DNA of 36,805 bases from a virus, in IMG/VR virus record IMGVR_UViG_3300033571_012350, positions 1 to 36,805 of that record; one strand, given 5' to 3'. The notes under the pieces were generated by a model. The model was given only the letters and a program-made list of their open reading frames with translations, was not told where the DNA came from and did no database searches. This document shows positions 1 through 36,805 of the stretch, in pieces; the stretch's first letter is position 1, and each line of letters begins with the position of its first letter. The position numbers and the translations under genes are program-made.

Positions 1-86
1 AAACATTTAAACCAAAACCAAAATTTGAATTAATTAAAACAGAACCATTAAAAAGAAAACATATTACTCATAAATTAGTATATTAA
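1..86 (+). CDS. C-terminal end of a gene that begins before the window
   Basis: The frame beginning at base 3 is open from the window edge to a TAA at 84-86, giving 27 codons rich in Lys and Pro. The next gene starts 7 nt later, the same tight spacing seen through the operon that follows, so this is probably the preceding operon member. Nothing in the short tail identifies the product. Confidence 0.6.
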   Translation, partial: TFKPKPKFELIKTEPLKRKHITHKLVY

Positions 87-93
87 TATAGTT

Positions 94-1371
94 ATGAAAC
101 CATTATTATTTATAAGTTGTCCTATTGAGACAATGTCAGGATACGGTGCTAGATCAAGAGATATAGTTAAAGCACTTTTAAAATACGATAAATACGATAT
201 TAAAATTTTATCCCAACGTTGGGGTAATACATCATATAATGCTCTAGATTTAGATAATCCAGAGGATAAACAATTATATGATTTAATTTTTCGACAACCT
301 CAGTTACCACAACAGCCAGATGTTTGGATACAAGTAACAGTTCCAAATGAATTTCAACCAATTGGAAAATATAATATAGGTATTACAGCTGGTATAGAAA
401 CAACAGTATGTGATCCGAGTTGGATTGAAGGATTAAATAGAATGAATTTAAATTTAGTATCTTCAAACCATGCTAAAACAGTATTTGAACAATCTAAATT
501 TGAGAAACGTAATAATCAAACTAACCAAGTTGAAGGAATTATTGAGTTAAAATCACCTATAGAAGTATTATTTGAAGGAGTTGATTTAAATAAATATAAT
601 TTTGTTCCTGATGGTTTGTTAGAAGGAGATTTGGTAGAATCATTAGATGAAATTAAAGAAGATTTTAATTTTCTATTTGTAGGCCACTGGTTACAAGGAC
701 AAATTGGTGAGGATAGAAAAAATATAGGTTATATGATTAAGGCATTTTTAGAAACATTTAAAAATAAAACTAATAAACCTGGTCTAATATTAAAAACAAG
801 TCAAGTAACAAACTCTATTATGGATAGAGAAGAAATACTTAAAAAAATAGATGCTATTAAACAAACTGTAAAGGGTAATTTACCAAACATCTATTTACTA
901 CATGGTGATTTAGAAGATAAAGATATTAATGATTTATATAATCATCCTAAAGTAAAAGCTATGGTTAGTTTAACTAAAGGTGAAGGTTTTGGAAGACCAT
1001 TATTAGAATTTAGTTTATCTAAAAAACCTATTATAGCAAGTAATTGGAGTGGCCATATAGATTTCTTACATTCTGATTATAATATTTTAGTAAATGGATT
1101 ATTAACCAATGTTCACCAATCAGCACAATCACAAAATATGATTTTGGCTGAGTCACAATGGTTTACTCCTAATGATGCTGAAGTAGCTAAAGCATTTAAA
1201 ACTATATATAGTGATTATAGAAAATATAGTGATTTAGCTAAACGTCAAGCTCATTATTCTAAAAATAATTTCTCATTTGATAAAATGGCTGAGGTATTAG
1301 ATAATATTTTAGAATCAAAAATAGTAAAACAAGTAGAATTAAAACTACCTAAACTTAATAAAATAAAATAA
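94..1371 (+). CDS. GT4-like glycosyltransferase (GT-B fold)
   Basis: Predicted cytoplasmic retaining glycosyltransferase moving a sugar from a nucleotide-sugar donor. The N-terminus (PLLFISCPIETMSGYGARSR) resembles the first Rossmann strand and Gly loop of family 4 enzymes. Residues 290-309 hold the C-terminal donor-binding segment, with the EX7E pair at E297 and E305 inside EGFGRPLLE, followed by KKPIIASNWSGHIDFL. At 425 aa it is full length. It opens a sugar-enzyme operon, and its TAA overlaps the next start (TAATGG). The start is preceded by GTT, a weak form of the window's usual GGTTATG. Family is secure; donor and acceptor are unknown. Confidence 0.85.
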   Translation: MKPLLFISCPIETMSGYGARSRDIVKALLKYDKYDIKILSQRWGNTSYNALDLDNPEDKQLYDLIFRQPQLPQQPDVWIQVTVPNEFQPIGKYNIGITAGIETTVCDPSWIEGLNRMNLNLVSSNHAKTVFEQSKFEKRNNQTNQVEGIIELKSPIEVLFEGVDLNKYNFVPDGLLEGDLVESLDEIKEDFNFLFVGHWLQGQIGEDRKNIGYMIKAFLETFKNKTNKPGLILKTSQVTNSIMDREEILKKIDAIKQTVKGNLPNIYLLHGDLEDKDINDLYNHPKVKAMVSLTKGEGFGRPLLEFSLSKKPIIASNWSGHIDFLHSDYNILVNGLLTNVHQSAQSQNMILAESQWFTPNDAEVAKAFKTIYSDYRKYSDLAKRQAHYSKNNFSFDKMAEVLDNILESKIVKQVELKLPKLNKIK

Positions 1372-1805
1372 TGGAAGATAAATTAGTAATATGTAAAAGA
1401 TGTTCATCTGACGCTTGTTATGAATATAAACAACAAGGTATAAACATATGGAGCTGTATGGGATGTGGATTTACATCTAATGAATTAATGATTGATGGCG
1501 AACAATTAGTTACTGAAACTGAAGAAGTAATGCCTGAATTATATAAAGATATTAGATTTGTGGATGACAATAATCAAGTATGGTATCCAACTGTAATTAA
1601 TGTTGCTGATAAAGGTACTGTATTTGTAAATGGTACTACTAAGGAAAATTGGGGTTGGGCAGGTATCAAAGTAACTGAAACCACTGATGAAGAAAAAGAA
1701 AAACTTAAAGGAGCCAAATTCAAATCAGATCCTAAAACATTAAAAACATTTAATAAAGAAGCATTTGATGAAGCATGTGCTTACATAGGTTTATTTGATA
1801 TTTAA
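1371..1805 (+). CDS. Zinc-ribbon protein of unknown function
   Basis: 144 aa with an N-terminal zinc ribbon: CKRC at residues 8-11 and CMGC about 20 residues later, four Cys in the usual CxxC...CxxC arrangement. The rest is acidic, with a Trp-rich middle (KENWGWAGIKV) and no recognised domain. It overlaps the preceding gene by one base and is 5 nt from the next, so it is co-transcribed with the glycosyltransferases. It may bind nucleic acid or be a scaffold; I do not recognise a named family. Confidence 0.75.
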   Translation: MEDKLVICKRCSSDACYEYKQQGINIWSCMGCGFTSNELMIDGEQLVTETEEVMPELYKDIRFVDDNNQVWYPTVINVADKGTVFVNGTTKENWGWAGIKVTETTDEEKEKLKGAKFKSDPKTLKTFNKEAFDEACAYIGLFDI

Positions 1806-1810
1806 AAAAT

Positions 1811-2428
1811 ATGATAATCAGTTACGCTATACCTGTTTGTATTGAACATCTAGAAATAGATAAACTACTAACTCAGCTTACTAAGTTTAAAAGATCAGAA
1901 GATGAGATAGTAGTTCAATGTGATCAAGGTAACACTACTCAAGAAGTATATTCAGTTTTAAGAAAATATGAAGGACAAATAAAGGTTATTGAATTTCCAC
2001 TTAATGCTAATTTTTCTTCATTTAAAAATAATTTAAAACAACATTGTAATGGAGATTGGATTTATCAGATTGATGCTGATGAGTTATTGGATGAAGAATT
2101 TATTCAATCTATACATTTACTATTACAAGAAAATCCAACAGTTGATTTATTTTTAGTCCCTAGAATTAATACAGTAGATGGTTTAACTCAAAATCACATA
2201 ACTAAATGGAGATGGAGTATAAATGAAAAAGGATGGATCAATTTTCCAGATTATCAAACTCGTATATTACAAAACTCTCCTAAAATAAATTGGGCTAGTA
2301 AAGTTCATGAGGTTATAACTGGGCATAAAAATTATACATTACTACCAACAGATGAAATTTATTGTATAAAACATCATAAATCAATAGAAAAACAAGAACA
2401 TCAAAATAATTATTATGATACCATATAA
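1811..2428 (+). CDS. Small GT2 (GT-A fold) glycosyltransferase
   Basis: 205 aa, close to a minimal GT-A catalytic domain. Residues 84-91 (YQIDADEL) contain the DxD metal/nucleotide-sugar motif (D88, D90), and a KVHE segment near residue 165 resembles the C-terminal acceptor/catalytic region of LPS-type family 2 enzymes such as the WaaE/KdtX group. There is no membrane segment, so it probably acts on the cytoplasmic face. Its end overlaps the next gene by 14 nt. Acceptor unknown. Confidence 0.8.
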   Translation: MIISYAIPVCIEHLEIDKLLTQLTKFKRSEDEIVVQCDQGNTTQEVYSVLRKYEGQIKVIEFPLNANFSSFKNNLKQHCNGDWIYQIDADELLDEEFIQSIHLLLQENPTVDLFLVPRINTVDGLTQNHITKWRWSINEKGWINFPDYQTRILQNSPKINWASKVHEVITGHKNYTLLPTDEIYCIKHHKSIEKQEHQNNYYDTI

Positions 2429-3314
2429 TAAAATGTTTATAGCAGGTGCTAACGGAATGTTAGGTACCACATTACAGAGTATGTTTGATACTGAAGATTA
2501 TTTACTCACAGATAAGGATTTATCAAATTCAAACAATATTGTTTATTGTGATATAAGAGATTTAGAACATACATCTAAACTAGTAAATGAATTCAAACCA
2601 GATATAATTTTAAATTTTGCTGCTATAGTAGATTTAGAGTATGCTGAACAAGAAAAAGATGATTGTTATTTAACAAATACAATTGCTGCAATTCACTTAT
2701 TTAATTTAGCTAAAGATTTAAATGTACCTTATGTATTCATTAGCACAGCAGGTATATTTGGTAATGATAAAGAATTCTATACTGAAGATGATAAACCATA
2801 TCCATTAAGTGCTTATGGTAAGAGTAAATATTATGTAGAACAATTATTACAAAATCAAGATTACGAAAAATATTGGATATTCAGAGCAGGTTGGATGATG
2901 GGTGGTGGACCAGATAAAGATAAGAAATTTGTTAATAAAATAATGAAACAAATTGAAGCGGGTGCTAAAGAATTATATGTTGTAGATGATAAATTAGGAG
3001 TACCTACTTATACTAAAGATTTTGCTTACTCAATAATAAGACATATAGATGAAAATTTACCATATGGTTTATATAATATGGTAAGTCAAGGTGAGGCTAG
3101 TAGATATGAAACAGCAGTAGCAATTAAAGAACATCTTAATCTAGATGTTGTAATCCATAAAGTAGAAAGTGATCATTTTAAACAAGAATATTTCGCTCCA
3201 AGACCATATTCAGAAAAATTAATTAATGCTAATTTAAATAAGTTAGATAAAAATTATATGAGAACTTGGAAAATTTGTTTACATGAATACTTAGATGAAT
3301 ACTTTAAAAAATAA
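2415..3314 (+). CDS. dTDP-4-dehydrorhamnose reductase-like SDR protein (RmlD family)
   Basis: NAD(P)-dependent extended short-chain dehydrogenase. The dinucleotide loop GANGMLG is at residues 11-17, NFAAIVDLEYAE matches the RmlD region after the fourth strand, and the catalytic YxxxK is Y134-K138 (YGKSK). RmlD makes dTDP-L-rhamnose from the 4-keto intermediate. No RmlA, B or C homologue is visible here, so the substrate would come from the host or another part of the genome. A second Met at residue 7 (MFIAGANG) is an alternative start with less overlap. At 299 aa the length is normal for the family. Confidence 0.8.
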   Translation: MIPYNKMFIAGANGMLGTTLQSMFDTEDYLLTDKDLSNSNNIVYCDIRDLEHTSKLVNEFKPDIILNFAAIVDLEYAEQEKDDCYLTNTIAAIHLFNLAKDLNVPYVFISTAGIFGNDKEFYTEDDKPYPLSAYGKSKYYVEQLLQNQDYEKYWIFRAGWMMGGGPDKDKKFVNKIMKQIEAGAKELYVVDDKLGVPTYTKDFAYSIIRHIDENLPYGLYNMVSQGEASRYETAVAIKEHLNLDVVIHKVESDHFKQEYFAPRPYSEKLINANLNKLDKNYMRTWKICLHEYLDEYFKK

Positions 3315-4413
3315 ATACGATTACTTAATAGTTGGAGCAGGACTATATGGTTTAGTAAATGCTCGTTTATTAACTGATGCTGGTAAAACTTGTTTAATTA
3401 TAGATAAACGAGATCATATTGGTGGCAATTGTTATACAGAAGATGTAGATAGTATTAAAGTACATAAATATGGTCCTCATATTTTTAATACTGATAAAAA
3501 ACATATTTGGGAATTTATACAAAAATATACTACAGTAAATCATTTTTCATGTAGACCCAAATTAAGATATAAGGATACAATATATTCATTTCCTATTAAT
3601 CTATTAACACTACATCAAGTTTATGGTGTGCTCACTCCAGATGAGGCTAAAGCTAAAATTGAAGAAGTAACTAAACCTTATAAAGAATTATATCCTGATC
3701 CTAAAAACGCTTATGAATGGGGACTACAATTAGTAGGTCCTGAATTATATTCTATATTTTATGAGGGTTATTTAAAAAAACAATGGAATAAAGATCCTAA
3801 AGACATCCCAGCTAATATTTTAAAACGTCAAACCTTTAGATTAACATTTGAAGATAGTTATTATTATAATCCATATCAAGGCATTCCAAATTATACTTTA
3901 CTATTTGAAAATTTAAGCAAAAATATAGAAGTAAAATTAAATATAGACTATCTAGAAAATAAAGAATATTTTAATTCATTAGCTGATAAAATAATTTATA
4001 CTGGTCCTATAGATAGATATTTTAATTATCAATTTGGTCCTTTAGAATATCGTTCATTAATCTTTGAACATGAACGTTTAAATATACCTGATTATCAAGG
4101 TACATTTATGATGAGTTACCCTGAAGAAAAATATTCATTTACTAGAATTATAGAACATAAACACTTTGAATTTGGTACTCAACCATTTACTGTTATTACT
4201 AAAGAATATCCTGATGACTGGAGTATAGGTAAAGAATCATATTACCCAGTTAATGATGATAAAAATCAAGTAATATATAGTAAGTATTTTGATTTAATTA
4301 AAAATGAATCTAATGTTTATTTTGGAGGACGAATGGGAAGTTATAAATACTTAAATATGGATCAAACAATAGATTTGGCAATCGAGTTAAATAATAGTAT
4401 ATTATCAGTATGA
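3295..4413 (+). CDS. glf: UDP-galactopyranose mutase
   Basis: Flavoenzyme interconverting UDP-galactopyranose and UDP-galactofuranose, the donor for galactofuranose in surface glycans. The N-terminal FAD-binding motif GAGLYG is at residues 14-19, followed by DKRDHIGGNCYTED and YGPHIFNT, all strongly characteristic of Glf. The C-terminus has the expected YFGGRMGSYKYLNMD segment. At 372 aa it is full length. It overlaps the preceding gene by 20 nt and the next by 4 nt. This is the most secure functional call in the operon. Confidence 0.95.
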   Translation: MNTLKNKYDYLIVGAGLYGLVNARLLTDAGKTCLIIDKRDHIGGNCYTEDVDSIKVHKYGPHIFNTDKKHIWEFIQKYTTVNHFSCRPKLRYKDTIYSFPINLLTLHQVYGVLTPDEAKAKIEEVTKPYKELYPDPKNAYEWGLQLVGPELYSIFYEGYLKKQWNKDPKDIPANILKRQTFRLTFEDSYYYNPYQGIPNYTLLFENLSKNIEVKLNIDYLENKEYFNSLADKIIYTGPIDRYFNYQFGPLEYRSLIFEHERLNIPDYQGTFMMSYPEEKYSFTRIIEHKHFEFGTQPFTVITKEYPDDWSIGKESYYPVNDDKNQVIYSKYFDLIKNESNVYFGGRMGSYKYLNMDQTIDLAIELNNSILSV

Positions 4414-5042
4414 GAAAAATATTTTTAGACTGTGGAGCAAATAGAGGGCAATCAATAGTTGGAGCTAAAAAACAATTTGGTTCTGATATTGAAATATATT
4501 CCTTTGAAGCTGTACCTATATTATATGATAAATTAATTGATAAATGGAGTAATGATTCTAAAGTTCATTTATATAATAATGCTGTATGGGATAAAGAAGA
4601 TATAGTTAAAATATATATTTCAACTGAATGGAGTGATGCTTCAACTTTATATTTAGAAAAATCAGATAGAAAAATCGATCAAAATTTATATAATGAAGTC
4701 AAATCAATAGATTTATCAGAATTTATAAAAAATAACTTTAACTCAGATGATTATATTATATTAAAATTAGATATTGAAGGAGCTGAGTATGATGTATTAT
4801 ATCACTTAACCCAAACTAATATTTTAAGTTATATTAATGAATTATGGGGTGAGTGGCATTTAGATAAATTTCCTAGAGAATATATTATAAAATATTTAGG
4901 TTATAAACAAGATGCTATATTTGAAAAATTAGAAGAATTAAAATTATCTTTTAAAGAATGGCATCCTCAAATCAACGATAATGATAAATTATTATTAACT
5001 TTAGATGATAGTAATAAAATGCCCTTAAATGAAATAAAATGA
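4410..5042 (+). CDS. FkbM-family SAM-dependent methyltransferase
   Basis: O-methyltransferase of the FkbM type, a family that commonly methylates sugar hydroxyls. The SAM-binding motif I is DCGANRGQS at residues 7-15, YSFEAVP follows at the end of the second strand, and LKLDIEGAEYDVL is the characteristic FkbM motif near residue 118. At 210 aa it is a minimal domain. ATGA overlaps at both ends tie it to Glf and the next glycosyltransferase-like gene, suggesting it caps or decorates the same glycan. Confidence 0.88.
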   Translation: MRKIFLDCGANRGQSIVGAKKQFGSDIEIYSFEAVPILYDKLIDKWSNDSKVHLYNNAVWDKEDIVKIYISTEWSDASTLYLEKSDRKIDQNLYNEVKSIDLSEFIKNNFNSDDYIILKLDIEGAEYDVLYHLTQTNILSYINELWGEWHLDKFPREYIIKYLGYKQDAIFEKLEELKLSFKEWHPQINDNDKLLLTLDDSNKMPLNEIK

Positions 5043-5989
5043 AAAAAATTATTTTTTTATCCCAAATGGATTTCACTAGCAAAGTACCTAGAACTCATAA
5101 TAATATGAGAGTAGAATTTGCTCAAATGTGTGCTTTACAAGCTGATCATTATTCATTATTTAATATTAATAATGTAAAAGCAAAATATGATATAGCAATT
5201 TTATTAATACCTAAAACTCCTGTTGATAGAGATAAATTATATGAAATAGATGTAGTAACTGAAGCAAGAAAAATAGCTGATAAAGTGTTATTTATGCAAG
5301 AAGGTCCAAGTTGGATTTATCAAGACTTACCAGTACATCAGCAAATATGGCATTATAATTTATTGACTAATGTAGATGGTATATTAACTGAAAATGAAAC
5401 TGATATACCTTATTTTAAAGGTATTAATCCTAAAATACCAATTCAAGATATACCTTCATTAATGGTTGAGGATAGTGTTTTAAATGCTAGATTAATTGAA
5501 AAACAAGATAAAGTTATAGTTGGAGGTAATTTTACTAGATGGTATGGTGGCTTTGATAGTTATGTTGTTGCTACTGAATTTGATTTACCTATATATTGTC
5601 CTAGTATGGGTCGTAAACAACCAAATGAAGAACAATTAGTGACTCATTTACCTTATTTACAATGGAATGAATGGATTTATGCTTTAGCAGAGTTTAAATA
5701 TGCTATACACTTAATGCCTACAATAGCAGCTGGTACATTTGCTATGAACTGTGGTTTTTTAGGTATACCATGTATTGGGTATAATGAAGCTGATACTCAA
5801 AGAAAAATACATCCTAAATTAAGTGTTGGTTTAGGTGATTTAGAATCAGCTAGAAAATTAGCTATTGAATTAAAAAATAATGAATCGTTCTATAAAGAAT
5901 GTTCTATTGATGCTAGAGGTAATTATAGAAATTTAATTAGTGAAAATCAATTCTTAATCAAAATGGAAAATTATTTTAATTCACTATGA
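5039..5989 (+). CDS. Putative GT-B-like glycosyltransferase
   Basis: 316 aa without a clean family signature. The N-terminal part begins with a hydrophobic strand (KKIIFLSQMDF). The middle has VIVGGNFTRWYGG, like the start of a second Rossmann domain. The C-terminal part (AAGTFAMNCGFLGIPCIGYNEADTQRK) resembles the donor-binding region of GT-B enzymes, where the protein or sugar phosphate is clamped. Context (ATGA overlaps inside a sugar operon) supports the role. It lacks an obvious EX7E pair, so the family remains open. Confidence 0.6.
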   Translation: MKKIIFLSQMDFTSKVPRTHNNMRVEFAQMCALQADHYSLFNINNVKAKYDIAILLIPKTPVDRDKLYEIDVVTEARKIADKVLFMQEGPSWIYQDLPVHQQIWHYNLLTNVDGILTENETDIPYFKGINPKIPIQDIPSLMVEDSVLNARLIEKQDKVIVGGNFTRWYGGFDSYVVATEFDLPIYCPSMGRKQPNEEQLVTHLPYLQWNEWIYALAEFKYAIHLMPTIAAGTFAMNCGFLGIPCIGYNEADTQRKIHPKLSVGLGDLESARKLAIELKNNESFYKECSIDARGNYRNLISENQFLIKMENYFNSL

Positions 5990-6663
5990 ATAAATTAGAT
6001 ATAATAATTGCTATTGATGATACTCACCCAGAACAAAATTGGGGATGTGAAGGTGATCAATCAGTAGAATATTTAAAAGAACTAAATAAAGAATTTGGAT
6101 GTAAATTTGTTTTATTTACACCTTCAAATTATCATGATAAATTTCCTTTATCACAACATAAAGATTGGATACAATATTGGTTACAATATGATTGGATTGA
6201 ATTAGCAGGACATGGTCATTATCATAAACGTACAGTTGTAGATCCAGGTTGTAGGGAATGTGAATTTATAGAATTAGATTATAATCAAGCTAAAGATAGA
6301 TTACAAGATAGTTTAAATGAATGGACTCAAGCAGGTCATATACCTACAGGATGGAGAATGCCAGGTTGGTTAGCAACACAAGGTAGTTTTGATGCAGTTA
6401 GTGAAGTATTTAAATACACAGCTATTCATACTCACCTTAATAATAATATAAAAGTAAATAATAAAATATTTCAGGGTGAAAGTTCAATTCATAATGATGA
6501 ATCTGTAACTATAATTAATAACACTATTTATTTTCAATCTCATATATGGGGAGAACACAATAAAAATAATTGGACTGAAGAAAATTATTTAAATTTTAAA
6601 AATATACTTTTATATTTAAAAGATAATTTTGAATTAGAATATAAATTATTTAATGAGTTATGA
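5986..6663 (+). CDS. Polysaccharide deacetylase-like protein (NodB/CE4 homology)
   Basis: Likely metal-dependent deacetylase acting on an N-acetylated or O-acetylated sugar. NodB-type motifs are visible in order: motif 1 with the Asp pair D11-D12 (IDDTHP), motif 2 HGHYH with H76 and H80 spaced as HxxxH, and motif 3 GWRMPGW at residues 122-128. No signal peptide is present, so it would act inside the cell, for example on a lipid-linked sugar. At 225 aa it is close to a bare catalytic domain. It sits between two glycosyltransferase-like genes with 4-nt overlaps. Confidence 0.8.
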   Translation: MNKLDIIIAIDDTHPEQNWGCEGDQSVEYLKELNKEFGCKFVLFTPSNYHDKFPLSQHKDWIQYWLQYDWIELAGHGHYHKRTVVDPGCRECEFIELDYNQAKDRLQDSLNEWTQAGHIPTGWRMPGWLATQGSFDAVSEVFKYTAIHTHLNNNIKVNNKIFQGESSIHNDESVTIINNTIYFQSHIWGEHNKNNWTEENYLNFKNILLYLKDNFELEYKLFNEL

Positions 6664-7547
6664 GAAATGTAGTTTTTGTAGGACATAGTACATCTGGGGC
6701 TTGTAAGATGAGAGGCTTACAAACAGTACAAGCATTAGAAAAATATAATGATATAAAAATACCTTATGTGTTACGTGATACATTTTTAAAAACAATTAAT
6801 GATATTAAAAATTATATAATAGTTTTTGTAGGTGAGCCTTTACATATAGTAAATCATCAAATGTTAGAAACATTAAGTAAAAATAATAATGTTTTAATAT
6901 ACGATGTGATAGATAATTTTTGCTTTAATCATACTAATATATTTTATAATAGTGATTTAATTGATTATTATAGCTATTTAGATGTTATCATACATACTAA
7001 TTCATATTCTAAAATTAAAGCAGAAGAATATTTAATTAATGTTAAACATATTGTTATTCCTCACCAATGGGATATAGATAATGAAGATTTACTAACACCA
7101 AATATTACTAATACTAAAATAGCTTCTTATATAGGAGGATTAAATGGATTCCAATTAGATAAAAATAAATTAATTGGATATGTAGATGTATTTGATAATA
7201 CAGTAAATGGTAATGATCAACATACTAAATACAATATTCATAGTAGTTTTAGAGAAAACAATACATTAGATTATTTTTATAAACCATGTACTAAATTAGC
7301 TGTAGCATCTTGTTTTGAATCAATATTATTAACCAGTAGAGAAGAATCAGTAGTAGATATAGTAGGTGAGTCTTATGAATTTTATATCAATAATGAAGAT
7401 GAATTCAGAAATAAAATGGATTGGATTAGAGGAATGAATATGAATCAAATTAACTACTATAGAGATAATATGAAAAATATTAAAGAATATTTAAGTCCAA
7501 AACAAACAGCTAAACGTTATAATGATTTAATTCAACAATATATATGA
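6660..7547 (+). CDS. Putative GT-B glycosyltransferase
   Basis: 295 aa. The N-terminal stretch RNVVFVGHSTSGACKMRG and the following VFVGEPLHIVN resemble the first domain of family 4-like glycosyltransferases. The middle has IVIPHQWDIDN, similar to the linker where the second domain begins. The C-terminal KPCTKLAVASCFESILLTSREESVVD resembles the donor-binding segment that checks for an exposed or unknown lipid/sugar acceptor. Assignment rests mainly on fold resemblance and operon context. Confidence 0.6.
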   Translation: MRNVVFVGHSTSGACKMRGLQTVQALEKYNDIKIPYVLRDTFLKTINDIKNYIIVFVGEPLHIVNHQMLETLSKNNNVLIYDVIDNFCFNHTNIFYNSDLIDYYSYLDVIIHTNSYSKIKAEEYLINVKHIVIPHQWDIDNEDLLTPNITNTKIASYIGGLNGFQLDKNKLIGYVDVFDNTVNGNDQHTKYNIHSSFRENNTLDYFYKPCTKLAVASCFESILLTSREESVVDIVGESYEFYINNEDEFRNKMDWIRGMNMNQINYYRDNMKNIKEYLSPKQTAKRYNDLIQQYI

Positions 7548-8389
7548 AAATATTAGTTACAGGTGGAGCGGGTTTTATAGGAACTAATTTAATTAAAAAA
7601 TTATTAAGTAAAGGTTATGATGTAGTGTCATTAGATAATTACAACACTGGTTTAAAATCAAACCATCAGGATGGAGCAGAGTATATTAATTTTGATATTA
7701 GAAATATAGATGATTATTCATACTGGAAACCAGATGTAATATATCATTTAGCAGCTATAGCTAGAATACAACCATCATTTGAAGATCCATATAGTTACTT
7801 TACAACTAACGCTAATGCTACTTTTAAATTAGCTAAATATTGTTCAGAGAATAATATACCATTAATATACGCGGGTAGTTCATCTCACCATTCAGGCAAA
7901 TTTAAAAATCCGTATACATTTAGTAAAGATATAGGTGAGGAAATAATTTATCTATATCAAACACATTTTAACCTTAATGCTTCAATAGCTAGATTTTATA
8001 ATGTTTATGGTCCATACCATTTAAAAGAAGGCGGTTATACTACTTTAATCGGTGCTTGGGAAAAATGTATTGAAAAAAATAAACCATTAACAATATATGG
8101 TGATGGTACAAAACGTAGAGATTTTACTCATGTTGATGATATTGTAGATGCTTTAACTTTAATTTTGGAGAAGCAGAAATGGGGACATATATTCGAACTA
8201 GGTAGAGGATGGAATTATTCTATTAAAGACATAGCTGATATGTTTGGTAAAGAAATTATATATAAAGATGACAAACCAGGAGAAGCACTTATCACATTAT
8301 GTGATGATACATCAGCTAAAGAATTATTAGGATGGGATCCAAAATTAAATATAGAAGATTATATTAAAAATTATTTATGCAAAAAATAA
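7544..8389 (+). CDS. NAD-dependent epimerase/dehydratase, GalE-like
   Basis: Extended SDR enzyme acting on a nucleotide sugar. GGAGFIG at residues 7-13 binds NAD, YHLAAIARIQPSFEDP follows the fourth strand as in UDP-glucose 4-epimerases, and the catalytic YxxxK is Y124-K128 (YTFSK). Later signatures RFYNVYGP and RRDFTHVDDIVDA are typical of the family. At 281 aa it is about 40-50 residues shorter than usual GalE. It could supply UDP-galactose to the Glf encoded upstream, which would make a coherent UDP-galactofuranose route; a dehydratase role cannot be excluded. Confidence 0.85.
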   Translation: MKILVTGGAGFIGTNLIKKLLSKGYDVVSLDNYNTGLKSNHQDGAEYINFDIRNIDDYSYWKPDVIYHLAAIARIQPSFEDPYSYFTTNANATFKLAKYCSENNIPLIYAGSSSHHSGKFKNPYTFSKDIGEEIIYLYQTHFNLNASIARFYNVYGPYHLKEGGYTTLIGAWEKCIEKNKPLTIYGDGTKRRDFTHVDDIVDALTLILEKQKWGHIFELGRGWNYSIKDIADMFGKEIIYKDDKPGEALITLCDDTSAKELLGWDPKLNIEDYIKNYLCKK

Positions 8390-9561
8390 CATTTGTATTA
8401 CCAAGTAGAAACAATTTAGAATTTTTACAATTAGCTTATAAATCAATTCGTAATTTAAAAACTAAACATGAAATATTAGTTTTAGATGACGCGAGTGTAG
8501 ACGGCACACAAGATTGGATTAAACAACTAGATGACAACGATTTAATAACATATCACAATCCAGGCCCAGAACGTATTGGTATAGTAGGAATGTTTGATAA
8601 AGGGATTGAAATGGCTCGAACAGATATTATATTTGCTTTTCATGCTGATATGGTTGCTTCACCTAATTTAGATAGTAATATTTTAAAACATCTAAAACCA
8701 GGTATAGTAGTAAGTGCTACTAGGGTTGAACCACCATTACATCCTTCAGGACCAGAAAAAATAACTATGGACTTTGGGATTGAAGCTGATGAGTTTAAAG
8801 ATAATTGGTATGAATGGTCTTCACAAAATGAAGTATTAAATAAAGATAAAGTAACTGAAGGTATATTTGCACCATGGTGTATGTATAAAGATGATTTTTT
8901 AGCTATTGGAGGACATGATGAATTATTTGCTCCACAGTCTAAAGAGGATAGTGATTTATTTAATCGTTTTATATTAAAAGGATATAAAGTAATTCAATCA
9001 TGGGATGCTTTAGTGTATCATTTTACTAGCCGAGGTAGTAGATTTAATAAACATGCTGGAGGTAGTGCTGGTAAGAATAGTGAGGAGTGGTTACATACAA
9101 CAAGTAAAAATGCTAGAAATTTTATTCGTAAGTGGGGACATTTTGTAAAACATGATTCATTTATGAAACCAATTATACCTCCCAAATATAATATTGCATT
9201 TGTAGTTAGTACTTGTAATTTAAATATGTTAGCAACTCTAGAACCATGGTGTGATACAATATACCTTGATGATGAAATGGGAGTATTAGAAGCAGCTTAT
9301 TATGAAAATGAACAACCTCATACTAAAGTTGATTTAAAATCTAAAATTAAAGTAACAAAATATAATACCCCTAAAGAAGATATTATAGTAGAATTTGACG
9401 CTCAATACTTAAACCAAGATGCATTTAATATATTAACTCAACTACCAGAAATCATAGCTGAATCAGGTGAAATAGGAGAATTTGAATTAGATATATTCAA
9501 AATTAAAATTAATGCTATGAATACTTATGAACAGAATCTAGTTCATATTTATAGTAAATAA
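8377..9561 (+). CDS. GT2 glycosyltransferase with an extra C-terminal domain
   Basis: 394 aa. Residues 1-230 form a GT-A domain: TFVLPSRNN at the N-terminus, LVLDDASVDGTQDW near residue 37, FHADM with the metal-site Asp at D91, and a GGHDELFAPQSKEDSDL acceptor-side segment. Residues from about 268 (KYNIAFVVSTCNLNM) begin a second, unassigned domain of about 125 residues. The start overlaps the epimerase by 13 nt. The extension is unusual for a plain family 2 enzyme and could bind the acceptor. Confidence 0.8.
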   Translation: MQKITFVLPSRNNLEFLQLAYKSIRNLKTKHEILVLDDASVDGTQDWIKQLDDNDLITYHNPGPERIGIVGMFDKGIEMARTDIIFAFHADMVASPNLDSNILKHLKPGIVVSATRVEPPLHPSGPEKITMDFGIEADEFKDNWYEWSSQNEVLNKDKVTEGIFAPWCMYKDDFLAIGGHDELFAPQSKEDSDLFNRFILKGYKVIQSWDALVYHFTSRGSRFNKHAGGSAGKNSEEWLHTTSKNARNFIRKWGHFVKHDSFMKPIIPPKYNIAFVVSTCNLNMLATLEPWCDTIYLDDEMGVLEAAYYENEQPHTKVDLKSKIKVTKYNTPKEDIIVEFDAQYLNQDAFNILTQLPEIIAESGEIGEFELDIFKIKINAMNTYEQNLVHIYSK

Positions 9562-9567
9562 TATATT

Positions 9568-9885
9568 ATGGCTAAGAAAACTAGAATAATTCCTAAAATG
9601 GTATTAACTATTAATGGTGATGGTGAAGTAGATGTTAATAGTATTATTAATAATGATGTATTCTCAAAAGCAGTATACCAAGAAACATTAGCAGGTATTA
9701 ATGATGCTATTAATAATAAAAGAAAAACAGCAGTATTATTCACTATCAGTAACACAGAAATGTTAATTGAACTTAATAAACAACAGTGGGTCCCAGCTTT
9801 GGAATCTTGTTTAAAATGGTTTGAAGTAGATGAACAATATGAAAAATGTATTGAAATTAAAACATTAATAGATAAAATAAAATGA
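9568..9885 (+). CDS. Conserved-looking protein of unknown function
   Basis: 105 aa, mixed alpha/beta by inspection, basic at the N-terminus (MAKKTRIIPK) with a Trp/Phe-containing helical C-terminus. No recognised motif. Starts 6 nt after the glycosyltransferase and overlaps the next gene by 4 nt, so it is still within the same operon although it does not look like a sugar enzyme. Confidence 0.65.
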   Translation: MAKKTRIIPKMVLTINGDGEVDVNSIINNDVFSKAVYQETLAGINDAINNKRKTAVLFTISNTEMLIELNKQQWVPALESCLKWFEVDEQYEKCIEIKTLIDKIK

Positions 9886-10298
9886 GACAAGGTAGTAGTT
9901 TTGACGATATAAAGAAAGCAGTAGATGAATTACTCCAAATTAATTCTACAGTTAAACGTAAAAAGAAAGCCCATATTGATAAACAAAAAGATTTATTTAA
10001 TGGAATACTTTTAAATATTCAAGCCACTCAAGTCAGATCACATTTAACACAAACTGAATTAAAAATTGATCTTACTAGTTATGATGAGATGTTTTTACAA
10101 GTAATAGATTCACTTATACTTTTACATTTTGGTAAAGAAGGTTATGAAGTAATTAGTTTTTATTTATATGATAAATTTAATCCAGATGGATCAATAAATG
10201 ATTTATATGATGAAAACGATAATGTAGTACCTTCAGAAACACCTGATGACATATGGAATATTTTAGTTAACTTAAAAAATAATCCAGACGTTAAATAG
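9882..10298 (+). CDS. Protein of unknown function, phage type
   Basis: 138 aa. The N-terminal half is helical and Lys-rich (VKRKKKAHIDKQKD); the C-terminal half has an acidic, loop-rich tail around FYLYDKFNPDGSIND. I have an impression of similar tails in T4-like marine phage proteins but cannot name the family. ATGA overlap upstream and a 2-nt gap downstream place it with its neighbours. Confidence 0.65.
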   Translation: MRQGSSFDDIKKAVDELLQINSTVKRKKKAHIDKQKDLFNGILLNIQATQVRSHLTQTELKIDLTSYDEMFLQVIDSLILLHFGKEGYEVISFYLYDKFNPDGSINDLYDENDNVVPSETPDDIWNILVNLKNNPDVK

Positions 10299-10300
10299 TT

Positions 10301-10936
10301 ATGAAACCAAAACCATTTCTAAAAGATGATATAGAGCGAGCAATGAGAATGACTAAATCTAATCGCGCGGCGGCTAGATACCTTAACTGTTCATACACTC
10401 ATTATAAACAATATGCTAAAAATTTTACAGATGAAAATGGTATAACACTATTTGAAAAACATTTAAATCAATCAGGCAAAGGTATATCTAAATTTTTACC
10501 TAACCGAGGTAAAGAACCAGCATTATTAGATATAATAGAAGGTAGAGTATCAGTTGACTCATACACTCCTGAAAAATTAAAAAACAGGTTAATACAAGAA
10601 AGTTATTTACAAGAATGTTGTTCTAACTGTGGTTTCGCAGAACGAAGAGTAATTGATTATAAAGTACCTTTAATACTTAACTTTAAAGATGGTAATAAGA
10701 AAAATTGGAGAATAGAAAATTTAGAATTACTATGTTACAATCATTATTTCTTATATGTAGGTAATATATTTACTGATAAACAAGTTCAGCATATTGAAGA
10801 TTATAATCCATCAACTTATCAAAGTGAAGTGACTTGGGAGTTAGATGATTATTATAAAGAACATTTAGGTAATTTAGGTATATTAAATACTAGTTCTGAA
10901 ATTGAACCAGGAAGTGAATTCATTTCTAAGGTCTGA
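10301..10936 (+). CDS. HTH plus degenerate HNH-like zinc protein
   Basis: 211 aa. Residues 7-35 (DDIERAMRMTKSNRAAARYL) look like a helix-turn-helix of the kind found at the N-terminus of phage HNH proteins. A later domain has CSNCG near residue 107, YKVPLILNFKDG, then NLELLCYNHYF: the layout of an HNH/zinc-finger nuclease. The His usually found before the acidic residue is Asn here (LNFKDG) and the last CxxC/CxxH pair is CYNH, so catalytic activity is doubtful and it may be a DNA-binding protein. It is the last gene of the first operon. Confidence 0.7.
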   Translation: MKPKPFLKDDIERAMRMTKSNRAAARYLNCSYTHYKQYAKNFTDENGITLFEKHLNQSGKGISKFLPNRGKEPALLDIIEGRVSVDSYTPEKLKNRLIQESYLQECCSNCGFAERRVIDYKVPLILNFKDGNKKNWRIENLELLCYNHYFLYVGNIFTDKQVQHIEDYNPSTYQSEVTWELDDYYKEHLGNLGILNTSSEIEPGSEFISKV

Positions 10937-10959
10937 CCCTAATCCCTTATGTATCTTTA
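10933..10959 (+). promoter_or_regulatory. Phage promoter, first of a tandem pair before DNA ligase
   Basis: -33 element CTGACC and -7 element TATCTTTA with 19 nt between their starts, the same geometry as the other copies in this window. It overlaps the stop codon of the HNH-like gene. Its transcript would cross the hairpin at 10970-10988. Confidence 0.6.
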
Positions 10960-10969
10960 TTAATGGACC

Positions 10970-10988
10970 CTTATAACTTGGTTATAAG
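10970..10988 (+). terminator. Hairpin between two promoters (terminator or operator)
   Basis: Perfect 8-bp stem CTTATAAC / GTTATAAG around a TTG loop, followed by TAAGTTTA. The stem is AT-rich and the U-tract short, so it may equally be an operator or an RNA-stability element. It lies exactly between the two tandem promoters. Confidence 0.4.
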
Positions 10989-10997
10989 TAAGTTTAG

Positions 10998-11024
10998 TTG
11001 ACCTCAATTCCTTTACTATATTTA
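10998..11024 (+). promoter_or_regulatory. Phage promoter before DNA ligase
   Basis: TTGACC and TATATTTA, 19 nt start to start, followed by the conserved A/T-rich leader and AATAAAGGTTATG at the ligase start. One of the best matches to the window consensus. Confidence 0.75.
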
Positions 11025-11046
11025 AATATATTAAAAAATAAAGGTT

Positions 11047-12123
11047 ATGAGTTATCCAATTTTATATAAGCGATCAGTTACAGGTAAAGTATCAACATGG
11101 AGAATTGAAGTAAAAGATAATTGCTTCAGAACAATTAGTGGTTTTGAAGATGGTCAAAAAGTTACTTCAGAATGGACATGTTGCGAAGGCAAATCATATA
11201 ATTCATCTAATGAACAAGCAGTTAGAGAAGCAGACGCAATGTTTCGTAAACGTACTGAGTTAGGATATTGGGAAGATATAAATAAAATAGACACACCAGT
11301 TTATTTTAAACCAATGTTAGCTCATGATTATAATGATTATAAACATAAAATTAAATATCCAATCTTTACTCAACCTAAATTAGATGGTATTAGATGTATT
11401 GTTAAAGAAGATGGTATGTGGACACGTAATGGTAAACGAATTATATCTGCACCTCATATATTTGAATCACTAAAACCATTACTTAAATCAAATCCAGATT
11501 TAATATTAGATGGAGAATTATATGCTAGTAAGGATGTAGCTGATTTTAATAAAATTATATCATGTGTTCGTAAAACAAAACCAACATCAGAAGATTTAAT
11601 ATTAAGTGCTGAGTGTATTGAATATCATATCTATGATATACCAAGTGTTGATAAGACATTTGTTGATCGTTTTAGAGTATTAAATAGTTTATCTTTACCT
11701 ACAACATGCCAGGTTGTTAAAACAGAACAAGTAGATAATGAGAATGATATATCAGCTTATTATTTTGATTATATGGCTGACGGATATGAAGGACAAATAT
11801 TAAGAACGGATTCAAATTATGAAAACAAACGTTCTAAATCATTATTAAAATATAAAACATTTAATGATGCTGAATTTAAAATATTAGGTTATGAAGAAGG
11901 AAAAGGTAATTTAAGTTCAAAAATTGGTAAACTTAAATTTAATATTAATGGTAAACCATTTGATTCTGCTGTTAATGGAACCTGGGAATATTTAACTGAA
12001 TTATGGAATCAAAGAGATGAATTAATTGGGAAGAAAGCAACTGTCAAATATTTCGAATTAACAGAAGATAAAGTTCCTCGCTTTCCTAAGGTGATCAATA
12101 TTGATAGAGATAGTTATGAGTAA
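11047..12123 (+). CDS. ATP-dependent DNA ligase
   Basis: Seals nicks in DNA through an AMP-lysine intermediate. The nucleotidyltransferase motifs are present in order: motif I QPKLDGIR with the adenylated Lys at K111, WTRNGKRI near 125-132, motif III LDGELY with E157, motif IV EGQILR and motif V LLKYK. The last 80 residues after YKTFNDAEFKILGY form the OB domain. Residues 1-70 look like an added WGR-type domain, as in some phage and bacterial proteins. At 358 aa it is a compact phage-size ligase. It has its own promoters and a homing endonuclease gene directly behind it. Confidence 0.93.
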   Translation: MSYPILYKRSVTGKVSTWRIEVKDNCFRTISGFEDGQKVTSEWTCCEGKSYNSSNEQAVREADAMFRKRTELGYWEDINKIDTPVYFKPMLAHDYNDYKHKIKYPIFTQPKLDGIRCIVKEDGMWTRNGKRIISAPHIFESLKPLLKSNPDLILDGELYASKDVADFNKIISCVRKTKPTSEDLILSAECIEYHIYDIPSVDKTFVDRFRVLNSLSLPTTCQVVKTEQVDNENDISAYYFDYMADGYEGQILRTDSNYENKRSKSLLKYKTFNDAEFKILGYEEGKGNLSSKIGKLKFNINGKPFDSAVNGTWEYLTELWNQRDELIGKKATVKYFELTEDKVPRFPKVINIDRDSYE

Positions 12124-12127
12124 ATTC

Positions 12128-12157
12128 TTGACAGGAATGTAGGAATTTATATATTTA
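12128..12157 (+). promoter_or_regulatory. Possible promoter for the homing endonuclease
   Basis: TTGACA followed by TATATTTA, but 22 nt start to start rather than 19, and without the conserved CC. If real it is a different class from the phage's own promoters, consistent with an inserted gene. Confidence 0.3.
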
Positions 12158-12172
12158 TTGAAAATAACAATC

Positions 12173-12862
12173 ATGACATACATTTATTTAATTTCAAATA
12201 TCAATAATGATCCTAAAACAGTGTATATTGGAAAAACATTAAATATATCTCATAGAAAATATCATCATAAACGTAGATTTGGAAATGATATTAAATTTGA
12301 AGTTATTGAAGAGGTTGATTCTATTATGTCGATTGATTGGAAACCATTAGAAATAAAATGGATTAAATATTATGAAAATTTAGGTTATGCTCTTTATAAT
12401 AAAAATAGTGGAGGAAATGGCCCTGACAAACACTCAGATTTAACTAAAAATAAAATATCTCAATCTAAAAAAGGTAATAATTATAATTTAGGAACTAAAT
12501 ACTCCGATGATTCTAAAGAAAAAATTAGAATAAGAAAAAAAGGCCAAAAATATAATATTACTAAGAAAGGAAATGAACATGGTAATTATGGGGTGGTTAG
12601 AAATGATGAATGGAAGAAAAAACAAAGTTTATCTAAGTCAGGTAAAACATTATCTAAAGAACACGTCTTAAAAATAAGTGAAAATAAAATAGATAAAGGA
12701 TTAAAACCAATAATACAATACGATTTAAATATGAATGTAATAAAACATTGGCCTTCCTTAAAAACAGCATCTAAAGAATTAGGAATCAACAGTGGAGATA
12801 TATCATCATGTTGTAGTGGAAAGCAAAAAACAGCTCATGGGTATATATGGAAACATAGTTGA
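12173..12862 (+). CDS. GIY-YIG homing endonuclease with NUMOD modules
   Basis: 229 aa. The N-terminal YIYLISN...VYIGKT is the GIY-YIG core, followed by a Glu-containing segment (KPLEIKWIKYYENLGY). Two NUMOD3-like DNA-binding repeats follow (LTKNKISQSKKG and SDDSKEKIRIRKKGQ), then a C-terminal NUMOD1-like module (PIIQYDLNMNVIKHWPSLKT ... HGYIWKH). I chose the ATG giving MTYIYLIS; a TTG five codons upstream is possible. The gene is free-standing just after DNA ligase, and its TGA lies inside the next promoter, which fits insertion of a selfish element into an intergenic gap. Confidence 0.9.
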   Translation: MTYIYLISNINNDPKTVYIGKTLNISHRKYHHKRRFGNDIKFEVIEEVDSIMSIDWKPLEIKWIKYYENLGYALYNKNSGGNGPDKHSDLTKNKISQSKKGNNYNLGTKYSDDSKEKIRIRKKGQKYNITKKGNEHGNYGVVRNDEWKKKQSLSKSGKTLSKEHVLKISENKIDKGLKPIIQYDLNMNVIKHWPSLKTASKELGINSGDISSCCSGKQKTAHGYIWKHS

Positions 12863-12885
12863 CCCCAATCAGTTACATATATTTA
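12859..12885 (+). promoter_or_regulatory. Phage promoter before the SWIM protein
   Basis: TTGACC and TATATTTA with the standard 19-nt phase, then the leader ending in AATAAAGGTTATG. The TGA of the -33 element is also the stop codon of the endonuclease gene. Confidence 0.75.
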
Positions 12886-12907
12886 ATTATATTAAGAAAT
12901 AAAGGTT

Positions 12908-13333
12908 ATGCTATATAAAGTTCAAACACATTATGGAGACGGGAGAGTAACAAATGAACTAATCAGTTCTCCCGCTCCGTTTAGTATCAAACCATCTCAA
13001 GATGGTATCAAGATTTGTATTGCTAATGTATTTAGGTATGAATTTAATCATTATATGTCTCCTACATTATATATTAGTAATGAAGGTAAAAAATACTTAA
13101 TGCCATCTTGGATTGAAGTTCATCCAGACACTACATTAGATGATGTTAAGTGGATTAAACCAAAACCACCTAAAGAAACAATAGTTGAGAAAACAGTAGG
13201 CTCATTAGGTACTTATAAAACAACTTATGATCCCACTAAAAATACTTATAAATGTACTTGCCCAGGATATTGGAGATCAAAAGGTAATTGCAAACATGTT
13301 CAATCATTACGTGAGAAAAATTTGGCTAATTAA
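12908..13333 (+). CDS. SWIM zinc-finger protein
   Basis: 141 aa. The C-terminus carries a SWIM-type zinc finger, CxC-x9-CxH, with C116, C118, C128 and H130 (YKCTCPGYWRSKGNCKH). SWIM fingers bind nucleic acid or protein partners and occur in phage replication and recombination settings. The N-terminal 90 residues have no known domain but end in a Pro/Lys hinge (KWIKPKPPKETI). Expressed from its own promoter. Confidence 0.8.
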   Translation: MLYKVQTHYGDGRVTNELISSPAPFSIKPSQDGIKICIANVFRYEFNHYMSPTLYISNEGKKYLMPSWIEVHPDTTLDDVKWIKPKPPKETIVEKTVGSLGTYKTTYDPTKNTYKCTCPGYWRSKGNCKHVQSLREKNLAN

Positions 13334-13357
13334 AATAAGAATATTAAATTAAATGTT

Positions 13358-13762
13358 ATGAAAAGATTATTTAGAAAACTTAAAGTAAAATTAACTAGGT
13401 CGTATAAAAATTTTAATAAGGATAAAGCGTTTCCTATATTAACTACTCATCAAATTGGTTCATCAATTTTTAGACGAGCATTGAGAGATGATAATGTAGA
13501 TTTAATCCTAATGCCTGTAGTTAATAAGAGAATTATTAAATTAGAGAAAAAAGGATTGTATATTGTATTACAACATTCATTATTAGAGATAACAAACCAT
13601 AAGTATAGTTATCACCTTGAAATTAATTTTGAATTATTTACTAAATTAAGTAGATTATTTGATAATAAACTTGAGTTAAATTTTAAGGAAGAAGAAGAAA
13701 TGATTAATGAACAATTATCAGGAGGTTTGAAAAAAGTACTTGAAATTTTAAATAAAAAATAA
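13358..13762 (+). CDS. Basic protein of unknown function
   Basis: 134 aa with a strongly basic N-terminus (KRLFRKLKVKLTRSYKNFNK) and an acidic C-terminal helix (NFKEEEEMINEQ). No recognised motif, no membrane segment. Lies in one unit with the following small gene (1-nt gap). Confidence 0.65.
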   Translation: MKRLFRKLKVKLTRSYKNFNKDKAFPILTTHQIGSSIFRRALRDDNVDLILMPVVNKRIIKLEKKGLYIVLQHSLLEITNHKYSYHLEINFELFTKLSRLFDNKLELNFKEEEEMINEQLSGGLKKVLEILNKK

Positions 13763-13763
13763 T

Positions 13764-13961
13764 ATGTCGGGAACAACAGCTATAATTATTAAAACATTAC
13801 TAGACGCATTTACTGAGGAGTGTCTAGAAGAAATTAAAAAAAGTAAACACCCGGAGGAAGGTGATGTATTTAACTTTGGATTATCATCAGCGGAAGCAGC
13901 TGTTAGACGAGTTAAAAATAGATACGAAGAACGATTACAAAACACAATTAAAAATAATTAA
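13764..13961 (+). CDS. Small helical protein of unknown function
   Basis: 65 aa, mostly helical and charged (EECLEEIKKSKHPEEGD; RRVKNRYEERLQ). No recognised family. One nucleotide before the thioredoxin gene. Confidence 0.6.
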   Translation: MSGTTAIIIKTLLDAFTEECLEEIKKSKHPEEGDVFNFGLSSAEAAVRRVKNRYEERLQNTIKNN

Positions 13962-13962
13962 A

Positions 13963-14217
13963 ATGGTAACAGTTAAATATTTCTCAACCCCATCATGTGG
14001 ACCATGTCGCATGTTCGGTCCAGTATTTGAAAGCGTAATGGCTGAAACAAATACTCCATATCAGAAAATAGATGCATCCACAGCATCAGAATTAGCACTA
14101 CAATATCAAATATCAGCTGTACCTACACTTATATTTGAGAAAAATGGTGAGATAGTAAAACGTCACACTGGAGTAATGACACTTGCCCAACTGACAAATG
14201 TGTTAGGGAGCCTGTAG
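13963..14217 (+). CDS. Thioredoxin-like protein
   Basis: Small thiol-disulfide oxidoreductase of 84 aa. The active site is C12-G-P-C15 (TPSCGPCR) after the first strand, the cis-Pro is in AVPTLIFEKNG, and RHTGVMTLAQL closes the fold. The thioredoxin-type CGPC, instead of CPxC, argues against glutaredoxin, though the length resembles T4 NrdC. A likely role is reducing a ribonucleotide reductase or setting the redox state of a phage enzyme. An upstream in-frame extension overlaps the previous gene and has no counterpart in the fold, so I reject it. Stop is immediately followed by a promoter. Confidence 0.85.
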   Translation: MVTVKYFSTPSCGPCRMFGPVFESVMAETNTPYQKIDASTASELALQYQISAVPTLIFEKNGEIVKRHTGVMTLAQLTNVLGSL

Positions 14218-14244
14218 ATGACCCGGGTTAGTTTGTTATATTTA
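14218..14244 (+). promoter_or_regulatory. Phage promoter before the DUF932-like gene
   Basis: ATGACC and TATATTTA, 19-nt phase, with CCCGGG directly after the -33 element. The leader is longer than usual (about 50 nt to the start codon) and of the TATATAAG-A-rich class. Confidence 0.7.
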
Positions 14245-14297
14245 TTATATAAGAAAAAATAAGAAAAATAAATTATTAACAAATTAAAATAAAGGTT

Positions 14298-15092
14298 ATG
14301 AAAACAGTATTCGAAACATTAACATTAGATCAGATTAAAGAATTAGCACCAAGCACATTTCAAACTAAACAAAAAATTGGTTTGAGTGAGCATTATGTTC
14401 ACATTCCAACTGACAGAGTTATTAATGATATGATGTCATTAGGTTGGTTACCATGTGATGCTAAAGAAATTAAAGCACGTAAATCAACTACGGTAGGTTA
14501 TCAACGTCACATGATTAAATTTTTCAATCCAAATATTGAGATTGAAGGTAATGATGGTGATAAAGTTTATCCACAAATTTTATTAACTAATTCACATGAT
14601 GGTTTAAGTTCATTTAAATTCCAGATTGGTTTATTTAGATTAGTATGTTCAAATGGTTTAGTAATTTGTGATCAAAGTTATGGTGATTTTAAATTACGTC
14701 ATATGGGTTATACGTTTGCTGAATTACAAACTAAAATTAATGAAGCAGTTGATTCGTTCCCAATGTTAGTAGAGAAAATGGATCAGTTTTCACAAACAGA
14801 ATTAACTGAAGACCAAATGGTTGATTTCGCTCACAAGGCAATTAAGTTACGTTTCAACAATGAAAAATCAAATACGTTTGTTGATATTGAAGGTTTATTA
14901 AACATCGAACGTAAAGAAGATGAGGGTAATGATTTGTGGAGTGTTTATAACCGAGTACAAGAAAAAATTATTGGTGGTGGATTTAGATACGGTACTAAAA
15001 ATCGTAAAGCAAGAACCATTAAGAATTTTAGCCAGGATTTAAAAATCAATGAAGCGTTATGGGAACTAGCATCAGAATATGTTAGTTGTTAA
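14298..15092 (+). CDS. DUF932-like phage protein
   Basis: 264 aa resembling the DUF932/phage-plasmid-like family: LTNSHDGLSSFKFQIGLFRL and VCSNGLVICD are typical of its core. The function of the family is not settled; members are widespread in phages and plasmids. It is monocistronic, between a promoter and a strong terminator, and its codons (CGT, GGT) look like those of a well-expressed gene, so it may be abundant during infection. Confidence 0.75.
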   Translation: MKTVFETLTLDQIKELAPSTFQTKQKIGLSEHYVHIPTDRVINDMMSLGWLPCDAKEIKARKSTTVGYQRHMIKFFNPNIEIEGNDGDKVYPQILLTNSHDGLSSFKFQIGLFRLVCSNGLVICDQSYGDFKLRHMGYTFAELQTKINEAVDSFPMLVEKMDQFSQTELTEDQMVDFAHKAIKLRFNNEKSNTFVDIEGLLNIERKEDEGNDLWSVYNRVQEKIIGGGFRYGTKNRKARTIKNFSQDLKINEALWELASEYVSC

Positions 15093-15100
15093 TTAAACAA

Positions 15101-15131
15101 AGGGGGTGAATAGCCCCCCTATATTTATTTT
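15101..15131 (+). terminator. Rho-independent terminator after the DUF932-like gene
   Basis: Stem AGGGGG / CCCCCT around an 8-nt loop, followed by ATATTTATTTTAT. The stem is among the GC-richest short stretches locally. A -7-like TATATTTA begins at the last base of the stem, but no -33 element sits 19 nt upstream. Confidence 0.8.
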
Positions 15132-15133
15132 AT

Positions 15134-15490
15134 ATGGCAAGAAATCCTTACGATAAATTAGCTGATAAATTACTTAAACAAAGTGATAAAGGTAATTCAC
15201 TTAAAAAGTTTAATATAGATTTAAGTGGAGTATTAGGTGGAGGTATTGATAATACAAAAATTGAGCAACAATATAATCAAACATTACTTAATAAAACTAT
15301 GATTTGTCTAAATAACCATCTTGGATTTTGGACATCAAAACAATATGGTGACCACACAGCTAGAATAGCTGATATTAAGAGAGATATTAAGTTAGCAGAA
15401 AATATTATTAAACGGTTTGATAATAAAACATTTAACCAGGATGATACAACCAAACTAAAGGATATATTAACTAAACACAGCTGCAATTAA
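15134..15490 (+). CDS. Protein of unknown function
   Basis: 118 aa. Gly-rich turn (DLSGVLGGGIDNTKIEQQ) between a Lys-rich N-terminus and a helical C-terminus containing several Asp/Lys repeats. No recognised family. The 3' end leads into a small gene with a 6-nt gap. Confidence 0.65.
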   Translation: MARNPYDKLADKLLKQSDKGNSLKKFNIDLSGVLGGGIDNTKIEQQYNQTLLNKTMICLNNHLGFWTSKQYGDHTARIADIKRDIKLAENIIKRFDNKTFNQDDTTKLKDILTKHSCN

Positions 15491-15496
15491 TAGGTT

Positions 15497-15658
15497 ATGA
15501 CACAATTAGTAATAGATACTATAGAGTTAGTTAAGTTACGTCAAAATACATCTTCTGGTTATAAAATAGACCAAATGATATTCTTTAATATTAATAAAAT
15601 GACTAATGCAGAAATGCATGACTACCGTTTTGCTATTAAGCAATTAAGAAATACATAA
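15497..15658 (+). CDS. Small protein of unknown function
   Basis: 53 aa, starting at TAGGTTATG, a near match to the window's start signature, which supports its being translated. The sequence MTQLVIDTIELVKLRQNTSS and a helical tail (AEMHDYRFAIKQLRNT) show no known motif. Confidence 0.6.
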   Translation: MTQLVIDTIELVKLRQNTSSGYKIDQMIFFNINKMTNAEMHDYRFAIKQLRNT

Positions 15659-15662
15659 TTGG

Positions 15663-15689
15663 TTGACCTTAATCAACTCATTATCTTTA
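15663..15689 (+). promoter_or_regulatory. Phage promoter before the 302-aa unknown gene
   Basis: TTGACC and TATCTTTA in 19-nt phase, followed by the TATATAAG / AAAAAATAAG leader class and GAAGGTTATG. Confidence 0.75.
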
Positions 15690-15714
15690 TTATATAAGAA
15701 AAAATAAGAAGGTT

Positions 15715-16623
15715 ATGGATATCAAACAAGTTTTATACGATAATTTATTAAGTCAATTAAGCATTCTTAAAAAAGAATATAATGATTATAATGAAAGTAT
15801 TTCAATCCCTGCTCAACAAAAATTAGAAGATGAAATCAATAGTTGGTTTAAAATAAATTTTATATATCCGTTTTCCGAATTAAAATTTGCTAAAGATTTA
15901 ATTACATTATCATTCTCTGATCCAAATGATAAATTAGATAATAAATGGAAGTATAAATTAGAGATACAACTTAAAAGAGATTTCAGTAAAAAAGAATATA
16001 TAGGGATACAATGGGAAAACACTTACGGGGCAAGATTAGATGATGATGTAACGGGTGTTTATTTAAAATTTCTAGGTGAACTCACCACCAGGTCTAATTC
16101 AGTTACTAATAAATTTATTAATGAATGGGCACCATCATATAGAGAAATTATCAAGGATAAAGAAGGCATATACACTAAATACACTTCATTAGAAACATCT
16201 TTAAATAAATTAAAAAATGAAATTAAAGAAGATGAATTAAAAAGTATGAAGGAAATAGGATTCGAATTAGAGTCATTTAAACCAGAATATAAATTTAACT
16301 ATTATGGAGAAGATAAAAATAAAATAACAACGGTTGATAAACTCATACCATTCCAGTATGGTAGAGCATCACATCAGTATGTATATGTTAATGGTTTCAA
16401 AGTAATAGGTAAAGAAGGTAATAAATACCAAGTTGAAGTCAAAGAACGAAGTTATTGTAAAAATGAAGAGTTATATAAAAAATCAACATTAAGCATAACA
16501 GAATTAAAATTTAATTATTTTATAAATAACGTTAATAAATGGGAAAATAAAACATCAATTGAATATAAGCAGGAGGCAGAAAAATTATTTAATAAATATA
16601 AAGAACAAACTGACCTCAATTAG
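15715..16623 (+). CDS. Large helical protein of unknown function
   Basis: 302 aa, rich in Lys, Glu and aromatic residues. The N-terminal third is helical (LLSQLSILKKEYNDYNESIS), the centre has WKYKLEIQLKRDFSKKEYIG, a beta-like hairpin, and residues from about 150 to 180 could form a coiled coil (YTSLETSLNKLKNEIKED). I do not recognise it. Monocistronic; its stop lies inside the next promoter. Confidence 0.7.
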   Translation: MDIKQVLYDNLLSQLSILKKEYNDYNESISIPAQQKLEDEINSWFKINFIYPFSELKFAKDLITLSFSDPNDKLDNKWKYKLEIQLKRDFSKKEYIGIQWENTYGARLDDDVTGVYLKFLGELTTRSNSVTNKFINEWAPSYREIIKDKEGIYTKYTSLETSLNKLKNEIKEDELKSMKEIGFELESFKPEYKFNYYGEDKNKITTVDKLIPFQYGRASHQYVYVNGFKVIGKEGNKYQVEVKERSYCKNEELYKKSTLSITELKFNYFINNVNKWENKTSIEYKQEAEKLFNKYKEQTDLN

Positions 16624-16636
16624 TTACTTATATTTA
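16610..16636 (+). promoter_or_regulatory. Phage promoter before a 55-aa gene
   Basis: CTGACC and TATATTTA in 19-nt phase, overlapping the last codons of the 302-aa gene. The leader ends AATTAAGGGATATG. Confidence 0.7.
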
Positions 16637-16658
16637 ATTATATTAAAAATTAAGGGAT

Positions 16659-16826
16659 ATGGAATATTCAATAAGATTATTAGAAGTAGAAAGAAATAAA
16701 CTCAAATCAGAATTATTAATTGCTCTAAATCAAGAACCTAAAGATTGGGATGTAATAATTAGAAATGAAAGGTTATTAGAAGATTTAGAAAAAGCAATAG
16801 AGATGCTTTACACAGTAAATAATTAA
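16659..16826 (+). CDS. Small helical protein of unknown function
   Basis: 55 aa, almost entirely amphipathic helix (SIRLLEVERNKLKSELLIAL; NERLLEDLEKAIEML), likely a short coiled coil. It lies directly downstream of a good promoter and starts at GGGATATG. Confidence 0.6.
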   Translation: MEYSIRLLEVERNKLKSELLIALNQEPKDWDVIIRNERLLEDLEKAIEMLYTVNN

Positions 16827-16838
16827 AAAATAAAGGAT

Positions 16839-17135
16839 ATGGCAGGTAGAGGTAGACCAAAAGAAATACAAGTTGAAGAAAAACCAACTAAATTTAGTAG
16901 AGTATATGAAGATGAACTTAGTATTAGAACATGGGTTTATGATTTAAACATATCAGATAGAGGTCCAATTGAAGTAAATATTGTTTACAAACCAGGTGCG
17001 GAGAAAGCACAAAAACAAATGGCTAAGGAAGCTAAAGAAGCTAAACGTATTCGTAATGAAATGAAAAAAATAAACGCCATACAAGATGCAAAGTCTAAAA
17101 CAAAAACTAGAGGACGTAAGAAAAAAACTAAGTAG
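16839..17135 (+). CDS. Basic protein with AT-hook-like N-terminus
   Basis: 98 aa. GRGRPKE at residues 3-9 is AT-hook-like, and the last 20 residues are very basic (RGRKKKTK), so binding to DNA or RNA is plausible. Between them lies a short structured part (RTWVYDLNISDRGPIEVN) and a Lys/Ala/Glu helix. Starts at AAAGGATATG. Its tail overlaps only an unlikely upstream extension of the next gene. Confidence 0.65.
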   Translation: MAGRGRPKEIQVEEKPTKFSRVYEDELSIRTWVYDLNISDRGPIEVNIVYKPGAEKAQKQMAKEAKEAKRIRNEMKKINAIQDAKSKTKTRGRKKKTK

Positions 17136-17139
17136 AGAT

Positions 17140-17370
17140 ATGAAACCAATATTTGTAATTAAGTTGCATAAGAAAACAACAGCAGAAGGTATTGATCATG
17201 TATCAAATTATGCTAACAAATCTCCACTGGCAAAAGATTATCATCTATTAGTAGTAAAATCATATGTTAACACAGATATTGAATTTGAATTATTCAATGT
17301 TGATAAAGTTAAGTTAAGTGATTTTGAATCGTTTAAACAAGAAATATATAATATAATCAAAAACAAATAA
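17140..17370 (+). CDS. Small alpha/beta protein of unknown function
   Basis: 76 aa. Alternating strands and helices (MKPIFVIKLHKKT ... YHLLVVKSYVN ... IEFELFNVD). The start giving MKPIFVIKL is preferred because upstream codons overlap the previous gene and code for a basic run unlike the rest. No known family. Confidence 0.6.
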   Translation: MKPIFVIKLHKKTTAEGIDHVSNYANKSPLAKDYHLLVVKSYVNTDIEFELFNVDKVKLSDFESFKQEIYNIIKNK

Positions 17371-17374
17371 AGTT

Positions 17375-17614
17375 ATGAAAAAATTACTAGCATTAGTATT
17401 ATTAGCAGTAGCATTAACATCATGTGAGGGTGTTGCATTGAGGAAAGAACAAACAAACAACGATGAATTTAAAGTTGAATTGTTATTTGAACATGATGGT
17501 GTTAAAGTGTATAGATTTTGGGATGGTGGTAGAAGTCATTATTTCACTAATAAAGGTGAAACAATGTCATCACAAACATCAGGTAAAACAAGGTACGACG
17601 AGAATATTCAATAA
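17375..17614 (+). CDS. Lipoprotein, DUF4884-like
   Basis: 79 aa. An N-terminal Lys pair, a hydrophobic stretch and the lipobox LTSC (Cys 17) mark a type II signal peptide, so the protein should be lipid-anchored in the cell envelope. The mature part (VELLFEHDGVKVYRFWDGG, then HYFTN) resembles a small family of phage and bacterial lipoproteins annotated DUF4884. It heads a set of three envelope proteins. A role in superinfection exclusion is a reasonable guess for a phage lipoprotein but nothing here proves it. Confidence 0.75.
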   Translation: MKKLLALVLLAVALTSCEGVALRKEQTNNDEFKVELLFEHDGVKVYRFWDGGRSHYFTNKGETMSSQTSGKTRYDENIQ

Positions 17615-17622
17615 AAAAACAG

Positions 17623-17928
17623 ATGAAAAAATTAATTAACTTTTTAAAACCCATTTTAGTATTAATTGGATTAATATTAATATTTGATAAAATTGTATTT
17701 CCCGGATTATCAGCGGCTAATACTATTACAAACATGTTATCATTAACAGCAGGTATAATAGCTTTATATTTTGCTTATCATTTCTGTATCCAATATTATT
17801 TTCCACCAGTTAAAGAAATTGAATTAACAGAGCAAGAACAAGCAAATATAATTGAATATATTAAGAATAAAGGTGTATACAGAGAACCAATTCCAAAAAC
17901 AAAAAACAAACAAAAACAAATAAAATAA
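17623..17928 (+). CDS. Small membrane protein
   Basis: 101 aa with two predicted membrane helices (PILVLIGLILIFDKIVF and LSLTAGIIALYFAYHFCI) and a charged cytoplasmic tail ending in a Lys/Asn-rich run. It lies 8 nt after the lipoprotein and 1 nt before the SPFH gene, suggesting a membrane complex. A reverse-strand frame here is a shadow. Confidence 0.7.
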   Translation: MKKLINFLKPILVLIGLILIFDKIVFPGLSAANTITNMLSLTAGIIALYFAYHFCIQYYFPPVKEIELTEQEQANIIEYIKNKGVYREPIPKTKNKQKQIK

Positions 17929-17929
17929 C

Positions 17930-18880
17930 ATGAAAAAATTTGATAGATACGATCATCGTTATGATCCTCTTACTAATAGTAGAAGAAGTGATCAAGAATT
18001 AGATCAAATGGAACAAGAATTTAACCAAAAACAACAATTAAAAGCAACAAAAATGATTAAAAACGTAGTAGCAGCAATCGTAGGATTTATCTTATTAGTA
18101 ACATCATTCTTCTCATGTGAGAGAATTGATGCGGGACACGTAGGTGTTAAAGTTAACCAATATGGAGATAATAAAGGTGTAGATGATGTAACCGCAGTAA
18201 CGGGGATGGTATTTTATAATCCATTTACAACACGAATTTATGAGTTTCCAACATTTATTCAACATAAAGAATATAAAGGTGAGGATTCATTCATTGTAAA
18301 TAGTAAAGATGGATCTGAATTTAGTGTGTCACCTATTATGAACTATTCAGTTAAACGTGAGAAAGTACCAGCAATCTTTAGCAAATATCGTAGACCGCTA
18401 GAGGATATTGAAGAAGGATTTTTAAAGACAGCAGTTTATGATGCATTTCGATTAGCAACTAACAAATACACAGCTGATGAATTAATTAGTAATAGAGCAT
18501 TATTTGAAATTGAAGTTCGTAGATTATTAGATGGACAATTATTAAAAGAAGGATTCATTATTAATCAATTCACTTCAAATTTAATATATCCTGAAACATT
18601 TAAGAAATCAATTGAGGCTAAGAACAATGCCGTTCAGTCAGCCTTAAGAGCAGAGAACGAAGTTAAAACGGCCGAAGCAAGAGCTAAAATTAAAATAGCA
18701 ACTGCTCAAGGTAATGCCCAAGCAATGTTAACATCAGCTAAAGCAGAAGCGGAAGCAAATAGAATGAAACAACAAACGTTAACACCACTATTATTACAGT
18801 TAGAATATATTAATAAATGGGATGGTAAGTTACCAGTATATGGAACCACACCAACATTAGTTAAGGGAACAGGTTTCTAA
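17930..18880 (+). CDS. SPFH/band-7 (prohibitin-like) membrane protein
   Basis: 316 aa. A charged N-terminus is followed by a membrane helix (residues 44-62) and a Cys at 63. The SPFH domain begins at GHVGVKVNQYG and runs to about residue 215 (SVSPIMNYSVKREKVPAIFSK is typical). Then comes an Ala/Glu/Lys-rich coiled coil (ENEVKTAEARAKIKIATAQG) that drives oligomerisation, and a short tail. Such proteins form large ring assemblies that organise membranes and hold proteases such as HflB/FtsH. In a phage, it may control FtsH, lysis timing or membrane remodelling. Its gene ends just before a terminator. Confidence 0.88.
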   Translation: MKKFDRYDHRYDPLTNSRRSDQELDQMEQEFNQKQQLKATKMIKNVVAAIVGFILLVTSFFSCERIDAGHVGVKVNQYGDNKGVDDVTAVTGMVFYNPFTTRIYEFPTFIQHKEYKGEDSFIVNSKDGSEFSVSPIMNYSVKREKVPAIFSKYRRPLEDIEEGFLKTAVYDAFRLATNKYTADELISNRALFEIEVRRLLDGQLLKEGFIINQFTSNLIYPETFKKSIEAKNNAVQSALRAENEVKTAEARAKIKIATAQGNAQAMLTSAKAEAEANRMKQQTLTPLLLQLEYINKWDGKLPVYGTTPTLVKGTGF

Positions 18881-18888
18881 TATAAAAT

Positions 18889-18911
18889 GGGGCTTGGATA
18901 ACCTAGGCCCC
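18889..18911 (+). terminator. Terminator hairpin with the next promoter in its loop
   Basis: Stem GGGGCTTGG / CCTAGGCCCC (9 bp with two G-U pairs) around a loop of about five bases, then ATATTTACATTTAATT. The loop is the -33 element ATAACC of the following promoter, so the two signals share sequence. Confidence 0.7.
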
Positions 18912-18924
18912 ATATTTACATTTA
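18898..18924 (+). promoter_or_regulatory. Phage promoter threaded through a terminator
   Basis: ATAACC and TACATTTA in 19-nt phase. The -33 element is a weaker variant (TA for TG). The leader matches the A/T-rich class and ends AATAAAGATAATG. Confidence 0.55.
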
Positions 18925-18947
18925 ATTATATTAAAAAAATAAAGATA

Positions 18948-19271
18948 ATGTATAATCCACTTTACGCTTGGCAGAAGAAACAGGATAAACAAAGTGATTA
19001 CAGAGTGGATCCATACTTAGAAAGTATAAAACAAGTTAAAAAAAGCTTAAGTAAAAAGTTAAGAGCACAACAATATAAAAACTTAATCCATGATATGGAT
19101 AAGGAAATGTTTGATACTATTTGTAAAATGTTAACATCAGATGATGCCGGTAATATAGAAATGGCTAGAGAAATAATATATCAAAGCAAATTATTTCCTT
19201 ATCAAATAAATGAATTAGTTCAAACTGAAAAATATAGAGTAGCATTGATATGGGGTCACACACCTTTTTAA
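18948..19271 (+). CDS. Helical protein of unknown function
   Basis: 107 aa. The start MYNPLYAWQKKQ follows the usual leader; a longer in-frame start would run back into the terminator. Basic N-terminal half (IKQVKKSLSKKLRAQQYKNL) and a helical C-terminal half with MLTSDDAGNIEMAREI, which is reminiscent of an armadillo/HEAT-like segment. No named family. Confidence 0.65.
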   Translation: MYNPLYAWQKKQDKQSDYRVDPYLESIKQVKKSLSKKLRAQQYKNLIHDMDKEMFDTICKMLTSDDAGNIEMAREIIYQSKLFPYQINELVQTEKYRVALIWGHTPF

Positions 19272-19280
19272 TTTTAACAT

Positions 19281-19535
19281 ATGGTAGATATTATTAAAAC
19301 ATGGGAAACAGTTTACTTCCAAGCTCAAAATGGAGTGGATGTAGAAGTAATAGAGTTAAGTTACAATCATAAATCAAAATCAATTGATGTAACAACAGCA
19401 AATGAAGAAGCAGTATCATTTAAAGGTGACTCAATAAGTCAAGTAACATTAAAAATAGAAGCATTAAATAAAATGTTAGAGTATTTAAAACAAATAGAAA
19501 AAACACCAAATGCAGCTTTTTCGAAATTCGCATAA
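19281..19535 (+). CDS. Small protein of unknown function
   Basis: 84 aa, beta-rich first half (TVYFQAQNGVDVEVIELSYN) and a helical second half (LKIEALNKMLEYLKQIEKT). Shares a transcript with the previous gene (9-nt gap). Its stop TAA is part of the promoter that follows. Confidence 0.6.
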   Translation: MVDIIKTWETVYFQAQNGVDVEVIELSYNHKSKSIDVTTANEEAVSFKGDSISQVTLKIEALNKMLEYLKQIEKTPNAAFSKFA

Positions 19536-19558
19536 CCTCCTACGTATATATAATTTTA
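19532..19558 (+). promoter_or_regulatory. Probable phage promoter before a structured leader
   Basis: ATAACC and TAATTTTA in 19-nt phase. Both elements deviate from consensus but the spacing is exact. Downstream are about 85 nt of leader containing the hairpin at 19564-19619. Confidence 0.45.
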
Positions 19559-19563
19559 ATAGC

Positions 19564-19619
19564 AAGTGTGACGGCGGGAACTTTATATTGAAGGATATAA
19601 ATTACCCGACAAGCCACTT
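19564..19619 (+). ncRNA. Structured leader or small RNA candidate
   Basis: Nested pairings in a non-coding gap: AAGT / ACTT at the ends, GGC / GCC inside, CGGG / CCCG, and TTATAT / ATATAA around a TGAAGG loop. Interior loops separate the stems. The sequence is more GC-mixed than its surroundings. It lies between a probable promoter and a small membrane-protein gene, so it may be a 5'-UTR element or a separate small RNA. No match to a riboswitch class I know. Confidence 0.4.
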
Positions 19620-19645
19620 AACCCACATATAAAGTAAAACAAAAT

Positions 19646-19852
19646 ATGAACGTAACAATAGGAATATTAATTGGGGTAGTGGTTATACAGTTGGTTATGG
19701 TGGGATTAATTATATTATTAGGCCAGCAATCAGCAATGATAAACTATAAGGTTAATCAGTTATTAAGTAATGATGAGGTAAAGAAAAAACGAACACCAAA
19801 ACCAAAGGCAATGGGGTTTAAAATAGCACAACCTAAAGCAACTAAAAAATGA
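19646..19852 (+). CDS. Small single-pass membrane protein
   Basis: 68 aa with one N-terminal membrane helix (IGILIGVVVIQLVMVGLIIL) and a Lys/Pro-rich cytoplasmic tail (KKKRTPKPKAMGFK). Its end overlaps the next gene by 4 nt. Confidence 0.65.
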   Translation: MNVTIGILIGVVVIQLVMVGLIILLGQQSAMINYKVNQLLSNDEVKKKRTPKPKAMGFKIAQPKATKK

Positions 19853-20106
19853 AAAAGATAACATTAGAGGCTAAAAAATTAGTAGATGAATTTAAACCGC
19901 ATGTCTATTGTTATATGGGTAGCGGAATGTTATCTAATGATTATGATGAGCGAACAGTATTACATAATGCTAAAATATGTGCAGTCATATCAGTTAATAA
20001 AATAATTGAGGCAATGGATAAAGTATTATTTCCAAATCCATTCAAAATGTATTATGAAGAATTAATTAACGAAATAAATAATTTAAAGCATGAGCAAAAA
20101 CAGTAA
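19849..20106 (+). CDS. Small protein, phage type, unknown function
   Basis: 85 aa. EAKKLVDEFKPHVYC and LHNAKICAVISVNKIIEAMD followed by a helix resemble small uncharacterised proteins common in phages of Bacteroidota (pattern AK..V..F......NAK.CA...V..II). I cannot assign a function. Overlaps neighbours on both sides (4 and 17 nt). Confidence 0.65.
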   Translation: MKKITLEAKKLVDEFKPHVYCYMGSGMLSNDYDERTVLHNAKICAVISVNKIIEAMDKVLFPNPFKMYYEELINEINNLKHEQKQ

Positions 20107-20281
20107 TTCAAGTAACGGAATAGGATTAGGAACAATGTTGTTTTTAATATTCCTAGTATTAAAATTAACTAATAACATCGATTGGAGTTGGTGGTGGGTA
20201 ACAGCACCGTTATGGATACCAATTAGTATTGTAGTAATAATTTTAGGTATGGTAGTTTTAGCAGCAGCAATAAAGGGATAG
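20090..20281 (+). CDS. Small two-helix membrane protein
   Basis: 63 aa with two membrane helices: TMLFLIFLVLKLTNNIDW and IPISIVVIILGMVVLAAAI, joined by a Trp-rich linker (WSWWWVTAPLW). Similar proteins in phages are sometimes labelled transmembrane fragile-X-F. Starts within the end of the preceding gene. Confidence 0.65.
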   Translation: MSKNSNSSNGIGLGTMLFLIFLVLKLTNNIDWSWWWVTAPLWIPISIVVIILGMVVLAAAIKG

Positions 20282-20284
20282 GTT

Positions 20285-20476
20285 ATGAAAAAGTTTGGAA
20301 AAGAGTTAATTTTTATAAGTCAAATAAAAAGAAATGGTAGAGGAGTTGATATAGACATCTCAAAGGAATATATAGAAATGATGCGAAATGACTTATTTCA
20401 TTTGACAGCCCTATCATTAAGTGAAAAAACATTCATAGCAAGTGGATTTAATTCATTTGTAGTTAAATTAAAATAA
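20285..20476 (+). CDS. Small protein of unknown function
   Basis: 63 aa starting at GATAGGTTATG. Basic strand/helix mix (ELIFISQIKRNGRGVDIDIS) without a recognised motif. Confidence 0.55.
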   Translation: MKKFGKELIFISQIKRNGRGVDIDISKEYIEMMRNDLFHLTALSLSEKTFIASGFNSFVVKLK

Positions 20477-20481
20477 AGGTT

Positions 20482-20511
20482 ATGAAAAATATAAAAATAA
20501 ATAATATATGA
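20482..20511 (+). CDS. Nine-codon leader ORF
   Basis: MKNIKINNI then TGA. It has the full start signature AAATAAAGGTTATG, and its stop overlaps the next ATG as ATGA. Too short to be a typical protein; more likely a translational coupler for the next gene or a chance remnant. Confidence 0.35.
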   Translation: MKNIKINNI

Positions 20512-20699
20512 ACAATTCAGTAAGAGATTATAGAGGCAACATAGTTGGGTATGAATGTTATACTTGTGGTAAAGTTGCTCAAAGTATGTGGGGACAAACA
20601 TGCAACGAATGTAGAAAAAAAGAAGAGCAAAGCAATTCTTTAGTTAAAGAAGTTAGAAAATTAAGAGAAGAAATTGCACAATTAAAAAATTGCAAATAA
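20508..20699 (+). CDS. Zinc-ribbon plus coiled-coil microprotein
   Basis: 63 aa. CYTCG near residue 17 and CNECRKK near residue 33 form a CxxC...CxxC zinc ribbon; the rest (NSLVKEVRKLREEIAQLKN) is a coiled coil likely to dimerise. Its own start lacks the GGTTATG signature, so it may depend on coupling to the nine-codon ORF. Confidence 0.65.
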   Translation: MNNSVRDYRGNIVGYECYTCGKVAQSMWGQTCNECRKKEEQSNSLVKEVRKLREEIAQLKNCK

Positions 20700-20704
20700 A
20701 GGTT

Positions 20705-21151
20705 ATGAAAAAATACATCAACAGATTGCTATTCATGTTAGGTTACGAGCCAATTAAACCTAAATACCCTCAATTCAACCCAACAATAGTTGATAAAAAA
20801 ATAATGCAAATTAGATCGGTATATAATATACCACAAGATATGATTATTGGACACATTGATCCAAAGATTGTTGAGAATAGTATTAAATATGAGGTTAATC
20901 AGAAATTACTTAGTACATTGACAGAGTTGATTGATTATCAAACAACCACAAAATCAACACCAATAGGTAATGAATATATAATTGTAGATACACTAAAAAC
21001 ATCTAAAAATGCATTTGGAAATGTATTAGAATATGATATTATAATTAAATTAAATCAAGATAGTACATTACATTATAGTCGTATTACAGATGATGGAACA
21101 TTAGTTCAAGTATCAGTATTACCTTTAAAACCAGAGCAATGGAAGAAATAG
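20705..21151 (+). CDS. Protein of unknown function
   Basis: 148 aa. The start at AAAGGTTATG gives MKKYINRLLFMLGYEPIKPK, a short amphipathic helix then a Pro-rich link. The C-terminal half alternates strands (YIIVDTLKTSKNAFGNVLEY ... LHYSRITDDGTLVQVSVL). No known family. Overlaps the next gene by 13 nt. Confidence 0.65.
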   Translation: MKKYINRLLFMLGYEPIKPKYPQFNPTIVDKKIMQIRSVYNIPQDMIIGHIDPKIVENSIKYEVNQKLLSTLTELIDYQTTTKSTPIGNEYIIVDTLKTSKNAFGNVLEYDIIIKLNQDSTLHYSRITDDGTLVQVSVLPLKPEQWKK

Positions 21152-21369
21152 AAAATCAAGAATATAAAACACCCGAAGTTAGTGTAACTAATGGATCATT
21201 TAAAATATTTGATAAACAATTTGAAATAAATTGGGAGCAAGTACGATCATTAGATGACTTAATAATGATTATGAAAGCAATGAATATTACAATACATTGG
21301 TATTCAGATGAATGTCCAGAACAATTTAAGGAAATATATAATAAAAGATTTCTAATTGAAAAGAAATAA
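21139..21369 (+). CDS. Small acidic protein of unknown function
   Basis: 76 aa, with a short beta pair (SFKIFDKQFEINWEQVR) and a helix. The name-free family is not recognised. Followed by the next start after 1 nt. Confidence 0.6.
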   Translation: MEEIENQEYKTPEVSVTNGSFKIFDKQFEINWEQVRSLDDLIMIMKAMNITIHWYSDECPEQFKEIYNKRFLIEKK

Positions 21370-21370
21370 C

Positions 21371-21640
21371 ATGAAATATAGAAAAAAACCAGTAGAAATT
21401 GAAGCGATTCAATTTACAAGAACTAATTGGGAACAAGTTAAAGAGTTCACCGGAGGTAAAGTTCAAGATATTACTATTGAAAAAAGAATGGATGGTATTG
21501 CAACTTGTATTATCCCAACATTAGAAGGAATAATGTCAGCCACCGAAGGAGATTATATTATCAAAGGTGTTAAAGGAGAATTTTATCCTTGCAAACCAGA
21601 TATTTTTGAATTAACATATGAGCAAATAGAAAATGAGTAG
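21371..21640 (+). CDS. MKYRKKPV-type small phage protein
   Basis: 89 aa. The N-terminus MKYRKKPVEIEAIQFTRTNW and the later EGDYIIKGVKGEFYPCKPDIFE are the hallmarks of a small protein widespread in phages and prophages, function unknown. I use the ATG at which the family normally begins rather than one five codons earlier, which overlaps the previous stop. Confidence 0.8.
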   Translation: MKYRKKPVEIEAIQFTRTNWEQVKEFTGGKVQDITIEKRMDGIATCIIPTLEGIMSATEGDYIIKGVKGEFYPCKPDIFELTYEQIENE

Positions 21641-21881
21641 GTTAGCAAGAAAAAATTGGACAGATGATAAGTATGGAATCAAATCATCAGGTGGGGTACT
21701 AGATGCTATGGATAATGTAGTTAAAGTAGTAGCCAGAATGACAGATGATGAATATGATTACTATTGTGATATAGCAACAGATGATGAAATTGGATTATTA
21801 GTTGAAGAAAATTTAACATTCAAACAAAAACGACAATTAATAACATTGTTAACTACTAAAGTATATGGAAGAAAAGTATAG
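21633..21881 (+). CDS. Small acidic protein of unknown function
   Basis: 82 aa, acidic central part (MTDDEYDYYCDIATDDEIGL) between basic ends. No recognised motif. Overlaps neighbours by 8 and 17 nt. Confidence 0.6.
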   Translation: MSRLARKNWTDDKYGIKSSGGVLDAMDNVVKVVARMTDDEYDYYCDIATDDEIGLLVEENLTFKQKRQLITLLTTKVYGRKV

Positions 21882-22128
21882 TCCGTATTGTCCGGCTTGT
21901 AGTGCATGTGGTGAGGAAGGATGCTGTAGTCCATTAATGTGTACTCAAGCCCCGGACGGCCACTATTGCCAGTCATACTTAATTCACTTGCAAATCGCTT
22001 ATAGAATGGACAAGTACTTTATGGAGAACATATATGATGATTTAGATGAAGGAACAAAACATAGGTACGATATGGAATGGGATAGGGTATATGACCAGAC
22101 ATACAAAATAAATAATGACCCCGACTAG
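21865..22128 (+). CDS. Cys-rich small protein
   Basis: 87 aa. The first 35 residues contain eight Cys (CPACSACGEEGCC ... MCTQAPDGHYCQSYL), enough for one or two zinc sites, followed by helices (IHLQIAYRMDKYFMENIYDD). Similar Cys-rich proteins occur in phages without a known role. Its stop lies in the next promoter. Confidence 0.65.
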   Translation: MEEKYSPYCPACSACGEEGCCSPLMCTQAPDGHYCQSYLIHLQIAYRMDKYFMENIYDDLDEGTKHRYDMEWDRVYDQTYKINNDPD

Positions 22129-22141
22129 ATTATTATATTTA
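22115..22141 (+). promoter_or_regulatory. Phage promoter before a 49-aa membrane gene
   Basis: ATGACC and TATATTTA in 19-nt phase, overlapping the end of the Cys-rich gene; leader ends AATAAAGGTTATG. Confidence 0.7.
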
Positions 22142-22163
22142 ATTATATTTAAAAATAAAGGTT

Positions 22164-22313
22164 ATGACAGCATTAGCATTTTTATTAGTAGTAAGCATTT
22201 TCCTTAATATAATGTTTTTCTTTATTATATCAGGATATCAAAAAGTTATTTTAGATAAAATTACAGAATTGAAGAGGAAAATTGATAGTAAGGATATAGA
22301 TATAAAATTATAA
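22164..22313 (+). CDS. Small membrane protein, copy A
   Basis: 49 aa. One long membrane helix (ALAFLLVVSIFLNIMFFFII) and a Lys-rich tail (ITELKRKIDSKDIDIK). Its first ten residues closely match those of the 34-aa protein at 24806, and both end in a KIDxK-type helix, so they look like duplicates. Excellent start signature. Confidence 0.65.
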   Translation: MTALAFLLVVSIFLNIMFFFIISGYQKVILDKITELKRKIDSKDIDIKL

Positions 22314-22322
22314 ATAAAGGTT

Positions 22323-23429
22323 ATGAAAAACATTCATTTAATACCAACGGATAAACCAAGTAGGTTAAGTAAATTTGTAAATCAATTATACTTTTTTAAA
22401 GAAACAGAAGTAAAAGGTCTAATAGACCAACACATCTACATCACTTCTGATGAAAAATTACCTTATGATAGTTCAATATTTGATAACGGAGCTTTTTATC
22501 ATATAGATGCAGCAGGAGATGTTCATATTATAACTAAACACACTTTTAAACCTAACCCAAATTTTTGCAAAAAAATCATCCTAACAACAGACCAAGACTT
22601 AATCAAAGATGGTGTACAAACTATTGATGATGAGTTTCTTGAATGGTTTATTAAGAATCCAAGTTGTGAGTGGGTTGATGTTAAATATCAATATTGGGAA
22701 GGAAGATATACTTATAAAATCAGCATTCCAAAACAGCTACCAACAGTGACTATGGAAGAATTCATTAAAGAATTAGATGAAAAGTTTCCAATACAAGAAC
22801 CTAAACACAAATACGAATACATTGGAGAATGCAAAGGAAATAATAACAATGGTTGTTTCTTAGATAGTTCAGGACATAATTGTGGGTGTTTTATCAGAGT
22901 TCTAAAAGAAGAACCTAAACAACATATTGATTTAATCAATGATAATATTGAAGAGTTTGATACTAAATTAGAGCAATTTAAACAAGAAACACTTGAAGAA
23001 GCTGCTGAAAGATTGTCATTAGAAAAGTATCCAGAAGAGTTTAGAGTTGATGACGGATGTAATTATCCGCAGCAAGAATGGGATATAAATAAAACTGATA
23101 GGACAATATATAAAAAAGGATTTATTAATGGAGCTAAATTGCAAGCAGAAAGAAGTCAAATAATAGTTCCGCCTGATGCTACAAACATAGAAGTATTCGC
23201 AATAAAACCTGATAAAAATGGGAAGTTATTTGCCTATATTGGTTATAAGATATCAAATGGAAATTTTCACTTTAGTGCAGTACCATTTACTGAACCAAAA
23301 CCTAAAATACTGTATAGTGAGGAAGATATGATTGAATATTCTGATTATTGTTTAATGTGCTCTGCAGAAAAAACACTTAAAATACCTGTATTACCTAAAG
23401 AATGGTTTGAACAATTTAAAAAGAAATAA
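22323..23429 (+). CDS. Modular phage protein of unknown function
   Basis: 368 aa. The N-terminus KNIHLIPTDKPSRL and the segment ILTTDQDLIKDGVQTIDDEF, then NPSCEWVDV, look like a protein I associate with phages and phage-derived loci in Flavobacteriia. Middle: EYIGECKGNNNNGCFLDSSGHNCGCF has four Cys and His that could bind zinc. A helical charged stretch follows, then a C-terminal domain with PPDATNIEVFAIKPDKNGK. Function unknown. Start at AAATAAAGGTTATG. Confidence 0.7.
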   Translation: MKNIHLIPTDKPSRLSKFVNQLYFFKETEVKGLIDQHIYITSDEKLPYDSSIFDNGAFYHIDAAGDVHIITKHTFKPNPNFCKKIILTTDQDLIKDGVQTIDDEFLEWFIKNPSCEWVDVKYQYWEGRYTYKISIPKQLPTVTMEEFIKELDEKFPIQEPKHKYEYIGECKGNNNNGCFLDSSGHNCGCFIRVLKEEPKQHIDLINDNIEEFDTKLEQFKQETLEEAAERLSLEKYPEEFRVDDGCNYPQQEWDINKTDRTIYKKGFINGAKLQAERSQIIVPPDATNIEVFAIKPDKNGKLFAYIGYKISNGNFHFSAVPFTEPKPKILYSEEDMIEYSDYCLMCSAEKTLKIPVLPKEWFEQFKKK

Positions 23430-23432
23430 GAT

Positions 23433-23579
23433 ATGAAACAAATGATTATAAGAACTTGTTCTGATGCTAGTTATTCAAATATAACTCACTTGAATGAATA
23501 TCTTTCTAATGGTTGGATTGTTGTAATGGTAAACCCAATAGGAAAGTATTTAGAATATATATTACAAAAAGATTGTTGA
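23433..23579 (+). CDS. Small protein of unknown function
   Basis: 48 aa (MKQMIIRTCSDASYSNITHL ... GWIVVMVNPIGKYLEY), starts 3 nt after the previous stop. Its pattern of a strand, helix, and GWIVV strand resembles tiny DUF1737/4177-like proteins in phages, but the match is loose. Confidence 0.5.
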   Translation: MKQMIIRTCSDASYSNITHLNEYLSNGWIVVMVNPIGKYLEYILQKDC

Positions 23580-23595
23580 ATTTAAAAAAATAACA

Positions 23596-23877
23596 ATGAC
23601 AAATAAACAAACACCAATTGATTGGTTGATGGAACAAATAACATATGATGATGGTGGTGGACGTAGATTAGCATCATGGATAGAAACGGTTGACTTAAAG
23701 CCATACTTTGATAAAGCACAACAAATGTATTATAGTGATATACAAGATGTGTTCAATGAGGGTTGGTGCAGAGCACAAGAGATGGTAACCAAGATAGCAA
23801 ACGAACAAATGGGTTTCCTAAACCAAAATGACCATGCCATAATAAAACAAATGGTAGAAGACGATATAGAAGAATAA
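23596..23877 (+). CDS. Small phage protein of unknown function
   Basis: 93 aa. It begins MTNKQTPIDWLMEQITYDD, like a group of phage proteins that start with TPIxWL and have a helical tail, although here the tail reads YYSDIQDVFNEGWCRAQEM. Function unknown; co-transcribed with the next gene. Confidence 0.65.
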   Translation: MTNKQTPIDWLMEQITYDDGGGRRLASWIETVDLKPYFDKAQQMYYSDIQDVFNEGWCRAQEMVTKIANEQMGFLNQNDHAIIKQMVEDDIEE

Positions 23878-23887
23878 ATAATCCAGC

Positions 23888-24094
23888 ATGATAGAACTAA
23901 CTAAGTACCAACAAGACAGATCGATATGGCTAAACGAGTCCAACATCGAGACAATGGAAGCACATATCGTACGTGACGGAAATGGAGACGCAAAGTCAAG
24001 CTATGTAGATATATACATGGTGAGTGGACGAGTGTATAGGGTCGAGAATACGATAAAATATATAAACGATTACATCCAAACGGCGGGCAAGTAA
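23888..24094 (+). CDS. FlbD-like small protein
   Basis: 68 aa. MIELTKYQQDRSIWLNESNI ... METMEAHIVRD, then VDIYMVSGRVYRVENTIKYI, follows the FlbD-like pattern (MIxLT, xWLNxxxIExxE, V-x-x-VSGxxYxVxExxxxI). In flagellar systems FlbD is a small uncharacterised protein, and phage copies have no known role. Codon use shifts here (CGA, GTC, ACG, TCG) compared with TTA/AGA-heavy neighbours, and the GC-mixed stretch continues downstream. Confidence 0.6.
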   Translation: MIELTKYQQDRSIWLNESNIETMEAHIVRDGNGDAKSSYVDIYMVSGRVYRVENTIKYINDYIQTAGK

Positions 24095-24389
24095 GACGAC
24101 ATAGCGGCGATATAAACGACTACTGTGATGGATGATAAACGGTGCCGGTGGGTGACAAGCCGGTTAGTAAAGCGTTGTTATAGCGTTTATATATAAGTGT
24201 GAGTGTGTGATGGTATGTGATCGGTAGTGTAAGTGTGGGTGGTGGCGAGATGTGGGTACGTTCACCCCTTGCGCCGGAGGCCAAGCCTCCCTACAAAGAG
24301 GGGACCTATATACAGATATATTGCGGGTCAACGCGCTGGGATTAAAAAATATTGCGCTCCCACCCGCGGGAGTGCGCGATCCTGCTAGG
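24095..24389 (+). other. Non-coding GC-richer stretch with hairpins
   Basis: About 300 nt without a credible gene. Landmarks: a G/T-rich run with almost no C at 24197-24257; a hairpin GGAGGC-CAA-GCCTCC at 24276-24290 enclosed by CCCCT / AGGGG (24265-24303); and a hairpin GCGCTCCC / GGGAGTGCGC at 24354-24377. A frame crossing it lacks a start signal and family resemblance. It may be a structured RNA, a 3'-UTR or a replication/recombination site. Confidence 0.5.
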
Positions 24390-24416
24390 GTGACCCGGGT
24401 TGGGTTGTTATATTTA
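24353..24416 (+). repeat. Promoter-hairpin module, copy 1
   Basis: CTCCCACCCGCGG, a GTGC stretch, then TGACCCGGGT and a TATATTTA promoter. The same order of sequences recurs at 24712-24770 with scattered differences, so the intergenic module appears duplicated. Confidence 0.6.
24390..24416 (+). promoter_or_regulatory. Phage promoter before a 68-aa gene
   Basis: GTGACC and TATATTTA in 19-nt phase, with CCCGGG after the -33 element as at 14218, 24744 and 26105. Confidence 0.65.
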
Positions 24417-24438
24417 TATATAATAAGAAATGCAGGTT

Positions 24439-24645
24439 ATGGAATTAGTTATTAAAAACAATTACAACATCAAACGCAAATATGAAGACGGTACAACAAC
24501 TTACCACGTAGGTATTTATTTAGGTACAGATAGCGCATCAGGTAAACATGTGTTCATATGTAAAAACACAGACAACAGTACATATTATATTTCAGTGGAG
24601 AAAGAGGAATTGGAGAATAAAACGGTGGAGATAAAAGCCGCATAA
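24439..24645 (+). CDS. Small beta-rich protein of unknown function
   Basis: 68 aa, alternating strands (LVIKNNYNIKRKYEDGTTTY ... VGIYLGTDSASGKHVFICKN). Starts at GCAGGTTATG, the usual signature; an ATG three codons earlier is in frame but less likely. No known family. Confidence 0.6.
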   Translation: MELVIKNNYNIKRKYEDGTTTYHVGIYLGTDSASGKHVFICKNTDNSTYYISVEKEELENKTVEIKAA

Positions 24646-24652
24646 AAATAAC

Positions 24653-24722
24653 ACGCGGAGGGAAACCGCGCCATAAAAACCGCGCGGGGGGAGGTTTGGG
24701 AGAGGAAAACATGCGCCTCCCA
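24653..24722 (+). promoter_or_regulatory. Set of competing GC-rich hairpins
   Basis: CGCGG (24654-24658) can pair with CCGCG (24666-24670), while CCGCGC (24666-24671) can instead pair with GCGCGG (24682-24687). A further GGGAGG / CCTCCC pair (24689-24694 / 24716-24721) follows. The first two are mutually exclusive, an arrangement seen in attenuators, but no regulator or leader peptide is visible. Confidence 0.35.
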
Positions 24723-24770
24723 CCCGCGGAAGTGCACGATTGGATGACCCGGGTAGGGTAGTTATATTTA
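24712..24770 (+). repeat. Promoter-hairpin module, copy 2
   Basis: Second copy of the module at 24353: CCTCCCACCCGCGG, AGTGCACGAT, TGACCCGGGT and the -7 element. The hairpin is partly decayed here (CGGAAGTGCAC for CGGGAGTGCGC). Confidence 0.6.
24744..24770 (+). promoter_or_regulatory. Phage promoter before the second small membrane gene
   Basis: ATGACC and TATATTTA in 19-nt phase. The downstream leader contains GGAAGTTAAAAAAATTAAA, which recurs after the next gene. Confidence 0.65.
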
Positions 24771-24777
24771 ATATATA

Positions 24778-24933
24778 GGAAGTTAAAAAAATTAAATAAA
24801 AAATTATGGCAGTATTAGCATTTTTATTAGTAGTAAACATGGTGTTTATTATACTTAGTTATAACAATTTAAGTAACAAGATTGATGAATTAAAAAATAA
24901 AGATAATTAAATAAGGAAGTTAAAAAAATTAAA
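24778..24933 (+). repeat. Direct repeat flanking a small gene
   Basis: GGAAGTTAAAAAAATTAAA occurs at 24778-24796 and again at 24915-24933, on either side of the 34-aa gene. This could be the footprint of a small duplication or insertion that carried the gene. Confidence 0.5.
24806..24910 (+). CDS. Small membrane protein, copy B
   Basis: 34 aa: MAVLAFLLVVNMVFIILSYN then a charged tail (KIDELKNKDN). The N-terminus matches copy A at 22164, with the helix and tail shortened. Downstream of a promoter but with a weak start context (AAATTATG). Its end runs straight into the repeat and the structured RNA region. Confidence 0.5.
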   Translation: MAVLAFLLVVNMVFIILSYNNLSNKIDELKNKDN

Positions 24934-25022
24934 CCGAGGTGAGTCTGCCATTAATAGAAATAGTCGGTTATAATTCCTTAATAATAAAACGGTTATCATA
25001 TTGCAATAGTATATGATGTAAT

Positions 25023-25080
25023 AGGTTAAGCTGCTCCGGTGGTCCGGATAGTGAGTGAGTAACAACCGCGGACTTAACCT
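25023..25080 (+). ncRNA. Long-stem hairpin upstream of the tRNA-like element
   Basis: AGGTTAAG (25023-25030) pairs perfectly with CTTAACCT (25073-25080). Inside, TCCG (25043-25046) can pair with CGGA (25069-25072), leaving a purine-rich loop. Just upstream AACCGA / TCGGTT (24932-24937 / 24964-24969) and CATAT / ATATG also pair. No open frame or start signal supports coding here. Confidence 0.4.
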
Positions 25081-25093
25081 CCCAATGATATAT

Positions 25094-25225
25094 AGTCAGG
25101 TGGCGGAAATACAGTAGCGGTATAATAAAATATGAGTAGGGCGACAATCTGAGATATTTTAAAACCTGCAAAAGATAGGAAACCAAGTGAAGCTAATGTA
25201 ACAGGTTCGATTCCTGTCCTGACTA
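25094..25225 (+). ncRNA. tRNA-like RNA with unexplained insert
   Basis: The 5' AGTCAGG (25094-25100) pairs over all 7 bp with CCTGACT (25218-25224). Directly before the 3' strand is a complete T arm, ACAGG-TTCGATT-CCTGT, and a discriminator A follows, exactly as in a tRNA with no encoded CCA. The 5' strand continues TGGCGGAA, like class II tRNAs. But the middle is 100 nt and shows no normal D and anticodon arms; it contains an 8-bp AT-rich hairpin (TAAAATAT / ATATTTTA, 25126-25161). It may be an intron-bearing or decayed tRNA, or a tRNA-mimicking RNA. Confidence 0.45.
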
Positions 25226-25231
25226 CAGCAA

Positions 25232-25253
25232 AAACTAATTGGCCTAGTTTCTT
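25232..25253 (+). terminator. Weak hairpin after the tRNA-like element
   Basis: AAACTA / TAGTTT around ATTGGCC, followed by CTTTA. Placed six bases after the discriminator position; could end or process the RNA. AT-rich stem, so low confidence. Confidence 0.35.
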
Positions 25254-25316
25254 TACCCCGGATGGGATGAGTTTTAAAAGCCATTATTGATAGTATTTAT
25301 ATTAAAAATTAAAATT

Positions 25317-25466
25317 ATGAAAACAACACGTGGTATTAAATTTAGCTATAAATTTGGCTACATTAGTAAAAGTAATTATAGGCACTTTCCTATACTATAT
25401 TTCGCACATGGTGTAGATGGATTTACATTTTGTGTATTAGGATTAAGTACAACAATTAAACTATAA
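25317..25466 (+). CDS. Small basic protein of unknown function
   Basis: 49 aa (MKTTRGIKFSYKFGYISKSN ... HGVDGFTFCVLGL), beta-rich and basic. Its leader (TAGTATTTATATTAAAAATT) resembles the others but has no matching -33 element in phase. Start context AAAATTATG. Confidence 0.5.
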   Translation: MKTTRGIKFSYKFGYISKSNYRHFPILYFAHGVDGFTFCVLGLSTTIKL

Positions 25467-25470
25467 TACA

Positions 25471-25719
25471 ATGGATGAACTAACTCAATACCTAAACGAA
25501 ATTAAAGCGGAACTACAGGAACTATATACTAACCTGGATGATGAACTGCGTAATACAGATAACCAGCAATTAATAGAGGATAGCTATCATAACGTGACCT
25601 CTAAATTGGAATCGGCTATATCGGAACTCGACTCGTTAATAGCTGATGTCGATGGTGGAATTTACAATGATGCGTTAGATTTAAATAACGACGACGAGTT
25701 GTTAGAGGTGCAAGATTAA
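25471..25719 (+). CDS. Acidic coiled-coil protein
   Basis: 82 aa, heptad-rich (YLNEIKAELQELYTNLDDEL; YHNVTSKLESAISELDSLIA) with an Asp-rich tail. Codons are less AT-biased (CTG, GCG, TCG, GTC) than neighbours, like the 23888 gene. Unknown function. Confidence 0.6.
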   Translation: MDELTQYLNEIKAELQELYTNLDDELRNTDNQQLIEDSYHNVTSKLESAISELDSLIADVDGGIYNDALDLNNDDELLEVQD

Positions 25720-25843
25720 AAAGGCTAAAGGGGGGTAAAAAAAGATCCCGGGCCTTAGAGGTTCAAGGATGTTAGAGGCCCCCCGGTAATAGAGGTCCAT
25801 CGACGTGAGTGGTTGACCCGTAAAAAGATGATATGTGTTCTCC
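25720..25843 (+). other. Non-coding GC-rich stretch with short repeats and pairing
   Basis: GGGGGG (25730-25735) can pair with CCCCCC (25779-25784), enclosing GGCCT / AGGCC (25751-25755 / 25776-25780) as an alternative. A TTAGAGG heptamer recurs before, inside and (as AATAGAGG) after this block. TTGACC lies at 25813-25818, but the base pattern 19 nt on (TATGTGTT) is a poor -7 element. Likely structured RNA or regulatory DNA. Confidence 0.4.
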
Positions 25844-25861
25844 GATCGAAAACGATCTTTT
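25844..25861 (+). terminator. Short terminator hairpin
   Basis: GATCG-AAAA-CGATC followed by TTTT: a perfect 5-bp stem with a GAAAAC-type loop and a U run. Would end transcripts entering from the upstream structured region. Confidence 0.5.
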
Positions 25862-25899
25862 GCGTCGATGGCATATATACGTATATAATATTTAATACT

Positions 25900-25998
25900 A
25901 TGAATGAAGTAGATCACATATGTCCTGTTTGTTGTACTCCTATCAATAAAGATAAGGAATGTCCCAAATGTTTATTAGATAGACACCAGCTCAAATAG
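25900..25998 (+). CDS. Zinc-ribbon microprotein
   Basis: 32 aa: ICPVCC near residue 7 and CPKC near residue 21, a CxxC...CxxC zinc ribbon and little else. I place the start at the Met directly before EVDHICPVC; a longer upstream frame runs through the terminator hairpin. The compact, Cys-conserving sequence argues for a real gene. Confidence 0.5.
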   Translation: MNEVDHICPVCCTPINKDKECPKCLLDRHQLK

Positions 25999-26049
25999 CT
26001 GCTCTATAAACCGCGAATTACCCATTTGCGCACAAGTTATCGGGATCGC

Positions 26050-26074
26050 AAGAAGAGTTTCTTATAGATTTTTT
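26050..26074 (+). terminator. Possible terminator after the zinc-ribbon microprotein
   Basis: AAGAA-GAGT-TTCTT then ATAGATTTTTT. Weak stem, good U run. Confidence 0.4.
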
Positions 26075-26104
26075 AATACGGATGATATATATACATATCG
26101 TTGG

Positions 26105-26131
26105 TTGACCCGGGCTGCCTTAGTATCTTTA
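26105..26131 (+). promoter_or_regulatory. Phage promoter before a 139-aa gene
   Basis: TTGACC and TATCTTTA in 19-nt phase with CCCGGG after the -33 element; TATATAAG / AAAAAATAAG leader and AATAAAGGTTATG follow. Confidence 0.75.
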
Positions 26132-26161
26132 TTATATAAGAAAAAATAAGAAATAAAGGTT

Positions 26162-26581
26162 ATGAAAAAAGTAATAAACACAACAAAGATCAACACAGTA
26201 GAATTTATTAAAGGTCGTAAAGGTAAATTTAGAACAATTGTTAAAACTCAGTCCGGTATGTTAACTTGTGTTGATGTTGATCCACGTTATAATGAGTACT
26301 ACTCAAACAATCCATCAGCTGTATTAGGTAGTTATAAAAAAGGTGCTTTACAGACTGTTGAGTTTAAAGCAGAAGATAGTAATGTTTGGTTGAATGTTTT
26401 TGCTCGTAATGGTAAAAAGGTTATCATGATTGATGAGGATATGTTATTAGGTTTGGAGGTTGGTGTTATCAATCAGTTATATTTTAACACCAATTTGTAT
26501 AGCCAGGAACAATATAAAGCAGTTAATGCTAAAACATGGGCTTCAAAAGCGTTTGTTATGAATGAAGAAGTTGCGGTTTAA
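26162..26581 (+). CDS. Protein of unknown function, probably well expressed
   Basis: 139 aa, beta-rich (VEFIKGRKGKFRTIVKTQSG; NVWLNVFARNGKKVIMIDED). No known family. It has a good promoter and start signature, CGT/GGT codons, and a palindromic GCGGTT-T-AACCGC at its stop that may terminate transcription; all point to strong expression. Its stop lies in the next promoter. Confidence 0.65.
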   Translation: MKKVINTTKINTVEFIKGRKGKFRTIVKTQSGMLTCVDVDPRYNEYYSNNPSAVLGSYKKGALQTVEFKAEDSNVWLNVFARNGKKVIMIDEDMLLGLEVGVINQLYFNTNLYSQEQYKAVNAKTWASKAFVMNEEVAV

Positions 26582-26604
26582 CCGCGACTAGTTTGTTATA
26601 TTTA
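26578..26604 (+). promoter_or_regulatory. Phage promoter before a 62-aa gene
   Basis: TTAACC and TATATTTA in 19-nt phase. The -33 element overlaps the GCGGTT-T-AACCGC palindrome (26573-26585), a third case of promoter and hairpin sharing sequence. Confidence 0.6.
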
Positions 26605-26633
26605 AATATATTAAAAATTTAAAAATTAAGGTT

Positions 26634-26822
26634 ATGAAAATAGAATTAACAAATGAACAAGTATCAATATTAAATATGGCTATATTAACAAGAGCCAGAT
26701 TAATAGAGAATTTATTACACACTTGGAAGACAGGTGTTATAACTGGAGAAACTGACTATTTGGTTGAAGTGTATAGTAAAGAGTTAAAGTCAGTAAATGA
26801 ACTTGGTTTAATTATTAAATAA
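26634..26822 (+). CDS. Small helical protein of unknown function
   Basis: 62 aa (IELTNEQVSILNMAILTRAR ... YLVEVYSKELKSVNELGLI), helical, no motif. Start at TTAAGGTTATG. Confidence 0.6.
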   Translation: MKIELTNEQVSILNMAILTRARLIENLLHTWKTGVITGETDYLVEVYSKELKSVNELGLIIK

Positions 26823-26828
26823 AAGGTT

Positions 26829-27056
26829 ATGAAAACGCAATTATCAAAAATCAAAGTAAACAGTAAATACGAGTTCAACGTTGTTGAAAATTTAGGAGGA
26901 GGTTCTGGTTCACAATATTGGTTTAATGTTAAAGGTATGGTTAAAGAGATCAATGCCGAGTTCATTAGAGTAATTACACTTGAAAATTTATTAGAGGGTA
27001 ATAAACGCTCAATCAAATTAAATAACAGAAGTATCACCGGAATTGAAGCAATTTAA
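26829..27056 (+). CDS. Small beta-rich protein of unknown function
   Basis: 75 aa. SKIKVNSKYEFNVVENLGGG, then SQYWFNVKGMVKEINAEF and RVITLENLLEGNKRSIKLNN suggest a small SH3- or OB-like barrel. Start at AAAAGGTTATG. No named family. Confidence 0.6.
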   Translation: MKTQLSKIKVNSKYEFNVVENLGGGSGSQYWFNVKGMVKEINAEFIRVITLENLLEGNKRSIKLNNRSITGIEAI

Positions 27057-27059
27057 ATT

Positions 27060-27230
27060 ATGGAAAAATTAGGATTAATATTAGCGATTATTACATTACC
27101 CCAATCATTATTTTTTACTTTTGCTAATTTGACTGGGTCATTGTTTTTGAAATTTTTATTCAGGTTGTTGGGTTTTGGTGGAGCGGGTTATTCAATTATT
27201 TATATTTTAAAATATTTTGCAATTATTTAA
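27060..27230 (+). CDS. Small two-helix membrane protein
   Basis: 56 aa: EKLGLILAIITLPQSLFFTF and FLFRLLGFGGAGYSIIYILK form two hydrophobic helices joined by a short polar turn. Starts 3 nt after the previous stop. A holin-like architecture is possible but there is no direct evidence. Confidence 0.55.
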   Translation: MEKLGLILAIITLPQSLFFTFANLTGSLFLKFLFRLLGFGGAGYSIIYILKYFAII

Positions 27231-27231
27231 T

Positions 27232-27462
27232 ATGATAAACTGGATAAACATTAAAGACGAATTACCACCAGTTGGGGAACAAGTATTAACATATGGTGGA
27301 TGGGGAATAGTAATGGATGAAAGATGTAATATGGCCCCTGGAGATGAAATATGGTTTAAGGGAAATCGAGATGATTATAACACCGAAGTAACACATTGGG
27401 CATTAATTAACTTACCAATGGATAATCCAATGGCTGATTTATACAATATAACACATACATAA
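27232..27462 (+). CDS. DUF551-like small protein
   Basis: 76 aa. INWINIKDELPPVGEQVLTY at the start and the ending VTHWALINLPMD match the DUF551 pattern (W-I-x-V-x-D-x-L-P ... V-T-H-W-x-x-L-P), a small phage and prophage family of unknown function. I take the Met just before INWI; an earlier in-frame ATG overlaps the previous gene. Confidence 0.78.
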   Translation: MINWINIKDELPPVGEQVLTYGGWGIVMDERCNMAPGDEIWFKGNRDDYNTEVTHWALINLPMDNPMADLYNITHT

Positions 27463-27517
27463 TATATTTGTATATATAGAGGAAGGGTGTGGTGGTTCGA
27501 ACTCGAAAGGGTTTTAA

Positions 27518-27544
27518 TTGACCTCGACTCCTTAGTTATATTTA
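27518..27544 (+). promoter_or_regulatory. Phage promoter before a 61-aa gene
   Basis: TTGACC and TATATTTA in 19-nt phase, standard leader, although the start context here is AAAAGACATG. Confidence 0.75.
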
Positions 27545-27567
27545 ATTATATTAAAGATTAAAAAGAC

Positions 27568-27753
27568 ATGGAAAATTTAGTTGAAAGAATTATTGAGTTG
27601 CAAAAGAAAGCGAATGATCAAATTGATAATTACTCTGAGATCTCTGATGATTTAGCTTATGAGTTAGAACAAGCGTATGATTTACTTACGCCTGAACAAG
27701 AGGATGAGTTAATTAGACGTAGTAATGAAATACATGGTTGGTTAATTAATTAA
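27568..27753 (+). CDS. Small acidic helical protein
   Basis: 61 aa (NLVERIIELQKKANDQIDNY; AYELEQAYDLLTPEQEDELI), two or three amphipathic helices. Unknown function. Confidence 0.6.
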   Translation: MENLVERIIELQKKANDQIDNYSEISDDLAYELEQAYDLLTPEQEDELIRRSNEIHGWLIN

Positions 27754-27774
27754 ATAAAAAAAAAAATAAAGATT

Positions 27775-27966
27775 ATGGTATTAAGTAAAATTGAAAAATC
27801 TGTATTTGAACAGATTAATAAACAATTAAATGAAAAGATTAATGATTCTATTTTAGAAAAATTTGATGATTTTTATGATGATGATTGTGAATTTAGATTA
27901 GAATTAATTGATGAATTAATTAGTTTATTAGAAAAGGAAAAACAAATGATTAAAGATTTGTTATAA
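27775..27966 (+). CDS. Small acidic helical protein
   Basis: 63 aa with an Asp-rich centre (EKFDDFYDDDCEFRLELIDE). Unknown function. It ends 8 nt before the tRNA gene, so the two are likely in one transcript. Confidence 0.6.
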   Translation: MVLSKIEKSVFEQINKQLNEKINDSILEKFDDFYDDDCEFRLELIDELISLLEKEKQMIKDLL

Positions 27967-27974
27967 TAAACACC

Positions 27975-28048
27975 GGACCCTTAGCTCAGTTGGTTAGAGC
28001 AACAGACTCATAATCTGTGGGTCGCTGGTTCGAGCCCAGCAGGGTCCA
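27975..28048 (+). tRNA. tRNA with CAU anticodon (probably Ile2, possibly Met)
   Basis: Complete cloverleaf: acceptor GGACCCT / AGGGTCC, D stem GCTC / GAGC, anticodon stem ACAGA / TCTGT with loop CTCATAA (anticodon 28009-28011), T stem GCTGG / CCAGC with loop TTCGAGC, discriminator A, no encoded CCA. The GGTCGCTGGTTC ... CCAGCAGGG part resembles bacterial tRNA-Ile2, which reads AUA after lysidine modification, more than elongator tRNA-Met. The window is rich in ATA codons, which would make that useful. Confidence 0.92.
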
Positions 28049-28061
28049 CTAAAGAATTAAT

Positions 28062-28289
28062 ATGACAGTACAAGAATTAATTACTCAATTACAACAATTA
28101 GATCCTAACATAAGAGTATTCAGACATGGATATGAAGGAGGATACCATGATGTAAGTTATATATCACCTGAAGAAGAAATAGCATTAAATGTTAATGACT
28201 CTTGGTATTTTGGATCTCATGAGAAAGTAAGAGAACTTGATAAAGAGCAATTAGAAGGTAAAACAATAGTTAAAGGTATCATAATATGA
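28062..28289 (+). CDS. Small phage protein of unknown function
   Basis: 75 aa. MTVQELITQLQQLDPNIRVF then GYEGGYHDV is a pattern of small phage proteins (TVxELIxxLQxLDPxxxVxxxGYEGG). Function unknown. ATGA overlap with the next gene. Confidence 0.7.
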   Translation: MTVQELITQLQQLDPNIRVFRHGYEGGYHDVSYISPEEEIALNVNDSWYFGSHEKVRELDKEQLEGKTIVKGIII

Positions 28290-28483
28290 TATTACAATTA
28301 AATCCTATGATCCCTGTTTATCGATTAAGTGATGGAATGGAGGGTTATGCTTTTTTAGTAATTGATTATTCTCAAGAACATAACTTATTATTTACTTGTG
28401 CTATGGATAATGGTGAGATTTGGACTTTGAATAATAAGGAAATTAGATTTTGTAAAAACATATCATTAGATAGAAAAATATGA
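28286..28483 (+). CDS. Small phage protein of unknown function
   Basis: 65 aa. LNPMIPVYRLSDGMEGYAFL, VIDYSQEHNLLFTCAMDNGE and WTLNNKEIR match a small family common in phages (P-I-P-V ... VIDYGxEHxLxW ... G-x-x-W-T-xxNxxIR). Function unknown. ATGA overlap with the next gene. Confidence 0.7.
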   Translation: MILQLNPMIPVYRLSDGMEGYAFLVIDYSQEHNLLFTCAMDNGEIWTLNNKEIRFCKNISLDRKI

Positions 28484-28650
28484 TTATAATAATGCAACGC
28501 ACATTGGAGTATTTCTCCACTATAGCCGCCAATAAAAACGCTAACCCAACTGACTTAGAATTTATTGCTAAGGCGTGGGAAGGAGTAGGACCGGATAATA
28601 TGCGGGAGACTGAGTGTGGGATAAAATATGTTAAAAAAGAGGAATTATGA
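28480..28650 (+). CDS. Small protein of unknown function
   Basis: 56 aa (MIIIMQRTLEYFSTIAANKN ... FIAKAWEGVGPDNMRETECG), overlaps both neighbours as ATGA. No motif. A second Met five residues in is an alternative start. Confidence 0.55.
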   Translation: MIIIMQRTLEYFSTIAANKNANPTDLEFIAKAWEGVGPDNMRETECGIKYVKKEEL

Positions 28651-28985
28651 GATTAGTATACGGAATGCTTATTGGAGCTTTAGCTCAAGCGTTAACATTT
28701 TTTCAATTACAAGGACAATTTAGATTTAAGTGGATGCAAGATCATCAACTTGTTATAGCATTATTGGGCGTTCCTATCTCTTATCTATTTTTAACCTCTG
28801 TTAAATACATGGTGTCTGCTTATGATGGACAGTTATGGCCTTCAAGGTTAATTGGATACGGGGTAGGAGTGACCGTTTTTATTTTAATGTCTAAACTTTG
28901 GTTTGGGGAAGCAATAACCACTAAAACATTAGTTTGTTTAGGCTTATCAATATCAATTATATTAATCCAGTTATTTTGGAAATAA
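28647..28985 (+). CDS. Four-helix membrane protein
   Basis: 112 aa with four hydrophobic segments (YGMLIGALAQALTFFQL; LVIALLGVPISYLFLT; LIGYGVGVTVFILMSKL; LVCLGLSISIILIQLFW). The layout is like the small multidrug-resistance/EamA-type half unit, but no conserved Glu is seen in the first helix, so I leave the function open. Its stop abuts the next promoter. Confidence 0.65.
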   Translation: MRLVYGMLIGALAQALTFFQLQGQFRFKWMQDHQLVIALLGVPISYLFLTSVKYMVSAYDGQLWPSRLIGYGVGVTVFILMSKLWFGEAITTKTLVCLGLSISIILIQLFWK

Positions 28986-29011
28986 TGACCTAGGTTAGTT
29001 TGTTATATTTA
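28985..29011 (+). promoter_or_regulatory. Phage promoter of the RNA-repair cassette
   Basis: ATGACC and TATATTTA in 19-nt phase, then the standard leader and AATAAAGGTTATG. It is the only promoter seen before the five following genes. Confidence 0.75.
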
Positions 29012-29033
29012 ATTATATTAAGAAATAAAGGTT

Positions 29034-29702
29034 ATGAAAATAAAATTAGAAAAAGGCCAAAAGCTATTCTTTACTTCAGACACACATTATAATCACAAAA
29101 ACATTTGTAGAGGAGTTACTAATTGGAGAACTCAAGATGGAGAAATTCCTGTTGACCAAACAAGAGATTTTCAAACATTAGAACATATGAATGATGCCAT
29201 TGTTGATAACATCAATAGACTTGTTATGCAGGATGATATCTTAATTCACTTAGGTGACTGGTCATTTGGGGGTTTTGAATCAATTAAAGAATTTAGAGAT
29301 AGAATAATTTGTCGTAACATTTATCTAGCTTATGGAAACCATGATCATCATATCCAGAATAATAGACAAAATATTCAAGATATTTTTACTCAAACTTTCC
29401 AATATGAAGTCTTAACTGTGTATAACCATAAAGGTGAAAATAAAGTTGAGTTTGTAGTTGATCATTATCCACTATGTAGTTGGCATGATATGAATAATGG
29501 AAGATATCATTTATTTGGTCATGTTCATTTACCTAAAAATAAGAAAATAATGAGTGGAAGATCAATGGATGTAGGGATGGATGGAAATGCTTTAACACCT
29601 TACTCAATGGAGGAAGTAATTAGTTTACTAAAAACTAGGCCTATTAAAGCAAATATATTACCTTCCGACCACCACGAAGAAAGATTAAAAGGAGAACAAT
29701 AA
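29034..29702 (+). CDS. Calcineurin-like metallophosphoesterase
   Basis: 222 aa. The di-metal motifs are in order: SDTHYNH with D16, H18 and H21; HLGDWSFGG; YGNHDHH; VDHYPL; and the final FGHVHLP. It hydrolyses phosphodiesters or phosphomonoesters. Being the first gene of an operon with a kinase, a cREC protein and an RNA ligase, it is a candidate for opening 2',3'-cyclic phosphates or removing phosphates from broken RNA ends. The residues after about 200 form a basic/acidic tail. One nt before the next gene. Confidence 0.9.
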   Translation: MKIKLEKGQKLFFTSDTHYNHKNICRGVTNWRTQDGEIPVDQTRDFQTLEHMNDAIVDNINRLVMQDDILIHLGDWSFGGFESIKEFRDRIICRNIYLAYGNHDHHIQNNRQNIQDIFTQTFQYEVLTVYNHKGENKVEFVVDHYPLCSWHDMNNGRYHLFGHVHLPKNKKIMSGRSMDVGMDGNALTPYSMEEVISLLKTRPIKANILPSDHHEERLKGEQ

Positions 29703-29703
29703 T

Positions 29704-30147
29704 ATGGGAAATACTAGATATAGAATTTATTTAGATGATGTACGCACACCATTAAGTCCAAATAATGAATGGATTCATGGGATTGAAGAATGGACTGTTG
29801 TAAGAAATTATGATGAGTTTGTAGCCAAAGTAAATGAGGTTGGTTTAGAAAATATTGATGTTATTTCATTAGACCATGATTTAGGAGATAGTGCTATGGC
29901 TGAATGGCATAAAAATGTATATCATAACTACGAATTAAATTATAATAATATTACTGAGAAGACAGGATATGATTGTGCTAAATGGTTAGTAGAACAATGG
30001 ATGGAAGGAAAACCAGTTGTTGATGTTTATACACATTCAGCAAATGCAATTGGTAGTGCTAATATTATGGGTTATATTAATAATTACAGACATATAAATA
30101 GATTACCTCAAAACTGTGTTAGAGTACAAATAGAACATACTGTATGA
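29704..30147 (+). CDS. Cyclic-phosphate-processing receiver-like protein (cREC)
   Basis: 147 aa. YLDDVRTP near residue 10, VISLDHDLGDS near residue 58, TGYDCAKWLVEQW, and VYTHSANAIGSANIMGYI are the signature of the cREC family, a receiver-like domain proposed from genome context to act on cyclic-phosphate RNA ends. The proposed biochemistry of the family is inference from neighbours, not seen here. It overlaps the kinase start by 4 nt and sits in exactly the expected RNA-repair context. Confidence 0.85.
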   Translation: MGNTRYRIYLDDVRTPLSPNNEWIHGIEEWTVVRNYDEFVAKVNEVGLENIDVISLDHDLGDSAMAEWHKNVYHNYELNYNNITEKTGYDCAKWLVEQWMEGKPVVDVYTHSANAIGSANIMGYINNYRHINRLPQNCVRVQIEHTV

Positions 30148-30527
30148 AAGAATTAATATTATTAAGAGGATTACCGGGTAGTGGTAAATCAACATTAGCA
30201 AAATCAATAGGTAGAATAACAGCTGAAGCTGATCAATATTTTATGGAAGATGATGAATATAAATTTGATGCTTCTAAATTAAAAGATGCACACCTTTGGT
30301 GTCAAAGTATAGTTGATTCATATATGAGAAATGACTTTGAAAGAGTAATTGTATCAAATACGTTTACAACTGAGAGAGAAATGAAGCCTTATTTTGAGAT
30401 GGCTGAGAAGTATGGTTATAGAGTACATTCATTAATTGTAGAGAACAGACATGGTGGTATAAACCAACATAATGTACCAGATGAAACCTTAATTAAAATG
30501 AAAAATCGATTCAATATAAAGTTATGA
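30144..30527 (+). CDS. P-loop polynucleotide-kinase-like protein
   Basis: 127 aa. GLPGSGKST at residues 9-17 is the Walker A loop; EADQYF follows; VSNTFTTEREMKPYFEMA and a lid-like VENRHGGINQHNVPDE segment match the PNK-like AAA/zeta-toxin kinase group. The kinase would phosphorylate 5'-OH ends, matching the RNA ligase downstream. It lacks the phosphatase half of T4 Pnkp, which here could be supplied by the two preceding genes. Confidence 0.85.
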   Translation: MKELILLRGLPGSGKSTLAKSIGRITAEADQYFMEDDEYKFDASKLKDAHLWCQSIVDSYMRNDFERVIVSNTFTTEREMKPYFEMAEKYGYRVHSLIVENRHGGINQHNVPDETLIKMKNRFNIKL

Positions 30528-31123
30528 TAGACAATTTAGAATTAATAAAGCCATTACTCAACTTTGAGGATGAAGATGATTTCTATATGCTTTACATTTT
30601 TAAACGTAAAAAGGATCAACCTGAAGGTGAAAAAGATAATCATCAATCAGTAAGAACTATACGTTCATATTGTATTGCTAGTATCGAACAATTAGAAAAA
30701 CGTTATGATGAAATTATTCAGTTATGCGAAATGTTTAAAGCACGAGCATATATTCACGTTCAAAAACAAAGTCATAAAGACGTATCCTTAAATATGTTAG
30801 TGGATCTGGCTCAACGAATTAAAAGTGGACAACATAAACAACAAAATCTATTTGATTCAATCGTTGGACAAATGAAAACACTTGAGAAACGTTGGATTGT
30901 AGATGTGGATAATATCTTTATTGAAGGACCAAAACATATAATTAATTTGATTAATAGTTTAAAACCTGAAGGAAATAAAATTGAAACTATAATTCCTACT
31001 AAAGTTGGATGTCATTTAATAACTTCTAAATTTGATGTAATGGAGTTTAAAAAATATTACCCAGATGTGGATATTCAGAAGAAAAATCCTACATTATTAT
31101 ATTACCCAAATAGTTTAAATTAA
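30524..31123 (+). CDS. Conserved unknown in the RNA-repair cassette
   Basis: 199 aa. Starts with acidic residues, then YMLYIFKRKKDQPEGEKDNH, a helix with repeated Glu/Cys (YDEIIQLCEMFKARAYIHVQ), and KRWIVDVDNIFIEGP whose Asp pair could bind metal. The order of a strand, RAYIHVQ, and a VDVD motif is loosely reminiscent of primase/polymerase-like folds, but I cannot establish that. ATGA overlap upstream and a 3-nt gap downstream put it firmly in the cassette. Confidence 0.7.
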   Translation: MIDNLELIKPLLNFEDEDDFYMLYIFKRKKDQPEGEKDNHQSVRTIRSYCIASIEQLEKRYDEIIQLCEMFKARAYIHVQKQSHKDVSLNMLVDLAQRIKSGQHKQQNLFDSIVGQMKTLEKRWIVDVDNIFIEGPKHIINLINSLKPEGNKIETIIPTKVGCHLITSKFDVMEFKKYYPDVDIQKKNPTLLYYPNSLN

Positions 31124-31126
31124 AAT

Positions 31127-32257
31127 ATGGAAAATAATAACTCAGTTTGCTTTATAGGCAAAATCAAAGAAATCAAACCAATTGAAGGTGCTGATAAAAT
31201 AGAATTAGCAGTTGTAAATGGATGGACTTGTATCATCCCTAAAGATCAATATGTTGAGGGAAGTTTAGTAATAGTAGCAACCACAGATGCTGTTATCCCT
31301 GAACAATTATCAGATGAATTAAATGTGACTAATTATTTACGTAAAGGTGGACGTGTACGTACTGTTAAATTAAGAGGTGTATATTCTGAATGCTTATTAA
31401 TTCCAACATCAAAATCAGGATTATTTCCTTCAGAAATAAAAGAAGGTAAAGATATGATGGGTGTAATGAATATATTCAAATACGAACCACCAGTTAAACA
31501 AATTCAATTAGCTTCAGGACGTAAAATTAGATATCAAGATAATCCTCACTTTCATGTTTATTATAAATTTCCTAATTTAAAGAATGTTGACGGAATGTTT
31601 AATGAAGATGATGTTGTAGAGATTACTCGTAAAATTCATGGTACTAATGCTCGTTATGGTATTGTTAAGAAAACTAAATTATCTTTTATAGATAAATTAA
31701 AGAAATTTATTAGATTAGCTGATGAATGGATTGACTATGAATATGTTTATGGTTCTCATAACGTTGAAAAAGGATCTGACTCACAAGGTTTTTATTCAAC
31801 TGATGTTTGGAGAACAGCTGCTGAACAATATAATATTAAAAATAAATTATGGTCTTATGTTAAAGATAGAGGTTCTAACTATATTGGAGATGGGATAATA
31901 ATTTATGGAGAAATTTATGGTCCTGGTATTCAAAAAGGATATGATTATGGTTTATCAGATATTGAATTTAAAGCATTTGATATTAAGTTAGATAATGGTT
32001 ATATGGACACTGGTGATACACATATTGCTCTTAATTATTTTTTAAACTTACCTTATGTAGATATTTTATATACTGGTTTATGGGATCAAGAAGTACAAGA
32101 TAAATTCACTTTTAATAATTTTATTCCAGGAACTAAAGTACCTGAAGAAGGAATTGTGATTAAACATATATCAGGTGAACGTAGTAAGATCGCTAAAGTG
32201 ATCAATCCTGATTATTTGATATATGGTGAAAAAAACAATATCGGCGATAGTCATTAG
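31127..32257 (+). CDS. RNA ligase, DraRnl-like
   Basis: 376 aa. Residues 1-115 form an N-terminal OB-like domain (KIKEIKPIEGADKIELAVVN) as in Deinococcus-type Rnl5 ligases. The adenylation motif is RKIHGTNAR with Lys 169, motif III is IIYGEIYGPG, motif IV EEGIVIKH, and motif V ends IAKVINPDY. It joins 3'-OH to 5'-phosphate RNA ends, and the family can seal nicks in RNA or RNA/DNA. With the kinase and phosphoesterase it completes a healing-and-sealing set. It is followed by a different promoter. Confidence 0.9.
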   Translation: MENNNSVCFIGKIKEIKPIEGADKIELAVVNGWTCIIPKDQYVEGSLVIVATTDAVIPEQLSDELNVTNYLRKGGRVRTVKLRGVYSECLLIPTSKSGLFPSEIKEGKDMMGVMNIFKYEPPVKQIQLASGRKIRYQDNPHFHVYYKFPNLKNVDGMFNEDDVVEITRKIHGTNARYGIVKKTKLSFIDKLKKFIRLADEWIDYEYVYGSHNVEKGSDSQGFYSTDVWRTAAEQYNIKNKLWSYVKDRGSNYIGDGIIIYGEIYGPGIQKGYDYGLSDIEFKAFDIKLDNGYMDTGDTHIALNYFLNLPYVDILYTGLWDQEVQDKFTFNNFIPGTKVPEEGIVIKHISGERSKIAKVINPDYLIYGEKNNIGDSH

Positions 32258-32266
32258 ATTTAAGGG

Positions 32267-32294
32267 ATAACCCACAGGATAGTTATTATATTTA
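32267..32294 (+). promoter_or_regulatory. Possible phage promoter before the NlpC/P60 gene
   Basis: ATAACC and TATATTTA but with 20 nt between starts. An inverted repeat TTTATTG / CAATAAA (32291-32297 / 32305-32311) overlaps the -7 element and could be an operator. Confidence 0.4.
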
Positions 32295-32352
32295 TTGATG
32301 TCACCAATAAAATCCTCAGGGAACGATATGTGCGGTTGGAACAGAGAGGTGA

Positions 32353-32880
32353 ATGATGATGAAAATATGTATAATAACTACCTTGATCGTTCTGTTGCCT
32401 AGTCTAGGACTAGCACAGAACAAGTCGGCGACTTCACAGCCAGAAGAAGAAAAGGAACTTCAAATTAAGTTCTTAAATCAAATCGCAGGTATAGCTTTAG
32501 ACTACACCCCGATGTCATTAAAATTGTATGATTTTGTATTTGATTGGATTGGTCGGCCCTATAAGTTTGGGGGTGAATCAAAAAACGGGATTGACTGTTC
32601 AGCATTTGCTAGAGAATTATATTCTAAAGTAGTAAATGAATGGTTACCTAGAAATTCAAGACAGCAATTTAAGTATGTTAAAACTATCTCTAGAGATGAA
32701 TTAAAAACGGGAGATTTAGTATTCTTCAGAATTAAAACTAGAGATATAAGTCATGTTGGAGTTTATTTAAGTAATAATAAATTTATCCAATCAAGTAAAT
32801 CAGGTGTAAACATTGCTTCATTAGAGCACCCTTACTGGAAGAAATATTATTACAGGAGTGGACGTTTAAGTAAAATGTGA
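32353..32880 (+). CDS. Secreted NlpC/P60 cysteine hydrolase (lysin candidate)
   Basis: 175 aa. A Sec signal peptide (KICIITTLIVLLPSLGLAQ) without a lipobox precedes a short linker and a catalytic domain: GIDCSAFARELY with Cys 82, DISHVGVYL with His 134, and FIQSS giving a polar third residue. NlpC/P60 enzymes cut peptide bonds in peptidoglycan, so this is a candidate endolysin that exports itself. The start is one of three tandem ATGs after AGAGGTG, a Shine-Dalgarno-like site unusual in this window. Codon use early in the gene is less AT-biased than its neighbours. Confidence 0.85.
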   Translation: MMMKICIITTLIVLLPSLGLAQNKSATSQPEEEKELQIKFLNQIAGIALDYTPMSLKLYDFVFDWIGRPYKFGGESKNGIDCSAFARELYSKVVNEWLPRNSRQQFKYVKTISRDELKTGDLVFFRIKTRDISHVGVYLSNNKFIQSSKSGVNIASLEHPYWKKYYYRSGRLSKM

Positions 32881-33059
32881 TGGAAACAATTAAAAAATTA
32901 AAAGAAGACAAGTCTAAACTAATAGATGAAATATTAGATTTAGTACACGTTATAAACCAAAAAGACGAATATATTGATCATTTAAAAACAAAATTATCAT
33001 TTAAAGAAGTTAAATTTGATAATGATGATTTAGATCAAGTATTTGAAAGAAACGATTAA
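32880..33059 (+). CDS. Small coiled-coil protein
   Basis: 59 aa, heptads (TIKKLKEDKSKLIDEILDLV; NQKDEYIDHLKTKL) with an acidic end. Start overlaps the lysin stop (TGATG). Could be a spanin-like or regulator partner by position only. Confidence 0.55.
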   Translation: METIKKLKEDKSKLIDEILDLVHVINQKDEYIDHLKTKLSFKEVKFDNDDLDQVFERND

Positions 33060-33086
33060 TTAATTTTCTAGAATATTACCCTTACT

Positions 33087-33114
33087 GAGCCGCAGTCTTT
33101 TATGACCGCGGCTC
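33087..33114 (+). terminator. Strong terminator overlapping the next promoter
   Basis: GAGCCGC / GCGGCTC (7 bp), one mismatch, then GTC / GAC and a TTTTAT loop; TTTCATT follows. The -33 element ATGACC of the next promoter (33102-33107) is inside the hairpin. Confidence 0.8.
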
Positions 33115-33128
33115 TTTCATTATCTTTA
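33102..33128 (+). promoter_or_regulatory. Phage promoter threaded through a terminator
   Basis: ATGACC and TATCTTTA in 19-nt phase. Same design as at 18898. Confidence 0.7.
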
Positions 33129-33152
33129 TTATATAAGAAAAAATAAGAAATT

Positions 33153-33335
33153 ATGGAAACAAGAGTAAGTATAATCGTTCAATCACATTTAAACAGTGTT
33201 AGTGTTGAAATTCACCATGACAAAGAATTGTCATTAAAAAGATTAAAATTTATTCAGTTGTTGTTATCTAAATTCCCTAATACAAGGGATGTAATTAGTG
33301 ATGAACAATTAGATGAATTATGGGACACATTATAA
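33153..33335 (+). CDS. Small protein of unknown function
   Basis: 60 aa (METRVSIIVQSHLNSVSVEI ... FIQLLLSKFPNTRDVISDEQ). No motif. Its stop touches the next promoter. Confidence 0.6.
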   Translation: METRVSIIVQSHLNSVSVEIHHDKELSLKRLKFIQLLLSKFPNTRDVISDEQLDELWDTL

Positions 33336-33361
33336 TGACCTCAATCCATTCATTAAATTTA
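33335..33361 (+). promoter_or_regulatory. Phage promoter before a coiled-coil gene
   Basis: ATGACC and TAAATTTA in 19-nt phase, leader ends AATAAAGATTATG. Confidence 0.65.
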
Positions 33362-33383
33362 AATATATTAAAAAATAAAGATT

Positions 33384-33587
33384 ATGTCAGAAATTACAAG
33401 TGATGCTTACACTAAATCATTAGAAGGTACAATTGAGTATTTGAGAAAAATGGTTTCTTTAAAAGAAGGAATGATTGAAATACAAGAAAATAGAGTTGAT
33501 TTTCTAAATGGACACATCAAAGAACTTCAAAAAATTATTGAAGATTATCAAAAAATTATTTTAGATTATAAAAAATTAATTAAATAG
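33384..33587 (+). CDS. Small coiled-coil protein
   Basis: 67 aa, continuous heptads (LEGTIEYLRKMVSLKEGMIE; IKELQKIIEDYQKIILDYKK). Likely an oligomerising partner of the 369-aa protein 3 nt downstream. Confidence 0.6.
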   Translation: MSEITSDAYTKSLEGTIEYLRKMVSLKEGMIEIQENRVDFLNGHIKELQKIIEDYQKIILDYKKLIK

Positions 33588-33590
33588 ATT

Positions 33591-34700
33591 ATGTTAGAAA
33601 ATGTTTTTTCCACCCATGTTGTTGAAGATTATAACACAGGTAAAGTTAAATACTCAGGAAGCCATTATTGGAATTCAGAATGTTATTTTATAAGTAAAGA
33701 TAACACATTAAGATTAAAAAAGATAATTGATACTATCTATAACACAAAAATAGGTAAAATTAAAGATGGTAGTATTTTTTATGCTTCTAAAGCAAGTGAA
33801 ATACCTCGTTTTAAATTAAAAGAGTTTATTAAAGATAATAAATTAAAGAAGACATCAAGACATGCTTATGCTGAGTATATTCTGATTAGTAAAGGATTTA
33901 TTAATGATTTAAATAAACAATTAAATATTGAAGATATTGTATTTTTTAAAGAAAAATTTGTAGTAAAACATTTTTTAGATAATGCACAATCAAATTGGGC
34001 GGTAGATAAACAAAAAAATATCTATATAAAAGCTGAAAATAGAGATAAAGTAGCTTATATTAGACCAGATTATATAGAAACTGTAAAAGAATTATTTAAA
34101 AAACATCCAGCTGATAAAGCTATATTTGAAGCTAATACATCTTCATTTTCTGGAGTTGAAGTAGATGGATACCGTAATGCTAAATTATTTGAAGTTGTTA
34201 ATTTACTTTTTGAACATGAGAAAAATATTCTTAGTGGTAAATTAAAATTTATTTTTGATGAGGAATTTTTTGCTGATTTGAATAAAGATGGTATTGAATT
34301 AGATGATGAATATTTAACTATCCTAAGAGATATGTTATTCAGTGAGGATAAAGATAATATTAAGTTAGGTTTTGAAATGATGTCTAACTTGGTTATTAAT
34401 GACCACACATTGTTATCAATTTCATTTTTATTAAATGAATTATATCATTTACATAATTTTAGACCTAGTCAATATACACAATCTAATACTAATTTAAAAG
34501 GTTTATTAGCATTATTAAAGACCAAAGGTATTAAATGGGACCATGATTGGAAAGCATTTGGTAGTGGTTTAAGATTAGCTTTTAAAGAAGGTGAAGAAGG
34601 TAAGGTTGTTAAGAAATTCTTACTAGATAATATTAACAGAGAATTTAAGTTAAGTAATAGTGCTTCAGAAGCCTTGGTGGATATTGTTTTTGCGACCTAG
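33591..34700 (+). CDS. Large protein of unknown function
   Basis: 369 aa. Residues 1-100 are beta-rich (VVEDYNTGKVKYSGSHYWNS); the C-terminal half is strongly helical and resembles HEAT-like or four-helix repeats (GLLALLKTKGIKWDHDWKAF). No recognised motif. It lies directly upstream of the VWA/MoxR pair and may belong functionally with it. The stop is inside the next promoter. Confidence 0.65.
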   Translation: MLENVFSTHVVEDYNTGKVKYSGSHYWNSECYFISKDNTLRLKKIIDTIYNTKIGKIKDGSIFYASKASEIPRFKLKEFIKDNKLKKTSRHAYAEYILISKGFINDLNKQLNIEDIVFFKEKFVVKHFLDNAQSNWAVDKQKNIYIKAENRDKVAYIRPDYIETVKELFKKHPADKAIFEANTSSFSGVEVDGYRNAKLFEVVNLLFEHEKNILSGKLKFIFDEEFFADLNKDGIELDDEYLTILRDMLFSEDKDNIKLGFEMMSNLVINDHTLLSISFLLNELYHLHNFRPSQYTQSNTNLKGLLALLKTKGIKWDHDWKAFGSGLRLAFKEGEEGKVVKKFLLDNINREFKLSNSASEALVDIVFAT

Positions 34701-34718
34701 ACTAGTTACTTATCTTTA
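34692..34718 (+). promoter_or_regulatory. Phage promoter before the VWA protein gene
   Basis: GCGACC and TATCTTTA in 19-nt phase, overlapping the previous stop codon. Confidence 0.6.
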
Positions 34719-34736
34719 TTATATAAATAAAACGAC

Positions 34737-35978
34737 ATGATAGACGATTTACACGCAGACATTGCCAAACACGCTAAAACATTAATGTTTAAAGAACCAT
34801 TTTATGGTTTGTTTTTGATTGGCTTAAATAAGGAAATTAGTAATGCTGTTCAAACAGCATGTGTTGCTAAAGATGGTATCAATACTAAATTAGTTGTTAG
34901 TCCTGCTTTTTGGGATACAATTGGTGAGAAATGTAAAGTAGCAGTTCTGAAACATGAATTATTACATATTGCATTTAAACACTTACATATGTTTGATAGT
35001 TTTCAAGATAAACAATTATTAAACGTAGCTGCCGATATTGAAATTAATCAATACATTCAAGACGATTATAAGGACGAAACATGGGATGGTTTAGAAATTG
35101 ATCAATCACCATTTAAAGAGTTAAATTTACCCTTAAAAGCAGGTACTAGAAAGTATTATGATTTGTTACAAAAAGAACAACAAGATAACCCAGAAGGTGA
35201 TTTTGCTAAATTTATGGAGGCAATGTCTGAGGCTAATGGAAGTGGTGAGGCTAAAGAGATTACTTTAGGTGATGGCACTAAGGTTACAGTTAAAGGTTCT
35301 CATGAGTTTTGGAAACAATTTGAGAACATGGATGAGGCTGAAAAGAAATTGATGGAAAAACAAATTGAACATCAGTTGAGAGAAGTAGCAGATCAAGTTG
35401 AACGTAATAGAGGTACTATACCAGGTGAATTACAAGGATTAATTAACGAACTTAGAATTAAAGAAGAAGCAGTTATTGATTGGAAAGCTTATCTTAGACG
35501 TTTTAATGGTATGGCTTCTAAAGTTTATACTAAGAAAACAAGACGTAAACCAAATAAACGTTTTTATGGTAATCCAGCCTTAAAAATTAAACAAAAGAAA
35601 AATACATTAGTTGCTATTGACACATCAGGTTCTGTTTCTGATAATGATTTAAAGGATTTCTTTAGTGAAATATATCATATATGGAAAACAGGTACTGAAG
35701 TGACAATTGTAGAATGTGATGCTAGAATTGGTAGAGTTTATGAATATAAAGGTGAAACAGATAATATTAAAGTATCAGGTAGAGGTGGTACAGATTTTGA
35801 ACCAGTAATGAAATATTTACAAGAACATTCAGATAAGTATCAAAATTTAATTTATTTAACAGATGGTGAAAGTTGTGTACCTGAAACAAAACCAATTAAA
35901 CCAGTATTATGGGTACATTGCGCTAACTGTAAAGTAAATGAGGATTTACCAGGTGCTAAAATTCAAATTACTAGATAA
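34737..35978 (+). CDS. VWA/metallopeptidase-like protein (DUF2201-type)
   Basis: 413 aa. Residues 66-85 (CKVAVLKHELLHIAFKH) carry a zincin HExxH (H73-E74-L-L-H77), as in the N-terminal metallopeptidase-like domain of DUF2201. From about residue 295 (VAIDTSGSVSDNDL) runs a von Willebrand A domain with the MIDAS DxSxS, a Thr in GRGGTDFEPV, and LTDGE. Such proteins pair with MoxR-type ATPases as substrate-handling partners, and one follows two genes later. Between the domains is an acidic hinge. Its TAA overlaps the next ATG. Confidence 0.85.
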   Translation: MIDDLHADIAKHAKTLMFKEPFYGLFLIGLNKEISNAVQTACVAKDGINTKLVVSPAFWDTIGEKCKVAVLKHELLHIAFKHLHMFDSFQDKQLLNVAADIEINQYIQDDYKDETWDGLEIDQSPFKELNLPLKAGTRKYYDLLQKEQQDNPEGDFAKFMEAMSEANGSGEAKEITLGDGTKVTVKGSHEFWKQFENMDEAEKKLMEKQIEHQLREVADQVERNRGTIPGELQGLINELRIKEEAVIDWKAYLRRFNGMASKVYTKKTRRKPNKRFYGNPALKIKQKKNTLVAIDTSGSVSDNDLKDFFSEIYHIWKTGTEVTIVECDARIGRVYEYKGETDNIKVSGRGGTDFEPVMKYLQEHSDKYQNLIYLTDGESCVPETKPIKPVLWVHCANCKVNEDLPGAKIQITR

Positions 35979-36214
35979 TGGAAACTTTAAAAATAGATAA
36001 TAATTTATATAAGGAATTAGAAAAAAATATTAATAGTGAGTTAGATAGTGATATTCGTTTTGCATTAAATGTAATTCAATTAGGTGATGAGTATGATAAA
36101 GAAACACAAATTAATATTCCAAAATTATATGGAGCGTTAACAAAGAAACATGGATACAAATATCATCATCTTATATTTGATTCATTATTTGCTAGAGCAA
36201 CAAATATGAAATAG
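35978..36214 (+). CDS. Small protein of unknown function
   Basis: 78 aa, acidic and helical (DNNLYKELEKNINSELDSDI), with YGALTKKHGYKYHHLIFDSL at the end. One base of overlap with the VWA gene suggests a linked function. Not recognised. Confidence 0.6.
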   Translation: METLKIDNNLYKELEKNINSELDSDIRFALNVIQLGDEYDKETQINIPKLYGALTKKHGYKYHHLIFDSLFARATNMK

Positions 36215-36223
36215 TGGGTTTTT

Positions 36224-36250
36224 ATGACCTCGACTAATTACTTATCTTTA
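36224..36250 (+). promoter_or_regulatory. Phage promoter before the MoxR-like ATPase gene
   Basis: ATGACC and TATCTTTA in 19-nt phase, TATATAAG leader class, and AAAAAAAAGGTTATG. Confidence 0.75.
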
Positions 36251-36298
36251 TTATATAAGAAGAAATAAGAAACAATTTAAAAAATAAAAAAAAAGGTT

Positions 36299-36805
36299 AT
36301 GGCTAAAAAATCAAACGCAACAGTATCATTAAATGTTAATGAATTAAAAGACTTTTTAAAACACATTATTAGTAACAACCGTTACTTACAAGAAAACAAT
36401 AAACCAATGGTATCAACTGAAGTAGTAGGTGATAGTGGTATTGGTAAAACATCTTCGATTGTTCAGTTAGCTGATGAATTAGATTTGAATTTTGTTAAAT
36501 TGAATCTTGCACAAATTGAAGAAATTGGTGACTTGGTTGGTTTTCCAATTCGCCAATTTGAGATGCAATCAGAAGATAGTAAAGAATGGGTGGATGAGAA
36601 TTCAGTTGAGGATTATAGAAAGAAAGGTTTTAGTTCAACTGGTTTAAATCGTATGAGTTACTGCCCACCTGAATGGATTAGTGGTAAAGAAAAAGGTGGT
36701 ATTCTATTATTAGATGATTGGAATAGAGCTGATATGAGATTCATTCAAGCTGTAATGGAGTTAGTAGATAGACAACAATATATTAGTTGGACATTACCTA
36801 AAGAT
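36299..36805 (+). CDS. MoxR-type AAA+ ATPase, truncated by the window edge
   Basis: 169 codons are visible and the frame is open at the end. GDSGIGKTSS is the Walker A loop, LLLDDWNRAD the Walker B with the usual MoxR Asn-Arg after it, and QAVMELVDRQQY begins the next helix. MoxR ATPases remodel or load metal onto partner proteins; the DUF2201/VWA protein upstream is the expected partner. A related pair occurs in some tailed phages. C-terminal part unseen. Confidence 0.88.
   Translation, partial: MAKKSNATVSLNVNELKDFLKHIISNNRYLQENNKPMVSTEVVGDSGIGKTSSIVQLADELDLNFVKLNLAQIEEIGDLVGFPIRQFEMQSEDSKEWVDENSVEDYRKKGFSSTGLNRMSYCPPEWISGKEKGGILLLDDWNRADMRFIQAVMELVDRQQYISWTLPKD

Follow-up and report, generated by a model that had tools for sequence, protein, structure and literature searches.

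Judged by its sequence pattern, the TGACC class described here is a real, lineage-specific class of predicted promoters whose layout resembles that of the middle promoters of phage T4; a TGACC element is located exactly 13 nt upstream of a TAHHTTTA -7 box, and this two-part signal precedes most of the small non-structural genes in one clade of phages. The class is represented in a 36.8 kb virus record (hereafter the window, i.e., the whole stretch of DNA that was analyzed), which belongs to the linear class and is therefore probably a fragment. The nearest cultured relative of the window is Flavobacterium phage immuto (160 kb), which carries T4-like capsid, sheath and baseplate genes, and the gene order near the window matches immuto, with glycosyltransferase genes followed by an HNH gene and then by a DUF932 gene and many small genes. 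Based on immuto and on the promoter type, the clade to which the window belongs probably consists of tailed phages of Bacteroidota hosts.

An earlier note on this DNA had listed 19 intergenic sites, and all 19 positions carry the sequence described for them (Table 1); 18 are exact matches to TRACC-N13-TAnnTTTA and the site at 34692 reads CGACC. The additional site at 32267, described as off by one, indeed has a spacing of 14, and no site is present in the first 10.9 kb, an operon rich in glycosyltransferase genes. All 19 sites are found on the + strand, as are nearly all genes in the window. As for shuffled sequence, which the same note had named as a check, 18 sites on + and none on - were observed vs 0.155 expected on both strands (second-order Markov shuffles), and at other spacings from 6 to 25 there was never more than one site on + in the window. 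In relatives, the first site is found in the same place as the one at 10934, after the HNH gene.

Table 1. Predicted TGACC-class promoter cores, and the gene preceding them, in the window
Feature	Position	Strand	Remarks
HNH-like gene	10301..10936	+	last before TGACC-controlled region in clade members having this stretch
TGACC-N13-TATCTTTA core	10934..10959	+	first of tandem pair; weaker member, no leader match
TGACC-N13-TATATTTA core	10999..11024	+	upstream of DNA ligase-like gene 11047
TGACC promoter core	12860..12885	+	upstream of gene 12908
TGACC promoter core	14219..14244	+	upstream of DUF932 gene 14298
TGACC promoter core	15664..15689	+	upstream of gene 15715; host-type TTG kept, 15659-15661
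TGACC promoter core	16611..16636	+	upstream of gene 16659
TAACC variant core	18899..18924	+	TTG kept, 18894-18896
TAACC variant, box TAATTTTA	19533..19558	+	doubtful member, no leader match
TGACC promoter core	22116..22141	+	
TGACC promoter core	24391..24416	+	upstream of gene 24430
TGACC promoter core	24745..24770	+	TTG kept, 24740-24742
TGACC promoter core	26106..26131	+	upstream of gene 26162; TTG kept, 26101-26103
TAACC variant core	26579..26604	+	upstream of gene 26634
TGACC promoter core	27519..27544	+	upstream of gene 27568
TGACC promoter core	28986..29011	+	upstream of gene 29034 (phosphoesterase-like by immuto relative)
TGACC promoter core	33103..33128	+	upstream of gene 33153
TGACC promoter core	33336..33361	+	upstream of gene 33384
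CGACC variant core	34693..34718	+	upstream of DUF2201/VWA gene 34737
TGACC promoter core	36225..36250	+	upstream of ATPase gene running off the window

Relatives were collected by pattern and protein searches of IMG/VR, which yielded many contigs in which one strand is densely populated with sites; contigs with 'TTGACCTCAACACTAAGG' (L012, L014, L020, L021, L023 and L024) had no similarity to the TGACC clade and were set aside. Clade counts rest on 7 contigs totaling 394 kb, and most clade genomes are incomplete. In these contigs, T/C-G/A-ACC sites at N13 were found 125 times on + and once on -, and TGACC-N13-TAHHTTTA was found at 108 sites vs 0 to 2 for any other spacing between 5 and 24. The distance from the box to the start codon has a median of 23 nt and is typically 22-25 nt. 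The consensus of 107 distinct sites begins with a weak TTG, which is separated by 2 nt from TGACC; a tail approximating GCRAYT, TAWHTTTA and a stretch of A and T only follow. The search pattern itself accounts for part of the invariance of TRACC and TTTA in this alignment; less biased figures are given by the 103 of 196 intergenic TAHHTTTA boxes that have T/C-G/A-ACC exactly 18 nt upstream and by the A that follows TAHHTTT in 108 of 110 TGACC sites. The proposal of a genome-wide, Bacteroidota-type promoter class whose phage-specific upstream element has a strictly fixed position is thus supported, and the sites are very likely host-type RNA polymerase promoters that would serve non-structural genes. 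Searches of the literature on Flavobacterium phage promoters, crAss-like promoters and DpdA found no description of the motif.

The upstream half of the signal appears to be composite. In Flavobacterium johnsoniae, promoters of the Bacteroidota primary sigma factor combine a -33 TTTG, about 20 nt upstream, with a -7 TAHHTTTG (PMC6847099). The earlier note had matched the TTG of 'TTGACC' to this upstream element, but the host-type TTG is located 4 nt further upstream, at exactly N20 from the -7 box, and is kept in 31 of the 107 sites vs approximately one at neighboring offsets. Since TTG-N20 is the true -33 element, 'TTGACC' represents the tail of a decayed -33 region plus a new element, and the reading of TTGACC as a shifted -35 was dropped, as TTG-N20 plus TGACC fits instead. 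Unlike the clade, the sister phages G015, G016 and immuto have TTGG or TTGC at N19 from the box (38, 8 and 29 sites, respectively), without TGACC. The TGACC genomes also retain some TTG-N20-TAHHTTTA promoters that lack TGACC, a minor class (18 at spacing 20 vs approximately 2 at neighboring spacings) found, for example, before the DNA polymerase gene and a PD-(D/E)XK-type nuclease gene (the latter named by its immuto relative); therefore, two upstream specificities coexist in the same genomes.

The -7 element of Bacteroidota primary sigma promoters, TAHHTTT, is present at the clade sites, and clade promoters resemble those of the host type in this core as well as in the TTG at N20 of part of the sites; they differ in having A instead of G at -5 and in the ACC added at a fixed distance. 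In F. johnsoniae, G at -5 is nearly invariant (PMC6847099). The final A had been considered peculiar to the TGACC class, which did not hold; A at -5 is found alike in the TGACC clade, G015, G016 and immuto, and sisters without TGACC are as strict (38/39 and 29/30). A more distant phage, Mel-JY01, has mostly G at -5. As A-5 is common to the clade and its sisters, it therefore predates TGACC, and the two are not partners. The TAHHTTTA box, the orthologous genes and the short A-rich leaders are likewise shared between the clade and its sisters. Two leader classes had been proposed for the window; analysis of mutual information instead identified one TTATA element, shifted by one nucleotide, and the -7 variant covaries with the leader, as TTATATAA follows 18 of 25 TATC boxes vs 15 of 82 others (p ~1e-6). 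The predicted start was revised as well, from about 7 nt to 4-5 nt after the -7 box, according to the Flavobacterium johnsoniae data (PMC6847099).

Comparison of orthologous genes indicates how the upstream half arose. Approximately 12 orthologous genes have a TGACC promoter where the sisters have TTTGG- or GTTGC-N19-TATATTTA; therefore, the upstream half changed across the genome and the -7 box stayed. In a tree of the DUF2201/VWA protein, every TGACC locus was found in one supported clade (100/99), whereas TTG-N20 is found in the sister clade and in the groups branching next to it, suggesting that TTG-N20-TAHHTTTA is likely ancestral and TGACC derived. TGACC was found at none of the 41 loci with a DUF2201/VWA protein at 65% identity or less. 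The presence of the TGACC tag in the clade and its absence in sisters at the same genes suggests that the whole set was rewired for a modified host RNA polymerase. Two further observations concern the distribution of the element. In a separate group of distant phages, one conserved gene neighborhood includes a lone TGACC site that looks horizontally acquired, and some clade members have no TGACC at the DUF2201/VWA locus within the short stretch seen.

In T4 middle promoters, a MotA box located 12-13 bp upstream of the -10 element replaces the -35 element (PMC2988021). The element described here ends exactly 13 bp upstream of the -7 box, within the T4-middle spacing of 12±1 or 13. As in T4, the host -10/-7 box is kept, the host -35/-33 element is weak or lost and many genes would be coordinated; the clade also has T4-like myovirus relatives. 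By comparison, several features are unlike T4 middle promoters: the clade box is TGACC-GCRAYT and not the MotA box TTGCTTTA, TTG is kept in part of the sites, the core is more tightly conserved, the promoters are found in a small-gene region, and no MotA or AsiA relative was found among the clade proteins scanned against Pfam and PHROGs, which represent part of the proteins of partial genomes. The likeness to T4 middle promoters is one of layout, not of membership.

Under the mechanism that we prefer, the TAHHTTTA box would be the version of the Bacteroidota sigma element used by these phages, the ordinary -33 TTG (TTG-N20) would have decayed, and upstream recognition would have moved to TGACC and the weaker tail GCRAYT, at approximately -30 to -20. 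A phage-encoded or phage-modified factor would bind the TGACC element while touching the polymerase, which would let the phage switch on the whole gene set together, following the logic of T4 middle promoters. We regard this full mechanism, in which the host polymerase is redirected by a phage factor at TGACC plus the -7 box, as evenly balanced between right and wrong. The base-exact spacing and the weakened -33 element argue for a factor bound together with the polymerase, and a host polymerase of altered specificity, which the earlier note had suggested for a possible temporal class, would be the most economical reader. A point against the mechanism is that the TGACC promoters are found in the small-gene region, which in T4 is mainly early. 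Moreover, no TAHHTTTG promoters with host spacing were found in the partial clade genomes; therefore, something must be read by the unmodified polymerase first.

The main rival is that these are strong early promoters read by the unmodified host holoenzyme, with TGACC and its tail representing an extra, host-tuned contact with sigma or the polymerase, like the T4 'uber' promoters. This reading is possible, if clearly short of probable. The sites control the kind of small-gene region that is usual for host takeover, where the sisters use TTG-N20 promoters with their own extended consensus (e.g., GATGT before the box in G015), and no other class rich enough for a first wave was seen in the partial genomes. 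T4 early promoters likewise are many strong promoters before small genes with a consensus beyond that of the host (PMC2988021); however, T4 improves the host -35 element, whereas clade sites with TGACC have a weaker, not a stronger, -33 TTG. The exact motif also showed no enrichment in 247 Bacteroidia genomes (38 matches, never more than 2 in a genome, vs 55 with the reversed control), which speaks against a host motif, although the test is weak, since a rigid host-type pattern used as positive control was also flat (26 vs 26 controls).

An operator, i.e., a site for a phage repressor or shut-off factor overlapping the promoter from -33 to -7, is an unlikely explanation for TGACC. The element does sit where a bound protein would exclude the polymerase, and ACC-NN-RRY shows weak two-fold symmetry; against this reading, the -33 box has lost strength rather than being preserved, and the spacing is base-exact in 108 sites. 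A spacing of 13 that is nearly without exceptions would be expected under the preferred mechanism, with the element and the -7 box contacted at once; a repressor site would drift more. A promoter for a phage-encoded RNA polymerase could explain the long and strict consensus but is highly improbable, as the -7 half is identical to that of sisters with a host-type -33 element and no gene for a multisubunit RNA polymerase (PF00562, Rpb2-like) was found in the incomplete clade genomes by a search whose positive control matched.

Several proteins were considered as the factor that would redirect the host polymerase in the preferred mechanism; none of them fits, which counts against it. A conserved 76-aa helix-turn-helix protein is unlikely to be the reader, as its recognition helix is the same in a sister without TGACC and varies inside the clade. 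A clade-enriched 302-aa protein with a well-predicted structure (pLDDT 84) was set aside, as it matched no known fold and phages that lack the motif encode distantly related proteins. A sigma region 2-like protein is conserved across all these phages and was rejected as the TGACC reader because it is equally present in phages without TGACC; it is a candidate late sigma factor. Its G015 form gave an E value of 3.7e-5 (one genome), below the curated cut-off, and its model was poor (pLDDT 48), with non-significant matches only to sigma domain 2. A profile search for a phage RNA polymerase with PF00940 gave no match, and as its positive control gave none either, this search carries no weight.

Taken as a whole, the promoters may, in what is a tentative reading, reflect an independent MotA-like system in T4-like Bacteroidota phages together with an adaptation of A-5 to 7-deazaguanine. 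A phage protein unrelated to MotA would redirect the unusual Bacteroidota primary sigma factor to TGACC promoters; once acquired on one branch, it would have rewired at least 12 conserved promoters. The replacement of G-5 by A-5, common to the sisters, may be an adaptation to 7-deazaguanine in the phages' own DNA; DpdA is encoded by immuto, G015 and G016, and Mel-JY01, without DpdA, keeps G-5, a comparison with very few independent cases.

Appropriation of sigma has been described for T4 in E. coli; to our knowledge, little is known about transcription takeover by lytic Bacteroidota phages. Bioinformatically, the TGACC promoters are a clean example of an upstream half that appears to have been exchanged on one branch across a whole set of conserved promoters, while everything downstream of it, from the -7 half through the short leaders to the genes, was kept. 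The orthologous promoter pairs can be tested directly, immuto being a cultured relative in the likely ancestral state, and the two-part promoter consensus is ready to be used for annotating uncultured phages of the clade.

A protein of 230-250 aa without annotation is common to G015, a sister contig without TGACC promoters, to G014, a related contig that carries them, to the cultured Flavobacterium phage immuto, and to all related phages compared. A match to sigma-70 region 2 was found for the G015 form, and this protein is probably a gp55-like late sigma factor. Upstream of gene starts (8-70 nt), TATTTATA was found 30 times in G015, 23 times in the second sister contig, G016, and 21 times in immuto, compared to 5, 7 and 7 times, respectively, for its reverse complement; many copies are located among structural genes in the structural regions of these three genomes. 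These sites could possibly represent late promoters without a -33 element. TATTTATA is also present in G014.

Another feature of the sister contigs is a subset of G015 and G016 promoters, such as TTGGCTCCTCAGGGAGCCTTTGTTATATTTA, in which a G+C-rich hairpin, followed by T, forms the 20-nt spacer; the same sequence may therefore act both as terminator for the transcript arriving from upstream and as promoter for the one that follows.

Sigma region 2-like genes and 7-deazaguanine genes
Feature	Genome	Coordinates	Remark
Sigma region 2-like gene	G015	36814-37515	match to sigma-70 region 2
Sigma region 2-like gene	G014	63467-64219 (= L114:3467-4219)	conserved protein
Sigma region 2-like gene	immuto	78154-78816	conserved protein
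7-deazaguanine gene region	G015	122238-127635	
7-deazaguanine gene region	G016	98108-98887	
7-deazaguanine gene region	immuto	18607-36971	
QueE-like and FolE genes	G014	182-2742	at contig end

DNA-modification genes for 7-deazaguanine (DpdA, QueC, QueD, QueE, FolE) occur in phages whose -7 box ends in A (A-5); from this set, only QueE-like and FolE genes were seen in G014, both at the end of the contig. DpdA was looked for and was absent in Mel-JY01, a more distant phage with mostly G-5 promoters. This phage is recorded as Microcystis phage Mel-JY01 (PP395634.1), with a cyanobacterium as host. Since its promoters are of the Bacteroidota type (TTGCAT-N17-TATATTTG) and its core proteins are close to those of immuto, this host label may be wrong.

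TGACC promoters are frequently arranged in tandem, with 60-150 nt between members (e.g., 10934-11024 in the window), and the pairs found in relatives enclose tiny reading frames. A few TGACC sites are located just 4-5 nt 5' of an ATG (10539, 16213 and 19757 in G014; 3603 and 8775 in the related contigs G003 and G008, respectively), an arrangement from which leaderless transcripts would be predicted.
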